Below, in pieces: positions 1 through 64,000 of a DNA stretch of 64,000 nt. This DNA is from Tsuneonella litorea. GTDB lineage: Bacteria; Pseudomonadota; Alphaproteobacteria; Sphingomonadales; Sphingomonadaceae. The notes beneath the pieces are model-generated. The model saw only the letters and a list, made by a program, of their open reading frames with translations, was not told where the DNA came from and ran no database searches. The stretch covers positions 124,001 to 188,000 of the forward strand of contig NZ_JAOAMV010000001.1 in NCBI RefSeq assembly GCF_025154015.1. The letters run 5' to 3'. Every line of letters begins with the position of its first letter. Positions within the stretch are counted from its first letter, which is position 1. A program made the translations under genes and the position numbers.

Positions 1-605
1 GCCAGGGGCTCTATCCGGAGTTCTACTTTTTCGATTGCCACAGCTGCCACCGGCCGATCACCGACGGGCCGCAGCGGCGGCTGACCTTCGAGACCAATCC
101 CGGCCGCCCGATCCCCTTCGCCACTCCGCCGTTCAACGACGAGAACATGATCATGCTCTCGGTCGCCGCGCGCACGCTGGCGCCGGACCAGGCAGCCGGG
201 TTCAACCAGGCCACCGCCGCCTTTCACCGCGCGATGGGACAGGGACGGCCCCAGACCGTCGCCGCCGCCCAGCAACTCGAGGCCGCGGCAGGCGCCTTGT
301 CCGATGCGTTGTCGCGGCGCGGCTATGGGGCAGCCGACGGCTTCCGCGTGGTCGCGGCGATCGCCGACCGGACCACCGCCCCCCGGTTCACCGACTACGC
401 GGGGTCCGCGCAGGCGGTCATGGCGGTCGACACGCTGCTGAACGCGATGGTCCGCGAAGGCAGGGTCACGGTCGGCGCAGCGGCGGGCATCCGCGCGTCG
501 ATCAACCGCGCCTATACCGCGGTCGCCACGCCCGAAAGCTACAACCCGGGCGCGTTCCGGGCCGCGCTTTCCCAGGCGGCCCGCAGCATAGGCGCGCTGC
601 AATGA
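1..605 (+). CDS. c-type cytochrome, C-terminal part (cut by window start)
   Basis: The reading frame is open from base 3 to the TGA at 603-605, so the N-terminus lies outside the window. The visible part is about 200 residues. Near its start is a single heme-c attachment motif, CHSCH, in the setting FFDCHSCHRPITDG; the rest is an alanine-rich, probably helical region without further CXXCH. CXXCH binds heme covalently, so the protein should act outside the cytoplasmic membrane. More hemes may lie upstream. Its stop overlaps the ATG of the next gene by four bases, so the two are probably translated together. Together with the multiheme cytochromes downstream, this suggests a role in periplasmic or outer-membrane electron transfer. 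I do not recognise the exact family. Confidence 0.75.
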   Translation, partial: QGLYPEFYFFDCHSCHRPITDGPQRRLTFETNPGRPIPFATPPFNDENMIMLSVAARTLAPDQAAGFNQATAAFHRAMGQGRPQTVAAAQQLEAAAGALSDALSRRGYGAADGFRVVAAIADRTTAPRFTDYAGSAQAVMAVDTLLNAMVREGRVTVGAAAGIRASINRAYTAVATPESYNPGAFRAALSQAARSIGALQ

Positions 606-2578
606 GGGTATCCCGCCGCACCGGCTGCCTGGCGATCGCGTTGCTGACGCTCGGTTCGTGCGGCGGCGGCGGCAGCAGCGGTTCGGGGGGATCGGCCGCG
701 GCCCCCGCGCCCGCGACGCCCACGACGCCCGCGGCGGTCTACGCCGCCCCGACCCAGGACGCGTTGAGCGTCGCCGAGGTCCAGAGGATCATCGCCCAGG
801 CGGTCGGCGAGGCCGACGCCCGCAAGCGCCCGGCGACGATCGCGGTGACCGACCGGGTCGGCAACGTCCTCGCCGTGTTCGTGATGAACGGCACGATCAA
901 CCGCTCGCTCACCAGCCGCCTGACCGCGACGGGCGTGCTGAACGACAAGGACGTCGATCTCCAGGGCACCAACGTCGATTCGGTGATCGCGGCGATCTCC
1001 AAGGCGCTGACGGGGGCCTACCTGTCGTCGGGCGGCAACGCCTTCTCCACCCGCACCGCAAGCGAGATCGTCCAGTCCAACTTCCCCCCCGCCCCCAACA
1101 CCGTGGGGATCGAAAGCGGACCGCTCTCGGGGGTGCAGTTCAGCCAACTGCCGTGCTCGGACCTCAACACCCGGTTCGTGGCGGGCGGCGGCCCCGGAGC
1201 GTTCATCGGTCCCAAGCGCGCCCCGCTCGGCCTCGCAGCCGACCCAGGCGGGTTTCCGCTGTACAAGAACGGCGTGCTCGTCGGCGGGATCGGCGTCATG
1301 GCGGACGGCGACTACGCGTTCGATACCAACGTGACCGACCTGCTGGTCGACGACGAGGAGGCGATCGCACTTGCCGGGCTGCAGGGCTTCGCCGCACCGG
1401 ATTCGATCGTCGCGGACAGGATAACCGTCGATGGCGTGTCGCTGCGCTACAGCGACATGCGCGTTGCCGACCTGCACCCCCTGAAAAACGACTTTGCGGC
1501 GATCCAGGGCACGATCGGGCTTCTCGTCGGGGTAACCGGCTACAACAACGCGGCGATCATCCCCGGCACGCCCTACGGCACCGAGGCCAGCGGCTATCGC
1601 GCCGCCACCCCGGCGGAATTCGCCTTTCCGGACGCGTTCGTGCTTTCGAACGGCAGCGGCGCGAACCGCTACCCGATCCGCGGCGGAACCGACGCGGGCA
1701 GCGTCGCGCAACCGCTCACCGCCGCCGAATCGCGCGCAATCCTGGAAGAAGCCTACCGGGTGATGAGCCGCGCACGCGCGCAGATCCGCCGGCCGCTCGA
1801 CAGCCGGGCGCAGGTGACAATCAGCCTCGTCGATACCAACGGCAGTGTGCTGGGCATCGTCCGCGCACCCGATGCGCCCATTTTCGGCACCGACGTTTCG
1901 CTGCAGAAGGCGCGCACGGTGACTTTCTTCTCGGGGCCCAACGCGGCGAGCGACCTGCTCGGCAATCCGGATGCCGAAGTCGCCAACTACGTCGCGCGCG
2001 CGCGCACCTTCTTCAACGATACCACCGCCCTCACCGGGAAGTGGGCGTTTGGTGCGCGCTCGATCGGAAACCTCGCCCGACCGCATTTCCCCGATGGCGA
2101 AGCCGGCCGCCCCGAGGGACCGTTCGGGCGCCCGATCGAGGATTTCAATCCGTTCGCCACCGGTTTGCAGGTGGCTCTGATCAAGTCGAACGTGCTCCAG
2201 CACGCGCTGTTCACCGAGGGCAAGCCGTTCAACGACACCCAGCCGCAGTGCACGCTCCTGCCGCCCGCGCCAAACGGCAAGCCGCGGCTGGCGAACGGGA
2301 TGCAGATCTTCTCGGGGGGCGTGCCGATCTACCGCAACGGACAGCTCGTCGGCGGGATCGGCGTGTCGGGCGACGGCATCGACCAGGACGACATGATCAG
2401 CTTCCTCGGCGTGCACAACGGCGGGCAGCGCGTGGGCGCCATCGGCAACGCCCCGATCCCGATGCGCGCCGACCAGATCGTCATCCCGATCGGGGCCGGC
2501 GTGCGGCTGCGCTACGTCAACTGCCCGTTCGCGCCGTTCCTCGACACCAACGACCAGAACGCCTGCCAGGGATTGTAG
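602..2578 (+). CDS. lipoprotein with two GlcG/HbpS-type (heme-binding-like) domains
   Basis: The product has 658 residues. The ATG at 602 is preferred because it overlaps the upstream stop (ATGA) and starts a lipoprotein signal with lipobox LGSC followed by a glycine/serine-rich linker. Two copies of a GlcG/HbpS (DUF336) domain follow. Each ends in the family's signature, seen here as YKNGVLVGGIGV and YRNGQLVGGIGV. HbpS proteins bind heme or sense redox stress and GlcG is of unknown function, so a precise role cannot be given. The lipobox predicts membrane anchoring in the periplasm or outer membrane. Being coupled to a c-type cytochrome gene makes a heme- or redox-linked role plausible. Confidence 0.8.
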   Translation: MRVSRRTGCLAIALLTLGSCGGGGSSGSGGSAAAPAPATPTTPAAVYAAPTQDALSVAEVQRIIAQAVGEADARKRPATIAVTDRVGNVLAVFVMNGTINRSLTSRLTATGVLNDKDVDLQGTNVDSVIAAISKALTGAYLSSGGNAFSTRTASEIVQSNFPPAPNTVGIESGPLSGVQFSQLPCSDLNTRFVAGGGPGAFIGPKRAPLGLAADPGGFPLYKNGVLVGGIGVMADGDYAFDTNVTDLLVDDEEAIALAGLQGFAAPDSIVADRITVDGVSLRYSDMRVADLHPLKNDFAAIQGTIGLLVGVTGYNNAAIIPGTPYGTEASGYRAATPAEFAFPDAFVLSNGSGANRYPIRGGTDAGSVAQPLTAAESRAILEEAYRVMSRARAQIRRPLDSRAQVTISLVDTNGSVLGIVRAPDAPIFGTDVSLQKARTVTFFSGPNAASDLLGNPDAEVANYVARARTFFNDTTALTGKWAFGARSIGNLARPHFPDGEAGRPEGPFGRPIEDFNPFATGLQVALIKSNVLQHALFTEGKPFNDTQPQCTLLPPAPNGKPRLANGMQIFSGGVPIYRNGQLVGGIGVSGDGIDQDDMISFLGVHNGGQRVGAIGNAPIPMRADQIVIPIGAGVRLRYVNCPFAPFLDTNDQNACQGL

Positions 2579-2611
2579 GGCGAACGCTTCGCCGGGCGGC
2601 GCGCGGCGCGG

Positions 2612-3325
2612 TCAGATTCGCCTTGCGCAGATTTCGAGGCCGAGGTTGGTTAGGTCGTCGCCGATCGCGTTCATGAACAGGACCAGCCCGGCCCGTTCCT
2701 CTTCGGTGAATTGACCTGCAAGGTCCGCCGATTGCGAGGCATCGTTGTAGGTGTTGCGCATCGACGAACTGACCAGGATCGTCGCGATCGCCGGGTTCCC
2801 CATCCGGTCAACCGACGTGTAGGCCGAATCGGGATCGGTGCGGAAGTCGAAGCTCGTCCCCGTAGTGGCCGCGAGCTGTGGGTTGCCCGTCGGTTTGGCA
2901 AGGAAGGGAAACGTCGTCGTCGGCGCCGGGAAGCTGCGCGGCGGATTGAGCGGCAGATTGGCGAAGGTCCTCAGGCTCTGGCCGCTTTCGGTGAGATCGA
3001 GGAACAGCATGGCCACCATGATATCGACCACCTGATCGTCCGGAATCCGCCCGTTCGGAAAGCCCGCAGGACGCGACAGGTCGAGCACCAGCGCGTCCGG
3101 AGTCGCGATGAGCTGCCGCACGCTCATCCCCATGCCCGGCACGGCCTGCGTGAAGCAGGGCTCCACGTTGTAACTGAACGCGCTTTGCCCCCCGCCGCTG
3201 CCGATGGTCGGGGTCGGCGTGGGTCCGGGCGCCGGGGTGGCAGTGGGCGCCGGGCTGTCACCGCCGCCGCAGCTTGCGAGGAGCGCGGCCGAGGCGGCTG
3301 CGGCGAGGAGTGCGAGCTTGCGCAT
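2612..3325 (-). CDS. lipoprotein resembling the C-terminal half of DUF4331
   Basis: The product has 237 residues. The start at 3325 is chosen because the preceding gene ends there (TGATG) and it begins a clear lipoprotein signal, MRKLALLAAAASAALLASC, followed by a Pro/Thr-rich linker. The segment VDRMGNPAIATILVSS is like the 'RMGNPLxNE' hallmark of DUF4331 proteins, which normally follows the 'WATTSR' segment in the same chain. Here that segment ends the neighbouring gene (3325-3990). I therefore read the pair as a DUF4331 protein divided into two polypeptides. The function of DUF4331 is unknown. The lipoprotein signal places this half in the periplasm or outer membrane. Confidence 0.65.
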   Translation of the reverse strand: MRKLALLAAAASAALLASCGGGDSPAPTATPAPGPTPTPTIGSGGGQSAFSYNVEPCFTQAVPGMGMSVRQLIATPDALVLDLSRPAGFPNGRIPDDQVVDIMVAMLFLDLTESGQSLRTFANLPLNPPRSFPAPTTTFPFLAKPTGNPQLAATTGTSFDFRTDPDSAYTSVDRMGNPAIATILVSSSMRNTYNDASQSADLAGQFTEEERAGLVLFMNAIGDDLTNLGLEICARRI

Positions 3326-3990
3326 CAGATCTGCCCTCCGATTCGGCTCGTGGTCGACCATATCCGCACGGTTCCCGTGCCGTTGGCGATGCGGCTTTGG
3401 GGAATCGAGATCACGAAACCCGTGTCGTTCTGGTTATCGAAGAAATCGCGCGTGTTGTTGAACCGCACCTGCCCGGTCGGGCGGATCTGTCGAAAGCCCA
3501 CCAGATCGAAGGTGAACGGATCGTCGAAAAGGCCGGCCCGGGCCGTGACGCCATCCTTCGTCAAGTTCGTCTCGACCGGGCCTTCGAGGGTCCCGTTCAC
3601 ACCCGGCAGACCTTCGAACCGCACCCCGAATTCGTTGGCCCTCGTGCCGGCGCCGAAACGCACGCGAATCGCGACTTCCGGGGTATCGTCGGGCGGCGCC
3701 GTCGATATCAGAACCTTGTACAGGACGTTCCGGTCGTAGAATGCGGGCGCCGTGTTGACGTTGGGCCCGGCAAAAGTGACCGACAGGTTGACCATTCCGT
3801 TGGCGTGCCAGGCGTACACGTCGGCGATGTCGGCCGGCAGATCGGGCGTCTGATCGACGGTCGGGTCGGTGCGCGCAGGCGGGTCGAAGTGGTCGGCTGC
3901 ACGGTTGGGCGCTCCCGTCAGCGCGACCAGAGCGAGGGCTCCGACCACGGAAGCCCCTGCACCTACAGCTATTTTCCCAATTCTGGGCAT
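3325..3990 (-). CDS. exported protein resembling the N-terminal half of DUF4331
   Basis: The product has 221 residues. The start at 3990 is supported by a GGAG about eight bases upstream and by a hydrophobic N-terminal signal. The mature part opens with AADHFDPPARTDPTVD and DLPADIADVYAWH, which resembles the DUF4331 N-terminus (a His/Asp-rich start followed by D-hyd-Y-A-hyd). It ends with VRIWSTTSRIGGQI, the point where DUF4331 proteins normally continue into 'RMGNP'. That continuation is in the next gene, whose ATG overlaps this stop. The genes are certainly co-translated and probably form one functional unit. No function is established. The pair is transcribed opposite to the surrounding cytochrome and barrel genes. 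Confidence 0.65.
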   Translation of the reverse strand: MPRIGKIAVGAGASVVGALALVALTGAPNRAADHFDPPARTDPTVDQTPDLPADIADVYAWHANGMVNLSVTFAGPNVNTAPAFYDRNVLYKVLISTAPPDDTPEVAIRVRFGAGTRANEFGVRFEGLPGVNGTLEGPVETNLTKDGVTARAGLFDDPFTFDLVGFRQIRPTGQVRFNNTRDFFDNQNDTGFVISIPQSRIANGTGTVRIWSTTSRIGGQI

Positions 3991-4072
3991 CGACGTTTCT
4001 CCCCGCGTCTGGTGCGCGTCCCTCCATCGAAGCGGTGGCATTCTCGGCCCTCAGCGAGATTCCGCAAGTTCG

Positions 4073-4084
4073 CAATTGCAATTG
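4073..4084. promoter_or_regulatory. 12-bp perfect palindrome in divergent promoter region
   Basis: CAATTGCAATTG reads the same on both strands and lies in the 140-base gap between the DUF4331 pair (minus) and the beta-barrel gene (plus). Its position would suit an operator for either or both. No regulator is assigned. Confidence 0.3.
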
Positions 4085-4130
4085 TGGCAGATTTTCCTCA
4101 CTTTTCCGAGTGGGAAGGGGCAAAATTCCT

Positions 4131-6002
4131 ATGACTGCCGCGCTGACACTGCTGTCCGCACTGGCTCTGTCCTTGCAGGCGGAGGCCCCGCCGCCCGCCG
4201 CCGAGGCCGATTCGCTGCCCCCCGATGCCACCGACTCGCGGTCCGAGACGATGTCCGGCGAAGCGGGCGATCCGCCGCCCGTCGACAACGAATCGATCGA
4301 CGGCCGGCGCCGCCCCGGGTACGACGCCCCGCTGCCCGACCGCCTGACGCAGGACAACCCGGGCGCGGTGCGCGCGCCCCCGCCCGAAGCATTCCCGACC
4401 GATCAGGTTCCCATCCCCGATCGCTGGCGGCTGATCGAGTCGCTGGGTGTCGTCAAGGAGCGCTGGTTCGATCCCTATCACCAGAACACGCTGAAGGGCG
4501 ACCGGCCGCTCGACCCGGAGAAATGGCCGCTGATCACCGGACACGACTGGTTCTTCTCCGCCAACCTGATCAGCGACACCGTGATCGAACCGCGGACGTT
4601 TCCGATACCCGTCGGGCTGCAGACGACCGAGCGCCCAGGCAGCCTCGACGTGTTCGGAAAGGACGCGAGCTACCTGCTGTCGCAGACCTTCATCGTCGGG
4701 GCCGCGCTGACCAAGGGTTCGACCGCCTTCAAGCCGCCCGAGATCGAGTATCGCCTGGCGCTGGCCGTCAACGTCAATTACGCGAACGTGCCCGAGCGGC
4801 GCGTGCTGCTGGTCGAACCCTCGGCCCCCAGCCACCGGTTCGACCACTTCGTCGGGGTCCAGGAAGCGTTCGTCGACTATCACATCCGCAATACCTCGGA
4901 TCGCTACGACTTCGATTCGATCCGCGTGGGGATCCAGCCGTTCCAGGCCGATTTCCGCGGCTTCCTGTTCAACGACCAGAACCTGGGCATCCGGCTGTTC
5001 GGCAACCGCGACAACAACCGCTTCCAGTACAACCTGGCCGCTTTCTGGCGCATATCGAAGGACACCAATTCCGGCCTCAATGACCTGACCACGCGGCCGC
5101 GCGACGACTGGCTGTTCGTGGCCAACGTCTATCGCCAGGATTTCCTCATTCCCGCGCTGACGAGCCAGGTCACCGTCGCCTACAACATGAACCGCGAAGG
5201 CGACGAGTATTCCGAGGACAAGAACGGGTTCCCGGTGCGCCCCGCGCTGCTCGGCAACATCCGGCCGCGCAACTACGACGTCGTCTACGTCGGCTACAAC
5301 GCCGACGGCCGGATCGGCCGCATCAACCTCACCGCGAGCGCCTACGGGGCCTTCGGAGAGGACCGCTACAACTTCTTCACCGACAAGAGTGCCGTGATCC
5401 GGGCATTCTTCGGCGCCGCCGAATTGAGCTACGACCGCGACTGGATGCGCTTTCGGCTGTCCGGCCTGTGGGCGAGCGGCGATCACGATCCGTATGACAA
5501 TCGCGAAGGCGGCTTCGACGCGGTGTTCGAGAATCCGGTCTTCGCGGGCGCCGACACCAGCTACTGGATTCGCCAGGCGATCCCGTTTGCGGGCGGCAGC
5601 CGCGCGGTTCTGGTCAACGGGCGGAACGGCATCCTCAATTCGCTTCGCTCTTCCAAGGAAGAAGGGCAGTCGAACTTCAATAACCCCGGAACCATGCTGG
5701 TCGGCCTTGGCGCCGACTTCGACGTCCTGCCGACGCTGCGCGTTTCGGCCAACGCCAACCACCTGTGGTTCGAGGACACGATCACGCTGCAGGTGCTGCG
5801 CAACGAGGGTTCGATTCCGCGTGAGATCGGGTGGGACCTGTCGGCCTCCGCGATCTGGCGTCCGTGGGCCAACCAGAACGCGGTTGCCCGCCTGTCCGCC
5901 GCGGCGCTCGTGCCGGGAGCGGGTTTCCGCGACCTGTTCGGCAATTCCAACGGCAACCGGAATTACTACTCGGTGCTCGCCAACGTGGTACTGAGTTACT
6001 GA
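4131..6002 (+). CDS. outer-membrane beta-barrel protein of the cytochrome locus
   Basis: The product has 623 residues. The ATG at 4131 has an AAGGGG sequence upstream and starts a short signal peptide (TAALTLLSALALSLQA). An acidic, proline-rich linker of about 90 residues follows. The rest has alternating polar/hydrophobic segments rich in Tyr, Phe, Asn and Arg, typical of amphipathic strands, and ends in the barrel-like strand VLANVVLSY with a terminal aromatic residue. I see no cysteine motifs. Its TGA overlaps the ATG of the decaheme gene by one base, so the two are co-translated. MtrB-type barrels that encase a decaheme cytochrome are similar in size and context, but no sequence relation to MtrB is evident to me. 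An alternative is an ordinary porin. Confidence 0.7.
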   Translation: MTAALTLLSALALSLQAEAPPPAAEADSLPPDATDSRSETMSGEAGDPPPVDNESIDGRRRPGYDAPLPDRLTQDNPGAVRAPPPEAFPTDQVPIPDRWRLIESLGVVKERWFDPYHQNTLKGDRPLDPEKWPLITGHDWFFSANLISDTVIEPRTFPIPVGLQTTERPGSLDVFGKDASYLLSQTFIVGAALTKGSTAFKPPEIEYRLALAVNVNYANVPERRVLLVEPSAPSHRFDHFVGVQEAFVDYHIRNTSDRYDFDSIRVGIQPFQADFRGFLFNDQNLGIRLFGNRDNNRFQYNLAAFWRISKDTNSGLNDLTTRPRDDWLFVANVYRQDFLIPALTSQVTVAYNMNREGDEYSEDKNGFPVRPALLGNIRPRNYDVVYVGYNADGRIGRINLTASAYGAFGEDRYNFFTDKSAVIRAFFGAAELSYDRDWMRFRLSGLWASGDHDPYDNREGGFDAVFENPVFAGADTSYWIRQAIPFAGGSRAVLVNGRNGILNSLRSSKEEGQSNFNNPGTMLVGLGADFDVLPTLRVSANANHLWFEDTITLQVLRNEGSIPREIGWDLSASAIWRPWANQNAVARLSAAALVPGAGFRDLFGNSNGNRNYYSVLANVVLSY

Positions 6003-9000
6003 TGCGGGCCGATCGCCTCCTCGCGTTGTTCGCGCTTGTCGTCCTCGCCTGCGGGATCGGATGGTCGACCTCGCGGGCGTCCGAGGGCGAGACGCCGGTC
6101 AAGCGCACCTACCCGGTCTACCCGGCCGCGCCGCTGACGCAGACCATCGCCGAGATGGCCGGCAAGAGCGACGGCTGCACCAGCTGCCATGTCGCCAGCG
6201 ATGCGCCGACGATGCACCTGTCGCCTGCCGTTCGCCTGGGCTGCACCGATTGCCACGGCGGCGACGCGGCGGTCGTCGGCAATCCGCAGCTCGACCGCGA
6301 CGATCCGGCCTATGTCGCGGCGCGCGACGCGGCGCACGTGCTGCCCACCTACCCCGAGAGTTGGCACTTTCCGTCCTCGGCGAATCCCAGGCGCAGCTAC
6401 GCCCTGCTCAACAACGAGGCACCCGAGTTCGTCCGCTTCGTCAACCCGAGTGACTACCGCGTCGCGCGCGAGGCGTGCGGGGCGTGCCATCTTCCGGTGA
6501 TCGAGGCGGCCGAACGGTCGTTGATGGCAACCGGCGCGATGCTGTGGGGCGGCGCATCGTACAACAACGGGATCGTCCCTTTCAAAAGCTACATCTTCGG
6601 CGAAGCCTTCACCCGCGAGGGCGAAGCGGCAAAGGTGGTCAGCGCAGGCGACCCGCCCGGCACCGTCACCGAAAAGCAGAAGGACCGCGGCGCGCTCGCC
6701 GCGCTCTATCCGCTGCCTACCTGGCACGTGGTTCCGCCGGCCGACGTGTTCCGTGTGTTCGAGCGCGGCGGGCGCACGATCAATTCGGTGTTCCCGGAGA
6801 TCGGGCTGCCCAACGTCACCGGGCAGATCCAGCGGCTCGACGAGCCGGGCCGCCCCGACCTCAAGCAGTCGAACCGCGGCCCGGGCACGGGACTGCGCGT
6901 GGCCATCCCGGTGCTCAACATCCACAAGACGCGGCTCAACGATCCGTTCACCTGGTTCATGGGGACCAACGATCAGCCGGGCGACTATCGCCATTCCGGC
7001 TGCGCGAGCTGCCACGTCGTCTACGCCAACGACCGCGAACCGCGCCATTCGCTGACCTACGCCCAGTACGGACGCGACGGCCAGACGATTACCGCGGACC
7101 CGACCATCGCCGACAAGTTCGAACACGGGGATGCCCACGGCGACGCGCACGACAAGGGCCATGGCGCGCTCAAGGACGGCCACGAAGGCGCGGAAGGCCA
7201 GGCCGCTGTCCGCGAAAAGGGCCATCCGCTCCAGCACGTGTTCACGCGATCGATTCCGACCGCACAGTGCATGAACTGCCACATGCACCAGCCCAACATC
7301 TTCCTGAACTCGTTCCTCGGCTACACGATGTGGGACTACGAGTCGGACGCGCCGGCGATGTGGCCCGAGACGCAGAAGTACCCGACCGCCGAGGAAGTGC
7401 GGGCGATCAACGCGCGCAATCCGGAGGGCGCTGCGCCCAAGGGCAAGTGGGCGGACATCGATTTCCTGCGCAACGTCTATGACCTCAATCCCAGCCTCAA
7501 GGACACCCAGTTCGCCGATTATCACGGCCACGGGTGGAATTTCCGCGGGGTGTTCAAGCGCGACCGCGAGGGCAACCTGCTGGACAAGGACGGCAACATC
7601 GTTTCGCCCGACGACCCCGAGAAGTGGCGCAAGGACGGCGAAGGCAAGTTCGTTCCCGCAGGCGTCAATCCCGGCAAGACCGTCCACCTGATGGACATCC
7701 ATGCCGAAAAGGGGATGCAGTGCGCCGACTGCCACTTCGCGCAGGATAGCCACGGCAACGGCCTGATCTACGGCGAGGTGGCGAACGCGATCGAGATCGG
7801 CTGCAAGGACTGCCACGGCACCGCCGACGCCTATCCCAACCTGCTCACCAGCGGCCCCGCAGCCCCGCCCAAGGGCAACAACCTGGCGCTGCTCCGCAAC
7901 CCGGACGGCCAGCGCCGCTTCGAGTGGACGTTCGACAGCGCCGGGCGACAGCAGCTCATCCAGCGGTCGATCATCGACCCGGACCTCGAATGGCGGGTCA
8001 GCCTGGTCAAGGACAGCGTCGACCCGGCGAGCCCGCGCTTCAACGCCAAGTCCGCCCGCGCCAAGCTGATGAGCGAGGAGGGTGCAGAGGACGGACTGTT
8101 CTCGTTCGGGCCGGGCATCGCGCCCGAGAACCGTGCGCACAAGGACAGCGAGATGGCGTGCTTCACCTGCCACCTCTCGTGGACCACCAGCTGCGGGGGG
8201 TGCCACCTGCCGATCGAGGCGAACTGGAAGACGACCGATCACCACTTCGAGGGCGAGACCACGCGCAACTTCGCCACCTACAACCCTCAGGTCGCGCGCG
8301 ACGAGATGTTCCAGCTGGGCAAGCACATGACCACCAAGGGCAACCAGACCGCCCCGGTCCGCTCCTCCAGCGCGCTGGTGCTGAGTTCGACGAACATCAA
8401 TCGCGAGCGGATCTACGTCCAGCAGCCGCCCATCAGTTCGATCGGATTTTCCAGCCAGGCGTTTGCCCCGCACTTCCCGCATACGGTGCGCACGACCGAG
8501 ACGAAGACCTGCTCGGACTGCCACCTGTCGGAGAAGGACGACAACAACGCGATCATGGCGCAGCTGCTGCTGCTCGGCACGAACTACGTCAATTTCGTCG
8601 GTCTCAACGCCTGGACCGGCCTGGAAGGCGGGTTCGAGGCCGTGCGGGTGACCGAGTGGGACGAACCGCAGGCGGTCCTCGGCAGCTACCTGCACAAGTA
8701 CGCCTATCCGGACTTCTATCGCGAGTTCGTCGACGATTACGGCCGCGAACTGAAGGACCGTACCCGCGGCCGGACATTCGACGGCAAGGTGTCTGGCGAA
8801 ACCCATTCGTTCGAGCAATTCGCCAACGTCGTGGAGGGCACCCGCGACCGCGTGGGATGCCTCCAGCTGCGCGGCGAGTACATGTTCGTCGCCGAAGGCA
8901 AGGGCGGTTTTCGGGTCTACGATGTCGCGACGATCGCCAACAAGGGCTTCTCCGAAAGGATCGTCACCGCACCGTTCTCCGCGCTGGGCCACGACACCCA

Positions 9001-10021
9001 CGTCTCGTCCAAGAACGCGACGTGCATGGCGCTGCCGACCAACCAGCCGATCGCCCCCACCCGGTCGACACCCGAGATGCGCGAGCTCAACCAGGAGCAG
9101 CCATTCCTGCCGATCTATCACTACGCCGCGGTGACCGACGCCGAGGAAGGCCTGATCCTGGTCAACGTCGACACGATGGCCGACGGCGAGTTCCGCAACA
9201 ACAAGCTGAAGCGCGCGGTCACCTGGAACCCCGACGGGGTGCTCGACGGCGCGCGCCACATCGTGCTCGCGGGCGAGGTCGCCTACATCGCCGCGGCCAG
9301 CGGCCTGGTAACCGTGGACCTGGCCGACCCGCTGAACCCCAGGCTCGCCTCGGTCGTCCCGCTCGACGACGCGCGGGCGAGCGCGATCCAGTTCCGCTAC
9401 CTCTGGGTCACCGATCGTGAGGGGATCAAGCTGTTCGACGTGACCGACCTGCGCAACCCGGTCGCGGTCCCCTCGGGCACCGTGCCGCTAGCGGACGCGC
9501 GGCGGGTCTATCTCGCGCGGACCTATGCCTATGTCGCGGCCAAGGGCGACGGGCTGGTGATCCTCGACGTCGAGAACCCCCGGGATCCGTCGATATACCG
9601 CAAGGAAACCTTCGGCGGGCGGATGACGGACGTGGAGGACGTGGTGGTCGCATCGACCAACGCCTCGCTGTTCGCCTACGTCGCGGACGGGCGGAACGGG
9701 ATGAAGGTGCTGCAACTGACCAGTCCCGACAGCCAGCCCAACTTCTACGGCTTCAGCCCGGCACCCAGGCCCGAGCTGATCGCCTGGGCAAAGACCCCAT
9801 GGCCGGCCATCGCCATGTCGAAGGGTCTCGACCGCGACCGGGCGGTGGACGAGACCGGTGGGCAGATCGCGGTCTTCGGGCGGCTCGGCGCGCGGCCCTT
9901 CAATCGCAGCGAAATGGAAAAGCTGTTCCTCACCAGCAAGGGCGTGCCGTGGAAGGTATCGGATACGCCGGACATGAACCGCTGGGTGGCCGGCAGGGGA
10001 CCGCTCGCCGGCGGCGAGTGA
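6002..10021 (+). CDS. decaheme c-type cytochrome with C-terminal LVIVD beta-propeller
   Basis: The product has 1339 residues with an N-terminal signal (LLALFALVVLACGIGW). Ten CXXCH motifs are readable in order: CTSCH, CTDCH, CGACH, CASCH, CMNCH, CADCH, CKDCH, CFTCH, CGGCH and CSDCH, covering about residues 59-840. A His-rich stretch (HGDAHGDAHDKGHG) lies between hemes 4 and 5 and could supply ligands or bind metal. After the last heme come several LVIVD-type propeller repeats, e.g. GLVTVDLADPLNPRLAS, GIKLFDVTDLRNP and GLVILDVENPRDPS. The heme part should carry electrons and the propeller may bind a partner or surface. Translation is coupled to the barrel gene upstream, suggesting a porin-cytochrome pair. 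The partner and terminal acceptor are unknown. Confidence 0.85.
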   Translation: MRADRLLALFALVVLACGIGWSTSRASEGETPVKRTYPVYPAAPLTQTIAEMAGKSDGCTSCHVASDAPTMHLSPAVRLGCTDCHGGDAAVVGNPQLDRDDPAYVAARDAAHVLPTYPESWHFPSSANPRRSYALLNNEAPEFVRFVNPSDYRVAREACGACHLPVIEAAERSLMATGAMLWGGASYNNGIVPFKSYIFGEAFTREGEAAKVVSAGDPPGTVTEKQKDRGALAALYPLPTWHVVPPADVFRVFERGGRTINSVFPEIGLPNVTGQIQRLDEPGRPDLKQSNRGPGTGLRVAIPVLNIHKTRLNDPFTWFMGTNDQPGDYRHSGCASCHVVYANDREPRHSLTYAQYGRDGQTITADPTIADKFEHGDAHGDAHDKGHGALKDGHEGAEGQAAVREKGHPLQHVFTRSIPTAQCMNCHMHQPNIFLNSFLGYTMWDYESDAPAMWPETQKYPTAEEVRAINARNPEGAAPKGKWADIDFLRNVYDLNPSLKDTQFADYHGHGWNFRGVFKRDREGNLLDKDGNIVSPDDPEKWRKDGEGKFVPAGVNPGKTVHLMDIHAEKGMQCADCHFAQDSHGNGLIYGEVANAIEIGCKDCHGTADAYPNLLTSGPAAPPKGNNLALLRNPDGQRRFEWTFDSAGRQQLIQRSIIDPDLEWRVSLVKDSVDPASPRFNAKSARAKLMSEEGAEDGLFSFGPGIAPENRAHKDSEMACFTCHLSWTTSCGGCHLPIEANWKTTDHHFEGETTRNFATYNPQVARDEMFQLGKHMTTKGNQTAPVRSSSALVLSSTNINRERIYVQQPPISSIGFSSQAFAPHFPHTVRTTETKTCSDCHLSEKDDNNAIMAQLLLLGTNYVNFVGLNAWTGLEGGFEAVRVTEWDEPQAVLGSYLHKYAYPDFYREFVDDYGRELKDRTRGRTFDGKVSGETHSFEQFANVVEGTRDRVGCLQLRGEYMFVAEGKGGFRVYDVATIANKGFSERIVTAPFSALGHDTHVSSKNATCMALPTNQPIAPTRSTPEMRELNQEQPFLPIYHYAAVTDAEEGLILVNVDTMADGEFRNNKLKRAVTWNPDGVLDGARHIVLAGEVAYIAAASGLVTVDLADPLNPRLASVVPLDDARASAIQFRYLWVTDREGIKLFDVTDLRNPVAVPSGTVPLADARRVYLARTYAYVAAKGDGLVILDVENPRDPSIYRKETFGGRMTDVEDVVVASTNASLFAYVADGRNGMKVLQLTSPDSQPNFYGFSPAPRPELIAWAKTPWPAIAMSKGLDRDRAVDETGGQIAVFGRLGARPFNRSEMEKLFLTSKGVPWKVSDTPDMNRWVAGRGPLAGGE

Positions 10022-10036
10022 CCCCCGCTGTGGCGC

Positions 10037-10885
10037 CTACTCGCGCTCGCCGAACATTTCGTGGATCATCGGCTGGAGCTTGTCGGTGTAATGCGCCAGC
10101 GCGTGCCAGCCGCTGACCTGCTCGTAATGGCTGACGAGCGCAGTCCCGTCCCAGCGGTGCAGCGCATAGCTCGGCGGCTCGGTGGTGATCAGGTCGCGCC
10201 CGTCCGGACGATCGGCGTCGACCCGGCGCAGGTCCATCGCCACCAGCGGAGCCACCGATCCGGTGACGTTGAGCGGGATGCCGCAGAACGTCGTGCTCAG
10301 CGGCCGGTGAAGGTGTCCGCAATGGATTGCCGCGATCTGGCGATGGCCCTCGACCGCGCCGCGGAAACGCTCGATCCAGCCTTCGTCCGGCGCGGGATCC
10401 ATCCAGTCGATCCCGCTGACCACGGGCGGATGATGCATGAAGATCAGTGTCGGCGTGTCCGGATGGCCGGCGAGCTGCGCTGACAGCCAGGCGGCCCGGG
10501 CCGCGCAGAACGCACCGCCGTGGCGGCCCGGCTCGAGCGTGTCGAGCATCAGGATGCGCAGGCCCCCGGCTTCGAGGGCATAGTGGATGAAGCCGTCCTC
10601 GTGTGGCACCTGCGGGAACGCGTGGAGCAGCGCTTCGCGGGTATCGTGATTGCCGACCATCGGCCAGACCGGAAACGGAAGGCCGGAAAGGAGCGCCGCC
10701 GCATCCTCGAAACTTTCGATATCCCCGTTGTCGGTGATGTCGCCCGAAAGGACGAGCATATCCGGCCTGTTCGGCCCACCGAGCAACCGGGCAAGGGTCG
10801 CCCGGAACCGGCGCAGGTTGAGCTCTTCGGGTTCCTCGTCGGGGTCGAAGCCGATATGGATATCGGTCAGCTGTGCGATCAGCAT
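10037..10885 (-). CDS. cpdA: class III cyclic-nucleotide phosphodiesterase (CpdA-like metallophosphoesterase)
   Basis: The product has 282 residues. The start at 10885 gives the typical N-terminus LIAQLTDIHIG. All calcineurin-like metal motifs are present: DxH (TDIH), GDITDNGD, GNHD, the HH in FMHHPP, and GHLHRP. This arrangement (DxH-GD-GNHD-H-GHxH) is that of the CpdA/IcaB family, which hydrolyses cAMP or other phosphodiesters with a two-metal centre in the cytoplasm. It is the last gene of the minus-strand group that also encodes a protein with two cNMP-binding domains, so it may lower the ligand of that protein. Substrate specificity cannot be read from the sequence. Confidence 0.8.
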   Translation of the reverse strand: MLIAQLTDIHIGFDPDEEPEELNLRRFRATLARLLGGPNRPDMLVLSGDITDNGDIESFEDAAALLSGLPFPVWPMVGNHDTREALLHAFPQVPHEDGFIHYALEAGGLRILMLDTLEPGRHGGAFCAARAAWLSAQLAGHPDTPTLIFMHHPPVVSGIDWMDPAPDEGWIERFRGAVEGHRQIAAIHCGHLHRPLSTTFCGIPLNVTGSVAPLVAMDLRRVDADRPDGRDLITTEPPSYALHRWDGTALVSHYEQVSGWHALAHYTDKLQPMIHEMFGERE

Positions 10886-10940
10886 TGCGGCCGCCCTGCC
10901 GCGCTTCGCCGCATCCGGCCGCATGGCCCCGCCAGCACGC

Positions 10941-12677
10941 TCACGTCTGCGATTTCCGCTCGTCCGCGTCCTTACCCACGCGGGCCGGCGCCGCATCGCC
11001 CCTCGGGTGGTAGCTGTGGCACATCGCGCAGGTCGAAGGAATCTTGGGCTTGGCCGCACTTTCGCCGAGGTGGCAGGTGCGACAGGTCTTGATCCCCGGC
11101 AGCAGGACATCGGTCGCCGAATCCGATGCCGGGGCGGCGTGGCAGGTCGTGCATTTCTCGCGCTTGTGCGCCTCGTGATCGAACCAGCCGTGTTCGATAT
11201 AGCGTTTCGGCTGGACGACCGGCATCACCCCGTCGCCGCTGGGGAAATGGCATTCGGTGCAGACGCCCCGGGTGGAGAGCATCCGCGAGGCGAGCGGGAC
11301 CGAGGCGCGCTGCGGTGGTGCGAAGTTCCCGTAATAGAGGCCGCCGGGCGAATAGGCTCCCGGTCGCTTGCGCCCGCTGGCGATCGGCCGGCGCGGCACG
11401 CGGTCCGCGGCGGCAAGGTCAGCGCGCATCTGGCTGATGTCCCCGTGGCGCAGGGTTCGGAACGTCCCCCCGACCCTGTCGTAGACGAGGCTGTGGCAGG
11501 ATCCGCAGTTGGTTTCCATGTCGACCGGCTGGAAGCGCACGCCGTCCGCCGTGGGACGGTGACAGTCGGAACATTCGAGGGTCTCGCCATAGCCTTTCCC
11601 GGCGCCCAACCGCCGGGCCATCTGGGCGACCCCTCCGCTGGCCGAAAGGTGCAGTTCGTGCGGGAACTTGAGGCCGTTGAACTCCCGAGGATTCCCGTCG
11701 AGCGAAACCCGCGTCGGCGTCCGGTCACCCTGACCCGTCAGTACCGCGGCCTGGAACTGGGGGTGCGCCTTGCCGAAGTCGGCCGCGTTGCCCAGCGGGG
11801 TCTTCAGCCGCTTGTCCATCGATCCGTGGCAGTCGGCGCAGAACTTCTGCGCGGGCGGCTGCATCCGGCCCTCGCCCTCGTGCTCGGTATGACAATCGGT
11901 GCAGGCCCCCGCACCGGGCTTGTGAAACACGTCCGCGATGTCGCGCTGGACCTGGTCGCCCCAGCTGAGCGGGCCACGCGCGAGCGAGAGGCGGGGTTTG
12001 GCGGAATGATCGCCGATGTCCTCGTGGCAGGTCAGGCAGGCCCCGTCGCGCACCGCGACGAACGGCTGGACGTGACATGCCTCGCAGTTGTCCTCGAGCC
12101 CGTGGTGCGCGAGGCTGAGCTTGCCGGTCGACCAGCTCGCGTCCATCGCCGTCTGGCCGGGCTTGCGATAGTCGGGTTTGACCGGTTCGCGGCCGAGATT
12201 CGTCCAGATCGGCACCGCCAGGAACGCGAGGAAGATCGCGATCAACAGGGCCCAGGCGACCGGGCGCTTGCCGGGCAGCCACGTACTCGTCAGGCGGAAG
12301 CCATGCGTGCCCGCGCCCGCGCCACTTTCGCGCTCTTCCATGCGGCGGACGGTGACTTCGATCTCCTCGCCGGGACCGGCCGCGAAATCGAGGCGGAACG
12401 CGCCCAGCACAAGCTCGGCGCCGCCATCCCTGACAGTCTCGCTCGTGCGCGTGCGGCCGTCGAGCGTGAAGCCGAGCGTGCCCGCGGCCTCGAAGGCGAG
12501 CGCGCGCCCTTCACCGCGGCTGACGACCACGTGATGCTGCTCGACCGCGAGGTCGGGTATCGCCACGTCGTTTTCGGCCGAGCGCCCGATCGTCAGCCGG
12601 TCGCCCGTCACCTCGCGCTCGCGGACGATCTCGCGTCCCGTGGCGGTGGTCTGAATCTGGCGGATACGGAAACTCAT
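10941..12677 (-). CDS. FHA domain - transmembrane - decaheme c-type cytochrome
   Basis: The product has 578 residues. The N-terminal region (about 20-100) is an FHA domain, with GRSAENDVAIPD and a following HH as expected for phosphothreonine binding. One membrane helix follows at about 140-158 (VAWALLIAIFLAFLAVPIW). The rest holds ten CXXCH motifs: CEACH, CLTCH, CTDCH, CADCH, CSDCH, CGSCH, CTECH, CTTCH, CRTCH and CAMCH. The FHA part is therefore cytoplasmic and the hemes periplasmic. The gene sits seven bases after the b-type cytochrome gene, so it likely accepts electrons from that protein and passes them outward. Coupling FHA to a multiheme chain suggests control by protein phosphorylation; no kinase is seen in the window. 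Confidence 0.88.
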   Translation of the reverse strand: MSFRIRQIQTTATGREIVREREVTGDRLTIGRSAENDVAIPDLAVEQHHVVVSRGEGRALAFEAAGTLGFTLDGRTRTSETVRDGGAELVLGAFRLDFAAGPGEEIEVTVRRMEERESGAGAGTHGFRLTSTWLPGKRPVAWALLIAIFLAFLAVPIWTNLGREPVKPDYRKPGQTAMDASWSTGKLSLAHHGLEDNCEACHVQPFVAVRDGACLTCHEDIGDHSAKPRLSLARGPLSWGDQVQRDIADVFHKPGAGACTDCHTEHEGEGRMQPPAQKFCADCHGSMDKRLKTPLGNAADFGKAHPQFQAAVLTGQGDRTPTRVSLDGNPREFNGLKFPHELHLSASGGVAQMARRLGAGKGYGETLECSDCHRPTADGVRFQPVDMETNCGSCHSLVYDRVGGTFRTLRHGDISQMRADLAAADRVPRRPIASGRKRPGAYSPGGLYYGNFAPPQRASVPLASRMLSTRGVCTECHFPSGDGVMPVVQPKRYIEHGWFDHEAHKREKCTTCHAAPASDSATDVLLPGIKTCRTCHLGESAAKPKIPSTCAMCHSYHPRGDAAPARVGKDADERKSQT

Positions 12678-12684
12678 CCCGCCG

Positions 12685-13545
12685 CTACCAGTAGTAGAAC
12701 ACGCTGATCACGTGCGCGGTCAGCGCGCCGAGGAGCGCGACCGTCGCCGGAACGTGGACGTAGAGCCAGATGTCGAGCAGCGCCCGCAGTCGCATCTGCC
12801 GGCGGATCTGGCCAAGCTGCGCGCAGCGGCGCTGGAGCAAGCCGAACACCCGTTCCTCGTGCTCGTCGCGGTCGCGGTCGGCGGCAAAGGCGGCGCGCGC
12901 GCGTTCGGTCCGGCAACCCGGATAGCGTCCGGTGAGCCGGGCGAGGACGCCAGCCCTGAACGCGTCCTGCTCGAGCGCCGCGATGACGAGATCGCTCTCT
13001 TCGCGCGGCAGCGGCTGGGCGGCGCTTTCCAGCTGGCGGTCGATCGCGCCCAGCGCCTCTATCATCTCCTTCTTCGACATGTCGCCGCGATTGGTGCTGA
13101 GTTTTTCGGGGAGGGTGGCATAGACCACGACCCCGTAGATCCCCGAGACGATCACCAGGATCATCAGCGCCCAGGCCAGGGTATGGACGTTCCAGCCCAG
13201 CTGGAACCCGGTGTGCAGGGTGCCGATCACCACCAGCGACAGGCCCAGGTACACGTGCGCAGACGTCCAGGCCTTGAGTGACCAGCGCCCTTCGGTCATC
13301 GCCCGCTTGCGGATGCCGAGCAGCGACAGCCAGACGATAAGCAGGACGCCGAGCGTGCCGAGCGCGTATCCGTACCACGTGCCCCCGTTGGGGCGCGGGC
13401 TGACGTCGGCAAAGGCGTATCCGATGCCGGCCACGATCGACAGCGCAAGCGCGACCTTGAGCCACCGGAAACGCTTGTGGACGAGAAAGCCCTCGTGATC
13501 ACTGGGCCGCTGCGCGCGCCCGTCTTCGCTGGCGAGGCTCGCCAT
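12685..13545 (-). CDS. membrane b-type cytochrome, probably diheme
   Basis: The product has 286 residues. The ATG at 13545 overlaps the upstream stop (TGATG). Five hydrophobic helices are visible: about 28-46, 55-77, 91-115, 119-140 and 255-283. Helix 3 contains HVYLGLSLVVIGTLH and helix 5 HVPATVALLGALTAH, two His-X13-His pairs as used by diheme b cytochromes to hold two stacked hemes between a pair of helices. A soluble loop of about 100 residues rich in Arg and Glu lies between helices 4 and 5. It probably moves electrons across the cytoplasmic membrane, between the FAD/Fe-S protein or quinol and the FHA-decaheme protein next to it. The heme number is inferred, not shown. Confidence 0.72.
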   Translation of the reverse strand: MASLASEDGRAQRPSDHEGFLVHKRFRWLKVALALSIVAGIGYAFADVSPRPNGGTWYGYALGTLGVLLIVWLSLLGIRKRAMTEGRWSLKAWTSAHVYLGLSLVVIGTLHTGFQLGWNVHTLAWALMILVIVSGIYGVVVYATLPEKLSTNRGDMSKKEMIEALGAIDRQLESAAQPLPREESDLVIAALEQDAFRAGVLARLTGRYPGCRTERARAAFAADRDRDEHEERVFGLLQRRCAQLGQIRRQMRLRALLDIWLYVHVPATVALLGALTAHVISVFYYW

Positions 13546-16007
13546 CAGGCGCCGCGCTCCGACTGGCTGACCGCCAGGAACCGTTCGGGACCGACGCGGA
13601 TCGCGGCGCCGGTCGGGCACGCGCGGACGCAGGCCGGCCCGCCCTCGATCCCCGAACACATATCGCACTTGATCGCGACCTTGGGCGCTTCCCTGCCCGA
13701 CGCTTCCGCCTTCTTCTTGCGCCAGGAGTAACTCGCCTCGCCCGGCCCGGGACCAATGCCGAACATCAGCCACGACAGCAGGCCGGGCTTCTTGGGCGGC
13801 CGCGCGTCCATCCGGATCACGCCGTAGGGACAGTTGCGCTGGCAATTGCCGCACCCGATGCAGGTCTCGTCGATGAAGACCTCGCCGTCCGGCCCGCGCT
13901 TGATCGCGTTGGGCGGGCAATCGGCCATGCAGTGCGGGTGCTCGCAGTGCCGGCACGAAGTGGGCACGTGCAGGTGGGCATAGGTCTTGCCCGCCTCGCG
14001 GTCGAGCCGGGAGAGCCCGTCGTGGCTGTCGGCACAGGCTTTTTCGCAGTTGTCGCAGCCGACGCACAGCGTCTCGTCGATCAGCAGCACGTCGGTCGCC
14101 TCGCCGATGCCCTGGTCGACGAGGAACTTGGCGGTCTGCGAATAATAGTCGGCCGCGTCGCCGAAGCTGTCCTTGCGGCTTTCGATGAAGGCGTTGACCT
14201 CGCGCCGCCCGGCCATGTCGGCGAGCGCCTTCTCGCGCAGCTTGGGTTTGCGGTCGAGCAGCTTGACGAAGGCCTCGCCCGGGAAGCGGACCACCTGGCT
14301 CTTGATCGCCGCCTTGACGGTCGCGGTCCGCTTCGATCCGTCGATCACGGCCATTTCGCCGAAATAGGATCCGGCGGGCAGGTAGCTGAGGAACACCGGG
14401 TGCCCGCCGATGTCCTTTTCGACGATCATCGAGCCGCGGCGGATGACGAACACGTCCTTGTCGTCGTCGCCCTCCTTGATCACCACCTCGCCCGCGCGCT
14501 TGTCCTCGACCACGGCGGCATCGGTGATCTCGGCGAGGTCCTCTGGCGTCAGCCCGGAGCCGAACATCTGCAGGAGCTGGCGCTCGATCGAGATGCGGTT
14601 GACCGCGCGCGCCGCGCCCGGCGTCGTCGCGATCAGCTTGAGCGCCGCAGTGCGCGAGAACTCGAGCGCGACCGTATCCTCGGCCGCGCGAATCGTCGCG
14701 CCACGGCGACGGCCCGAGATCAGCCCCACCTCGCCGAAGATCGAGCCCTCGCCGATCGGCACGGTGACCGACGGGTCGGCCGGGTTGACCTCGACCAGCA
14801 CCGACCCCTGCGCGATCGCGAACATCGATGACCCGGGCGCGTTGCGCTCGAAGATCACCTCGCCCTTGCGATAGAAATGCGCCCGCGAATCGATCATCAG
14901 TTCGCGCAGCTGAAGCACCGACAGTTCCTGAAGGATCACGACGGTCCGCCCGAACAGCGCCAGCCACTCGTCGACCGAACGGTTGCCGGGCAGCGGGGCG
15001 AACTTCTCCTCGAGGATCGGTTCGTCGGCCGGCTTGAGCTGGGTGTTCCCGGCGAGGAACTCGATCACGTCGTAACCCTGGTTCATGCAGTGCTTGATCA
15101 GCGGGTAACCCGCCAGCGCACCGATCACGTAGATGCCGGGCTTGGTCGATTCGAACGACGGCGAAAGCGCGGGAAACGCCTCGCGCTCCTCGCTCGTGAA
15201 ACCGACGCCGGCGGCTTCGACGAAGGCGCGCGGCGGTTTCGAGCCCGTACGCGCGATGATCCGGTCGCACCGGATCGATTCCTGCCCGTCGCGGGTTTCG
15301 AGCACCAACTCGCCCGGCTTCACTTCGGCCGGGCTGGTTTCGCGCCGGACGAAGATGCGACCCTCGCTCTCGGCCTCCATCAGCAGCTTGACGTTGGCGC
15401 CCTTCGCGCGGGCAAAATCGGCGCCGCGATTGAGGATCGTCACGACGTTGCCCTGCGCCGGATCGGCGGCAAGGCCGAGCGCGTTCTCGATCCCTGCGTC
15501 GCCCGAGCCGATCACGGTGATGTGCTCGTCGATGTATTCGGTGGGGTCGTCGAGCTGGTACTGGACGTGCGGCAGGTCGGCCCCCGGCAGCCGCAGGAGG
15601 TTGGGGTTGCCCTGCGTGCCGATCGCCAGCACGACCGCCCTGGCCTTGACCGTCGCCCCCCGCTTGAGCGTCAGGGTGAAGTTTCCGGCCTCGCCCTCGA
15701 TCGCCGTCACGTCCGCGTCGAGCATGACCTCGACCTTGTGCTCGGCGATCTGCCGGTCCCAGGTTTCGAGGATCGCCTCGCGCTTGCCGGCGTCGAAATC
15801 GAGGTCGGCGCGCAGGACCAGGTGGGCAGGCGTCGCCATGACGTGCTTGCCCTTCTGGTACTTGAAGATGGTATCGGACAGGTGGTCGGTCTTTTCGAGC
15901 AGGATGTGGCTCATGCCCTTGGCCGCCGCGTGCGCGGCGGCGCTCAGACCCGCGGGGCCCGACCCCACGATCGCAACGTCCACAATCCCCGCTTCGGTTC
16001 CTGCCAT
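13545..16007 (-). CDS. FAD-dependent oxidoreductase fused to two cNMP-binding domains and a 4Fe-4S ferredoxin domain
   Basis: The product has 820 residues from the ATG at 16007, which has a G-rich site before it; an in-frame TTG lies 15 bases upstream. Residues 1-325 form a YpdA/thioredoxin-reductase-like two-dinucleotide fold (GSGPAG near 15, GSGDAG near 167). Two cyclic-nucleotide-binding domains follow, about 355-470 and 480-595, each with a phosphate-binding cassette (FGEVGLISGRRRGAT and FGEMAVIDGSKRTAT) that keeps Glu and Arg. Residues 645-800 carry four cysteine clusters like HycB/DmsB electron-transfer subunits (CVGCDNCEKAC, CRHCEHPHCMADC, CIGCGNCQRNC, CDMC...CVRAC). No signal peptide or membrane helix is seen. 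It is likely the cytoplasmic electron entry of the locus, gated by a cyclic nucleotide. The electron donor is unknown. Confidence 0.87.
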   Translation of the reverse strand: MAGTEAGIVDVAIVGSGPAGLSAAAHAAAKGMSHILLEKTDHLSDTIFKYQKGKHVMATPAHLVLRADLDFDAGKREAILETWDRQIAEHKVEVMLDADVTAIEGEAGNFTLTLKRGATVKARAVVLAIGTQGNPNLLRLPGADLPHVQYQLDDPTEYIDEHITVIGSGDAGIENALGLAADPAQGNVVTILNRGADFARAKGANVKLLMEAESEGRIFVRRETSPAEVKPGELVLETRDGQESIRCDRIIARTGSKPPRAFVEAAGVGFTSEEREAFPALSPSFESTKPGIYVIGALAGYPLIKHCMNQGYDVIEFLAGNTQLKPADEPILEEKFAPLPGNRSVDEWLALFGRTVVILQELSVLQLRELMIDSRAHFYRKGEVIFERNAPGSSMFAIAQGSVLVEVNPADPSVTVPIGEGSIFGEVGLISGRRRGATIRAAEDTVALEFSRTAALKLIATTPGAARAVNRISIERQLLQMFGSGLTPEDLAEITDAAVVEDKRAGEVVIKEGDDDKDVFVIRRGSMIVEKDIGGHPVFLSYLPAGSYFGEMAVIDGSKRTATVKAAIKSQVVRFPGEAFVKLLDRKPKLREKALADMAGRREVNAFIESRKDSFGDAADYYSQTAKFLVDQGIGEATDVLLIDETLCVGCDNCEKACADSHDGLSRLDREAGKTYAHLHVPTSCRHCEHPHCMADCPPNAIKRGPDGEVFIDETCIGCGNCQRNCPYGVIRMDARPPKKPGLLSWLMFGIGPGPGEASYSWRKKKAEASGREAPKVAIKCDMCSGIEGGPACVRACPTGAAIRVGPERFLAVSQSERGA

Positions 16008-16115
16008 GCCACCCCCCGGCAAGACGGTATCATACGCGTGACGCCGCGTTAATCCACCCGCGTTTGCCGGAAAGCGGTCCGCTTGCTAGGCCAGCGCCAC
16101 GGAATGGGGGCGAAC

Positions 16116-17009
16116 ATGGCGGCAATCGGCAAGGGTGGCGTGATCGCGGCAGGGGCCGTCATCCTCGCAGCGGGAGCGATCGGGTACCGGCTCATCGACG
16201 ATGCCGAGACGCCAGCCGCCGCGCAGATGCCCGGCGATCCGCTCGACACGCTCGAGCGCACCGCCCGCGACAATCCCGACGATGCGGCGACCTGGCAGCG
16301 CCTCGGCATAGCCTACTTCGACGCCGGCCGGTTCGCCGACGCGGCATCCGCCTATTCGCGCGCGGCCACGGCCGATCCGCAGAACGCCGCGCTGTGGTCC
16401 AGCATGGGCGAAGCGCTGGTCATGGCGAGCGAGCGCGACCCGATGCCCGCCGGCGCCAAGGATGCCTTCGAAAAAGCAATCGCGATCGACCCCGGGGATC
16501 CCCGCGCGCGCTACTTCCTCGCGGTCGACAAGGACCTGGCAGGCGACCATCGCGGGGCCATCGACGACTGGCTGGCATTGCTAGCCGACACCCCGCCGGG
16601 GGCGCCGTGGGAGGCCGACCTGACCCGCACCATCGAGCAGGTGGGCAAGATCAACGACATCGAGGTCGCCGCGCGCATCGCGCAGGCAGGGGGCAAGCAG
16701 CCCGCCCCCGCACCCGCGCATCCGGCGTTCGACGCGATACCCGGCCCCACGGCGGAACAGCTCGCCGCCGCGGGAAGCATCCCGCCGGGCGAGCAGCGCG
16801 CAATGGCCGAGGGCATGGTCGCACGGCTCGAGGCGCGGCTGGCGACCGACCCGTCGAACGTCGACGGCTGGATGATGCTGATGCGCAGCCGCAAGACGCT
16901 GGGCCAGGATGCCGCCGCCGCCAAGGCGCTGACGGCAGCGATCGCGGCCAATCCCGGCCGCAGGGCCGAACTCGAGGCCGCGGCCGGGCAGCTCGGGATC
17001 AGGCGCTAG
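16116..17009 (+). CDS. TPR protein related to cytochrome c biogenesis factor CcmI/CycH
   Basis: The product has 297 residues. The ATG at 16116 is favoured by the GGGGG five bases upstream; an in-frame ATG at 16104 is an alternative. A single N-terminal membrane helix (VIAAGAVILAAGAIGY) is followed by TPR-like repeats, e.g. DDAATWQRLGIAYFDAGRFADAASAYSRA and a C-terminal pair around NVDGWMMLMRSRKTLG. This matches the TPR part of CcmI/CycH, which presents apocytochrome c to the heme ligation machinery in the periplasm. The gene is beside the multiheme cytochrome locus, where such help would be needed, but no other ccm genes are in the window. A general TPR scaffold is the alternative. Confidence 0.7.
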   Translation: MAAIGKGGVIAAGAVILAAGAIGYRLIDDAETPAAAQMPGDPLDTLERTARDNPDDAATWQRLGIAYFDAGRFADAASAYSRAATADPQNAALWSSMGEALVMASERDPMPAGAKDAFEKAIAIDPGDPRARYFLAVDKDLAGDHRGAIDDWLALLADTPPGAPWEADLTRTIEQVGKINDIEVAARIAQAGGKQPAPAPAHPAFDAIPGPTAEQLAAAGSIPPGEQRAMAEGMVARLEARLATDPSNVDGWMMLMRSRKTLGQDAAAAKALTAAIAANPGRRAELEAAAGQLGIRR

Positions 17010-17012
17010 GCG

Positions 17013-18962
17013 TCAGGACGCCGCCGGCGCCTCGCCGCCGAACCGCCGGCCCGCCTTGGGAATGGCCGATCCGCGCACCGGCTTCGCCGAAGGCGCGGCC
17101 GGCTCGTCGGGCCGGTCGATCTTGCCGGTTTCGAGCAGCGCCTTGATCTCGTCGCCGGTGAGCGTCTCGTATTCGAGCATCGCCTGGGCAAGCAGGTGGA
17201 GCTTGTCCTCCTGCGTCTTCAGGATCTCGGTCGCGCGGCGGTGCGCCCCCTCGACCAGCTCCTTGATCTCCGAATCGATCAGCTTGTTGGTCTCGGCCGA
17301 ACCCATCGTGCGCGCGGTCTGCCCCATGCCGAGATAGCCTTCCTGGCTTTCCTCGTACTGCAAGGGACCAAGCTTGTCGCTCATGCCCCACTTGGTGACC
17401 ATGTTGCGCGCCAGCTTGGTCGCGTACTGGATGTCGCTCGAAGCGCCCGACGACACCTTGTCGTGGCCGAAGATGATCTCCTCGGCCACCCGGCCGCCCA
17501 TACTGACTGCAAGGTCGGCGTGCATCTTGTCACGGTGGTACGAGTAGTTGTCGCGCTCGGGCAGGCGCATGACCATGCCCAGCGCCCGGCCGCGCGGAAT
17601 GATCGTGGCCTTGTGGATCGGGTCCGACGCGGGCTCGTTGAGGCTGACGAGCGCATGGCCGGCCTCGTGGTAGGCGGTCATCTTCTTCTCGTCGTCGGTC
17701 ATGACCATCGAGCGGCGCTCGCTGCCCATCATGACCTTGTCCTTCGCGTCCTCGAATTCCTGCATCGCCACCAGCCGCTTGTTGCGCCGCGCGGCGAGCA
17801 GCGCCGCCTCGTTGACGAGGTTGGCGAGGTCCGCGCCCGAGAAACCCGGCGTGCCGCGCGCGATCGTGCGGGCATTGACGTCGGGGGCCAGCGGCACCTT
17901 CTTCATGTGCACGGCAAGGATCTTCTCGCGGCCCTCGATGTCGGGAACGGGGACCACGACCTGGCGGTCGAAGCGGCCCGGGCGCAACAGCGCGGGGTCG
18001 AGCACGTCGGGGCGGTTGGTCGCCGCGATGATGATGATGCCCTCGTTCGCCTCGAACCCGTCCATCTCGACGAGGAGCTGGTTCAGCGTCTGCTCGCGCT
18101 CGTCGTTGGAATTGCCGAGACCGTGGCCGCGGTGGCGGCCGACTGCGTCGATTTCGTCGATGAAGACGATGCACGGAGCGTTCTTCTTGGCCTGTTCGAA
18201 CATGTCGCGCACGCGGCTCGCGCCGACGCCGACGAACATCTCGACGAAATCGGAACCCGAGATGGTGAAGAACGGCACGCCCGCCTCACCCGCGATCGCG
18301 CGGGCGAGCAGGGTCTTGCCGGTGCCGGGCGAACCGACCAGCAGCGCGCCCTTGGGAATCTGGCCGCCCAGCTTGGAAAAGCGCTGCGGGTCGCGCAGGA
18401 ACTCGACGATCTCCTCGAGCTCCTCGCGGGCCTCGTCGATGCCGGCGACGTCGGCAAAGGTCACGCGGCCCTGCTTTTCGGTCAGCATCTTGGCTTTCGA
18501 CTTGCCGAAGCCCATCGCGCCGCCCGCGCCGCCGCCCTTCTGGACCTGGCGCAGGGCGAAGAAGGCGATGCCGAGGATGAGGATGAAGGGGAGCGACTGG
18601 ATCAGCAGGTAGAGGAAAACGTTCGGCTGGTCGGCTTCCTTGCCGGAATAGGACACGCCGTTGTCGTCGAGCAGCTTGGGCAGGCTGGTGTCGCCCGCCA
18701 CCGGGGTGGTGGCGAACGTATCGCCGTTCTTCATCGTGCCGGTGATCGCGTTGGGCGCGATCGAGACATCCTTGACGCTGCCCGCGGCCACGCGCTCACG
18801 GAATTCCGAATACCGGATCGTCGAGCCGGGGGCCTGCCCCGCCTGTCCGAACATCGAGACGACGAGCAGCAGGGCAAGGAAGATCCCGCCCCAGACCATC
18901 AGGCTCTTGACCCAGGGGTTGCCCCCGGGGCCGGGCTCGCGGGGATCGTTGTCGTCGTTCAT
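17013..18962 (-). CDS. ftsH: ATP-dependent zinc metalloprotease FtsH
   Basis: The product has 649 residues, normal for the family. Two N-terminal membrane helices (about 18-38 and 117-137) flank the periplasmic region. The AAA domain has Walker A GSPGTGKT near 210 (Ser in place of the usual Pro), Walker [10 protein letters not shown] and the second region of homology with [21 protein letters not shown]. The protease zinc site HEAGH lies near 432. FtsH degrades membrane and regulatory proteins, such as LpxC in enterobacteria. The stop lies three bases from that of the convergent TPR gene. The identification is secure. Confidence 0.97.
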
Positions 18963-19134
18963 CGGATGATGCGTCCTTTCCTCGCCCCCGAATGTAGGAT
19001 GGGGGGGGTGAATGGCAAGATAACGGCGGCGTTTAAGCGACGAGCCGCCCCACCGGCCGGCACGAGGCGGTTCCGCTGGTCGCGCCGGCGGAAAAACCGC
19101 GTCCCTGGCCGGACCGGCGCGGCGTTTCGCAGCC

Positions 19135-19944
19135 TCACTCGTCGATCGTCACCGTATAGGCGTCCCGCAGGGCCTCATAGGCGGCGTCCGTTTGGGCGCG
19201 GCCGGTTGCATCACGCCAGTCGCCTTCGACCCGTTCACGGATGGCGGCAAGCGGTGGCAGTCGGCCCGGCTCGCGCGCGGTCAGCCGGACCAGATGCCAG
19301 CCGAGGGCGCCCTCCACCGGCCCCTGCCACTCCGCCCCCGTCTGCAGACCGTCGAGCGTGCGGGCGAACTGCTCGCCCAGTGCGGCGGCGACCGTATCGC
19401 GTCCGGCGCGCTCGAAGTGCGCCGGAAGCGATATCGCGTCGCCCACGCGCTGCCAGTCCGCGCCGCCCTCGATCAGCGTCCTCGCGACCTGCGCCCGGCT
19501 GCGCGTGGTGAAATATGCTTGGTCGAAGGTCACCGCGGCATCTTCCGCGAATCGCTCCGGATGCGCCTCGAGCCATCTTTGCAGCGTTGCATCTCCCGGG
19601 CTCTCCGCATCGAGGTCGCGCGCGGCGATCGCGTCCATCTTCTGCGCCAGTCGCTTGCGGATGATGACGTCGCCCTCGTCGAGCCCGCGCCGCAGCGCCT
19701 CGCGATAGAGTACTTCGTCGCGCACCCAGTCCGCGATCAGCGCGTCGCGCTCGGCGGGCGTCGGCGGGCGGCCCATGACTTCGGCAAAGCCCGCCGCCAG
19801 CCGCGCCTGGTCGTCGCGGGTGAGGTGGATCGTCCGTCCGGGCAAGTCGTCGGACCCGCTGCGCCACCCGAGCACGCCGAAGATGACCGCGCCAAGCAGC
19901 ACGAGATGGAGCGCGCGCTCGCGAAGCCAGCCGCGCCGGCTCAC
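19135..19944 (-). CDS. membrane-anchored peptidyl-prolyl cis-trans isomerase (parvulin type), start uncertain
   Basis: From the GTG at 19944 the product has 269 residues, with one N-terminal helix ([17 protein letters not shown]). The middle resembles the SurA/PpiC N-terminal helical region ([30 protein letters not shown]). The C-terminal half resembles a parvulin domain, including FDQAYFTT and a [15 protein letters not shown] stretch matching the family's 'S.yGWHlvkv'. Such proteins help fold exported proteins in the periplasm. The frame stays open upstream to about 20145 without a convincing start, so the N-terminus may be longer. The parvulin catalytic residues are not all obvious, so activity is less certain than the family. 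Confidence 0.7.
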
Positions 19945-20271
19945 GGGCGCCGATCGCCCGTTTGCGCGAGCCGGATCGACCGGGAACGGGCCGTATCCCC
20001 TGGTCTCGGATGCGCGCGGAGTGGCCGCGCGCCGATTGCGGTCATGGCGCAGCCGTCCGACGCGAGGCAAAAGCTCGGAAAACGCGGGCCGCTGGTCGAA
20101 CCTGTCATCGCTACGGCACGGTGGCACGGATCGGTTCGGGAGCAAACACTGCGCGATCGTATCGCACGCCCGGAAGAGTCCCTGCTAGAAGCCTCGCGGC
20201 CAGGCCAAGATCGCCGAGCGAGTGGCCGGGTCGCCCGCCCGGCACCGCGGTGCCGGCTCGGGCGGCCCGCG
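19945..20271. other. 327-base gap between the isomerase and manC genes
   Basis: The gap holds the possible N-terminal extension of the isomerase (open to about 20145) and, next to the manC stop, a GC-rich hairpin at 20239-20256. I see no other gene. Confidence 0.4.
20239..20256 (-). terminator. GC-rich hairpin after manC, possible terminator
   Basis: A perfect 9-bp inverted repeat without a loop spacer (CGGCACCGCGGTGCCG core plus one pair) lies just beyond the manC stop. No T-run follows, so intrinsic termination is doubtful. Confidence 0.3.
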
Positions 20272-21306
20272 TTACTGGTCGAGAGCGCCGCGCAGCTTGC
20301 CCACCTTCTGGGCGTCCGCCGCGCGCGTGACGAGAACCTCGTCCCCGTCGACCACCACGATCACGTCCTCCAGCCCGATGACCGAAACGCGCGGTCCGTC
20401 ACTGGCGACCAGAACCCCGCGGCAATCGACCAGCTCGGCACCTTGCGGTGCGTGATTGCCTGCCGCGTCGCGCTCGAGCACGTCGCGCAGGGCCTGCCAG
20501 TTCCCGATGTCGGACCAGCCCATGTCGGCTGGCACGACCGCGGCGCGCCGGGTGTTCTCCATCACCGCGTAATCGACCGACTCGGCGGTGATGCTTGCGA
20601 AGGAAGCGGCGGCCGGGTGGAACAACCGTTCAGCGCGGCGACCGTCGCCGACCGCGCGGCGCACGGCTTGCGCCATCTCCGGGCGATGCAGCGCGAGTTC
20701 GTCGAGAAAGGCGCCGGCCCGGAATGCGAAGATGCCGCCGTTCCAGGCGTGGCCGCCTTCGGCGAGGAAACGCTCGGCCGTGGCGCGGTCGGGCTTTTCG
20801 ACGAACCGGTCGACCCGGTAGCCGCCCCCGTCGATCGCCTCGCCCAGCCGGATGTAGCCATAGCCGGTTTCCGGCCGGTCAGGGGCGATGCCAAAGGCAA
20901 CCATCCAGTCTTCTTCGGCCATCCGCCCGGCGGCCCGCGCCGCAGCCACGAAGGCGCGGGGATCGGCGATGTGATGATCGCTGGGACATACCAGCATGAT
21001 CGCCTCGGGCGGGAGCAAGGCGGCGGCAAGCCCGATGGCGGGGGCCGTGTTCTTCGCCGCCGGCTCGACGATCAGCGTCACGCCATCCCCGGCCTGCTCC
21101 TCGACGCGTGCGGCGTGCGCCGCTCCGGCGACGACCACGGGGTCAGCAAAGCCTTCGCCGCGGCAGCGGTCCAGCGTGGCCTGAAACAGCGTCCGCTCTC
21201 CGGTGAGCGGAAGGAACGGCTTGGGGCGGTCCTTGCGGCTGCGGGGCCACAGGCGGGTGCCGCTGCCGCCGCACAGGATGACCGGGGTGATCGTGTCGCT
21301 GCTCAT
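20272..21306 (-). CDS. manC: mannose-1-phosphate guanylyltransferase
   Basis: The product has 344 residues, the length of the short form without the C-terminal isomerase domain. The nucleotide-binding signature LCGGSGTRLWPRSRKDRPKP is at the N-terminus. FVEKPDRATAERFLAEGG and the NGGIFAFRA segment are characteristic of GDP-mannose pyrophosphorylases. It makes GDP-mannose from mannose-1-phosphate and GTP in the cytoplasm, for exopolysaccharide or glycan synthesis. No other polysaccharide genes are adjacent, and it appears to be transcribed alone. Confidence 0.92.
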   Translation of the reverse strand: MSSDTITPVILCGGSGTRLWPRSRKDRPKPFLPLTGERTLFQATLDRCRGEGFADPVVVAGAAHAARVEEQAGDGVTLIVEPAAKNTAPAIGLAAALLPPEAIMLVCPSDHHIADPRAFVAAARAAGRMAEEDWMVAFGIAPDRPETGYGYIRLGEAIDGGGYRVDRFVEKPDRATAERFLAEGGHAWNGGIFAFRAGAFLDELALHRPEMAQAVRRAVGDGRRAERLFHPAAASFASITAESVDYAVMENTRRAAVVPADMGWSDIGNWQALRDVLERDAAGNHAPQGAELVDCRGVLVASDGPRVSVIGLEDVIVVVDGDEVLVTRAADAQKVGKLRGALDQ

Positions 21307-21371
21307 CGTGCGCGGTCCCTAGCACGAAATCCTTCGCGATCGCTTCATTTCGCCGGGTGGCGCCCCCGCGG

Positions 21372-22106
21372 CTAGAACCACCTCTGGCGCCAGTAGAACG
21401 GCGCGGGGACGGGGTTGCCGGCGGCATCGGTGGCAGGCTTGAAGCGCAGCCGCTCGACGACCAGGCGGCAGGTGATCGCGTCGGCCTCGGGGTCGGGACT
21501 GGGCTTGTAGATGCTGCAGTTCGATGCGCGCCCGTCGGTACCGACGATCACCTTGACGATCACCTCGGTGCCGATGCGGGCCTGGCGACCGCCGGGGGGC
21601 GTTGGATAGTCGCGGGCATTGTTGATCCCGCCCGAGACGTGGACCGGATTGGCGGCGATCCCCCCGCCCTGCCCGCTGCCGCCGCTGCCGCTGCCGGTTC
21701 CCGAGCCGGTGCCGCCGGCACCCGTCCCGCTCCCCTGCTCCCTCGCACCCGAAGTGTCGGCCGCCCCCGTGGAACTGGCCTTGGGCGCAGGCGGGTTCGG
21801 CTTCACCTTGATCTTCGGTTCGGGCGCCGCGGTAGGCTTGGGGACCGCCTTTCTTCCTTCTTCGCCCGAAGCGCCGGCATCGGGTTCGGGTTCGGGCGGG
21901 GGCGTGTACTCCTTCGTTTCCACCGTGACGGTGAAGGTCGAGAGCACCGCGTCCTCCACCGAGGCGGTCGCATCCGGCGCGAAGGCCTTGGCCAGCGCAT
22001 AGATGCCGAGGACATGGAGCAGCACGATGCCCGCCAGCGTAACCGGGCGGGGTCGCCGCCGGGCGCTGGAAAAGTTGTCGTTGGTCGCTGATCCGGGAGC
22101 CGCCAT
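21372..22106 (-). CDS. TonB-family energy-transducing protein
   Basis: The product has 244 residues. It has one N-terminal helix (VTLAGIVLLHVLGIYALAKAF), then a Pro/Glu/Lys-rich spacer (PPPEPEPD, KIKVKPNPPAPK), a Gly/Ser-rich stretch and a C-terminal TonB-like domain (ARIGTEVIVKVIVGTDGRAS ... CRLVVERLRFKPATDAAGNP). TonB links the ExbBD proton motor in the inner membrane to outer-membrane receptors. No exbB/exbD are adjacent. It lies downstream of a TonB-dependent receptor in the same direction, but a strong terminator separates them, so it is probably transcribed on its own. Confidence 0.85.
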   Translation of the reverse strand: MAAPGSATNDNFSSARRRPRPVTLAGIVLLHVLGIYALAKAFAPDATASVEDAVLSTFTVTVETKEYTPPPEPEPDAGASGEEGRKAVPKPTAAPEPKIKVKPNPPAPKASSTGAADTSGAREQGSGTGAGGTGSGTGSGSGGSGQGGGIAANPVHVSGGINNARDYPTPPGGRQARIGTEVIVKVIVGTDGRASNCSIYKPSPDPEADAITCRLVVERLRFKPATDAAGNPVPAPFYWRQRWF

Positions 22107-22150
22107 CCTGGCGTCAACGATGCGGCAGTCACTCGCGTTCCGCCACCCAA

Positions 22151-22186
22151 AACGAACGGCGGCGCTCCCGCGAAGGAGCGCCGCCG
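22151..22186 (-). terminator. rho-independent terminator of the Oar-like receptor gene
   Basis: A 12-bp perfect stem (22157-22168 with 22175-22186) and a 6-base loop are followed on the minus strand by GTTCGTTTT. It lies 23 bases beyond the stop of the receptor gene at 22209. Confidence 0.75.
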
Positions 22187-22208
22187 CCGTTGCTCAGGTT
22201 ACCGGCGA

Positions 22209-25200
22209 TCAGAAGTCGTAGCTGACGCCCAGCTGGATCTTCCACAGTGAGGATGAACCCTGCACCAGCGGATCGCGGAAGTTCACCGCGCCGTTCTGGT
22301 ACTGGGCGTTGATCGGGGTGTACACGTACTTGCCCGTGCCCGACTGGATGTCGGCGCGCACGAGTGCCTCGGTGTAGCTGTAACGCTTGAATACGTTCCG
22401 GTCGCTGTCGAGGAAGTTCAGGAAGTTGTCGAAGTCGAGGAACAACTTCACCTTGTCCTTCTTCAACCCGAACGCGCTCATCGGTCCCGGGATTTCCTGG
22501 CTGAAACGCAGGTCGAGATCGTAGAACCACGAGTTCTCGCACGAGTTGCGCGGCAGAACCTGGCCGCGATACTTGGCGATGCACTTGTTGTTCGAGATGA
22601 ACGAGTCGAGCGCGCTGGCGAACGCCGCGTCGGAGATCACGACGTTCGAATCGCTGGGGCCGGTGGGGACGTAGAACAGCGCGTTGAAATCGCCGCTCGC
22701 GCTGTCGTTGAGGACTTCGGACGGTGCGTTGTCCCACACGACCGAGAACGGGCGGCCCGAACGGGCGACGAACACGAAGCCGAAGCTGGTATCGTTGTCG
22801 CCGAAAAACTGCTCGCGGACGTTGAGGCCCATCGTGAGGTTGTGCCGCGAGGAATACTCGCTGCGGGCAACGTCGACCGACTGGCGATCGTAGGCCGCGA
22901 CGATGTCGTAGCTCGAGGTCGCCGTGGAGCTGTTGTTGTTCCGGTTGTTCTTCGAATCGGTGTAGGCATAGCCGAGGTTGAAGTTGACCCGGCCGCCATC
23001 GGTGAAGAGGCCGCGGCGCCAGTTCTTCGACAGGATCACCGAGGCGATCTTGCTCTCGTAGCTCTTGCCGTTCGTCAGCTGGATCTCGTCGTCTCGGCTG
23101 GTGCTGAAGCACGCCGGGGTGACGTTGGTGTAGGTCGGCGGGCTGCCGCCCTGGTTCTGCAGCTGCGCGCTGCACCCGGTCGCGGTCGGATCGATCGCGC
23201 GATAGATCGGGCGACCGTCGATCGTGTAGCCCATTGCGCCCAGCGCCGGGTTCACCACCTGCGACAGGTCGACGAAGTCGATCGGGTTCTGGAACTTCGA
23301 CCAGATGAAGTCCGCGGCCAGGCGCCAGTCGCTGAAGAACCCGCTCGGCGCGCCGAACGTGGTCGCTACGCCGAAGTTGGCGCGCCACACGGTCGGCATC
23401 TTGAAGTTGGGATCGGTCGACTGCGTATCGGCCAGCCCGCGCGCCGACTGGGTCGCCGCGTTGGTCAGCACGCACTGCGGAATGCCGGTGAACGTGCCGC
23501 CCGAGACGACGGTGGCGCGCGGCCCCGAGGTCGGGAAGCAGGCGATGCGCCCGGCCGACGAGCTCGCGGTCACGCCCGTCTGGCCGAAGCCGGTGACGAA
23601 GCCGTTGTTCGAGAACGCGTTCGAGAAGTAGACCGCCGGGTCGCCGCCGGTGAAGCGGCCCACGCCGGCCTTGACCTGCGTGTCCGAGAAGAACCCGTCG
23701 TTGTAGAGGTTATAGGTCATCCCGAAGCGCGGCAGGATTACCGGATCGATCTTGCCGAAGCTGATCGCGTTGGTGTGGCCGTAGCGGGCGAAGAAGTTCG
23801 GGTTGGCCGTGGGCGCATCGCCCGAGAGCCAGTCGATCCGCACGCCGCCGACGATGTCGAGCTGGTCGGTCGCAGCCCACTCGTCCTGCAGGTAGGCCGA
23901 CCAGGTGATGCGCTTCCAGCGGGCCGCCGCATCATTGATGTCGCCGCTCGCGGTGAAGTTCCCGTAGGCGCCCGCGCTCTGGCCGGCGACGATCTGGTCG
24001 GCGCTCGGGAAGGTGTTCGACCCGCCCGAGAGAATGCCGTTGGCAAAGTCGTTGAGGTTGTTGAAGGTCAGCGTTCCGGTCGAGTTCTGGGCGAACAGGT
24101 TGAAGACCTTCAGCTCGTTGAACTCGCCGCCGAGGGTGATCGTGTGCGCGCCTTCCGAGATGCGGCCAAGCGCCTTCAATTGGGTGACGGTCGTCTTGAG
24201 GTCGTTCGACGTGCGCGAGAAGCCGGGACCCGCAACGAGCGAGCCGTTCTCGCCGTTGTTGGTGACGCCGACGACGAAGCGCGGCATCGGGTTGGCGTCC
24301 TGCGCCTCACCCCCGCCGACCGGTCCCTGGATGTCCTGCACGACCGCGCGGCTGGCGCGCAGTTCGGTCGAGAACGTGTCCGACCAGTCGGAATAGAGGC
24401 GCAGCGAGTAATAATCGCTCTCGGTGCCTTCGGCCTCGAAGCTGTTGATGCCGGTGTAGACGTTGCCGCTCTGCGAGAAATCGTCTTCCTCGACATTGAT
24501 CTCCTCGAGGCGCTGGTAGGTCGCCTCGAGGCGCTGTCCGTCGGTGAGGTAGGCGTCGATGCGGCCGAAGTAGCGCGTGCTGCTCTCGGCCAGGTTCTTC
24601 GGCAGGCCCCCAGTATCGAAGCCGTAGGTCGACGAAAGGATCTGCGAGAACCGGTCGAAGTCCGCGTTGGTGACGTACTTCAGCTCGTTCGGATAGCCGT
24701 TGCCGGCCGGCCCGAACTCGAAGCTGTCGGACAGGTCGGTTTCTTCGTAGCCGGCGAAGAAGAACAGCCGGTCCTTGATGATCGGACCGCCCAGCGTCGC
24801 ACCCCAGCGGTATTCCTTGTACGGGCTGGCGGAGAAATCGACGCCCGCGGCCGTGTCGCCCTGCAGGCTGTCGCTCGCGTAGGTGAAGAACGCCGAACCG
24901 TGCAGCGCATTGGTGCCCGACTTGGTCACCACGTTGATCGCGCAGCCGGTGAACTGACCGTACTGCACATCGAACGGCGCGAACTCGACCGAGGTTTCAC
25001 GAACCGCGTCGTAGGGAAGCGGCAGCGAGTTGCGGCTGGCGAACGGGGTACCGTTCAGCCCGAACAGGTCGGACTGGGCGATGCCGTCGACGGTGAAGGC
25101 GTTGGAGCGGTCGTTGCCGCCGAGGCACGATACGCGGTCGACCTCGTTGCTGCGGTCGAGGCTGACGCGCGGGTCGATGCGGATGATGTCGCGCACGTCG

Positions 25201-25664
25201 CGGCTGATCGATGGGAACGCTTCGATCGTGTCGGTCCCGAACGACTGGCCCGGACCGATCGCCCGCTGGCTGAGCTGCACGCGCGAGCCGGTGACGACGA
25301 TCGTCTGACCGGCGTCGCTCTCCTCGAGCGCGAAGGCGAGGTTGGTGTTGCCCTGGAGGTTGATGAAGACATCTTCGACCGTCTGGCCTTCGCGGCCCGG
25401 CGCCGTCGCGGTGACGGTGTAAGGCCCGCCGGTGACCAGGCTGTCGACGCGGAACGCGCCGTCGGAACCGGTCACGATCGTGCGGCTGGCGCCGGTGCGG
25501 GTGTCGGTCACCACGACAGTGCTGCCACCGATCGCATTGCCGCTCGCATCGCTCACTGTGCCCTGGATGCCCGAGGTGATCTGCTGGGCCATGACGGGGG
25601 CGGGCAGGATGGCGGCGGCGGAGAGGCTGACGGCGCTCGCGGCCAGCAGATACTTGAGCTTCAT
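22209..25664 (-). CDS. TonB-dependent receptor with N-terminal carboxypeptidase-like regulatory domain (Oar type)
   Basis: The product has 1151 residues from the ATG at 25664, which begins a signal peptide (LKYLLAASAVSLSAAAILPAP) cut near VMAQQ. A carboxypeptidase-regulatory-like beta domain comes first (GIQGTVSDASGNAIGGSTV to about residue 110). A plug domain follows, with TVDGIAQSDLFG and NVVTKSGTNALHGSAF, then a large barrel ending in the strand KIQLGVSYDF. Oar-type receptors occur in Sphingomonadales and Myxococcus; substrates (peptides, glycans) are mostly unknown. The gene is single, closed by a strong terminator. Confidence 0.92.
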   Translation of the reverse strand: MKLKYLLAASAVSLSAAAILPAPVMAQQITSGIQGTVSDASGNAIGGSTVVVTDTRTGASRTIVTGSDGAFRVDSLVTGGPYTVTATAPGREGQTVEDVFINLQGNTNLAFALEESDAGQTIVVTGSRVQLSQRAIGPGQSFGTDTIEAFPSISRDVRDIIRIDPRVSLDRSNEVDRVSCLGGNDRSNAFTVDGIAQSDLFGLNGTPFASRNSLPLPYDAVRETSVEFAPFDVQYGQFTGCAINVVTKSGTNALHGSAFFTYASDSLQGDTAAGVDFSASPYKEYRWGATLGGPIIKDRLFFFAGYEETDLSDSFEFGPAGNGYPNELKYVTNADFDRFSQILSSTYGFDTGGLPKNLAESSTRYFGRIDAYLTDGQRLEATYQRLEEINVEEDDFSQSGNVYTGINSFEAEGTESDYYSLRLYSDWSDTFSTELRASRAVVQDIQGPVGGGEAQDANPMPRFVVGVTNNGENGSLVAGPGFSRTSNDLKTTVTQLKALGRISEGAHTITLGGEFNELKVFNLFAQNSTGTLTFNNLNDFANGILSGGSNTFPSADQIVAGQSAGAYGNFTASGDINDAAARWKRITWSAYLQDEWAATDQLDIVGGVRIDWLSGDAPTANPNFFARYGHTNAISFGKIDPVILPRFGMTYNLYNDGFFSDTQVKAGVGRFTGGDPAVYFSNAFSNNGFVTGFGQTGVTASSSAGRIACFPTSGPRATVVSGGTFTGIPQCVLTNAATQSARGLADTQSTDPNFKMPTVWRANFGVATTFGAPSGFFSDWRLAADFIWSKFQNPIDFVDLSQVVNPALGAMGYTIDGRPIYRAIDPTATGCSAQLQNQGGSPPTYTNVTPACFSTSRDDEIQLTNGKSYESKIASVILSKNWRRGLFTDGGRVNFNLGYAYTDSKNNRNNNSSTATSSYDIVAAYDRQSVDVARSEYSSRHNLTMGLNVREQFFGDNDTSFGFVFVARSGRPFSVVWDNAPSEVLNDSASGDFNALFYVPTGPSDSNVVISDAAFASALDSFISNNKCIAKYRGQVLPRNSCENSWFYDLDLRFSQEIPGPMSAFGLKKDKVKLFLDFDNFLNFLDSDRNVFKRYSYTEALVRADIQSGTGKYVYTPINAQYQNGAVNFRDPLVQGSSSLWKIQLGVSYDF

Positions 25665-25905
25665 GGAATACGATCCCTTGCATTCGATGAGGAGAGGAGG
25701 AGGACTGTTCGGCCCGATAGGAACTTCCTGCTTCGGCAAAAAGTCTCTTGCGTTACGTTCCCGTGGGAACCGTGCGCATAATTGTCGCACAGCGCCCAAT
25801 CGGCGCGTAACTCACTAATAAAAATGGCTTTTCTGGTGTTGCCGCAATGCAACAAGGATTCAGAAACGGTAAGGCGACCGTTCCGACCGCCCCCCGGGAG
25901 CCGAA

Positions 25906-26835
25906 TCAGGCGAGATTGATCTCGCGCAGGCGCTGCTGAAGAAACGCGTGGCTGGAAATCGGCTCGGGGTGATCGTCCGGTCGCTCGGGATCTATGCAGC
26001 TCTCCAGCGTCACGATGTCGAAGTCAGGCCGGAAGTGGAGGAAGAACGGCATCGAGTACCGGCTGCGGTAGGCCGCCGCGCCCTTCGGGTTGACCACCCG
26101 GTGCTGGGTCGATTTCAGGCGGCTGTTGGTGAGGCGGTCGAGCATGTCGCCGATATTGACCACCAGCGCGCCGTCGGGCGTGTCCACGGCCTTCCACTCG
26201 CCGCTCGCGGTCAGCAGCTCGAGTCCGGCCTCCTCGGCACCCAGCAGCAGGGTGATCGTGTTGATGTCGCCGTGCGCGGCGGCGCGGATCGCGCCCTCGG
26301 CGTGGGGTCCGTCGAGCGGCGGATAATGCAGCAGGCGCATCACCGAGTTGCCGTCCTCGACCGTGGGCGCGAACCATTCGCGCGGAAGGCCCAGGTGCAG
26401 GGCAATCGCCTCGAGCACGCGGGCACCCGCCTTTTCGAAGGCGGCATATAGCTCGGTGAAGGTCTCGCGGAACCCCGCGATCTCCGCCGGCCAGACGTTG
26501 TCGGCCATGTATTCGGCCAGCGGGTGCCCCTCAGGCAGCTCGCGCCCGACGTGCCAGAATTCCTTGAGGTCGTGGACTTCGGCGTCCTTGGCCCGCTCGA
26601 CCCCGAACGGGGTGTAGCCGCGCGCACCGCCGCCGCCCTCGATCTTGTAGGCCATCTTGACCTCTTCGGGCAGCGCGAAGAACGCCTTCGACAGCTCCTC
26701 GGCCCGCGCGATCAGGTCGGCAGGAATGCCGTGGTCGCGGATGACCGCAAACCCGTATTCGCGAAAGGAGCGGCCCAGCTCGTCGGCGACTTCGGCGAGC
26801 GGGCGGGCGATCGAAACGGAAGCGATTTCGGACAT
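25906..26835 (-). CDS. isopenicillin-N-synthase-like 2-oxoglutarate/Fe(II) oxygenase
   Basis: The product has 309 residues. The N-terminal DIOX_N part (REYGFAVIRDHGIPADLI) is followed by the 2OG-Fe(II) domain. The iron triad is visible as His and Asp in AAHGDINTITLL and His in STQHRVVN, and the 2-oxoglutarate-binding Arg-x-Ser appears as RSRYSMPFF. Such enzymes hydroxylate or oxidise small molecules in the cytoplasm. The gene starts 11 bases after the nucleoside transporter gene and is surely co-transcribed with it, hinting at a modified or free nucleoside/base as substrate. The true substrate is unknown. Confidence 0.87.
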   Translation of the reverse strand: MSEIASVSIARPLAEVADELGRSFREYGFAVIRDHGIPADLIARAEELSKAFFALPEEVKMAYKIEGGGGARGYTPFGVERAKDAEVHDLKEFWHVGRELPEGHPLAEYMADNVWPAEIAGFRETFTELYAAFEKAGARVLEAIALHLGLPREWFAPTVEDGNSVMRLLHYPPLDGPHAEGAIRAAAHGDINTITLLLGAEEAGLELLTASGEWKAVDTPDGALVVNIGDMLDRLTNSRLKSTQHRVVNPKGAAAYRSRYSMPFFLHFRPDFDIVTLESCIDPERPDDHPEPISSHAFLQQRLREINLA

Positions 26836-26846
26836 TGATGTGCGTC

Positions 26847-28160
26847 TCAGTAAGGGAGGAAGAGGCCGGCGAGCGCGGCGGACATGAGGTTGGACAGCGA
26901 GCCGGCGGCGAGCGCCTTCAATCCCAGTTTCGCGATCACCGGTCGTTGATTTGGCGCAAGCCCCCCGGTCACCGCCATCTGGATGGCGATCGAGGAGAAA
27001 TTGGCAAAGCCGCACAGCGCGAACGTCACGATCGCGCGGCTGCGTTCGGACAGGACGTCCGCGCCCAGTTGCCCCAGGTCGATGAAGGCGACGAATTCGT
27101 TGAGCACCACCTTCGTGCCGAACAGCCCGCCTGCGACCGGTGCCTGGTCCCACGGCACGCCGATGAGGAACATGACCGGCGCGAACACCGCGCCGAGCGC
27201 GGCCTGGAAGCTCCAGTCGGCGAACCCGAACAGGCTGCCGACCCAGCCCAGGATCCCGTTCGCCAGGGCGACCAGAGCGACGAACGCGAGCACCATCGCG
27301 CCCACGGCAACAGCCAGCTTGACGCCGGTCTGGGCCCCTTGCGCCGCGGCTTCGATGACGTTGGCCGGGCGGGTGCCCTCCTCGAACGTCTCGGCCAGCT
27401 CGACCTCGTGCGGCTTGCCGCCCTCGACGATCGCGGCGGGGCCTTCGGCACTGATCCGCGACTTCGGCAGGACGATTTCGCCTTCCGCGGCGCCTGCTGG
27501 CTCGTCCTCGTCGGGCATGATGATCTTGGCCATGAGGATCCCGCCCGGAGCCGACATGAAGGCCGCGGCCAGCAGGTATGGCAGGTATCGTTCGCCCAGC
27601 AGCCCGGCATAGGCGGCGAGGATGGTGCCCGCGACACCGGCCATCCCGACGACCATCAGCGTGAACAGCCGGCTCGGGCTGAGGCCTGCAAGGTAGGGGC
27701 GCACGACCAGCGGGCTTTCCGACTGGCCGACGAAGATGTTGGCGGCCGATCCCAGCGCCTCGACCCGGCTGACGCCGGTGACCCAGCCGATCGCCCCGCC
27801 CAACCAGCGAACGAGGCGCTGCATGATCCCCAGGTGATAGAGGATCGAGACCAGCGCGGCGAAGAACACGATCACCGGCAGCGCGCCGAGGGCAAAGGTG
27901 TTCTTGAGCGGGTTGTCGGCGCCGAACAGGAAGGCGGTGCCCTCGTTGGCGTAGGACAGCAACGCGGCGACGCCGTTGGACATCGCCTGGATGCCCGCGA
28001 CGCCCCACGGGGTGCGCAGGACGACGAACGCCAGCAGGGCCTGGAGCGCGAATGCCGCGCCGACGATCCGCAGGCGAATCCGGCGCCGCCCGTTGGACAG
28101 CGCAAGGGCGATGGCGAGGATCGCGACGATCCCCAGCAGACTGGCTACGACTGGCGGCAT
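26847..28160 (-). CDS. nupC: concentrative nucleoside transporter (NupC/CNT family)
   Basis: The product has 437 residues with many hydrophobic helices. CNT hallmarks are visible: FGADNPLKNTFALGALPVIVFF, the VGQSESPLVV loop, and GTKVVLNEFVAFIDL near the C-terminus. CNT proteins import nucleosides with protons or sodium across the cytoplasmic membrane. A charged loop (residues about 210-260) lies between helices. The downstream 2OG-Fe(II) oxygenase gene is in the same operon. Confidence 0.93.
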   Translation of the reverse strand: MPPVVASLLGIVAILAIALALSNGRRRIRLRIVGAAFALQALLAFVVLRTPWGVAGIQAMSNGVAALLSYANEGTAFLFGADNPLKNTFALGALPVIVFFAALVSILYHLGIMQRLVRWLGGAIGWVTGVSRVEALGSAANIFVGQSESPLVVRPYLAGLSPSRLFTLMVVGMAGVAGTILAAYAGLLGERYLPYLLAAAFMSAPGGILMAKIIMPDEDEPAGAAEGEIVLPKSRISAEGPAAIVEGGKPHEVELAETFEEGTRPANVIEAAAQGAQTGVKLAVAVGAMVLAFVALVALANGILGWVGSLFGFADWSFQAALGAVFAPVMFLIGVPWDQAPVAGGLFGTKVVLNEFVAFIDLGQLGADVLSERSRAIVTFALCGFANFSSIAIQMAVTGGLAPNQRPVIAKLGLKALAAGSLSNLMSAALAGLFLPY

Positions 28161-28309
28161 GGCGCTCCCCGATAGCGATACCCGGTAACTTTTGAAACCG
28201 GATTCGCGACTCCCTCAACCGAAACGCTTTTGTGTCTCCACAGGCAAACGCGCAAGGCTCGTTTGCGCGCGCTTTCCTTTTCGCAAGGCCAGTGCCAATC
28301 CTGCCGCGC

Positions 28310-28999
28310 ATGACCGACCCCGCCCCCCCCGCCCCGCTGGCCTCAGCCGTCTACGTACCCCGCGCACTGTTCGTGTATCTGCTGCTCTACGGCGGGATGA
28401 CGGTGCTGGCGGGCGTCATGGCGTACAAGCAGGTCGGTCTCGTGCCGACCAGCCTCGCGGTCGAATCGGGCATCTTCGCCTTCCTGCTGCTCGTCGTCAT
28501 TTCGAGCACCGTGTCGCAGCTCTACGGCGACGCGATGGCGCGGCGGCTGGTCTGGTGGGGCTTCCTGCCGCTGCTGGTTTCGTCGCTGCTGATGCAGTTA
28601 GTCCTCGCGCTGCCGGCGTCTTCGGAAATGATCCAGTTCCGCGCCGACGACCTTGCCGCGTTCGAGCGCGTCCACGCGCAGCTCTGGCGCGTCTGGATGG
28701 CAGGGCCGGCGGCCTACCTGGTGTCGCTGCTGCTCAACGTGTGGATCTTCTCGAAGCTGCGCGGCAGCGGCGACGGCGGGACGCTGGGCATAATGATTCG
28801 AGGCGCGATCGCTTCGGCGCTCAGCCAGGCGATCGATTCGGTGATCTTCATCACCCTTGCCTTCTACGGCGAATTCGACATCGGCGCCCTCCTGATCGGC
28901 CAGGTGCTGGCGAAGGTCACCCTGTCGGTCGTCCTCGTCCCGCCGCTCATCGCGCTCGGCGTCACCCTCGCCCGCTGGCTCGACGCAAGGACGCTCTGA
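28310..28999 (+). CDS. yhhQ: YhhQ/VUT family queuosine-precursor transporter
   Basis: The product has 229 residues from the ATG at 28310. Six or so helices are seen, with family features in SSTVSQLYGDAMARRLVWWGF and in the C-terminal QAIDSVIFITLAFYGEF and GQVLAKV segments. YhhQ takes up preQ0/preQ1 for tRNA queuosine synthesis. I find no convincing preQ1 riboswitch in the 149 bases upstream. An in-frame start farther upstream exists but would add an unrelated, poorly coding stretch. Confidence 0.85.
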   Translation: MTDPAPPAPLASAVYVPRALFVYLLLYGGMTVLAGVMAYKQVGLVPTSLAVESGIFAFLLLVVISSTVSQLYGDAMARRLVWWGFLPLLVSSLLMQLVLALPASSEMIQFRADDLAAFERVHAQLWRVWMAGPAAYLVSLLLNVWIFSKLRGSGDGGTLGIMIRGAIASALSQAIDSVIFITLAFYGEFDIGALLIGQVLAKVTLSVVLVPPLIALGVTLARWLDARTL

Positions 29000-29020
29000 C
29001 CGCCGGCGCCGCGCCTCGGC

Positions 29021-29743
29021 TCAGGCGGCGCGATCCTCGAGGGCCGCGCGCTGCAGGATCCGCACGTCCCGGCGCGAGGGAAGATCGATGAGCCCTTCGG
29101 CCTTCATGCGGGTGAACTGGCGGCTTACCGTCTCGATCGTCAGGCCGAGAACGTCCGCGATCTGCTGCCGCGACAGCGGAAGTTCGAGCGTATCTATAGC
29201 TCCCGGCTCTGCGGCACAGGTCGCGGGCGAAAGGCGCTCGGACATCTCGATGAGGAAGGCGGCCAGTTTCTGCTCGGCACTCATCCGCCCCAGCAGCAGC
29301 ATCCAGCGTCGCGTTCGGTCCAGTTCGGTCAGCGTCCGCTCGAGCAGTTTGTGCTCGAGGCGGGGGTGCTCGCGCGCGAAGCGGTCGAAGTCGGAACGCT
29401 GGAACACGCACACCAGCGCGTCGGTCAGCGCCTCGACGCCGTAGGGAGTGAGCTGGCCGAACGGGCGGCCGAGGAAATCCGACGGATATGCGAGGCCCAG
29501 GATCTGCTCGCGCCCATCGGCGGTCTGGGTCGACAGCTTGAGCACGCCCTCGACGACGTTGGCGACCAGCACGGCTTCGTCGCCTTCCCACAACAACTGG
29601 TCGCCCGCGCGCAACCGTTGTCGCCGGCCGATGCGGTTGAGAAGATCGATTTCGCCCTCGTCGAGATCGGCGCAGATCGCCCGGTTGCGCACCGCGCAGG
29701 CCTGGCAGAAGTTGAGCGGACGCTGGAATTCGGCGGGATCCAT
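29021..29743 (-). CDS. fnrL: FNR-type oxygen-sensing Crp-family regulator
   Basis: The product has 240 residues. Cysteines 13, 16 and 24 (CQACAVRNRAIC) and Cys112 (LVCVF) match the four ligands of the oxygen-labile [4Fe-4S] cluster in FNR/FnrL proteins. The cNMP-like beta-roll is followed by a C-terminal helix-turn-helix (LSRQQIADVLGLTIETVSRQ). FNR proteins switch genes between aerobic and low-oxygen life. No clear TTGAT-N4-ATCAA box stands near it. It could control the cytochrome locus, but nothing here proves this. Confidence 0.9.
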   Translation of the reverse strand: MDPAEFQRPLNFCQACAVRNRAICADLDEGEIDLLNRIGRRQRLRAGDQLLWEGDEAVLVANVVEGVLKLSTQTADGREQILGLAYPSDFLGRPFGQLTPYGVEALTDALVCVFQRSDFDRFAREHPRLEHKLLERTLTELDRTRRWMLLLGRMSAEQKLAAFLIEMSERLSPATCAAEPGAIDTLELPLSRQQIADVLGLTIETVSRQFTRMKAEGLIDLPSRRDVRILQRAALEDRAA

Positions 29744-29894
29744 CGTCCCAGCTTAGGCGCATACCGCCCGCGCGCCAAGACCGATGGCCCAGCCATATCG
29801 CCCGCGCCACCCGCGAGCGGCACCGCCGGGCGGACGGCGGAGAAATAAACACGATCTTCTTGCGTCCGGTCACCGGGGGCAACACAAGTCGGCG

Positions 29895-30755
29895 GTGTAC
29901 CGCCGTCCGCCCCCAGCTCCCAGCCTCGACGATTTCGACGAGGATCAGCGCGCGCTGGCCGCAGCCCGGAGGCCCGGGACCGGCCTCTGCACCATCGTCG
30001 GCATCGACGGCGCCTTTTCGCGGCGACTGGGCGCACAACTGGCGGTGCTGCCCGGCGGAGAGGTGGTCGGCAGCCTGTCGGACGGCTGCCTGGAACGCCA
30101 GCTCGCATCCGACTGCGCGGCGCTCAGCGAACCGGCGTTGCGCCGATACGGCAGCGGCTCGCCGCTGGTCGATTTCCGGCTGCCGTGCGGCAGCGGGCTC
30201 GACATCCTGCTCGATCCTGAACCGGACAGGGCTGCCTGCGCAAGTGTCGTCGACACCCTGCTCGCGCGGCGCCCTGCGGCGCTGCCCCTGCCGCACGTCG
30301 CCGGGATGGGCGCGCGGCCCTATATCCCGAGGCTGCGGATCGCCGCGTTCGGCGAGGGTCCGGAACTCGCGGCGCTCCACCGCCTCGCGCGGGCATCGGA
30401 CCTCGCAATCGAAGCGATCGGCAAGGACCGGCTGTCGCTGGGACGACCGAGCGGCCAGCCAGGATACGACGCATGGACGGCAGTCATCCTGCTGTTCCAC
30501 GACCACGAATGGGAACTGGCGCTGATCGAGGAGGCGATGGCGAGCGAAGCGTTCTACATCGGCGCCCAAGGGGGATTACAGGCGCGCAGGAGCCGCATCG
30601 ACGAACTCGCCCGCCGCGGCGCGAGCGAAGCCGCCCTCTCGCGCGTCCGCAGCCCGATCGGCACGCCGGCAGGCAGTCGATCGCCGCAGACGCTTGCCCT
30701 GTCGGTGCTGGCCGAGGTGGCCCACGAGTATGAGCGCCTTCGCACCCGCGCCTGA
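29895..30755 (+). CDS. XdhC/CoxI-family molybdenum-enzyme maturation factor
   Basis: From the GTG at 29895 the product has 286 residues; the open frame continues upstream without a better start. The N-terminal XdhC_CoxI domain is seen around GTGLCTIVGIDGAFSRRLGA and GSLSDGCLERQ. The C-terminal Rossmann-like domain ends in FYIGAQGGLQARRSRI and SPIGTPAGSRSPQTLALSVL. XdhC/PaoD proteins bind, sulfurate and insert molybdenum cofactor into xanthine-oxidase-family enzymes in the cytoplasm. The gene overlaps the MocA-like gene, and both converge on the paoCBA genes they likely serve. Confidence 0.85.
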   Translation: MYRRPPPAPSLDDFDEDQRALAAARRPGTGLCTIVGIDGAFSRRLGAQLAVLPGGEVVGSLSDGCLERQLASDCAALSEPALRRYGSGSPLVDFRLPCGSGLDILLDPEPDRAACASVVDTLLARRPAALPLPHVAGMGARPYIPRLRIAAFGEGPELAALHRLARASDLAIEAIGKDRLSLGRPSGQPGYDAWTAVILLFHDHEWELALIEEAMASEAFYIGAQGGLQARRSRIDELARRGASEAALSRVRSPIGTPAGSRSPQTLALSVLAEVAHEYERLRTRA

Positions 30756-31341
30756 GGGGCGCTGCGCCTTCGCCTTGCTGGCGGCGGGAGAGGGCGCGCG
30801 GTTCGGCCCCGGCAAGCTGCACGCCGACCTCGACGGCCGGCCGCTGTGGCGCTGGGCGATCGAGAGCGGTGTCGAGGCCGGCTTTGCCGCGCTGCACGTG
30901 GTGACGAACGACGCGCGCATCGCCGCCGAGAGCGCAGCGGCAGGCTGGATCGTCCATGCCAGCCCCGACGCCTTGCGCGGCATCGCCGCTTCGATCCGGA
31001 TCGCGGCACACGCAACCCGCGACGCGGAGCGGACGATCCTGGCGCTTGCGGATATGCCGTTCGTCGAACCCGGCCACTTCCGGCGCCTGGCCGCGCATCC
31101 GGGTGTCGTCTTCACGCGCCAGGCCGATGGCAGGCCGGGCGTGCCCGCGGGTTTTCCCGCCGCGGCCCGCGAACGGCTGATGGGGATCGAAGGCGATCGC
31201 GGCGCCGCGTCGCTCGACTGGCCGGGTGCAGAGGCGATCGATCCGCCGACGGCCGAGAGCCTGTTCGACGTCGACACCCCTGTCCGGCTGCAGCGCGCCC
31301 GGGCGATCGCCCTCAGGCGACGTCGGGAAGCTTGTCGATGA
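30730..31341 (+). CDS. mocA: MocA-like molybdenum cofactor cytidylyltransferase
   Basis: The product has 203 residues. The start at 30730 lies inside the end of the XdhC gene (26-base overlap). The N-terminal nucleotide-binding signature LLAAGEGARFGPGKLHADLDG, then ALADMPFV and a C-terminal VDTP, fit the MobA/MocA nucleotidyltransferase family. MocA attaches CMP to Mo-molybdopterin, giving the dinucleotide cofactor used by PaoABC-type enzymes. Its 3' end overlaps the 3' end of the convergent oxidoreductase gene by 29 bases. A guanylyl (MobA) specificity is less likely in this context. Confidence 0.82.
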   Translation: MSAFAPAPEGRCAFALLAAGEGARFGPGKLHADLDGRPLWRWAIESGVEAGFAALHVVTNDARIAAESAAAGWIVHASPDALRGIAASIRIAAHATRDAERTILALADMPFVEPGHFRRLAAHPGVVFTRQADGRPGVPAGFPAAARERLMGIEGDRGAASLDWPGAEAIDPPTAESLFDVDTPVRLQRARAIALRRRREACR

Positions 31342-33511
31342 GCTTGTCGAGCGTGATCGGATAGTCCCGCACGCGCACGCCGGTCGCGTTGTAGACCGCG
31401 TTGGCGATCGCCGCCCCCGGCCCGCAGATTCCCAGCTCGCCCACGCCCTTCGCCTTGAGCGGGCTGATCACGTCGTCGAGGGTGTCGAGGAAGACGACTT
31501 CCTGGTGCGGAATGTCGGCATGGACCGGCACTTCGTATCCGGCGAGGTCGTGATTGACGAAGAAGCCGAACCGCTTGTCGACCACGAGGTCTTCCATCAG
31601 CGCCGAACCGGCCGACATGACCATCGCGCCGATGACCTGGCTGCGCGCCGACAGCGGGTTGAGAATCCGCCCGGCGTCGCACACCGCCAGCATCCGGCGG
31701 ATGCGCACTTCGCCGGTATAGGCATCGACGCCGACCTCGGCGAAATGCCCGGCGTAGGTCCCCATGTCGTAATCGTTCTGGAAATCGCCGTAGTCCATCT
31801 GGCCCTCTGCCGAGAGCGGACCAGCCTCGGCGAGCCTCCTTCTGGTCTTTCCGTCGACAACCCGGCCGCCTTCGAAGCGCGCCGTATCCGCGTTCATGCC
31901 GAATTTTTCCGCGACCATCCGGCGCAGCTCGACGCAGGCGGCGTAGACCCCCGCGGTCGAGCTGGCGGCGCCCCACTGCCCGCCGGAACCCGACGACACG
32001 GGCGAACGCGAATCGCCCAGGTCCACCCGCACCTGGTCGAGCGGCACGCCAATGCATTCGGCAGCGGTCTGCGCGATGATGGTGTAGCTGCCGGTGCCGA
32101 TGTCGGTCATGTCGGTTTCGACCCGCACCCGGCCCGCGTTGTCGAGGCTGACGCGGGCGGCGGACTTGGTTATCGGGGCACCGCGATACCCCGCCGCCAC
32201 GCCCATGCCGACGAGCCAGCGCCCGTCACGCACGCTTGCCGGCCTGGACTGGCGGGCGGACCACCCGAAGCGATCCGCGCCCTCGCGCAGGCATTCGACC
32301 AGGTGGCGGCCGGAAAACCGCTTGGACGGGTCGCCCGGCATCCGCTCGGGCTCGTTGCGCAGGCGGAACTCGATCGGGTCGAGTCCGAGCTTCTCGGCGA
32401 GTTCGTCCATCGCGACCTCGAGCGCGAGGTGGCCGACCGCTTCGCCCGGCGCGCGCATGGCGTTGCCCTCGGGCAGGTCGAGCCGCGAGATGTAGCTCAC
32501 CGTCAGGTTGTCCGGCCCGGAATAGAGCGCGCGGGTCTGCGCCGCACCGTTCTCGGCGCTGCCCCCCGGCAGGTTGCCCGACCAGCATTCGTGACCCATC
32601 GCGAGGATCCTGCCGTCCGCGTCGGTTCCGATGCGCACCCGCTGGATCGTCGCGGGACGGTGGGTCGCGTTGTTGAACATCAGCGGGCGCTGCATCGCGA
32701 TCTTGACCGGCCGGCCCGCGGCCTTGGCGCCAAGCGCGGCCAGCACGGCATCGGCACGGATGAACAGCTTGCCCCCGAACCCGCCGCCGATGAACGGCGA
32801 ATCGAGCCGGATGTTTTCTGCGGGCATCTTGAGGATGCTCGCCAGCGCCCGCTTCGACCAGTTGATCATCTGGTTGCTGGTCCACAGCGTCAGCTTGTCG
32901 CCTTCCCATGCGGCGATGGTCGCGAACGGCTCCATCATCGCGTGCGCCTCGTCGGGCGTGGTGTAGGTCTGGTCTAACTGCACCGGCGCGGCCGCATAGG
33001 CCTCGGCAAAATTGCCGTTGCGCTGGATGTCCTCCGGCACGCTCCAGCCGGGCGCGATCTTCGCGCCGTCCTTGACCTTGGCGAGATCGTAGTCGCCCGC
33101 GTCCCGGTCGTAGGTGGTGCGGATCAGCGCTGCGGCGGCGCGGGCCTGCTCGAACGTCTCGGCGACGACGCAGGCGATCGCCTGGTGATAGTGCGCGATG
33201 TCGCGCCCGCCGAACAGCGGGGCGGTGTTGAAGGGGCTGGTCCCGACGGGCTCGGTCTCGGTCGCGGCTATCACCGCGATCACCCCGGGTGCCTTGCGCG
33301 CCGCGTCGAGATTCATCGCGGTGATCCGCCCCCTGGCGATCGCCGAGCCGACGATGTAGCCATAAGCCTGGCCCGAAACGACATCGTGCCGTTCATAGGC
33401 GTAAGGCGCGGTGCCGGTGGTCTTCCTGGGCCCGTCGATGCGGCGGGTCGACTTGCCGATCACCGTCGGGTCGTCGACGATGGTCTTTCCGGCGGGGGCG
33501 TCGAACTTCAT
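31313..33511 (-). CDS. paoC: aldehyde oxidoreductase molybdenum-binding subunit (PaoC type)
   Basis: The product has 732 residues from the ATG at 33511. It shows xanthine-oxidase-family molybdopterin motifs: FIGGGFGGKLFIRAD, MRAPGEAVGHLALEVAMDEL, and the C-terminal GVGELGICGPGAAIANAV with the catalytic Glu. It binds the molybdenum cofactor and oxidises the aldehyde substrate. It follows the FAD subunit gene by four bases. Together the three genes encode a periplasmic aldehyde dehydrogenase like E. coli PaoABC, which detoxifies aromatic aldehydes. Confidence 0.9.
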   Translation of the reverse strand: MKFDAPAGKTIVDDPTVIGKSTRRIDGPRKTTGTAPYAYERHDVVSGQAYGYIVGSAIARGRITAMNLDAARKAPGVIAVIAATETEPVGTSPFNTAPLFGGRDIAHYHQAIACVVAETFEQARAAAALIRTTYDRDAGDYDLAKVKDGAKIAPGWSVPEDIQRNGNFAEAYAAAPVQLDQTYTTPDEAHAMMEPFATIAAWEGDKLTLWTSNQMINWSKRALASILKMPAENIRLDSPFIGGGFGGKLFIRADAVLAALGAKAAGRPVKIAMQRPLMFNNATHRPATIQRVRIGTDADGRILAMGHECWSGNLPGGSAENGAAQTRALYSGPDNLTVSYISRLDLPEGNAMRAPGEAVGHLALEVAMDELAEKLGLDPIEFRLRNEPERMPGDPSKRFSGRHLVECLREGADRFGWSARQSRPASVRDGRWLVGMGVAAGYRGAPITKSAARVSLDNAGRVRVETDMTDIGTGSYTIIAQTAAECIGVPLDQVRVDLGDSRSPVSSGSGGQWGAASSTAGVYAACVELRRMVAEKFGMNADTARFEGGRVVDGKTRRRLAEAGPLSAEGQMDYGDFQNDYDMGTYAGHFAEVGVDAYTGEVRIRRMLAVCDAGRILNPLSARSQVIGAMVMSAGSALMEDLVVDKRFGFFVNHDLAGYEVPVHADIPHQEVVFLDTLDDVISPLKAKGVGELGICGPGAAIANAVYNATGVRVRDYPITLDKLIDKLPDVA

Positions 33512-33515
33512 CGCT

Positions 33516-34466
33516 TCAGCTCCCCACCTCGGCCAGGATGCCCGCGAGCGTGCGCTCGGCAAGGGCGATCTTGAACCGGTTGTCGTCGCGCGGCGAGGCG
33601 TCGGCAAAGGCCTGCTGGATCACCGCCTTCGCACCCAGCGGCAGCGCGTCGTCGGCCTGTTTGCTCCGCCACGGCCTCGGCGCCACGCCGCCAAAGGCGA
33701 CGCGGCCGCTGCCGTCAGGCTGGATCACCGCGGCGACAGAAACAAGCGCGAAGGCATAGGACGCGCGGTCGCGCACCTTTGAATAGAAGTGCCTGCCGCC
33801 CGGCGGCGCGGGAAGGACGACGCCGGTAATCAGCTCGCCTTTCTCGAGCGCGGTCTCGCGTTCGGGGGTATCGCCCCACAGGCGATGGAACGCGCCGATC
33901 GGGATCGACCGCGTGGCACCGTCCGGCTGCACGGTCTCCACCACCGCATCGAGCACCGCGAGCGCGTTCGCCATGTCCCCGGGGTAGGTGGCGATGCACT
34001 TGTCCGACACGCCCACGACGCCGAGCTGGCGCGAAAACCCGCCGATCGCCGCGCAGCCGCTGCCCGGGCTGCGCTTGTTGCACGGCATGTTGGTGTCGTA
34101 GAAATAGGGGCACCGCGTGCGCTGCAGAAGGTTGCCGCCGGTGGTCGCCTTGTTGCGCAGCTGGCCGCTCGCGCCGGCCTGGATCGCCCGGGTCAGCACG
34201 GCGTAGTCGCGCCTGATCCGGGGATGGGCGGACAGCGCGGTGTTGCTGACGAAGGCACCGATCCTGAGGCCGCCCTCGCCGGTTTCCTCGATGCTGCCGA
34301 GCGGGAGGTCCTGCACGTCGACGAGGTGCGTCGGCGTCTCGATCTCGAGCTTCATGAGGTCGAGCAGGTTGGTGCCGCCGGCGATGAACTTGGCGCCCGG
34401 CTTTCCGCCCACGGCGCGCGCCGCTTGCTGCGGGGTGGCGGCGCGCTCGTAGGTGAAGCTGCGCAC
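33516..34466 (-). CDS. paoB: aldehyde oxidoreductase FAD-binding subunit (PaoB type)
   Basis: The product has 316 residues. FAD-binding motifs of the CoxM/XdhB family are seen ([34 protein letters not shown]). A cysteine-rich insertion, [20 protein letters not shown], matches the extra [4Fe-4S] cluster of PaoB that ordinary XdhB subunits lack. It passes electrons between the molybdenum site and FAD. It lies three bases after the 2Fe-2S subunit gene. Confidence 0.9.
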
Positions 34467-34469
34467 CGC

Positions 34470-35096
34470 TCAGCCCCTCGCCACATCGGCGATCGCCGCG
34501 GCGATATTCGAATAGGCGCCGCAGCGGCAGATGTTGCCGCTCATCCGCTCGCGGATCTCGACATCGGTGGCGCGCATTTCGCCGTCGAGGTCGCCGGTCA
34601 CGTGACTGGGAACGCCGCGCGCGATCTCCTTCAGCATGGCGACCGACGAACAGATCTGGCCGGGCGTGCAGTAACCGCACTGATAGCCATCGTGCTCGAC
34701 GAAGGCGTCCTGCATCGGATGCAGCTTGTCGGGCGTGCCGAGACCTTCGATGGTCGTCACCTCGTCGCCGGCGTGCTGCACGGCGAGCGACAGGCAGGAG
34801 TTGATCCGCTCGCCGTTGACGATGACCGTGCAGGCCCCGCACTGGCCGTGGTCGCAGCCCTTCTTCGTGCCGGTCAGCTGCAGGTGCTCGCGCAGCGCGT
34901 CGAGCAGGGTGGTGCGCGGATCGAGCGTAAGCAGGCGCTCTGTTCCATTGACGGTCAGGGAGACGGGCATCCTGATCGACGCCGCACTGGCCGCAACGTT
35001 CCCCGCCTTCGCCTCGCCCGCCGTCAGGATGGCGACGCTCGCCGCCGAACTGCCCAGCAGCGCCCTGCGGGTCACCGGCAGGATGGGGTCGCTCAT
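34470..35096 (-). CDS. paoA: aldehyde oxidoreductase 2Fe-2S subunit with Tat signal (PaoA type)
   Basis: The product has 208 residues from the ATG at 35096, preceded by GGAAGAG. The N-terminal TRRALLGSSAASVAILTA is a twin-arginine-type signal, so the assembled enzyme is exported folded to the periplasm. Plant-type [2Fe-2S] cysteines (CDHGQCGACTV ... C) and the second cluster (CGYCTPGQI ... CRCG) are intact. It is the first gene of the paoABC operon. Confidence 0.91.
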   Translation of the reverse strand: MSDPILPVTRRALLGSSAASVAILTAGEAKAGNVAASAASIRMPVSLTVNGTERLLTLDPRTTLLDALREHLQLTGTKKGCDHGQCGACTVIVNGERINSCLSLAVQHAGDEVTTIEGLGTPDKLHPMQDAFVEHDGYQCGYCTPGQICSSVAMLKEIARGVPSHVTGDLDGEMRATDVEIRERMSGNICRCGAYSNIAAAIADVARG

Positions 35097-35228
35097 GTCT
35101 CTTCCCCCGCGATCGTACGCAACGGACATGGCATGAGGCAGAATGCCGAGCGGCGCAAGCCGCGAAGCTGCCGGCAGGGGCCACGGTCGGCCCCGTGCGG
35201 GGATCGAAGCGCCGGTTTGCGCCGCGCG

Positions 35229-36743
35229 TCAGGCCGGGCCGATCGTCGCGAAGTTCTGTTCGCACGCGCGCAGCGTCTTCTCCACCGGCGCGAGGAGGTC
35301 GGGTGCGCCTTGGTCTGCGGGTCGCATCCTCGACGGGTCGGGAAGCGAGCCGTAGCCCGCGAACAGCGCGTGCCAGCTGGCGTTCGAATAGGGCGGATCG
35401 GGATAGAGCCGCCGATTGGTTTCGCGCAGGTCGGCGTGGGTGAACCATGCCGTGATCATCGCCTTGAGGTTGTCCGACAGGCTATCGAGCGTGCGGGCCT
35501 CCTGCCAATAGGGCGAGCCCGACCGCTGGCTCATGCGGTAATGCGCGACGATGTAATCGCGGATGCCCTCGTACCGTGCCGCGACGCCCGCGTTGTACCG
35601 GTCGCGGTGACGCGGCGTGAAGCCGCCGGCCTCGTAGGCATCGACGAAGTCCAGCGTGCTCGCGATCACGATGTGCAGGGCAGTCGCCTCGAGCGGTTCG
35701 ATGAACCCTTGCGCGAGTCCCGCCGAGAGGCAGTTGCGGTGCCACGATTCCTCGACCCGGCCCACCTTCATGCGCAGCACGCGCGCTTCGGCCTCGCTTG
35801 CGCAGGCTGCGCGCAATTCGGCTTCGGCATCCTCGTCCGAGATATGCGCGCTCGAATAGACGTAGCCGTTGCCCACCCGCGTGGTCAGCGGGATCGACCA
35901 GCGCCAGCCGGCCGACATCGCGATCGCATCGGTCTGCGGGCGCCAGGGCTCTGCGTGCGCGCTGGGCATGACCACCGCGCGGTCGTTGAACAGGTTCTCG
36001 GCGAACGGAACGAACCGCACCCCGAGCGCACGCTGACCGATGATGCCGGCAAAGCCCGAGCAATCGACGAACAGGTCGCCCTCGATCCGCTCGCCGTCGT
36101 CGGCGACAAGCGCGGCCACGTCGCCGGACGCGTCCCGCTCGACCGCCCGCACCAGCGCGGTCCGGTGAACGATGCCGCGCGGCACCGCCCAGTCGCGCAG
36201 GAATGCTCCGAGCTTGTGCGCGTCGAAATGGTATCCGTAGCTCGGCGCGAAGGGAAACGCGGGCGCCGGATGCGGTCCCTTGCGCGCATCGGCCAGGCGC
36301 GCGGCGAGGAACCAGCGGTCGGGCCGCACCGGCAGATCGACGCCGCGCCGCGCCAGCGCGCAGGCCGCGACATAGGCCGGTTCGGTGTGCAGATCGACCG
36401 GGCCGGGAAAGGGATGGAAATAACTCTCGTATCCGGGCCGCTCGCTCCACCCGGTAAAGCGGATGCCCAGCTTGTAGGTGGCGTCGCAGGCGGCCATGAA
36501 CGCGCCCTCGTCGATGCCGAGGTGGTCCCACAGGGCCTTGAGCTGCGGGGTCGATCCTTCGCCTACCCCGATGATCCCGATCTCGGGGCTCTCGACCAGC
36601 GTGACGGATCCGCCCCGTGCACCCCATTGCCGGTGCAGCAGGCAGGCGGTGATCCACCCTGCGCTTCCTCCGCCGAGTACGACGACGCGGGGAGGAACCG
36701 GGTGATCGCTCACCGGCCCACCGTTCACCGGCCCCTTGCTCAC
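35229..36743 (-). CDS. flavin-dependent tryptophan-halogenase-like protein (last gene of maltodextrin operon)
   Basis: The product has 504 residues. The FAD motif GGGSAGW, the WRWSIP motif, the catalytic-type Lys in DATYKLGIRF and the Glu in FIEPLEATALH are all present, so the halogenase active site looks complete. Proteins of this family near TonB receptors in Caulobacterales, Sphingomonadales and Xanthomonadales are annotated as tryptophan halogenases; few have a known substrate (some halogenate free indole). The gene overlaps the upstream GH97 stop by four bases (ATGA). Why a sugar locus carries it is unknown. Confidence 0.82.
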   Translation of the reverse strand: MSKGPVNGGPVSDHPVPPRVVVLGGGSAGWITACLLHRQWGARGGSVTLVESPEIGIIGVGEGSTPQLKALWDHLGIDEGAFMAACDATYKLGIRFTGWSERPGYESYFHPFPGPVDLHTEPAYVAACALARRGVDLPVRPDRWFLAARLADARKGPHPAPAFPFAPSYGYHFDAHKLGAFLRDWAVPRGIVHRTALVRAVERDASGDVAALVADDGERIEGDLFVDCSGFAGIIGQRALGVRFVPFAENLFNDRAVVMPSAHAEPWRPQTDAIAMSAGWRWSIPLTTRVGNGYVYSSAHISDEDAEAELRAACASEAEARVLRMKVGRVEESWHRNCLSAGLAQGFIEPLEATALHIVIASTLDFVDAYEAGGFTPRHRDRYNAGVAARYEGIRDYIVAHYRMSQRSGSPYWQEARTLDSLSDNLKAMITAWFTHADLRETNRRLYPDPPYSNASWHALFAGYGSLPDPSRMRPADQGAPDLLAPVEKTLRACEQNFATIGPA

Positions 36744-38770
36744 CGAGACGGGTGCAGCCGCACCGCGGCGCCGCCGCCGGGTGCGAGCCAGAGCGTCAAC
36801 GTGTCGCCCTTGCGCACCGTCCGCCTGTCGTAGGCGATGCGGTGGCGGGCCTCGGTCTCGAAGGTCGCGCCCTCGCCGTCCTTCCAGATCGTCGCGTCAT
36901 AGGTCCTGCCCGGATCGAGGAAATCGAAGGTGACCGTAACCTCGCGCGCGGTGGCGTCGTTGATGCCGCCGACGTACCAGTCCGCACTGTTGCGGTCCTT
37001 GCGCGCGAAGATCGCGTAGTCGCCGACCTCGCCCACGACAAGGTGGCTTTCGGCCCAGTCGGCCGGCACCGCCTTGATGAACGCGAGTTCGTTCGGATGC
37101 GCAGCGAGGCTCTCGACAAAGTCGGCCGCCATCTGGATCGGCGAATAGATCGCGAGATAGAGCCCAAGCTGCTTGGCGACGGTCGAGGCCATCGGAACGC
37201 CGTTGCCCCCGGTGACGCTTAGCACCCCGGGCGTATAGTCCATCGGCCCGGCGAGCATCCGGGTGTAGACGAGCGTCGGTTCGTGGTCAGGCGGATTGTT
37301 GAACGGCGCCCAGGCGTTGTATTCCTGCCCCCGCGCGCCCTCGCGGGCGACCCAGTTGGGATAAGTGCGCCGCAGCCCGGTGTCCTTGACCGGTTCGTGC
37401 GGATTGACCGCGACGCGGTTCTTCGCCGCCTCCTCGACCACCCGCAGGTGGTGCTGCACCTGCCGCTGTCCGTCGTGCCATTCCATCACCTGACCTTCGC
37501 ACGGATCGGCGATGTCGGCGTTGCACGAAATGATGCCCCCCGCATCGGCGACGTAGCCGGTCTTGACCACGTCGACCCCCAGGTCACCGTAAAGCTTCAT
37601 CGCATCGGCGAGCTGGCGCTCATAGACGTCGATGTTGCCGCCGGTTTCGTGGTGGCCGATGAGGTGGACCCCCTTCTTGCGGGCGTAGTCCGTGACCGCC
37701 TCGAGATTGAAATCGGGATAGGAGCGGGTAAAGCTGTAGTCGCGTCCGTTGCCGAACCAGTTGCCGTCCCAGCCGACGTTCCAGCCCTCGACCAACACCC
37801 CGCGAAACCCGTGCTTGGCCGCAAAGTCGATGACCTGCTTGGTCCGCGCGGTGGTGGCGCCGTGGTTCGGGCCCTGGGCCCAGCTCCACTTGCCGCTGAT
37901 CATCCCCCACCAGATGCCGACGTACTTGGCGGGCTTGAACCAGCTGACGTCGCCGAGCTTGTTGGGTTCGTTAAGATTCAGCTCGAGGTCGCTTTCAACC
38001 AGCCCGGCGGCATCGGCCGCGATGCGGATCGTGCGCCAGGGGGTCGCAAAGGCGCCGGTCCGCACGACCTTCGCGCCGCGGCTCGAAGGCGCGAGGTGCG
38101 CACGGAACCGCTGGCCCGCCAGCCGCTGCAGCCACATCCCCGAATAGTCGACCAGCGCGGCTTCGTGGAAAGACAGGTGCGTTCCGTCCTCGAGGCGCAG
38201 CGTCATCGGGGTGTGGGCCATCGAGACCGCGTCGATCGGCGTCTTCTGGTAGATCTGCTCGTAGCGGTTGAAGTCCCCCGCCTGGATCCACCACGCGGTC
38301 CCCTTGGGCGCGATGTCGAATTCGGTCAGTTCCTCGGCGATGCTCGTGCGTGGATGGCCGGGCCGGTCGGGAAATTCGCTGCGAAAGCCCACCCCGTCGT
38401 CGAACACGCGAAAACGCACGGTAAAGCGGCGCGCGGTGGCATCGTGCAGGAATGTGACCGCCAATTCGTTATGCCGGTCGTGCACGAACCGGCGTTCGCC
38501 CCACGGCTGTTCCCAGCGGGTATCGGCGCTGGCGTGCGCCGCGCTGTCGACCCTGAGCCCTCTGCGCAGCGGGTCCTCGTCGGTGAAGTTGAAGGCGATC
38601 GTGCTTTTGGCGATCAGCGGCTTGCCCGCGCGCGTGACCTGGTAAAACGGGATCCCTTCGCCGTCGGCATCGAGGGTGACGACGGTCGATCCATCGGGCG
38701 AAGCGACCGTCTCGGCCTGGAGCGCGCTCGCCGGCAGGACCAGTGCGGCAAGAAACAGACCGGCCCTCAT
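36740..38770 (-). CDS. glycoside hydrolase family 97 alpha-glucosidase (SusB-like)
   Basis: The product has 676 residues from the ATG at 38770, which overlaps the previous stop and starts a signal peptide (AGLFLAALVLPASALQAE). GH97 features are visible: a long N-terminal beta domain, GFRGVLVEGWNVGWDG in the barrel, and AVNPHEPVKDTGLRRTYPNW plus GARGQEYNAW with the conserved Glu residues. GH97 enzymes release glucose or galactose from alpha-linked oligosaccharides in the periplasm. It acts downstream of the GH13 enzymes of the same operon. Confidence 0.9.
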   Translation of the reverse strand: MRAGLFLAALVLPASALQAETVASPDGSTVVTLDADGEGIPFYQVTRAGKPLIAKSTIAFNFTDEDPLRRGLRVDSAAHASADTRWEQPWGERRFVHDRHNELAVTFLHDATARRFTVRFRVFDDGVGFRSEFPDRPGHPRTSIAEELTEFDIAPKGTAWWIQAGDFNRYEQIYQKTPIDAVSMAHTPMTLRLEDGTHLSFHEAALVDYSGMWLQRLAGQRFRAHLAPSSRGAKVVRTGAFATPWRTIRIAADAAGLVESDLELNLNEPNKLGDVSWFKPAKYVGIWWGMISGKWSWAQGPNHGATTARTKQVIDFAAKHGFRGVLVEGWNVGWDGNWFGNGRDYSFTRSYPDFNLEAVTDYARKKGVHLIGHHETGGNIDVYERQLADAMKLYGDLGVDVVKTGYVADAGGIISCNADIADPCEGQVMEWHDGQRQVQHHLRVVEEAAKNRVAVNPHEPVKDTGLRRTYPNWVAREGARGQEYNAWAPFNNPPDHEPTLVYTRMLAGPMDYTPGVLSVTGGNGVPMASTVAKQLGLYLAIYSPIQMAADFVESLAAHPNELAFIKAVPADWAESHLVVGEVGDYAIFARKDRNSADWYVGGINDATAREVTVTFDFLDPGRTYDATIWKDGEGATFETEARHRIAYDRRTVRKGDTLTLWLAPGGGAAVRLHPSR

Positions 38771-40392
38771 CGTGCGATCACCAGCGCACCGAAGGCGGGC
38801 AGACGCATCGCGGTTGCGCCGTTGACGACGGCGAGAAGTTCGCCGGCAGCCTGGTCCTGATCCAAGGGAATCGTTTCCTTTCCAAGATTGGCAATCACCC
38901 GCACGCGCTCGGAATCCCGGGCGCGGTCGAGGATCAGCAGGTCCCCCTCGGCCCGGCACGCCGTGACCGAACCGTGGCGCAGGGCCGGGTGGCGATTGCG
39001 CAGTTCGAGCATCCGGCGGGCGTGGTTGAGCGGCGAGTCGGGATCGCGCTCCTGCCCGTCCACCGCGCGCAGGGCATTGGCATCACCCACCGGCAGCCAC
39101 GGCGCGAGCGACCCGAATCCCAGGTCCTCCGACCCGCCGATCCACGGAATAGGCGTGCGCGCTCCGTCGCGGCTCAGCGTGAGCGGCCAGTTGACGATCG
39201 CCTCGGGATCGTGAAGCTGATCGAACGGGATATCGACCTGCTCGAGCCCCAGTTCCTCGCCTTGGTAGAGGATGATGTTGCCCCTGAGTGCGGCGAGGAC
39301 CAGCATCTTCATGCGGGTCGCGGCGGGGCGGTCGGTCGCTTTCCACCAGCGGCTCGCCGCCCGCGGCGCGTCGTGGTTCTCGAAGGCCCAGCTTGGCCAG
39401 CCGACACCCGGCCCATCGGGCCATTGTCCAAGCGCGGCGCAGACGAGCTGCGGGGTCAGCCGATCGGCATAGAGGAAGTTGAAGCCGTAGGCCGAATTGA
39501 GGTGGGTCTCGCCTTGCGTAAACGCCTTCATCTCCGCCTCGGCCTCGTCGCCGCCGACTTCGGCGACCGTGAAGGCACCGCCAAAGCTGTCGGTCAGCGC
39601 GCGAATCCGCTCGATGAAGGCGGGAATGCGGGGGTGGGACTGGTTGTACTTCTTGATCTGGAAATCGAACGGGCGGGTGCGCGGGCGATCGCTGGGCGGG
39701 GCCGGCGGATTGTCGCGCAATTGCGGGTCGTGCATCGCGAAGTTGAGCGCATCGATCCGGAAACCGTCGATTCCGCGCGTCAGCCAGAACCGCATGACGC
39801 CGAGCACCGCGTCCTGGACCGCCGGGTTGTGCAGGTTGAGCTGCGGCTGGCAGCTGAGGAAGTTGTGCAGGTAATACTGCCCGCGCCGGGCGTCCCACGT
39901 CCACGCGGGACCACCGAACACGGACTGCCAGTTCGACGGCGGCGACCCGTCGGGCTTTGCGTCCGCCCACACGTACCAGTCGTTCTTCGGATTGGTCCGG
40001 TCCGACCGGCTCTCCGCAAACCACGCGTGTTCGTCGGAGGTATGCGAATAAACCTGGTCGATGAGCACCTTGAGCCCGAGGGCATGGGCCCGCGTGATCA
40101 AGGCATCGAAATCGGCAAGCGTGCCGAAGATCGGATCGACATCGCAGTAGTCGGCCACGTCGTAGCCGAAATCCTTCATCGGCGACGTGAAGAACGGGCT
40201 GATCCAGATCGCGTCGACGCCGAGCGATGCGACATGGTCGAGCCGCATCGTGATGCCCGGCAGGTCGCCGATACCGTCGCCGTTCGAATCCATGAAGCTG
40301 CGCGGATAGATCTGGTAGATCGCCGCACCCTTCCACCACGGGATGTCCGCTACCTCGGGCGCCGTCGCGGGAATCTGCTGGCCGACGTTCAT
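38767..40392 (-). CDS. GH13 alpha-glucosidase (oligo-alpha-glucosidase type)
   Basis: The product has 541 residues from the ATG at 40392, which overlaps the upstream amylase stop. The N-terminal AIYQIYPRSFMDSNGDGIGD is the hallmark of GH13 alpha-glucosidases. Catalytic regions are intact: DQVYSHTSDEH, GFRIDALNF (nucleophile Asp), TVAEVGGDE (acid Glu) and FENHDAPRA. No signal peptide is seen, so it probably works in the cytoplasm on maltose and short maltodextrins brought in by the nearby transporter. Confidence 0.92.
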   Translation of the reverse strand: MNVGQQIPATAPEVADIPWWKGAAIYQIYPRSFMDSNGDGIGDLPGITMRLDHVASLGVDAIWISPFFTSPMKDFGYDVADYCDVDPIFGTLADFDALITRAHALGLKVLIDQVYSHTSDEHAWFAESRSDRTNPKNDWYVWADAKPDGSPPSNWQSVFGGPAWTWDARRGQYYLHNFLSCQPQLNLHNPAVQDAVLGVMRFWLTRGIDGFRIDALNFAMHDPQLRDNPPAPPSDRPRTRPFDFQIKKYNQSHPRIPAFIERIRALTDSFGGAFTVAEVGGDEAEAEMKAFTQGETHLNSAYGFNFLYADRLTPQLVCAALGQWPDGPGVGWPSWAFENHDAPRAASRWWKATDRPAATRMKMLVLAALRGNIILYQGEELGLEQVDIPFDQLHDPEAIVNWPLTLSRDGARTPIPWIGGSEDLGFGSLAPWLPVGDANALRAVDGQERDPDSPLNHARRMLELRNRHPALRHGSVTACRAEGDLLILDRARDSERVRVIANLGKETIPLDQDQAAGELLAVVNGATAMRLPAFGALVIAR

Positions 40393-42254
40393 CGGACAGC
40401 CTCGCTCACGCGGCAGATCGCCCAGCTCAGCGGCGCAAGCCCGAAGGTCGCCGTCCCCGGCGCGGACACCGCGGCCGGGCATTCACCGTCCAGCGCGTCG
40501 AACGCACGCGCGCCGTAACCGACGGCAACATTGGCGGTCTTCGGGGTTACCGCGGTGTTGAAGGCAACGACGTATTCTGCGCCGGAAACGGGATCGAAGC
40601 GGCTGACGGCAAACACGCCGGGCTCCTGCTCGTAGTGACGCACGTCCTGCCGACCCCTACGAAGCGCGGGGTGCGCGGCGCGCAGCGCGGCCATCCGGGC
40701 GACGAGGCGATAGAGCGGGTGGTCCTGATCGAAATTGGCTTGCGCGGTGGTCGCGTCGGTCCCGATGAGGGCGTTGTCGTTGTAGACCGCGGTACGGCTG
40801 GGGAACATGTCCTCGCGCGCCAGCTGGTCGCCGCCATCGCCGACGAAGCCCTGCTCGTCGCCGTAATAGATGACCGGCGCGCCGCGCAGGGTCATCAGCA
40901 TCGCGTGGCCGAGTGCGACCCGCGCAAGCAGTTCGTCCTGCCCGATGCCGGGGCGATCCTCTCTCACCATCGTCGAGAAGCGGCCCATGTCGTGATTACC
41001 GAGGAACGTCGGCAGGTTGAGCGCCGCCGCTTCGCCGCCTTCGTAGAGCACGTCGCCGTCGTAGAGATCGGCCAGCACGACGGTTCCCTTGCCGCGCCCC
41101 AGCACCTCGCGCATCGCCGCCTGGAAGGCGAAATCAAGCACCGCGGGTAACCCGTCGCGGCGGGTGTACTGGGCGATGTAGCCGTTGTCCGGCACGTCCT
41201 TGTAGACCTCGCCGAAGATCGCGAAATTGGGGATGCCGTTGGCCTTTGCGCGGTCGAGCATGGCGGGGACGAACGCCTGCCAGAAGCCGGGGTCGACGTG
41301 ACGCGCGGTGTCGATGCGGAAACCGTCGATACCGAAGTCGTCGATCCACTTGCCGTAGATGTCGATCATGCCCTGGCGCACGCGCGGATGCTCGGTAAAC
41401 AGGTCGTCGAGCCCGGCAAAGTCGCCAAACCGGCTGTCCTCGCCGGTGAACGTGCTGTTGCCGCGGTTGTGATAAAAGACGGGATCGTTGAGCCATTCGG
41501 GCTTCTTGACGTTCGCCTCTCCCGCCGGAACGACCGGGGTATAGGCGTACGAGGGATCGACCAGCTTCGCGAAGTTCGCCTCGCTCGAATCGTCGTCGCC
41601 CGCGAAACCGGGATTGATCGCCGCGCCGCCGGGTCCGCCCTTGCGCGAATAGGGAAAGTCGCCGCGCGAACGATAGCGATAGCCGGTCGCATCGCCTTCG
41701 GCATAGCGGATCACGTCGGCGGTGTGGTTGGTGATGATGTCCATGTAGACTTTGATCCCGCGCGCGTGCGCCGCCTCGACGAAGGCCTTGAACTCGGCCC
41801 GCGTGCCGAAATGCGGATCGGGGCGGGTAAAATCGGTCACCCAGTATCCGTGATACCCGGCGCTCTCGTCGCCCTCCGGCCCCTGCACCGGCTTGTTCTG
41901 GAAGATCGGCGCGAACCAGATCGCGGTCACGCCCATGCCCTGCAGGTAGTCGAGTTTTGACGACAGGCCGGCGAGGTCGCCGCCGTGATAGAAGCCCTTG
42001 GCTTCGGGGTCGAACCCGCTCTCCAGCCGGCCTTCCGGCAAGCCGCCAAGGTCGTTCGCCGGGTCGCCGTTGGCGAACCGGTCGGGCAGGACGAAATAGA
42101 CGACCTCCTCGCCGGGAGCGCGCAGACGAAAGTCCGGGAGGGGTGCGGAGGCGACAGGCCGCGCGCCCGACCGGGTGCTGGTGCATCCGGAGAGCCCCGC
42201 GGACAGCACGCAGGCGCCGACGCCGGCGAGGAACAGGCGGCGAAGCGGGGTCAT
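40389..42254 (-). CDS. GH13 alpha-amylase-family lipoprotein
   Basis: The product has 621 residues from the ATG at 42254, which overlaps the stop of the halogenase gene. A lipoprotein signal (LFLAGVGACVLSAGLSGC) places it in the periplasm or outer membrane. GH13 regions are present: MDIITNHTADV, GFRIDTARHV, IFGEVYKD and FLGNHDMGR. The VVYFVLPDRFANGDPANDLGG start resembles cyclomaltodextrinase/neopullulanase-type amylases. It likely cuts longer maltodextrins after import through the TonB receptor. Confidence 0.9.
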   Translation of the reverse strand: MTPLRRLFLAGVGACVLSAGLSGCTSTRSGARPVASAPLPDFRLRAPGEEVVYFVLPDRFANGDPANDLGGLPEGRLESGFDPEAKGFYHGGDLAGLSSKLDYLQGMGVTAIWFAPIFQNKPVQGPEGDESAGYHGYWVTDFTRPDPHFGTRAEFKAFVEAAHARGIKVYMDIITNHTADVIRYAEGDATGYRYRSRGDFPYSRKGGPGGAAINPGFAGDDDSSEANFAKLVDPSYAYTPVVPAGEANVKKPEWLNDPVFYHNRGNSTFTGEDSRFGDFAGLDDLFTEHPRVRQGMIDIYGKWIDDFGIDGFRIDTARHVDPGFWQAFVPAMLDRAKANGIPNFAIFGEVYKDVPDNGYIAQYTRRDGLPAVLDFAFQAAMREVLGRGKGTVVLADLYDGDVLYEGGEAAALNLPTFLGNHDMGRFSTMVREDRPGIGQDELLARVALGHAMLMTLRGAPVIYYGDEQGFVGDGGDQLAREDMFPSRTAVYNDNALIGTDATTAQANFDQDHPLYRLVARMAALRAAHPALRRGRQDVRHYEQEPGVFAVSRFDPVSGAEYVVAFNTAVTPKTANVAVGYGARAFDALDGECPAAVSAPGTATFGLAPLSWAICRVSEAVR

Positions 42255-43747
42255 GCCTGCACCCCCGGTCCGAACATCGCGTCCAGCACCGCGCCGTGCG
42301 CCGGCATCGCGGCGGCCTTCACCCGCGCGGCCTTGGCAACGCTGGCGAGGAAAGGGCCGATGTCTTCGGCCGGCACGTTGTCGGCGAGCGGCGACCATCC
42401 GCGTGGCGCGATGCCCTGGCCGAGCATGACCTGGCCCCAGCTGTCGTCGAGAAAAAGTTCGTCCTCCTCGCGCACGAAGAGGCCCGATTCGGCGAACAGG
42501 GCGAGCTTCTCCGCCAGCGTGGCGGGCGGTTCGATCGCCCGGCAGAAATCCCAGAACGGCTCTCCGCGGCGCTCGTTTGCGATGTAGTGGAGAACCAGGA
42601 AGTCGCGGATGCGCACCCACTCCGATGTCGACAGCCGATTGAACGTCGACCGTGCGCTCGACAGGTCCGACAGGTCGTTCGGCAACAAGCCAAGAAGCCG
42701 CGACAGGCCGGACTGGACGAGGTGGATCGAGGTCGATTCGAGCGGCTCCATGAATCCCGCGGCCAGCCCCAGCGCGATGCAGTTGCGGGACCAGTGTTCG
42801 TGCCGGTGGCCGGTGGTGAAACGGATCGGCCGCGGGTCCGCCAAGGGCTTGCCTTCGAGACCGGCAAGCAGAAGCCGCGCCGCTTCGTCCTGGCCCATGA
42901 ACTGCGAACAGAACACGTGGCCGTTGCCGGTGCGATGCTGCAACGGAATGCGCCATTGCCAGCCCGCCGGGCGCGCGATCGACTGGGTGTAGGGCCGCGG
43001 CGGTCCGGCATTCTCGCTCTGCACCGCCAGGGCGGTGTCGCACGGCAGCCAGCGGGTCCAATCCTCGAACTCCACGCCGAGCGCCTTGCCGAGCAGGAGC
43101 GAGGCGAATCCGGTGCAGTCGAGAAACAGGTTGCCGGCCACGCGGCGGTCGCCCTCGAGCGCAAGCGCGACGATGTCGCCGCCGTCACCGTCGCGTTCGA
43201 CCGCTTCGATCCGCCCCTCGACCCGGCGAACGCCGCGTTCCTCGGCGTAGGCGCGCAGGAGCGCAGCAACCTTGCCCGCGTCGAAGTGAAAGGCATAGGC
43301 GAGACCCGCCTCCTCGCCCGGAGCGATCCGCCCCGCGCGCGCCGCCGCCACGTTGAGGCTGTAGGCGCCGAAATCGTCGGCCACGCCGATCGCCCGCCCG
43401 CGCAGCCAGAGCTGGCGAAACGGGATCAGCCCGACCCCGCGGCCGGTTGTTCCGAAACTGTGGATGTAGCTGGCGCCGTCGCGCAGCCAGCCGTCGAACT
43501 CGATGCCGAGCTTGAAGCTGGCGTCGGTCGCGGCCATGAATTCCGCCTGGTCGATGCCGAGCCCGACCAGCAGGTTGTGGATCTGCGGGATCGTCGCCTC
43601 GCCCACGCCGACCGTACCGATCGCATCGGATTCGACCAGCGTTATCCGGGCGGCTTCGCCGACGAACCGGGCCAGCGTCGCCGCCGCCATCCACCCGGCG
43701 GTTCCGCCGCCGGCGATGACGATGTCGAGAGGAACGGGAGGAGCCAC
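42251..43747 (-). CDS. second flavin-dependent tryptophan-halogenase-like protein
   Basis: The product has 498 residues. FAD motif GGGTAGW, GVGEATIPQIHNLL, Lys in DASFKLGIEFDGW, WQWRIP and FMEPLESTSIH are all intact. It is the second gene of the operon, 60 bases after the TonB receptor gene, and is translationally coupled to the amylase gene behind it. It differs considerably in sequence from the copy at 35229-36743, so the two are not a recent duplication. The substrate is unknown. Confidence 0.83.
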   Translation of the reverse strand: MAPPVPLDIVIAGGGTAGWMAAATLARFVGEAARITLVESDAIGTVGVGEATIPQIHNLLVGLGIDQAEFMAATDASFKLGIEFDGWLRDGASYIHSFGTTGRGVGLIPFRQLWLRGRAIGVADDFGAYSLNVAAARAGRIAPGEEAGLAYAFHFDAGKVAALLRAYAEERGVRRVEGRIEAVERDGDGGDIVALALEGDRRVAGNLFLDCTGFASLLLGKALGVEFEDWTRWLPCDTALAVQSENAGPPRPYTQSIARPAGWQWRIPLQHRTGNGHVFCSQFMGQDEAARLLLAGLEGKPLADPRPIRFTTGHRHEHWSRNCIALGLAAGFMEPLESTSIHLVQSGLSRLLGLLPNDLSDLSSARSTFNRLSTSEWVRIRDFLVLHYIANERRGEPFWDFCRAIEPPATLAEKLALFAESGLFVREEDELFLDDSWGQVMLGQGIAPRGWSPLADNVPAEDIGPFLASVAKAARVKAAAMPAHGAVLDAMFGPGVQA

Positions 43748-43807
43748 GGCGCACGTTTGGCGTTGCGGGCCCGACCGGTCAAACCGCCCGGACCCGCGCC
43801 GCCCTCA

Positions 43808-46507
43808 TCAGAACTTGTAGGTGAAGCCGGCGACGATGCGGCGACCGTAAGTCTGGTACTTGAGCCAGGCGTCCTCGATGCCGACGCCGTTGATCTGCGC
43901 CAGCGTCGCCTGCCGCTCGTCGGTCAGGTTCTGGCCCTGAACGAAAAGCGACAGTCCCTCGAGCGCCGATCCGGGCTGGAAGTCGTAGCCGACCTGCGCG
44001 TCGAAGATCGTCTCCGACAGGACCGCCTGCCGGTCGAGCCCGCCGCTGAACAGCGAGAAGTCGCCGAGGAAGCCCGAGCGATAGCGCATGCTGCCGCGCA
44101 GGTTGAAGCCCGCCTTCTCGAAGAACGCGGTCATGTTGGCGACCCACTTCGAATAGCCGGGAATCTGCGTGGACTGGCCGCGGTAGTCGGTCGCCTTGGT
44201 CTCGGTGTAACCGACGCCGCCGGTGATCCCGAACCCGCTGAGCGCGGGGCTGAACACCTCGAACGGCAGGGTGCCGGCAAGCTCGCCACCCATGATGTAG
44301 CCGCCCTTGGTGTTGACCGGCCCGCTGAAGATGCCGATCGGCGAGCTCGGCGTCAGGCCCGACGGCGGCGGATACCCCGAATAGTCGAACGCCTCGTCGA
44401 TGCCGTTGGGATCGATGTACTGGTCGAGATGCTTGTAGTAGAGCTGAAGGGCGATGTAGCCCTGCGCCGCGAAGTACTTTTCGAAGCTCATGTCGAAGGA
44501 CGTCGCGCGGTACGGCCGCAGACGCGGATTGCCGCCGCTCCCGGTGTAGATCGGCGGATTGTACGCCGGATTGTAGCCGTAGGAGACGATGTTGTTCATC
44601 GACGGCAGGCGGGGCCGCATCATCTGCTTCGACGCGGCGAGGCGAACCACGAAATCCTCTGGCGCACGGAACACGAGGTTCGCGCTCGGCAGGACCATCC
44701 AGTAGCTGTCGGTGATCGTACCGTTCACCGGACCCGACGAGGTGACGTCGGTGTGCACCGCCTGGATTCCGATGTTGCCGGTCAGCCGCGTCGTGCCGAG
44801 GTCGGCCTCGAGCGACGCCATCGCATACGGGGTCCAGACGTCTTCCTTGATGTCATAGGCCTGCGAGGCACCGAACGGGTTGGGCAGGTAGCTGAGCACG
44901 CCTTGCGGGACGAGCACGCGCGGGTCGTACGACAGGATCGGCCCGAATCCGCGGTCAAGGTTCGTCGGCTCGAGCAGCAGGGCGCTCGGAATCGCGGCCG
45001 AGTCAGCGTTGTTGGGCGGCGTCAGGAAGGCTTCGTCCTGGGTCAGGGTCTTGTTGCGCAGCGTCTTGTCGACGCCCACCTTCACGCTGCGGACGAAGCC
45101 GCCGCCGATCTCCTGCTCGATCTCCGCACGGATTTCCTTGAGGTCGTCCTTGCTGCTGCGGATCTTGTCGTAGCCCGCCTGGACAGTGCTGCCCGACCAG
45201 CCCTGAACGTCGGTGAGGACCAGATTGGGATTGGCGCCGTTGAAATTGCTCGTGAACTGCAGCGCCTTGTCGGTGACGGAGTAGCCGAAGGTGCCGCCCG
45301 GGGTCGGAAGGTTGCGCCCGAGGCCGGCGGTCGTCTCGAGGCGGTCCTGCCAGCGATCGGTGCGCGACCAGCTGACGTCGAGCATCGCGCGGGTGCCGGC
45401 GTCGTTGTCCCACAGCAGGTTTCCGCCGAACGAGTAGGTGTCGTTCTTCTGGTCGGTGGCATAGTTCTCGATGATCGGCCGGCCGGTCCAGGTCGCGCTC
45501 TGGACGATGCTGGACCCGGCCAGCAGCGGGTTCGAGACGGGCGTGCCGGTGAAGCTCGTGACGGTCGATCCGCAGCACAGGATCGGCATCTCGAAGCCCT
45601 TCTGGTCGAGCTTGCTCTCGAAGTGCGAATAGAATCCGTCGAGCGTGAAGGTCAGCTGGTCGCCAAGCCGCGCCTGGAACGTGCCGTTGACGCCAAGGCG
45701 ATCGAGCTGTTCGCTTTCCGCCCAGGTCTTCACGCCGCTGATGCCGTAGGTGTTGGGCCCGTATTCGCCGTAACCCCAGGCGTTCCAGTCGCGGATGCTG
45801 TAGGGTTCGGACGAATAGGCCGCCGACAACGCGATGCCCATCGTGTCGTCTGCGAAAGTGTCGACGAACGTGCCGAACACCCGGTATCCCGTTTCGTTCG
45901 CTTTGGGGTTGACCTGATCGTCGATGTAGGTGCCACGGGCGCCGACGGCGATGACGCGCGTCTTCTGTTCGAGCGGGCGGATCGTCCTCAAGTCGATCGA
46001 GCCGACGAGGCCGCCGGCGGTGTGGTCGGCCTGGGCGGTCTTGTAGACATTGACGCCGGCGAGGATTTCGGACGGGAACTGGTCGAACTCGACCGCCCGG
46101 CTGTCGTTCGTGGTGGTCTGCTCGCGGCCGTTCAACGTAGTGGTCGAGAAGTCCGGACCGAAGCCGCGGATCGAGATGATGTTCGCGCGGCCGTTGCTGC
46201 GCTGCGCGGCGAGACCGGGCAGGCGGGCGATCGATTCGCCGATGCTGTTGTCCGGCAGCTTGCCGATGTCTTCGGCCTTGACCGATTCGACGATGGCCTC
46301 GGACCGCTTCTTCTGCGCGGTCGCGCTCTGCAGCGAGGCGCGAAAGCCGGTCACCACGATCGCGTTCGAATCGTCGGGCACGGGGTTCGCGGTCGCGGTG
46401 TCATCGGTTGCCGCGTCCTGCGCCGCGGCGGGCGCGGCCAGCGCAGCTAGGGCGACGGCGAAGGCCGACAGGCTGGCAGAAGCGCGCAAGGAATTGCGAA
46501 AGGCCAT
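43808..46507 (-). CDS. TonB-dependent receptor of the MalA (maltodextrin) type
   Basis: The product has 899 residues from the ATG at 46507 with GGGGAG upstream and a signal peptide ending in AAPAAAQ. A TonB-box-like NAIVVTGFRAS is followed by the plug (KRSEAIVESVKAEDIGKLPD, RGFGPDFSTTTLNGREQTT), then a barrel ending in RRIVAGFTYKF. In Caulobacter crescentus a receptor of this type, MalA, imports maltodextrins, and here it heads an operon of amylase and glucosidase genes. It is divergent from the LacI gene and probably repressed by it. Confidence 0.92.
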   Translation of the reverse strand: MAFRNSLRASASLSAFAVALAALAAPAAAQDAATDDTATANPVPDDSNAIVVTGFRASLQSATAQKKRSEAIVESVKAEDIGKLPDNSIGESIARLPGLAAQRSNGRANIISIRGFGPDFSTTTLNGREQTTTNDSRAVEFDQFPSEILAGVNVYKTAQADHTAGGLVGSIDLRTIRPLEQKTRVIAVGARGTYIDDQVNPKANETGYRVFGTFVDTFADDTMGIALSAAYSSEPYSIRDWNAWGYGEYGPNTYGISGVKTWAESEQLDRLGVNGTFQARLGDQLTFTLDGFYSHFESKLDQKGFEMPILCCGSTVTSFTGTPVSNPLLAGSSIVQSATWTGRPIIENYATDQKNDTYSFGGNLLWDNDAGTRAMLDVSWSRTDRWQDRLETTAGLGRNLPTPGGTFGYSVTDKALQFTSNFNGANPNLVLTDVQGWSGSTVQAGYDKIRSSKDDLKEIRAEIEQEIGGGFVRSVKVGVDKTLRNKTLTQDEAFLTPPNNADSAAIPSALLLEPTNLDRGFGPILSYDPRVLVPQGVLSYLPNPFGASQAYDIKEDVWTPYAMASLEADLGTTRLTGNIGIQAVHTDVTSSGPVNGTITDSYWMVLPSANLVFRAPEDFVVRLAASKQMMRPRLPSMNNIVSYGYNPAYNPPIYTGSGGNPRLRPYRATSFDMSFEKYFAAQGYIALQLYYKHLDQYIDPNGIDEAFDYSGYPPPSGLTPSSPIGIFSGPVNTKGGYIMGGELAGTLPFEVFSPALSGFGITGGVGYTETKATDYRGQSTQIPGYSKWVANMTAFFEKAGFNLRGSMRYRSGFLGDFSLFSGGLDRQAVLSETIFDAQVGYDFQPGSALEGLSLFVQGQNLTDERQATLAQINGVGIEDAWLKYQTYGRRIVAGFTYKF

Positions 46508-46636
46508 TTCAGTATCACTCCCCAATGTCCGGCAATCTTGTGCTGCCGGTGATCCCAGATTGCTCAGCCCGCCGGGGTCGCCCCGTGGCTGTCGGGGCGT
46601 CAGATACGAGCGGGTTCGGGCAAAACGGAATACGGC

Positions 46637-46647
46637 ATACGTATACG
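46637..46647. promoter_or_regulatory. overlapping small palindromes, candidate LacI-type operator
   Basis: Within the 284-base divergent region, ATACGTAT (46637-46644) and CGTATACG (46640-46647) overlap. LacI-family operators are often CG-centred palindromes of this kind. The match is short and the assignment tentative. Confidence 0.3.
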
Positions 46648-46791
46648 CTCCCGCATCGACGGCGCGCGATGTGCCGCAAATGACACAGGGGCCAAGGCGG
46701 TCGCCGCGGCCTGTCGCGCGCGTTTGAAAGCGACGCGAAGGCGTCTTATGGGACAAGGTGGGCCGCCGGCCGGACGGCCCGGGAGAAGAGC

Positions 46792-47832
46792 ATGGGACGC
46801 AAGCCGACGGGGCGCCCGACCAGCTTCGACATCGCCTATGCAGCGGGGGTTTCGCAGCCCACCGTAAGCCGGGCGCTGCGCGGCGACCGCTCGGTCAGCC
46901 CGGCCACGCGCGAGCGGATCGAGAAGATTGCCAGCGAACTCAACTACACCGTCGACAAGAACGCGAGTTCGCTGCGCTCGCAGCGGTCGAACACCATCGC
47001 CCTGCTGTTCTTCGAGGACCCGACGCCCGACGACAGCATGATCAATCCGTTCTTCCTCGCCATGCTGGGGTCGATCACCCGGGCAGCGGCGAACCAGGGG
47101 CTCGACCTGCTGATCTCGTTTCAGCGCTTGGAGGACGACTGGCACGTGCGCTACCAGGACGCCCACCGCGCCGATGGCCTGATCCTGCTCGGTTACGGCG
47201 ACTGGACGCTGTACCAGGAACGCCTCGACCAGCTTCGCCGGCAGGGCACGCATTTTGCCCGCTGGGGTTCGATCTCCAGTGACCTGGCGGGCGGCGGAAC
47301 GGTCGGCTCGGACAACCTCGAGGCGGGACGCACGGCCGGCCGCCACCTGATCGAGCGCGGACGTCGCAGGATTGCCTTCCTGGGCCATGCGGACACGCAT
47401 TATCCCGAATTCGCCAGCCGTTACGAAGGCCTCTGCGCCGCGATGCGCGAGGCCGGCCTTTCGCCCGAAGCGGCGTTGCAGCAGGACGCCCTCACCAGCG
47501 AAGAAGCGGGACACGCGGCGGCCCAGGCCCTGCTTGCGCGGGACGACCGGTTCGATGCGATCTTCGCCGCATCGGACCTCATCGCGATCGGCGCCATGCG
47601 CGCTCTTGCCGAAGCCGGAAAGTCAGTGCCCGGCGACGTCGCGGTGATCGGCTTCGACGACATTCCTGCGGCAAGCCTGACGCGCCCGCCGCTGACCACC
47701 GTCATGCAGGACATCCGCGGCGCCGGGGCACGGCTCGTCGATACCCTGCTGGCGGACATCGAGGGTCGCCCCCGCCCCGATCCGCGCCTGCCAACCCGGC
47801 TCATCGTGCGCGCGAGCACGGGCGTTTCCTGA
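46792..47832 (+). CDS. LacI-family transcriptional regulator of the maltodextrin locus
   Basis: The product has 346 residues. The N-terminal helix-turn-helix (TSFDIAYAAGVSQPTVSRAL) and hinge (NYTVDKNASSLRSQ) are followed by a periplasmic-binding-protein-like sugar domain (NTIALLFFED ... VAVIGFDDIPAASLTRPPLTTV). Such proteins repress sugar genes until a sugar binds. It is divergent from the MalA-type receptor operon and leads the transporter and amylase genes on its own strand, so it likely controls both. Confidence 0.92.
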   Translation: MGRKPTGRPTSFDIAYAAGVSQPTVSRALRGDRSVSPATRERIEKIASELNYTVDKNASSLRSQRSNTIALLFFEDPTPDDSMINPFFLAMLGSITRAAANQGLDLLISFQRLEDDWHVRYQDAHRADGLILLGYGDWTLYQERLDQLRRQGTHFARWGSISSDLAGGGTVGSDNLEAGRTAGRHLIERGRRRIAFLGHADTHYPEFASRYEGLCAAMREAGLSPEAALQQDALTSEEAGHAAAQALLARDDRFDAIFAASDLIAIGAMRALAEAGKSVPGDVAVIGFDDIPAASLTRPPLTTVMQDIRGAGARLVDTLLADIEGRPRPDPRLPTRLIVRASTGVS

Positions 47833-47935
47833 TTCCATCACATTCGTATGCGGCTTGCGGCGCCGCTTTCTTTGCGCCAGCCCTGCCCCGAGAGGGCGGC
47901 ACGAGCCGCCCCCCGTGGGGAAGGATTATCGCCTG

Positions 47936-49444
47936 ATGGAAAAGCCGCGCCAGGGCTTTGCCGGACTGTGGAACATCAGCTTCGGGTTTTTCGGAATCCA
48001 GATCGGCTTCGCGCTGCAGAACGGCAACATGAGCCGGGTCTTCCAGACGCTCGGGGCGAGCATGGACGACCTTCCCGCGCTGTGGATCGCCGCACCGCTG
48101 ACCGGCTTGCTCGTCCAGCCGATCATCGGCCACATGAGCGACCGGACCTGGACCCGCCTCGGTCGCCGCCGGCCCTATTTCCTTGTCGGCGCGGTGCTCG
48201 CGGCGCTGGCACTGTTCCTGATGCCACTGGCGCCGTCGTTCGGCGCCCCCCTGCTGTTTGCCGCCGGGTTGCTCTGGCTGCTTGACGCGAGCCTCAACAT
48301 CTCGATGGAGCCTTTCCGCGCCTTCGTCGGCGACATGCTGCGGACCGACCAGCACGCAGCAGGCTACGCGGTGCAGACCGCCTTCATCGGAGCGGGCGCG
48401 GTCGTGGGCTCGATCTTTCCCTGGCTGCTCGAACACCTCGGCGTGGCCAACGTCGCGCCGGACGGCGCGCTGCCCGACACCGTGCGCTGGAGCTTCTGGG
48501 CAGGCGGGGCGGCGCTGTTCTGCGCCGTCATGTGGACCGTCGCGACCACGCGCGAGTATTCGCCGGCCGAACAGGCCGCGTTCGCGGGTCCCGACGAAAC
48601 GCCGCTCGAACAGCCGGTTCGTGCGCTCGCGGCGAAGAGCTACCTGTCCTGCATCGCGTGGATCGTCGCGGGCGCGGCGGTCGCATCCGTGGTCGAGGTC
48701 ATGGCGCTGGAAAAGGAAGTCTACCTGCTCGGCGCGCTGCTCGCCGCCTACGGCATCCTCAGCTCGATCGCGATCGCGCTCGCCAAGCAGGGCCGGGTGA
48801 ACGGGATGCTGGCCCAGATCGTCGGCGACTTTTCGGGAATGCCGCCGGTGATGAAGCGGCTCGCGCTGGTCCAGTTCTTCAGCTGGAGCGCACTGTTCAT
48901 CATGTGGATCAACACCACGCCCGTGGTGACCCAGTACGTGTTCGGCAGCACCGACACCGCCAGCCCTGCATATAATGAGGGCGCCAACTGGGTGAACGTG
49001 CTTTTCACCGTCTACAACGGGGTCGCGGCGGTAGCGGCGCTCGCGCTGCTGCCGTGGCTCGCGCGGCGGTTCGGCCAGGTAGCCACCCATTCGATCTGCC
49101 TCACGCTCGGCGCGATCGGCTTTGCCATGTTCTTCTTCGTGCGCGACGCCCAGACGCTGCTGCTCGCGGAGGTGGGGATCGGCATCGCCTGGGCGAGCAT
49201 CCTCGCGATGCCGTACGCCATTCTCGCCTCGAACCTGCCGCAGGCCAAGCTCGGCATATACATGGGGCTGTTCAACGTGTTCATCGTGATCCCCCAGCTG
49301 CTCGTGGCAACCGTCATGGGCACGATCATGAAGCATGCCTTTCCGGGCGACCCGGTGTGGACGATGCTGTTCGCCGCGGCGAGCTGGCTCGTCGCCGCGC
49401 TGGCAATGACCCGGGTCGCGGCCGCGATCCCGCAGAGGACATGA
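47936..49444 (+). CDS. MFS sugar transporter (GPH/SLC45-like, maltose type)
   Basis: The product has 502 residues from the ATG at 47936, with GGGGAAGG upstream. About twelve helices are seen. The loop [21 protein letters not shown] is the MFS A-type motif as found in sucrose/maltose GPH transporters. It should import maltose or short maltodextrins across the cytoplasmic membrane with protons. The stop overlaps the ATG of the next amylase gene. Confidence 0.88.
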
Positions 49445-50829
49445 ACATGAAGCCCTTGCTCGCGGCGGCCGCCGCCATTGCCTTCGCCTCGACCGCGCAC
49501 GCCGACGACGACTCATCGCCGTGGCAGCCCCAACCCTATTCGACGATCCAGCACCCCGACTGGTCGAAGGACGCCGTTCTCTACCAGATCAACACCCGCC
49601 AGTTCACGCCCGAGGGCACCTTCGCCGCCGCCGAGAAGCAGCTGCCGCGGCTCAAGGCGCTCGGGGTCGACGTGCTCTGGCTCATGCCGATCCATCCGAT
49701 CGGAGTGGAAAACCGCAAGGGCACGCTCGGCAGCCCATACTCGGTGCGCGACTATTACGACGTGAATCCCGAGTTCGGCACCCGGGAGGACTTCCGGCAC
49801 TTCGTCGACACCGCGCACGCGCAGGGGTTTCGCGTGATCCTCGACTGGGTCGCCAACCATACCGCGTGGGATCACCCGCTCGCAAAGGAGCATCCAGACT
49901 GGTACGAGAAGGACTGGAAGGGAGATTTCCGGCCCACCCCTTGGTGGGACTGGTCCGACATCATCGACCTCGACTGGTCCAGGCCGGGCGTGCGCGAGCA
50001 TGTCGGCAAGGCGATGGAGATGTGGGTTCGCGACTACGGCGTGGACGGCTTCCGCGCCGACGTGGCTGGCTATGTTCCGCTCGATTTCTGGGAAAGGGAG
50101 CGTACCCGGCTGGAGGCGATCAGGCCGGTTTTCATGCTCGCCGAGTGGAAGTCGTCCGAACTCACCCGCAAGGCGTTCGACGCGGTCTATGCGTGGGAAT
50201 GGCACCACACCGCGGTCAGCATCGCCCAGGGCAAGGCCGATCCGACGGCCTTTTACGGCTACTATGCCGAGAACGAGAGCGCCTGGCCCCACGAGGCCAT
50301 GCGACTGACCTACATCGCCAACCACGACAGCAACGCGTGGGAAGGGACACAGTACGAGAACTTCGGCGACGCCCTGCCCGCCTTCCTCGCCTTGTCCTTC
50401 ACCGGCGAGGGGCTGCCGATGCTCTACAACGGCCAGGAAGCCTGCAACGCCAGGCGCCTCGCCTTCTTCGAACGGGACCCGATCGACTGGTCGCGCCTCG
50501 AAACCTGCGACATCGGTGCGCTGGCGCGAGACCTGATCGCCTTCCGCCGGGCAAATCCCGCGTTGGCGAACGGCCAGTGGGGCGGCCGGATGAGCGCGGT
50601 GCTGACCGACCAACCCAAGCAGGTGTTCGCATGGGTGCGCGAGGCCGAAAGCAACCGCGTGGTCGGCCTGTTCAACCTGTCCGACCGTCCGGTCAGGGCG
50701 ACCTTGTCGGACGGACACGCTGCCGGCCACTATGCCGAATTCCGCTCGCCAACACCCGTCACCCTCGAAGCCGGACAGGCGATCGACTTGCCCGCCTGGG
50801 GGTTCCGGCTCTTGAGCGGCACGCACTGA
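49441..50829 (+). CDS. periplasmic GH13 alpha-amylase
   Basis: The product has 462 residues. The ATG at 49441 overlaps the transporter stop; a second in-frame ATG is at 49447. A signal peptide (MKPLLAAAAAIAFASTAHA) is cut before DDDSS. GH13 regions are clear: DWVANHTAWDH, GFRADVAGYV (Asp), MLAEWKSSE (Glu) and IANHDSNAW (Asp). It likely hydrolyses maltodextrins in the periplasm before uptake by the co-translated transporter. Confidence 0.9.
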   Translation: MNMKPLLAAAAAIAFASTAHADDDSSPWQPQPYSTIQHPDWSKDAVLYQINTRQFTPEGTFAAAEKQLPRLKALGVDVLWLMPIHPIGVENRKGTLGSPYSVRDYYDVNPEFGTREDFRHFVDTAHAQGFRVILDWVANHTAWDHPLAKEHPDWYEKDWKGDFRPTPWWDWSDIIDLDWSRPGVREHVGKAMEMWVRDYGVDGFRADVAGYVPLDFWERERTRLEAIRPVFMLAEWKSSELTRKAFDAVYAWEWHHTAVSIAQGKADPTAFYGYYAENESAWPHEAMRLTYIANHDSNAWEGTQYENFGDALPAFLALSFTGEGLPMLYNGQEACNARRLAFFERDPIDWSRLETCDIGALARDLIAFRRANPALANGQWGGRMSAVLTDQPKQVFAWVREAESNRVVGLFNLSDRPVRATLSDGHAAGHYAEFRSPTPVTLEAGQAIDLPAWGFRLLSGTH

Positions 50830-51260
50830 ATCGCGCCGCTCGCTGTATCCATTGAAATTATGGTGAAGGACACAGTCCAAGTATAACCACGCTCAGCTAG
50901 ATTTTCCCTGCAAACCCACCCTTTCTGAAATTTTTCGCTGCTCGGCGCCGGCGTCGCGGTGGGCATCGCCACCAAATGACGAAGAAAGCGACCCTTTTTA
51001 GGATGCGCGAGAGGCGAGACGTAGCAGCGAAGAACGAGCGCCGAGCAGGGAAAACCAATCACCTCAACAGGGAAAGAGCAGGAAAGAGCTCAGAATGGAC
51101 GACTGGCAAGAAAAGTTAAGTAACTCTTCCCAACACCTAGCGATCGCATTTTGTGTCTTGCGATCTCCGCCTGCCGAACATATAGAAGCCGAAGAAGACG
51201 AGGCCCGAGTTTAACAACCGGTCCCGGCTTCTGCCCGAGACCCATTGATGGAGGTCTCGG
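50830..51260. other. 431-base gap, start of the accessory region
   Basis: I see no gene. The sequence is visibly more AT-rich than the sugar locus. It contains an interrupted inverted repeat: TTTTCCCTG and CTCGGCGC on the left (about 50912-50948) match in inverted order GCGCCGAGCAGGGAAAA on the right (about 51038-51054). This is where the conserved locus gives way to the mobile-looking module. Confidence 0.4.
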
Positions 51261-52571
51261 ATGGTCAAGCCCCGAGCATACAAGATTATGAATCGTGCCG
51301 CTATGGTCGGACGGTTCGTTGAAATCTGCCCTACCGACTTGGTCGCCGCAGCCAGGCGTACGCGCAGGCACCCTAGCCAGAAGCGGCGAGCGCTGCTCGA
51401 AAGCATCCGCTTGCAGGGCATCATCAGCCCCATCATCGTCAACTCGGCAAACGTGATCGTCGACGGTCATCTGCGTGTGGAGGTCGCTCTTCAGCTTAGA
51501 CTGGGCACAGTTCCCGTGATCCGAGTTGAGCACTTGAGCGACGCGGAGCTTCGCGCATTCGGGATCGCTGCCAATCGCATGCCCGCAAATGCCGACTGGG
51601 ACATGGAGGAGCTGCGCCTGGAGCTCGAGGAAATACGGGCAGACGACGTCAGCCTGGACCTGTCTCTGACCGGTTTCTCCATCGGCGAGATCGATCGAAT
51701 CAACGGCAACCATCTCGCAGCGAAGTACGATGATCTCGACGCAGTTGATGATGCCTCGCTCCCGCCGGGCCCTACGCGGGCACAGGCCGGGGATCATTTT
51801 ATGCTGGGCGACCATGAACTGATCTGCGGCGATACGACCGACCATCTGATTATCGAGCGGCTGATGCATGGCGAGATGGCGCGAGCCATCTTCACGGACC
51901 CTCCGTACAACGTGAAGATCAATGGACATGTGTCGGGCTCGGGGCAGCACGAGGAGTTCGTGATGGCCTCGGGGGAAATGTCGGTTCCAGAATTCAGGAC
52001 GTTCCTGGAAGTCACGCTTGGCAACATGGCGAGCGTGTTGATCGACGGCGGGATCGCATTCGTGTGCATGGATCATGCGCACATTGGCGAACTGCTCGAT
52101 GCCGGCGGAAGTGTGTTCGACCATCGGCTCAACATTTGCGTCTGGGACAAGGGCCAGGGCGGCATGGGCGCACTTTATCGCAGCCAGCATGAACTGGTAG
52201 CCGTGTTCAAGAAGGGGGACGAGCCCCATCGCAACAATATCGAACTGGGGAGGAACGGGCGCAATCGTACCAATGTCTGGTCGTTGCCCGGCATGGTCGG
52301 GTTCTCGGCAAGCCGTAAGAAGGCGCTCGAGCTCCACCCAACGGTGAAGCCTGTCGCGTTGATCGCAGAGGCACTACTCGACGTCACCGCGCCCGGAGAG
52401 CTGGTGCTCGATGCGTTCGGCGGCTCGGGCAGCACTTTGATCGCTGCTGAAAGGACCGATCGGCGAGCGCGGCTGGTCGAGTTCGACCCGCGCTACGTCG
52501 ACCGTATCATCGACCGTTGGGAGAAGCTCACCGGTCGTACTGCAGAATTGCTGGATCGGATCGCCGAATAG
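51261..52571 (+). CDS. ParB-domain DNA methyltransferase (N6-adenine/N4-cytosine type)
   Basis: The product has 436 residues; the ATG has GGAGG six bases upstream. The N-terminal ParB/sulfiredoxin-like domain spans about 20-120 (VNSANVIVDGHLRVEVALQL). The methyltransferase domain has the catalytic DPPY (FTDPPYNVKING) and the AdoMet motif DAFGGSGSTLIAAE, ordered as in beta-class enzymes (DPPY before FxGxG). Such ParB-methylase fusions are typical of phages and genomic islands. No restriction endonuclease is present, so it acts as an orphan methylase. The target sequence is unknown. Confidence 0.9.
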   Translation: MVKPRAYKIMNRAAMVGRFVEICPTDLVAAARRTRRHPSQKRRALLESIRLQGIISPIIVNSANVIVDGHLRVEVALQLRLGTVPVIRVEHLSDAELRAFGIAANRMPANADWDMEELRLELEEIRADDVSLDLSLTGFSIGEIDRINGNHLAAKYDDLDAVDDASLPPGPTRAQAGDHFMLGDHELICGDTTDHLIIERLMHGEMARAIFTDPPYNVKINGHVSGSGQHEEFVMASGEMSVPEFRTFLEVTLGNMASVLIDGGIAFVCMDHAHIGELLDAGGSVFDHRLNICVWDKGQGGMGALYRSQHELVAVFKKGDEPHRNNIELGRNGRNRTNVWSLPGMVGFSASRKKALELHPTVKPVALIAEALLDVTAPGELVLDAFGGSGSTLIAAERTDRRARLVEFDPRYVDRIIDRWEKLTGRTAELLDRIAE

Positions 52572-52623
52572 GCTTTGCGGTTGGGTATTCCGTCACCCCA
52601 CGCCTCGGACCAGGAACACGAAA

Positions 52624-53034
52624 ATGAACAGCGAACGCGACTACGAGGTGGGTAAGGGCAAGCCGCCCAAGGCTTCTCAGTTCAAGCCTGGGCAGTCCGG
52701 TAATCCAGCGGGCGCGCGGCGGCACAAGCGCCGCAAGAGTGGATTTACCTTGCGCGAACTTGCCATCGCTTGCGCGAATGAGATCATGACAATCACCATC
52801 AATGGCCAGAAGTACAAGGTCACTAAGAAGGAGGCCTTATTTATCTCGGTGTTTAATGATGCGCTTGCGGGTGATCCTGCGCATCGATTGCGTGCGTTAC
52901 GAGAATTGCGCGAAATCGGCGCCTTCGATCCTGCTCCGCATCAGCCGCTCAGCAGGACTGCAGCAATTCACAAGCTTGTCGAGCGGCTGGCCAAGGAGGC
53001 GGAGCGCGAGCTGGAATGGACACGCCAGCATTGA
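52624..53034 (+). CDS. DUF5681 domain protein
   Basis: The product has 136 residues. The N-terminal YEVGKGKPPKASQFKPGQSGNPAGARR is the hallmark of DUF5681, a small basic domain of unknown function. It follows the ParB-methylase gene by 52 bases in the same direction. The pair is often found together in mobile regions of alphaproteobacteria, from general knowledge. The C-terminal part is charged and probably helical. Confidence 0.85.
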   Translation: MNSERDYEVGKGKPPKASQFKPGQSGNPAGARRHKRRKSGFTLRELAIACANEIMTITINGQKYKVTKKEALFISVFNDALAGDPAHRLRALRELREIGAFDPAPHQPLSRTAAIHKLVERLAKEAERELEWTRQH

Positions 53035-53080
53035 CCTAGCATTGTGCAGTCGGGCTGCTGCAGCATGTAACCGGAACAAC

Positions 53081-53433
53081 TCAGTTTCGATTGAACCCGA
53101 ACTCCCGTGACAGCAGCTTGGTTTTCCATACCTGTTCGTCGGCCAGGTTTCGTCGCTTGTAGCGGTCGATCCGGCGACCTGAAGGATGGTGACCGCGAAC
53201 GTCCCGGTGTCGCAGTCCAGCAACCCTTGGTTGCCGCCGTGGCCGGTCAGTAAGTATTCCTGCCACCGACCCCAGAATCCTTCCGCGCCAGTTGCCGAGC
53301 CGGTGTAATGTCGCCCTGTCTGCGGGCAGCTCAGCAACTGTACGCCTTCGGCTCGGCGCAGTACGTCGATCCAAGTCTGGTTCAGCCTGTCCAACCCGCC
53401 AATGGTGTGCTGGAAAGCAAGATAGTCCGGAAA
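53081..53433 (-). pseudogene. GIY-YIG nuclease family remnant, truncated and frameshifted
   Basis: Reading the minus strand, one frame gives IGGLDRLNQTWIDVL, GRHYTGSATGAEGFWGRWQEY, TGHGGNQGLL and TILQVAGSTATSDE, typical of GIY-YIG-family proteins. The expected C-terminal part (LADEQVWKTKLLSREFGFNRN) is then found in a different frame, ending at the stop at 53081. The shift lies near 53142-53155. The N-terminal domain usual in these proteins is absent upstream. I infer a decayed gene; a sequencing error could explain the shift but not the missing N-terminus. Confidence 0.75.
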
Positions 53434-53575
53434 CGGATGCTCGCAGGGGCATTCGAGAATCGCGATGATCGGAATGTGCGGCTTGCGCCTTTCGCACTTT
53501 TTCACAAATATTTCACCGGCAAAATCATTGCAAACAGGCTGAAAACCGCCGCTTGTCCTCGTATGCGGGCAATTC

Positions 53576-54847
53576 ATGACACGAATTATCGAAGCCAACG
53601 AACTCAACCTAGGCAGTCTGCTCACGCGCCGAGATTCCATTGTCGTCGGCCAAGCTTGCGGCGAACCCACACGGTTGGTCGAAGTCCTGATCGCCCAGAG
53701 TCCCGAAATTGATGATCTGTCAGTTTTCATTGGGTCGAGTTTTTCCGGGTTAATCGATGCAGAGAGTGCGCGGACTTTCGCTCTTCGAGGCATAGGTGGG
53801 ATAGGCACCCTCAGGGCCGCGTCTGCGGCAGGGCGCCTGACGATCATCCCAATCCGAATGAGCGAAATCGAACCAGCGATCGCCGAAGGTTCGTTGCGCT
53901 GCGACGTGGCGATGATTTCGGTAGGCCCGGCTGATTCCGAAGGTTTTCACAGCTGCGGCCTAGTAAGTGACCATATCCGGGCGGCGATTGCTAAGGCCCG
54001 GCTCGTCGTAGCAGAAATAAATGAATGTTTGCCGTGGACGTTCGGCGAGAGAATCCATTCAAGTGAAATCGATGTTGCCGTGCCGGTCAATTACTCGCCT
54101 CCAGAGATCGCGCCCACGCGGACTGATGCTGTGAGTCGCGCGATTGCCAAGAATTGTGCGGCCTCAATCGATGACGGATCCGTCCTGCAGTCAGGAGTTG
54201 GGGCATTGCCAGATGCGATCATCAGGCAACTCGGAGATCGCAAGGATTTGGGCGTCCATTCCGGCATGATCGGCGACGGTTTCGTCGATCTGATCGAAGC
54301 CGGGGTGGTTACTAACGCCCGTAAGGAAATCGATGCCGGGATATCGGTGGGTTGCGCGCTGGTGGGGACAAGCAGGTTGTATCGCTTCGCCCATCGCAAT
54401 CCCGCGATGAGAATGGCGCCGGCAAGCTACACGCACGGAGCGGCCGTGATCGCGCGACTGACACGCTTCGTGGCCATTAATTCGGCGCTCGAAGTGGACC
54501 TTACGGGGCAGGTCAATTGTGAAGTGATCGATGGGCAATACATCGGCGCGACAGGTGGCGTGGCGGACTTTGCAAGGGCAGCTTCCAACTCGCCAGGAGG
54601 CCGCAATATCATCACGTTGCCCGCGACGGCACGACAGGGCTCGGTCAGCAGGATCGTCGCTCGACTGAGCGGCCCGGTCACGTTGTCGAGAAGCGATGCC
54701 GACGTCATCGTCACCGAATTCGGAGCGGCAGAGCTTAAGGGATGTTCGCTCTCCGAAAGGGCCCGGCGACTGGTTGCGATAGCGCACCCCGATTTCCGGG
54801 AAGACCTCGATCGAACGGCGCATGCGATCGCGGTTCGGGGTTTTTGA
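53576..54847 (+). CDS. acetyl-CoA hydrolase/transferase family CoA-transferase
   Basis: The product has 423 residues. Family features include NYSPPEIAP, VLQSGVGALPDAIIRQLGDR, LGVHSGMIGDGFVDLIEAG and QVNCEVIDG, the last with the likely catalytic Glu. Members move CoA between acetyl-CoA or succinyl-CoA and carboxylic acids such as 4-hydroxybutyrate or butyrate. It converges on the SDR-MeaB-mutase operon and could activate the acid produced in that pathway. The ATG at 53576 has only a weak ribosome site. The substrate cannot be predicted. Confidence 0.82.
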   Translation: MTRIIEANELNLGSLLTRRDSIVVGQACGEPTRLVEVLIAQSPEIDDLSVFIGSSFSGLIDAESARTFALRGIGGIGTLRAASAAGRLTIIPIRMSEIEPAIAEGSLRCDVAMISVGPADSEGFHSCGLVSDHIRAAIAKARLVVAEINECLPWTFGERIHSSEIDVAVPVNYSPPEIAPTRTDAVSRAIAKNCAASIDDGSVLQSGVGALPDAIIRQLGDRKDLGVHSGMIGDGFVDLIEAGVVTNARKEIDAGISVGCALVGTSRLYRFAHRNPAMRMAPASYTHGAAVIARLTRFVAINSALEVDLTGQVNCEVIDGQYIGATGGVADFARAASNSPGGRNIITLPATARQGSVSRIVARLSGPVTLSRSDADVIVTEFGAAELKGCSLSERARRLVAIAHPDFREDLDRTAHAIAVRGF

Positions 54848-55367
54848 TCACCGGGTCCTGCACGCCTCCATCGCTTCACGCGCGAGGATGGTGAGCCTCG
54901 GGATGGCGTGGATCCGCTGACGGCTGGCGGAAGCAGCCTTATCGCCGCGCTGGGTATCCCGGGCGAAGCGGAGTACATCCGGTCCAATAGTGGGCGAACC
55001 GGCCCCGTCGGCATTCAAGGATAGGGCTTTTACGGGTTCTGCCTGTTTCGTCTGGTTGCCTTCTTCCGAAAAATCAAAGGTCGGATTGTCTGAGGCACCC
55101 TTCAGCACCTGGCCGGGGGGGGGGGGGGGGCGCTGAAGCACATGAGATCGATGCTAGGTCGTTAGCTTGTAGGTGGGGTTCGATTACCCACACTTGAGCC
55201 GCTGCTCTCACATCGTTCCGATATCGCCGACTATCGTTTCGCTAATCCTGTTAACAAGAGCAGGCACGTCAATTTCGATCTCGGAGCGGACCGGCATTGT
55301 GCTCGAATATGCTGAACTCGATTCCCGACATGCGTTGGTTGTCCCGCAGTTTTGGGTCCGAGCAGGA
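54848..55367. other. 520-base gap between CoA-transferase and SDR genes
   Basis: No secure gene. A minus-strand open frame of 97 codons (54848-55141) shows no family I recognise and would start inside a G-run. The gap contains a run of 16 G inside a hairpin (55100-55138) and a short T-arm-like hairpin near 55173-55193. Confidence 0.4.
55100..55138. repeat. hairpin enclosing a run of 16 G
   Basis: CTTCAGC (55100-55106) and GCTGAAG (55132-55138) form a perfect 7-bp stem; the loop holds G16 at 55115-55130. It is the only such run I noticed in the window. It may be a slippery tract or a miscounted homopolymer. Confidence 0.6.
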
Positions 55368-56141
55368 TCAGGCGACGAGAGTGTTTAGGGCCCCATCCAC
55401 GACGACGACCGACCCGTTCATGAAAGAGCCCGCCTCGCTCGCAAGCAGGACGACCGGGCCGACGAGCTCATCCAATTGGCCCAGGCGGCGGGAGGGCATC
55501 CGTTGAATGTATTCCTTGCCCGCCTCGCTCGCGAAGTAGTCGTCGTTAATTTCGGTCTTGAACCAGCCGGGCGCGACCGCGTTGACGCGGATACCGTACC
55601 GTGTGAGGTCGAGCGCCATCGACCGCGTAAGCTGGATAACCGCGCCTTTCGAAGCGCAATAGCTCGCGACGCCTGGTTGGGCGCCGAGCCCAAGGACCGA
55701 AGCAACATTGATAATCGAGCCGGGTACGCCGGCCGCAACCATACGCCGGGCGGCCGACTGGCCCACGTTCCAGACACCACGCAAATTGGTGTCGAAGACC
55801 GCGTCGCGTTCTGCGGCATCCGTCTTTAGGAAGTTACTGACACCGCTGATGCCGGCGTTGCAGATCGCGATGTCCACCGTGCCGAATGCCGCCTCGGCCT
55901 CATCGAATGCCTGCTCGACACTGTCGATCTCGGTCACGTCGGCTTTCGCCGCGATCGCGGCACCTCCACTTTCCTCGATCTCGCGCACCAACAGCTCCAG
56001 TCGTTCGCTCCTGCGGGCGACGACCACAATACGCGCGCCGGCTGCGCTGAGACCCTTGGCGAGCGCCCAACCGATCCCGCTAGATGCTCCGGTCACCAGT
56101 GTCGTCCTGCCTTCGAGCGAAAACCGCGGTAGAACGGTCAA
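55368..56141 (-). CDS. short-chain dehydrogenase/reductase (SDR)
   Basis: The product has 257 residues. The cofactor motif TGASSGIG, the NAG motif (ICNAGISG), Ser in NVASVLG and the catalytic YCASK are intact. Classical SDRs interconvert alcohols and ketones with NAD(P). It is the last gene of the mutase operon (51 bases after meaB) and may form or consume the ketone or hydroxy intermediate of the pathway. The substrate is unknown. Confidence 0.87.
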   Translation of the reverse strand: MTVLPRFSLEGRTTLVTGASSGIGWALAKGLSAAGARIVVVARRSERLELLVREIEESGGAAIAAKADVTEIDSVEQAFDEAEAAFGTVDIAICNAGISGVSNFLKTDAAERDAVFDTNLRGVWNVGQSAARRMVAAGVPGSIINVASVLGLGAQPGVASYCASKGAVIQLTRSMALDLTRYGIRVNAVAPGWFKTEINDDYFASEAGKEYIQRMPSRRLGQLDELVGPVVLLASEAGSFMNGSVVVVDGALNTLVA

Positions 56142-56192
56142 GTATTCTCTCCTTCTGTTTCGATCCGTTCGCGGCGAGCCTTCGGCGCCCGG

Positions 56193-57158
56193 TCAGGCAG
56201 TCATATGCGCCATGATGCGAATAGCCTCACGCGCAGCGTCGTTACGCGATAGGGTCCCCTCCGCGCTCCTCTGCACGAGCGTTTTGACCTGCGGGTCGCG
56301 GCCCTCCAAAAGTTGGGCCGCGAGAAGCTCTGCGGCATCGCGGGCCAGCCTCATGCGAGCGTCGTGGATCTCGCAGCTCGGTTGCAGCACCGCGCCATTG
56401 GCTTCGCCCAGACGGTCGCGCACCGCCGCGGCTAGCTCGACCAACCCTTCGGAACGGAGAGTTGAGACCTTAATCGCGACGCGCCTTTCCGTGTGTCCGC
56501 GGTGCATCAGCATGCCCTTGAGGAAGTTGGTAGTGCGGTCGGCGTCGGGAAGGTCGGCCTTGTTGACGACGAGGATGTCGGCGACCTCGAGAATGCCCGC
56601 TTTGATCGCCTGCATCCCGTCCCCCATTCCAGGCGCGCAGACCATGATCCTGAGGTCTGTGAGTTCGGCCACTTCGACCTCCGACTGACCGGTCCCCACA
56701 GTTTCTACGATTGCCAAATCCATGCCGGCTGCACCCAGAAGTTCGATGACGCTTCTTGTCGCTCGCGTTACGCCCCCCAGATGTCCGCGAGCAGCCAGCG
56801 ATCGAATGAACACGTTCTGATTGGCGCTGTGGGCAGACATTCGCACGCGATCGCCGAGAATTGCGCCGCCACTGACTGGACTCGAGGGGTCGACGGTGAG
56901 CACTCCGATGCGGCCGAAGTCAGGCAGCAATTCCGAGATGAGCGCATTGATCAGCGTGGATTTCCCTGCGCCCGGTGGCCCGGTTACGCCTAACGTACGA
57001 ATTGGCACTGCCGGATCTGCGGCCGCGATACCGAGCTCCACCCCTAGGACCGAGCCGTTTTCGATCTCCGTGATCGCGCGACCGAGGCTCAAGGTGTCGC
57101 CTGCACGGACCGCTTCCAGGAGCGGAGCAGCAATCGTAGGCCGGTCCGTTCCGCTCAA
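56193..57158 (-). CDS. meaB: MeaB-type G-protein chaperone of B12-dependent mutase
   Basis: The product has 321 residues. GTPase motifs are clear: GPPGAGKSTLINAL (P-loop), DPSSPVSGGAILGDRVRM (switch region typical of MeaB/ArgK), ETVGTGQSEVEV and NKADLP. MeaB loads and protects the adenosylcobalamin of acyl-CoA mutases. Its ATG overlaps the stop of the B12-subunit gene, so it is the dedicated chaperone of the mutase beside it. Confidence 0.93.
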   Translation of the reverse strand: MSGTDRPTIAAPLLEAVRAGDTLSLGRAITEIENGSVLGVELGIAAADPAVPIRTLGVTGPPGAGKSTLINALISELLPDFGRIGVLTVDPSSPVSGGAILGDRVRMSAHSANQNVFIRSLAARGHLGGVTRATRSVIELLGAAGMDLAIVETVGTGQSEVEVAELTDLRIMVCAPGMGDGMQAIKAGILEVADILVVNKADLPDADRTTNFLKGMLMHRGHTERRVAIKVSTLRSEGLVELAAAVRDRLGEANGAVLQPSCEIHDARMRLARDAAELLAAQLLEGRDPQVKTLVQRSAEGTLSRNDAAREAIRIMAHMTA

Positions 57159-57571
57159 GGAATCCCCCGGTAGCTTTGCGAAAGGTTCTCGAACGTGGAA
57201 ACGACCTCCGACAAGGGCGCCCCGCCCCGGAAAATGCTTTTCACACCGGCCTCGATCAGAGGTGGCTCATCAAAGGGACGGATGATACCGCCGACGACGA
57301 GCGGCAGATCGCCCACGTCGCGCCGCTCGAGTTCGGCGACGATCTTCTGGGTAGCTTCGACCTGCCCTCCTGACATGAAGCTGACGCCGATCACGTCGAC
57401 ATCCTCCTGCAACGCCACGTTAACGACGTCCTCGGGCTGTTCGTAGTCGATCAGGACCACTTCCATCGCCGCATCACGCAGCGCGAGCGCGATGGTCTCA
57501 ATCGCTCGGTCATGACTGTCGATGAAGCTCTTGGTCAACAGCACCCGCGGCCTGGGTTTCCTATCTTGCAT
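57155..57571 (-). CDS. acyl-CoA mutase small subunit, cobalamin-binding
   Basis: The product has 138 residues from the ATG at 57571, the length of small subunits such as HcmB. The base-off cobalamin motif DxHxxG appears as DSHDRA, with Ala in place of Gly. The later VIGVSFMSGG and VVGGIIRPFD segments fit the B12-binding fold. It follows the large subunit by 11 bases. The His that ligates cobalt is present, so binding is likely; the Gly-to-Ala change is unusual. Confidence 0.85.
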   Translation of the reverse strand: MQDRKPRPRVLLTKSFIDSHDRAIETIALALRDAAMEVVLIDYEQPEDVVNVALQEDVDVIGVSFMSGGQVEATQKIVAELERRDVGDLPLVVGGIIRPFDEPPLIEAGVKSIFRGGAPLSEVVSTFENLSQSYRGIP

Positions 57572-57582
57572 CTGAACCGCCT

Positions 57583-59259
57583 CTATTTGTTGCGCCCAAA
57601 GATCTCGTGCAGAACGGCCTGCATCTCGCCCAATGTTGCGTTGGCATCGGCGGCAGCGACGAGGTTGGCCATGACTGAGCCGATCTTGCGACCTTCGCGA
57701 ACATCGCAGCTCGCTTTCTTCAACGCTTCGAGGGCCGCTTCGCATTTCGCTTGGTCGCGTTCAGCGCGGTGCCGTTCGAGATCTGCGATCGCGAGCCGTG
57801 CGGCTTCCGGATCCGGCTGGAACACCTGGTATTCGGTCACTTCGTCGCTGACATACTTGTTGACGCCGACCATAGTTCGCGCGCCGCTTTCGATCTCTTG
57901 CCGCCACCGATAGGCCGATGCCGAGACCTGCTGCTTGATCCACCCCGATTCGATGCAGGCGATCAGGCCTCCGCGCTCGTCGATCTCCTCGATGATCTCG
58001 AACACGCGCCGTTCGATCTCGTCGGTCAGTTCTTCCACGTAATACGAGCCGCCCAACGGATCCGATACATGGACCGCACCGGTTTCCTCCGCGATCATCT
58101 GGCTGGTCCTGAGCGACAACGTAACCGCATCTTCCGTCGGCAGCCCGAGGGCTTCGTCGTAGGCGTTGATGGTCATGCCGTTCACGCCCGATAGGACCGC
58201 TGCGAGGGCACCATAGGCATTGCGCACGAGGTTGTTGAGCGGCTGTTGCGCCGTCAGGAGCGAACCTGCGGTCTGCGCATGGATTCGCGCCTGAAGGGCG
58301 CCGCTCTTGCGGCAGCCAAAACGCTCCTTGTTGACCTTGGCGTATACGCGCCGCAACGCGCGGGTCTTGGCGATTTCCTCGAAGAAGTTCTCACCATAGC
58401 GCACATGAAAGCCGAAGCGTGGAACGACGCGATCAGGATCGATGCCAAGTGAGACGCATTCCTCATTGACCGCGATGATTGCGGCAATTGCATAGGCCAC
58501 CGCTTGGACGTTATTGGCACCCGCCTCGCAGATATTATGTTCGCTGATTGTCAGCGTGTTCCACATCGGCACGTGCTCTGCACAATAGGCGGCGATGTCG
58601 GCCACCAGCCGATAGCTGCCCCTGGGTGAAAAATTGGTCCCGCCGCTGTGGCCGAAGAAATCCCAGATGTAGTTGGTGACATTCCCGCCCAGCTTGTCGA
58701 ACGCGAAGCCCCGCCGCTTGGCTGCAGCGAGATAGAGGGCGAGCATCGGCGGCGAACCGGCATTGAGCACCATCGAGACAGTGGTCCTCGTCAAGTCCTT
58801 GCCCGCCAGCAGGATTTCGTAGTCGCTCGCCTTGCACACCGAGATACCGCAGTCGCCGATACTACCGCGCACCCCCGGATGGTCGGGGTCGCAGCCCATC
58901 GAAGTCGGCATGTCAAAGATGAAGTTGTAGGCTTCGCGATCGAAGTAGCCCTTCGATCCGCCTTCCTTCAGCAGCAGATCCATCCGCTCGCGAGTCTGCG
59001 AGGGCAGGCCATAGCCGATGATCTGCAGGTCCATCCACGGCTGGAACTGGTAATGGATCGGGTAAATGCCCCGGGTGTAGGGGTATTGCCCGGGCATCTC
59101 CGCTTCCTCGCCACGGCGGTCGAGCCCCGTGTAGACCGGTTGCAGCTCTACGCCCGAGCGGTTGCGTGCGACGAAAGAGCGATCGGCGTAGCGTGACACC
59201 ACAGTTCGTTGCCAATTCGCGTACGCGCCCCCGGGCTGTTTGCCGACTTGCGTAGCCAT
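57583..59259 (-). CDS. B12-dependent acyl-CoA mutase large subunit, divergent
   Basis: The product has 558 residues from the ATG at 59259 (GAGGTG upstream). It matches the TIM-barrel part of methylmalonyl-CoA mutase: YPYTRGIYPIHY, DMPTSMGCDPDHPGVRG, VSMVLNAG, HAQTAGSLLTAQQPLNN, NAYDEALGLPTEDAV and DPLGGSYYVEEL. Aligned by eye to P. shermanii mutase, Tyr89 is kept, but Arg207 (carboxylate binding) becomes Ser, Gln197 becomes Thr and His244 (SGYH) becomes Asn (SEHN). It should rearrange a CoA-bound carbon skeleton, but not methylmalonyl-CoA. The true substrate is unknown. Confidence 0.88.
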   Translation of the reverse strand: MATQVGKQPGGAYANWQRTVVSRYADRSFVARNRSGVELQPVYTGLDRRGEEAEMPGQYPYTRGIYPIHYQFQPWMDLQIIGYGLPSQTRERMDLLLKEGGSKGYFDREAYNFIFDMPTSMGCDPDHPGVRGSIGDCGISVCKASDYEILLAGKDLTRTTVSMVLNAGSPPMLALYLAAAKRRGFAFDKLGGNVTNYIWDFFGHSGGTNFSPRGSYRLVADIAAYCAEHVPMWNTLTISEHNICEAGANNVQAVAYAIAAIIAVNEECVSLGIDPDRVVPRFGFHVRYGENFFEEIAKTRALRRVYAKVNKERFGCRKSGALQARIHAQTAGSLLTAQQPLNNLVRNAYGALAAVLSGVNGMTINAYDEALGLPTEDAVTLSLRTSQMIAEETGAVHVSDPLGGSYYVEELTDEIERRVFEIIEEIDERGGLIACIESGWIKQQVSASAYRWRQEIESGARTMVGVNKYVSDEVTEYQVFQPDPEAARLAIADLERHRAERDQAKCEAALEALKKASCDVREGRKIGSVMANLVAAADANATLGEMQAVLHEIFGRNK

Positions 59260-59273
59260 GTTCCCGTTCACCT

Positions 59274-59290
59274 CTATGGTCAAACCATAG
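59274..59290. promoter_or_regulatory. FadR-type operator candidate, perfect inverted repeat
   Basis: CTATGGTCAAACCATAG is a perfect 7-bp inverted repeat with a 3-base spacer. Its core TGGTCAAACCA fits the FadR-subfamily consensus TNGTNNNACNA. It lies 14 bases upstream of the mutase ATG, between that gene and the FadR-type regulator gene. Confidence 0.6.
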
Positions 59291-59297
59291 TTAGTAA

Positions 59298-59310
59298 GGT
59301 CTAACAATTG
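59298..59310. promoter_or_regulatory. second regulator-site candidate, shared 13-mer (copy 1)
   Basis: GGTCTAACAATTG contains GT-N3-AC as in FadR-family sites. The identical 13-mer occurs inverted at 62832-62844, in the promoter region of the TonB receptor and monooxygenase genes. Confidence 0.55.
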
Positions 59311-59388
59311 ACTTGTCTACCAGGAAGGGGCAATGCCTCTCGCGTAGGAAAACTTGTCCATTGGCGAGATGCGCGACATAGGGTGATT

Positions 59389-60174
59389 ATGACCAACCCC
59401 GCTCAATCAAGTGACTTCGAATCCAAACAGGACAGTATGCTAGAGGGGCTCGGGAAAATTAAGGTCCCCAAGTCGAGTGACGTACTCGCCGAGCGCCTGA
59501 AGAAGGAAATTCTCAGCGACGCGTACCCCCCCGGTTCGATGTTGCCGACTGAACGCGAGCTCGTAACGACGACGGGATTAAGTCGAGGCTCGGTGCGCGA
59601 AGCGCTACGTATCCTCGAAGCGCAGGGACTTGTGGCCACGCGAGCGGGCAGGTACGGCGGAACGACGGTCTCAATGCCCAGTGACGATCAGTTGGCCGGC
59701 CAGATCAACATTTTCGCGCGCGGCCGCAGCATCCCGCTGACCGCCCTTGCCGAAGTGCGCCTCGCACTCGAGCCGATGGTCGCTTCTTTGGCCGCCCAAC
59801 GCCGAACCGCCGAGGACTTGACGGCGCTTCGCGAGATCTCTGACAGGATTGATCAGACAGCCATCGAGATCGATGACCTGGAAGAGTTCCTGATGGAGAA
59901 CGTCAACTGGCACGACGCGTTGGCCGCTGCAAGCCATAACGACCTTCTCTGCGCATTGGCGACGTCCGTAAGCGGCCTGATGTTCGAGGCCTCTAAGCTC
60001 AGGGAGTTCGCGTCGCTCGAACTGCGTCAGCGCGTATGCCTCGCACACCGGAAGATTCTCGAGGCCATTGAAGGCAGAGATTCTGAGCGTGCACGGCGCA
60101 GGGCAGAGATCGACATTGAGGCTTACGCACGGATTCTGGACAGCGCGGCGAAGGGATCGGTCACAACAGCCTGA
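59389..60174 (+). CDS. FadR-subfamily GntR transcriptional regulator
   Basis: The product has 261 residues from the ATG at 59389 (AGGGTG upstream). The N-terminal winged helix (LPTERELVTTTGLSRGSVREAL) is followed by an FCD ligand domain with likely metal-binding His residues (NVNWHDALAAASHN; LAHRKILEAI). FadR-type proteins usually repress catabolic genes until an organic acid or acyl-CoA binds. It is divergent from the mutase operon, and candidate sites lie in the gap, so it likely regulates this operon and itself. Confidence 0.9.
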   Translation: MTNPAQSSDFESKQDSMLEGLGKIKVPKSSDVLAERLKKEILSDAYPPGSMLPTERELVTTTGLSRGSVREALRILEAQGLVATRAGRYGGTTVSMPSDDQLAGQINIFARGRSIPLTALAEVRLALEPMVASLAAQRRTAEDLTALREISDRIDQTAIEIDDLEEFLMENVNWHDALAAASHNDLLCALATSVSGLMFEASKLREFASLELRQRVCLAHRKILEAIEGRDSERARRRAEIDIEAYARILDSAAKGSVTTA

Positions 60175-60285
60175 TGCCGCGTTCTCGCCGTGCACGGCTT
60201 TGTAGAACCACGTCGACTGGCCAAACGAAGACTGGCAGGCACACCATGTGGTGTGCATCTGCCAATTTCCGTGGCGATCAAGCCA

Positions 60286-62772
60286 TTAGTTTTTGACGCT
60301 CAAAGTGATTCCATACGTCACAGGCATCCCGGTAAAACGCACAGTCGTATCGAGGTAGTGAGCCGCATTTGTCACGTAGTATTCGTTGAACACGTTCTTG
60401 CCCCATGCCATCACTTTGAACCGTCCGCCGCTGAATTCGTAACCGAGCCGAGCGTCCACGACAATGTAGGACGGTATGACGAAGGGCTTGTCGACGAACG
60501 ACGCGTGTCGGTCGTTGGGCAGATCGCGGAACTCAATCGTCCTGCCGTTGAGCGTTGCGACAGACGAACTCTGGCCGCGCAAATCTGCACCTAAGATGAG
60601 TTTTCCGGCGCCCAAATCGCGGCGGTAGTCAACGTTGATTCCATACGACCATTTTGGGGTGAACGGCAGTTCGCTACCGGTAAAGTCGCACGGACCGGGA
60701 GCTCCGCCGACGGTGCAGCTATTACCGTAAGCAGTCGGGCCGACGAATTGGGACCCATTGTCGGTGAGCACCTTGGAGTCGAGATACGTTGTGGACGCAC
60801 CGAAGCTGAGTCCTTCCGCCGGTCGCACGGTCAGATCGGCTTCGGCGCCCATGACGCGCGATTTCGGCACGTTGATCAGAACGTCGAGAACATCGAAGAT
60901 CGGATCGACGACCTTGCCGCGGATCTGCTTGTCGACGTAGTCGTAGTAGAAGGCCGCGCCGTTGAACTGCACCATCCGGTTGGCCAATGACGCTTTGAAG
61001 CCGGCCTCGTACGACGTTACCGACTCCTGCGTAACGGGGAAGTATGCTTTGTAATCGGCGCTCGCGAGGGTCGGATAACTGCCCGCCTTGTATCCGCGCG
61101 AAACGTTTGCATAGAACAGCGTGTCAGGACTTGGCTCATAATCCAGACCGACACGCCAGGAGAAATTGTCCTCAGCGAGCGTATCGAGGAAACGATCGCC
61201 AGGCACTCCCTGTGCATTCAGCACATAACAGTCGTTGGTGCCAATCGGGGTGAACGGATTGCCGGATAGGCCACCAATGATGTTGAACAGGACAGAGACC
61301 AGCCCGTCGCCGTTGCCCTTGGAGCAGAGGTCGGACTGATTACGCGAGTTGGTATAACGACCACCAACTTTCGCGACCAGGCCGTCGACCAGTTCGTATT
61401 CGCCGTTCGCGAAAACCGCGTAATTTCGAATGTCCTGAATGACCTCGCTGCCCGTCGTGTTGATGAAAATCGTATTGGGACTGGAGGAAGATCCATTGGC
61501 GAATGTCAGATATTGGTCTTCAAACGTGTGGCTGTCCTCGTAGTTGGCGCCGACAACCCAGTTGAAACGACCGGGGTCGAGGTTTGACAGACGCACTTCT
61601 TGGTTGAAGGACTGGATATTTGCGAGACCATCGCCGATATTTGCGATGGCCAGTGCGGTCCCGTCTTTGTCACTGTAAAGATGTTGGCGATAATCGAGAT
61701 AGGACGTAATCGAGGTGAGAGTGACTGCGTCGGCGATGTCGACCTCTGCGCGCAGCGCTCCCTGAATGAACTTGCGGTTGCTTCGCGGCGACAGATCTCC
61801 CGTCGTCAGCGGCTTGATGCTGAAATCGCCATTCACGACGTCTGTGAACGTCACGTAATCCGACCTGACCGTCCAGTCCGCAGAGCGCGGATTGGTCGTT
61901 CCGAAGGGAGCCGTCAGCAACGGAGCTTGGGTGTCAGCCGGATTCTGCGCCCGGACCGCGATAAGCTGTGCAGCCTGCGGTTCGCTTTTGTCCTGCCAAG
62001 CCAAGGCCGTCGCGCGGAGACGCACGTTTGGTGCCGGTTCAACCGCAAATGTCAGTCGGCCGGCGATGTATTTCATCGCTCCATTGCGGTCCCCCGGCCG
62101 GGTCAGGCTGTATTGCCATCCGTCGCTGTCCTGAGCCGACAAGGCGAGGCGAACACCTGCTTTTTCACCGATCGGAGCACTGACGAAGGCATTGCCGGTA
62201 AGGGTGTTGAATCGGCCGTAGCTGACGTCCGCACCGTATTGGAGCGTGCTGGTTGGTTTCGACGCAATGTAGTTGATCGCGCCTCCGGTGGCGTTCTGGC
62301 CAAAGAGAATCCCCTGCGGCCCCTTGAGCGCTTCGACGCGGTCTAAGTCGAAGGCCGCATGTAAGGTTAGCACGGGGAAGGGAAGCGGAACCTCGTCCGT
62401 ATAGACACTAACCGATGGATAAACGCCGAGGCTTTCTTCGTTAAAGCCGATGCCTCGGAGCGTGTAGATCGGAGTGCCCGCTCCGCTGTCTGCGAATTGA
62501 AGACCGGGAACGGCCGCAGCGATGTCTTGCACTGATGTTATCTGCCGTTCCGCAAGCGCTTGGCTACCGATCGCGGTGACCGAAAGGCCGACGTCATTGA
62601 GGTTCTGCTCACGCTTGTTGGCAGTGACGACGATCGCGTTCGCGTCGACCTGCGGAGTCTGCGACTGTGCGGGGTCTTGGCCTTCAGTATCCTGCGCATA
62701 CGCCGCAGATGAAAGCCCAATGGCCATTGCGGCGACACCCGAAGTCCAAAGACGGGTCTGCTTTGCCTTCAC
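60286..62772 (-). CDS. TonB-dependent receptor of the catabolic locus
   Basis: The product has 828 residues from the GTG at 62772, with AGAGG upstream and a signal peptide cut near SSAAYAQ. TonB-box-like NAIVVTANKREQNLNDV is followed by the plug (VPGLQFADSGAGTPIYTLRG; RVEALKGPQGILFGQNATGG) and a barrel ending in MPVTYGITLSVKN. The plug type is common in sphingomonads for aromatic, terpenoid or steroid-like compounds, so it may import the pathway substrate. It is divergent from the monooxygenase gene. Confidence 0.9.
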   Translation of the reverse strand: MKAKQTRLWTSGVAAMAIGLSSAAYAQDTEGQDPAQSQTPQVDANAIVVTANKREQNLNDVGLSVTAIGSQALAERQITSVQDIAAAVPGLQFADSGAGTPIYTLRGIGFNEESLGVYPSVSVYTDEVPLPFPVLTLHAAFDLDRVEALKGPQGILFGQNATGGAINYIASKPTSTLQYGADVSYGRFNTLTGNAFVSAPIGEKAGVRLALSAQDSDGWQYSLTRPGDRNGAMKYIAGRLTFAVEPAPNVRLRATALAWQDKSEPQAAQLIAVRAQNPADTQAPLLTAPFGTTNPRSADWTVRSDYVTFTDVVNGDFSIKPLTTGDLSPRSNRKFIQGALRAEVDIADAVTLTSITSYLDYRQHLYSDKDGTALAIANIGDGLANIQSFNQEVRLSNLDPGRFNWVVGANYEDSHTFEDQYLTFANGSSSSPNTIFINTTGSEVIQDIRNYAVFANGEYELVDGLVAKVGGRYTNSRNQSDLCSKGNGDGLVSVLFNIIGGLSGNPFTPIGTNDCYVLNAQGVPGDRFLDTLAEDNFSWRVGLDYEPSPDTLFYANVSRGYKAGSYPTLASADYKAYFPVTQESVTSYEAGFKASLANRMVQFNGAAFYYDYVDKQIRGKVVDPIFDVLDVLINVPKSRVMGAEADLTVRPAEGLSFGASTTYLDSKVLTDNGSQFVGPTAYGNSCTVGGAPGPCDFTGSELPFTPKWSYGINVDYRRDLGAGKLILGADLRGQSSSVATLNGRTIEFRDLPNDRHASFVDKPFVIPSYIVVDARLGYEFSGGRFKVMAWGKNVFNEYYVTNAAHYLDTTVRFTGMPVTYGITLSVKN

Positions 62773-62831
62773 GATCCTCTCCCTTGCCCTCTCGCTTGTC
62801 CAGAAGACACTCGGTCAACATTCCAATGAGA

Positions 62832-62844
62832 CAATTGTTAGACC
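62832..62844. promoter_or_regulatory. shared 13-mer (copy 2), regulator-site candidate
   Basis: CAATTGTTAGACC is the exact reverse complement of 59298-59310. It lies 60 bases upstream of the receptor GTG and 112 bases upstream of the monooxygenase ATG. Confidence 0.55.
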
Positions 62845-62893
62845 TATGATTTGCCGCACTCTCAGTGGCGTGTCAATGCTTACGGTAGGACAA

Positions 62894-62921
62894 TTGACAT
62901 ATTTGGCGATTCCGGTATTTT
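62894..62921 (+). promoter_or_regulatory. sigma70-type promoter candidate for the monooxygenase gene
   Basis: TTGACA (62894-62899) and TATTTT (62916-62921) are separated by 16 bases and lie 35 bases before the ATG at 62956. The match to the consensus is good; no mapping data are available. Confidence 0.5.
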
Positions 62922-62955
62922 TCCGGGCACGTCAAAGGGACAGGATCTGAGAAAA

Positions 62956-64000
62956 ATGGCATATTCCTCGCGCGCAACCGAAGTCGATGCCGTCGTGATC
63001 GGTGCAGGATTTTCGGGACTTTACATGCTCCATCGCCTACGCGAGCAAGGGTACAGCACCCGCGTTTTCGACGCCGCGAAGGGTGTGGGGGGCACCTGGT
63101 ACTGGAACCGGTACCCGGGTGCCCGGTGCGATTCGGAGAGCCACTACTACTGCTATTCGTTCTCGGACGAGATCCGCAACGAGTGGAAGTGGAGCTGTCG
63201 CTACCCCGCGCAACCTGAGATCCTCGACTATCTCAATTTCGTCGCCGATCGGCTAGACCTGAAGAAGGACATCGACTTCAACACGCGGGTGACGGCCGGC
63301 ACCTATGACGAGAGCTTGCATCACTGGACGATCGAAACCGACACTGGCGAATCGGTCCGGGCCAAATTTCTCATTACCGCTGTGGGCAACACGTCCGCCC
63401 CTGCCCGGCCCAATCTTCCGGGGCTGGATACGTTTGCCGGCAAGGTCTATCACACCGCTCTCTGGCCACACGAAGGCGTGGACTTCACCGGCAAGCGGGT
63501 CGGCCTGATCGGGACGGGTTCCAGCGGCATCCAGAGCACCCCGATGATCGCCCAGCAGGCCGATCACCTGACCGTGTTCCAGCGAACCGCGAACTACAGC
63601 GTGCCGGCGAGGAACCACGCCCTGACCGACGAGATGCGGCGCGAGCAGAATGAGAAGTTCGCCGAGCTGCGTGCGCTCACGCTCAATTCACCGATCGGCA
63701 TGCCTTTCGAGCTGCCCGAAAAGTCAGCATTGGAACTGTCGTCGGAAGAGCGAACAGCCATGCTGGACAAGCTATGGGACAAAGGCGGCTTCCGCTTCAT
63801 GTTCACCAGTTTCACCGACATCGTCACCGATCCCGCGGCCAACGAGGTAGTCGCCGGATATATCGAGGACAAGATTCGCAGCACCGTCAACGATCCCGCG
63901 AAGGCCGACGTGCTCTGCGAGTTCAATCACGCGGTCGGGACCAAGCGACCGCCGATCGACACCGAATATTACGAGACCTTTAACCGCGACAACGTCTCGA
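62956..64000 (+). CDS. Baeyer-Villiger-type flavin monooxygenase, N-terminal part (cut by window end)
   Basis: The frame is open from the ATG at 62956 to the window end, at least 348 residues. FAD motif VIGAGFSGLYMLH, the NADPH motif GLIGTGSSGIQS and the Baeyer-Villiger fingerprint FxGxxxHxxxWP (FAGKVYHTALWP) are all visible, together with GGTWYWNRYPGARCDSES. Close overall form is that of cyclohexanone/cyclododecanone-type enzymes, which insert oxygen beside a ketone to give an ester or lactone. It likely starts the attack on the pathway's ketone. The substrate is not predictable. Confidence 0.9.
   Translation, partial: MAYSSRATEVDAVVIGAGFSGLYMLHRLREQGYSTRVFDAAKGVGGTWYWNRYPGARCDSESHYYCYSFSDEIRNEWKWSCRYPAQPEILDYLNFVADRLDLKKDIDFNTRVTAGTYDESLHHWTIETDTGESVRAKFLITAVGNTSAPARPNLPGLDTFAGKVYHTALWPHEGVDFTGKRVGLIGTGSSGIQSTPMIAQQADHLTVFQRTANYSVPARNHALTDEMRREQNEKFAELRALTLNSPIGMPFELPEKSALELSSEERTAMLDKLWDKGGFRFMFTSFTDIVTDPAANEVVAGYIEDKIRSTVNDPAKADVLCEFNHAVGTKRPPIDTEYYETFNRDNVS

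Follow-up and report, generated by a model that had tools for sequence, protein, structure and literature searches.

A predicted electron conduit of Tsuneonella litorea with a PCC4-type inner half and a different outer-membrane half

Do the multiheme cytochromes and redox proteins encoded at one end of a 64,000-nucleotide stretch of the Tsuneonella litorea genome (the window, in what follows) form an electron conduit across both membranes and, if so, is this conduit of a known type? Sphingomonads and their relatives are generally regarded as aerobes, and we know of no experimental test either for PCC4, the predicted conduit with which the locus is compared below, or for the family that carries the decaheme cytochrome F.

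Organization of the locus

The locus consists of two operons, A-B-E-F on the plus strand and J-I-H-G on the minus strand, which converge with a spacing of 15 bases between F and G; the coordinates and strands bear out the two convergent gene groups of the original prediction. All of the parts that it had named, a FAD/Fe-S protein, a diheme b cytochrome, an anchored decaheme protein, a propeller decaheme protein and a barrel, were located, whereas the tetraheme protein A and the HbpS-like protein B were missing from its list.

Gene A, which opens the upstream operon, has its 5' part before the window (3' part at 1..605, plus strand; whole gene at 13211-14605 of L001) and encodes an exported tetraheme cytochrome of the Cytochrome_C554 family, with a Pfam match to PF13435 at E 2.8e-10. 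Its stop is overlapped by the start of the next gene, B (602..2578, plus strand), which encodes a predicted lipoprotein with repeated HbpS-like domains (PF03928, three stretches, E 8.4e-23 in Pfam) and a putative lipobox, LGSC, that was spotted by eye. E (4131..6002, plus strand), which encodes a predicted outer-membrane beta-barrel, overlaps by one base with F (6002..10021, plus strand), which encodes an exported decaheme cytochrome of 1339 aa with a C-terminal LVIVD beta-propeller (PF08309, E 1.5e-13 in Pfam). Of the 63 named loci that include 8 kb or more of upstream sequence, 62 have A, B and E ahead of F in the same orientation. Genes C and D (DUF4331; 2612-3990, minus strand) were rejected as parts of the conduit because they lie outside the conserved set, being present in 3/20 family neighbourhoods, all of the same genus, and in 1/80 named loci, that of Tsuneonella rigui, which is probably one of those three same-genus genomes.

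In the second operon, J (13545..16007, minus strand) encodes a cytoplasmic FAD/NAD(P) protein with two cNMP domains and four [4Fe-4S] clusters, I (12685..13545, minus strand) a diheme b-type membrane cytochrome, and H (10941..12677, minus strand) a protein with an FHA-like cytoplasmic domain, one transmembrane helix and a periplasmic decaheme domain. The last gene, G (10037..10885, minus strand), encodes a calcineurin-like phosphoesterase (PF00149, E 1.4e-13 in Pfam) similar to SpdA and cAMP phosphodiesterases, which scored 129.7 bits against the NCBIfam SpdA model, below the cut-off of 400. No G was found in the 20 loci fetched by I match, or in 6/7 loci of another set; it is a regional addition to the second operon in Tsuneonella's family and not a core gene, and its absence from the matches in strong-I loci indicates that the phosphodiesterase is not essential. 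A gene for a CHASE2-cyclase often adjoins the locus in Tsuneonella's family.

Predicted features of the proteins

Four CxxCH motifs were counted in 90/90 A sequences and ten in 103/104 F sequences and 73/73 H sequences, these being tallies of sequences and not of genomes, some of which were fetched twice. Because the counts are nearly fixed in orthologues, the motifs are not due to chance. Two distant relatives of H have nine heme motifs.

J combines a thioredoxin-reductase-like FAD domain (Pyr_redox in Pfam) with cNMP domains in two stretches. Its 16 cluster cysteines are invariant in 68/68 rows of the alignment, and its second Rossmann motif is conserved (G167 and G169 in 68/68, G172 in 66/68), as are R194 and K202 (68/68). 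The cNMP domains retain E426 (68/68), R435 (68/68), E551 (67/68) and R560 (68/68), which we take to be the Glu and Arg of the phosphate-binding cassettes, making these domains candidates for cyclic-nucleotide control. The original prediction had the parts linking the cytoplasm or the quinol pool to the outside; the cytoplasm-to-surface architecture was upheld, whereas quinol entry was not, the flavoprotein family of J pointing instead to NAD(P)H as the cytoplasmic partner.

The membrane protein I has two WX3HX13H motifs plus SGxxG, and the histidine pairs H97/H111 and H264/H278, invariant in 72/72 alignment rows, are its likely heme ligands. Against Pfam, I gave no ferric-reductase match and a cytochrome b561 hit under the cut-off.

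H has a single hydrophobic segment at residues 140-158. Its N-terminus matched Yop-YscD_cpl (E 1.7e-5) and FHA (E 0.007), both under the Pfam cut-offs, and a PDB sequence search with H gave weak hits to FHA proteins, to hydroxylamine oxidoreductases and to a few small cytochromes. In the FHA motif, GR...SxxH, the serine normally contacts phosphothreonine. The alignment of 74 sequences retains GR in 74/74 and the motif histidine in 72/74, and the serine position is occupied by E in 54/74, S not being among the six commonest letters. The FHA domain of the original prediction is thus real as a fold match, but its phosphothreonine-contacting serine is replaced, and H does not show the motif of an FHA-type phosphothreonine reader.

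No family match for E was found in Pfam or NCBIfam, and its profile found no sequence relative in the PDB. The AlphaFold2 model of E has 18 long strands (mean pLDDT 72, pTM 0.73), and the closest PDB folds, in the best 50 of 841 structural matches, were AlgE (E 7.7e-16) and also OprD-type porins. TM scores against AlgE were 0.63-0.70 by target length and 0.45-0.49 by query length, with an rmsd of 6.5-10, at the model pLDDT of 72. E is predicted from the model to be an 18-stranded, AlgE-like outer-membrane beta-barrel, and it may yet be an ordinary porin, which the original prediction had named as a finding that would count against it. The structure prediction for residues 26-925 of F, made with 46 sequences, had low confidence (mean pLDDT 45.5), and neither the F sequence nor the F profile found anything in the PDB.

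Co-inheritance of the two operons

Among 118 genomes, including that of T. litorea itself, F was found in 23, H in 22 and full-length J in 22, and the sole F carrier without H and J (G032) is 67% complete (Fisher p 5e-23 for co-occurrence of F and H, kinship ignored). The original prediction had inferred the links between the parts from gene overlap and order and had named independent distribution of the genes as evidence that would speak against it; the genes are co-distributed, 22 of the 23 F carriers holding both H and J. In 8/22 genomes holding F, H and J the operons are not adjacent: roughly 20-670 kb lie between them, or they are on separate contigs. In two distant genomes the core genes stand in one row on one strand; the gene order is J-I-H-A-B-E-F on one strand in G485, J-I-H-B-E-F-A in G477 and J-I-H-G-A-B-E-F in G059. 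Because the genes are co-inherited even where the operons are apart, and because of these single rows, both operons are one system.

In a 363-genome alphaproteobacterial draw, 26 genomes carried F, all of them within a set of 37 genomes with strong I matches (E below 1e-80) from an overlapping 385-genome draw. This set rests on I, and leaves out the 21 weaker I matches among a total of 58; of eight such loci opened, seven were PCC4-like and one PCC3-like. J and H were sought in 12 strong-I loci (L232-L243), where J was not found in one (L237) and A was not found in six (L232-L235, L242 and L243). Relatives of F were counted in 11/398 genomes of a phylum sample, excluding F-profile hits in G319, G358 and G219, where the match spans only some 45 residues at a heme pair; likewise left uncounted were four hits to J, from other families of the order, that cover the flavin domain alone. 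A scan of species genomes gave at least 593 stretches encoding F relatives, and named F loci come from the cultured bacteria Tsuneonella, Erythrobacter, Sphingobium, Novosphingobium and Sphingomonas; with the patterns used, no F relatives were found in viral contigs. Both operons adjoin each other in, for example, Tsuneonella rigui KCTC 42620 (L076), Erythrobacter cryptus DSM 12079 (L094) and Sphingobium algorifonticola TLA-22 (L080).

Comparison with PCC4 and exchange of outer halves

PCC4 is a predicted porin-cytochrome conduit found in iron oxidisers, for which the proposed direction is inward, from an extracellular donor to the quinone pool, according to He et al. (2017, PMC5566968). Two helices of its membrane protein bear WX3HX13H and a further helix bears SGxxG. 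The same holds for I, and a search with the I profile recovered the membrane proteins of PCC4 with E values between 7e-16 and 2e-21. H aligned with the PCC4 decaheme cytochrome over 201 columns (hhalign probability 99.6%, E 6.8e-25), and J aligned with the PCC4 Fe-S protein over 412 columns (hhalign, E 3e-49), from the cNMP domains on, that is, over two thirds of J. A matched the PCC4 tetraheme cytochrome at E 6e-7 to 8e-11 in 6/7 PCC4 loci. The likeness of H and A to PCC4 rests partly on heme-motif regions. For the outer half, E and the PCC4 porin gave a probability of 0.2%, and F and the PCC4 pentaheme cytochrome one of 7% (both hhalign); the E profile had no match in seven PCC4 loci at E 1e-3, and the pentaheme cytochrome had none in the T. 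litorea genome at E 1e-30. By these sequence comparisons, the inner half (J, I and H, with A less tightly) is homologous to PCC4, and the outer half B-E-F is not. A wholly new conduit, as had been proposed, is therefore not supported.

The gene arrangements also differ in part. The PCC4 Fe-S protein (Fer4_11) is encoded before the inner-membrane protein, as is J, but J is fused to a FAD domain. PCC4 has instead a separate FNR-type redox gene upstream of the tetraheme gene (in 7/7 loci), whose product, with a NAD-binding domain, is unrelated to the thioredoxin-reductase-like flavin domain of J (3/3 scanned); no separate FNR-type protein was found among the ten proteins scanned at the Tsuneonella locus. 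The cNMP domains had been put forward as setting the locus apart; they do not, since the PCC4 Fe-S protein carries them as well (3/3 scanned). In the one PCC4 decaheme sequence compared, a Cys-rich stretch stands where H has its FHA-like domain. The PCC4 cytochromes have four, five and ten hemes; here A has four and H ten, the decaheme F replaces the pentaheme cytochrome, and the lipoprotein B is extra.

The distribution of F and the pentaheme cytochrome over the 37 strong-I alphaproteobacterial genomes was 27 with F only, six with the pentaheme only, two with both and two with neither (Fisher p 3e-4 for exclusion, kinship ignored). In one genome (G846), J-I-H and A adjoin a PCC4-type pentaheme cytochrome and porin. 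The outer halves thus look interchangeable on one inner half. Five genomes (G118, G151, G268, G528 and G704) carry I but lack F and lack the pentaheme at E 1e-30, suggesting that the inner half may serve other acceptors too; of the seven genomes from other families of the phylum sample that carry I, three showed neither. He et al. (2017, PMC5566968) also describe clusters of a cytochrome and a membrane protein that lack a porin. The F-type variant was not found in open-licence PMC full text, a scope that excludes the supplements of that paper, which could list it.

Comparison with other known systems

PCC3 is a conduit that the same paper (He et al. 2017, PMC5566968) predicts in Sideroxydans, Leptothrix and other bacteria. 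A relative of I (E 8e-21) adjoins a 21-heme cytochrome in one locus (L225), which, judged by heme count, is probably PCC3. PCC3 has cytochromes with tens of hemes in repeats, and membership of the Tsuneonella locus was rejected since it encodes no such cytochrome.

As had been predicted, none of the proteins is Mtr-like: no full-length Mtr, Omc, Pio or Ext model was matched in Pfam or NCBIfam. H had a sub-domain hit to domains II/IV of MtrC/MtrF (E 7e-8, 32.6 bits against a Pfam cut-off of 30, about 50 residues), and the hits of A and F to other decaheme and Ext models were weak and far under the cut-offs. Membership in MtrAB, MtoAB or PioAB was rejected, E, F and H lacking a match to MtrA/DmsE, MtrB/PioB or full MtrC/OmcA, and MtrB was not among the best 50 of 841 structural matches to the E model. 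MtrCAB, MtoAB and PioAB may work in a similar manner, a barrel being encoded there with a decaheme cytochrome, as E is with F. MtrB is a 26-strand barrel, and E, with its predicted 18 strands, would be narrower; an NAD(P)H module is, to our knowledge, absent from Mtr systems. F gave a weak local match to ExtM around one heme pair (E 1.3e-18, best stretch 50 residues), scoring 66.7 bits where the model's cut-off is 800, and membership in Ext was rejected.

The J-I architecture resembles that of NADPH oxidases and ferric reductases, in which two b hemes, bound by HX13H pairs, receive electrons from NAD(P)H and flavin, but the flavin part of those enzymes is of another family than that of J. The likeness of the membrane protein to these enzymes is remarked by He et al. 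(2017, PMC5566968).

Proposed mechanism and alternatives

We consider that the genes probably encode a PCC4-related conduit across two membranes, in which electrons would flow from NAD(P)H through FAD, Fe-S clusters, b hemes and a decaheme domain to the outer membrane, tuned by cyclic nucleotides. The cytoplasmic J would pass electrons from NAD(P)H to FAD and on to four [4Fe-4S] clusters, and its two cyclic-nucleotide domains would switch or tune it, the cyclic-nucleotide level in Tsuneonella's family perhaps being set by G and often by the neighbouring CHASE2-cyclase. The two b hemes of I would, like those of NADPH oxidases and ferric reductases, move electrons over the inner membrane to the periplasmic decaheme domain of H, which would be held in the inner membrane. 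A and/or F might bridge the periplasm, and E, F and the lipoprotein B would form the outer-membrane exit in place of the PCC4 porin and pentaheme cytochrome. The best evidence for E-F as this exit is the exchange of outer halves.

It is unlikely, in our estimate, that the same conduit runs in reverse, with electrons drawn from Fe(II) or Mn(II), from a cathode or from another cell entering through E-F and being passed by I to the quinone pool. Such a flow would fit the homology of I, J, H and A to PCC4, known from iron oxidisers, and the HX13H pairs of I, which He et al. (2017, PMC5566968) link to quinone-active b cytochromes. It is less easily reconciled with the NAD(P)-type flavin domain of J, to which an unrelated NAD-binding flavoprotein corresponds in PCC4 loci, and electrons travelling inward to reduce NAD(P)+ should have to go uphill, the membrane being negative inside.

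A further reading, which we regard as rather improbable, is that F, together with A, reduces a small molecule such as an oxyanion in the periplasm or at the surface, with E as the channel for that molecule and J-I-H as the electron supply, and that no electrons are conducted across the outer membrane. The local ExtM match of F would suit this reading, ExtM being a selenite/tellurite cytochrome, as would the resemblance of E to AlgE/OprD-type channels and the three I-bearing genomes of other families in which neither F nor the pentaheme was detected. However, the replacement of the outer half by another porin and multiheme pair fits a shared membrane-crossing task better than the catalysis of one particular reaction, and all ten heme motifs of F are CxxCH; since every CxxC in F is followed by H, the protein lacks an active-site heme motif of the variant kind in which another residue stands there. 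That the two operons have separate functions and are adjacent by circumstance is highly improbable, their separation in some genomes being outweighed by co-inheritance even when apart and by the single rows of core genes in distant genomes.

Conclusions

In the conduit that we favour, the PCC4-type inner half and the cNMP domains are known, and by sequence comparison the outer-membrane half B-E-F and the flavin domain on J are different. It is possible, and we put it forward tentatively, that there is a modular conduit family whose inner half, gated by cyclic nucleotides and fed by NAD(P)H, is combined with non-homologous outer halves, and that sphingomonads and their relatives use it, on a second-messenger signal, to dump NAD(P)H electrons on extracellular acceptors through an 18-strand barrel, far narrower than MtrB, and a propeller decaheme cytochrome. 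The variant is common and present in cultured bacteria, whereas PCC4 is a prediction from gene clusters, and the exchange of outer halves offers a natural experiment on the requirements for an exit through the outer membrane. If the proposal is true, extracellular electron transfer would occur widely among bacteria in which it is not a known trait, and would be fed directly by NAD(P)H under second-messenger control.

Organization of the two operons

The window (G000:C11:124001-188000) is part of a 3.03 Mb genome. The first operon, A-B-E-F, begins upstream of the window, in locus L001, and runs on the forward strand from L001:13211 to window position 10021, with A overlapping B and E overlapping F. 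The second, J-I-H-G, runs on the reverse strand from 16007 down to 10037. The closest named match to F was from Tsuneonella rigui (83% identity) in a comparison that may exclude the window's own record and those very close to it. Adjoining J, at 16113-17009 (+), a domain match identified a TPR protein of the CcmH/CycH type, involved in cytochrome c biogenesis, which could help attach heme to A, F and H, with 24 CxxCH sites between them; such a match was present in 49 of 80 F loci from named organisms.

Two neighbouring short genes at 2612-3990 (-) each carry a different DUF4331 part, the second just below the cut-off; this pair was found in three of 20 family loci, all of the same genus, and in one of the 80 named loci. 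Upstream, within L001:234-13238 (window -13766 to -762), Pfam matches identified a CHAT-domain protein and a CHASE2-cyclase, followed by a 242-aa protein without a Pfam match and then by what we take, by reading, to be a two-partner secretion pair including a 2360-aa repeat protein. Matches to the cyclase occurred in 25 of the 80 named loci, some on the opposite strand and perhaps representing other cyclases. At 51261-62772, G+C drops from about 0.68 to 0.58-0.61, and the genes there include those for a ParB-N/DNA methylase, a CoA-transferase family protein, an SDR, MeaB, a methylmalonyl-CoA-mutase-like large subunit, a B12-binding protein, a GntR regulator and a TonB receptor; this region has the appearance of an acquired island for a B12-dependent acyl-CoA mutase.

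Co-inheritance of the two operons

Among 118 genomes, the window's own included, F (decaheme with propeller) was found in 23, H (membrane-anchored decaheme) in 22 and full-length J (FAD/cNMP/Fe-S protein) in 22, and the three genome sets were identical except for G032 (67% complete), which had F alone. Apart from the window's own genome, 22 genomes have F, and neighbourhoods were fetched for all of these but G030 and G032. In 19 of the 20, A, B, E and F were together; the remaining locus, L026, is cut off by a contig edge. J-I-H-G adjoined A-B-E-F in 13 of the 20 (including G059, locus L170), and in the remaining seven and in G030, J-I-H was found at a different place, about 20-670 kb away or on another contig. 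The phosphoesterase gene G accompanied the distant J-I-H in seven of these eight genomes and was not detected in G040.

Of the 80 named loci, 63 extend 8 kb or more upstream of F, and in 62 of these A, B and E come before F on its strand; 65 extend 8.5 kb or more downstream, and 49 of these also contain H, I and J on that side. In a 398-genome phylum sample, all 11 genomes with F proper had the b cytochrome I, and four more had I without F; in alphaproteobacteria, F was found in 26 of 363 genomes, all 26 among the 37 strong-I genomes of an overlapping 385-genome draw. One strand of G485 carries J-I-H-A-B-E-F, with one additional ORF between A and B, and the order in G477 is J-I-H-B-E-F-A. A-B-E-F and J-I-H are one system.

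The gene set is looser beyond the family of the window's genome. All 12 strong-I loci fetched from other families (L232-L243) included H; J was present in 11, E and B in seven, A in six (one weakly) and G in none, some of these loci being cut by contig edges. In L190 (G268) and L191 (G151), a single fusion protein of about 1120 aa combines J and I, and a 9-heme H comes next.

Conserved features of the proteins

Heme motifs were counted in orthologue sequences out of 109 loci, with some genomes entered twice. Four CxxCH motifs were present in all 90 sequences of A, a tetraheme protein of the cytochrome c554 family, and ten in 103 of 104 sequences of F (the remaining one has eight), in which an LVIVD propeller follows the hemes. 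All 73 H sequences had ten, with an FHA-like N-terminus and a single hydrophobic segment at 140-158. The GR and H of the FHA-like domain are kept and the serine is not, and therefore no phosphothreonine control is claimed.

In I, H97/H111 and H264/H278 were kept in 72 of 72 alignment rows, and the two WX3HX13H motifs were exact in 70 of 71 orthologues; in the text of He et al. 2017 (PMC5566968) this signature marks the inner-membrane proteins of the predicted conduits PCC3 and PCC4 and is read as a diheme b cytochrome. J has an FAD GxGxxG and a second Rossmann motif, two cNMP domains retaining the phosphate-cassette Glu and Arg, and, in all 68 alignment rows, the 16 cysteines of four [4Fe-4S] clusters. 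B has HbpS-like repeats and a lipobox seen by eye, and SpdA is the nearest model for G.

E is predicted to form an 18-strand barrel, most similar to AlgE in fold comparison. MtrB, the known sheathing barrel, is larger, and the narrow predicted barrel is the weak point of the conduit reading: F may lie beneath or beside the barrel, a slim part of F may be inserted, or E may be a substrate channel.

Relationship to PCC4 and other conduits

Weaker I-profile matches led to seven loci (L224 and L226-L231), which are PCC4 as assigned by gene content, not by accession. All seven encode a decaheme protein, a cNMP/four-cluster Fe-S protein, a membrane protein and an FNR-type flavoprotein; the tetraheme and the pentaheme were each found in six and the PCC4-type porin was detected in five. 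This content corresponds to the published PCC4 gene set, which comprises cytochromes of 4, 5 and 10 hemes, a porin, a membrane protein and an Fe-S protein (PMC5566968).

The I profile matched the membrane proteins of these loci at E 7e-16 to 2e-21, J from its cNMP domains onward is related to the Fe-S protein (hhalign E 3e-49), and H is related to the decaheme (hhalign E 7e-25; HMMER E < 1e-3 in five of seven loci). The relation of A to the tetraheme was weaker (E 6e-7 to 8e-11), because all are members of broad c554/c7-type heme families. By hhalign, E was unrelated to the PCC4 porin (probability 0.2%) and F to the pentaheme (probability 7% over 25 columns). Under a strict definition the present system is not PCC4, having no pentaheme and a different porin; it is a sister variant with the inner half in common. 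cNMP domains were found on all three scanned PCC4 Fe-S proteins (L224, L229 and L230), and He et al. do not use the phrase "cyclic nucleotide" in their main text (PMC5566968). The PCC4-type decaheme at L229:10321-12714 has, instead of an FHA-like domain, a Cys-rich stretch ahead of its hydrophobic segment; several of these Cys are kept in an alignment of the seven PCC4-type decahemes, and the stretch is perhaps metal-binding.

Family models do not place the system in Mtr or Ext, and it lacks the long repeat cytochromes of PCC3. In L225 (G718), a relative of I adjoins a PCC3-like 21-heme cytochrome, with an FAD + Fe-S protein about 4 kb off; the membrane protein family of I seems to serve a third conduit type. 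No earlier description of the present variant was found in the main text of open-licence PMC articles.

Exchange of outer halves

F and the PCC4 pentaheme were looked for at E 1e-30 in the 37 strong-I genomes of alphaproteobacteria. F only was found in 27, pentaheme only in six (G550, G558, G598, G609, G735 and G846), both in two (G645, and G512 with each a short piece at a contig start) and neither in two (G528, 86% complete, and G704, in about 450 contigs), a distribution with a Fisher p of 3e-4, not corrected for kinship. In four of the six (G558, G598, G609 and G846) the pentaheme and I share a contig and are no more than about 6 kb apart; in G846 the pentaheme adjoins J-I-H and A together with a PCC4-type porin, and in G609 no J was seen at the locus. 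Outside alphaproteobacteria, G477 carries F, in G269 the contig ends after B and E with F not found, and G118 and the fusion-bearing G151 and G268 have neither F nor pentaheme at E 1e-30. An inner half of single ancestry is paired with two outer halves unrelated to each other, and in some genomes neither was detected. The near-complete G645 (99%) carries its F and PCC4-type pentaheme on contigs C2 and C5 and is a possible intermediate of the exchange.

Proposed mechanism

Because both system types contain NAD(P)-binding flavoproteins, of unrelated families, NAD(P)H is most likely the cytoplasmic partner and would act as the electron source. The two b hemes of I, on its HX13H pairs, would span the inner membrane, and electrons would move outward from NAD(P)H. 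Flow in this direction would agree with the membrane potential, and the reverse would be uphill. In the family of the window's genome a phosphodiesterase (G) is encoded in the same operon as J, and matches to the CHASE2-cyclase upstream occur in 25 of the 80 named loci; the two intact cNMP domains suggest control of J by cAMP or cGMP.
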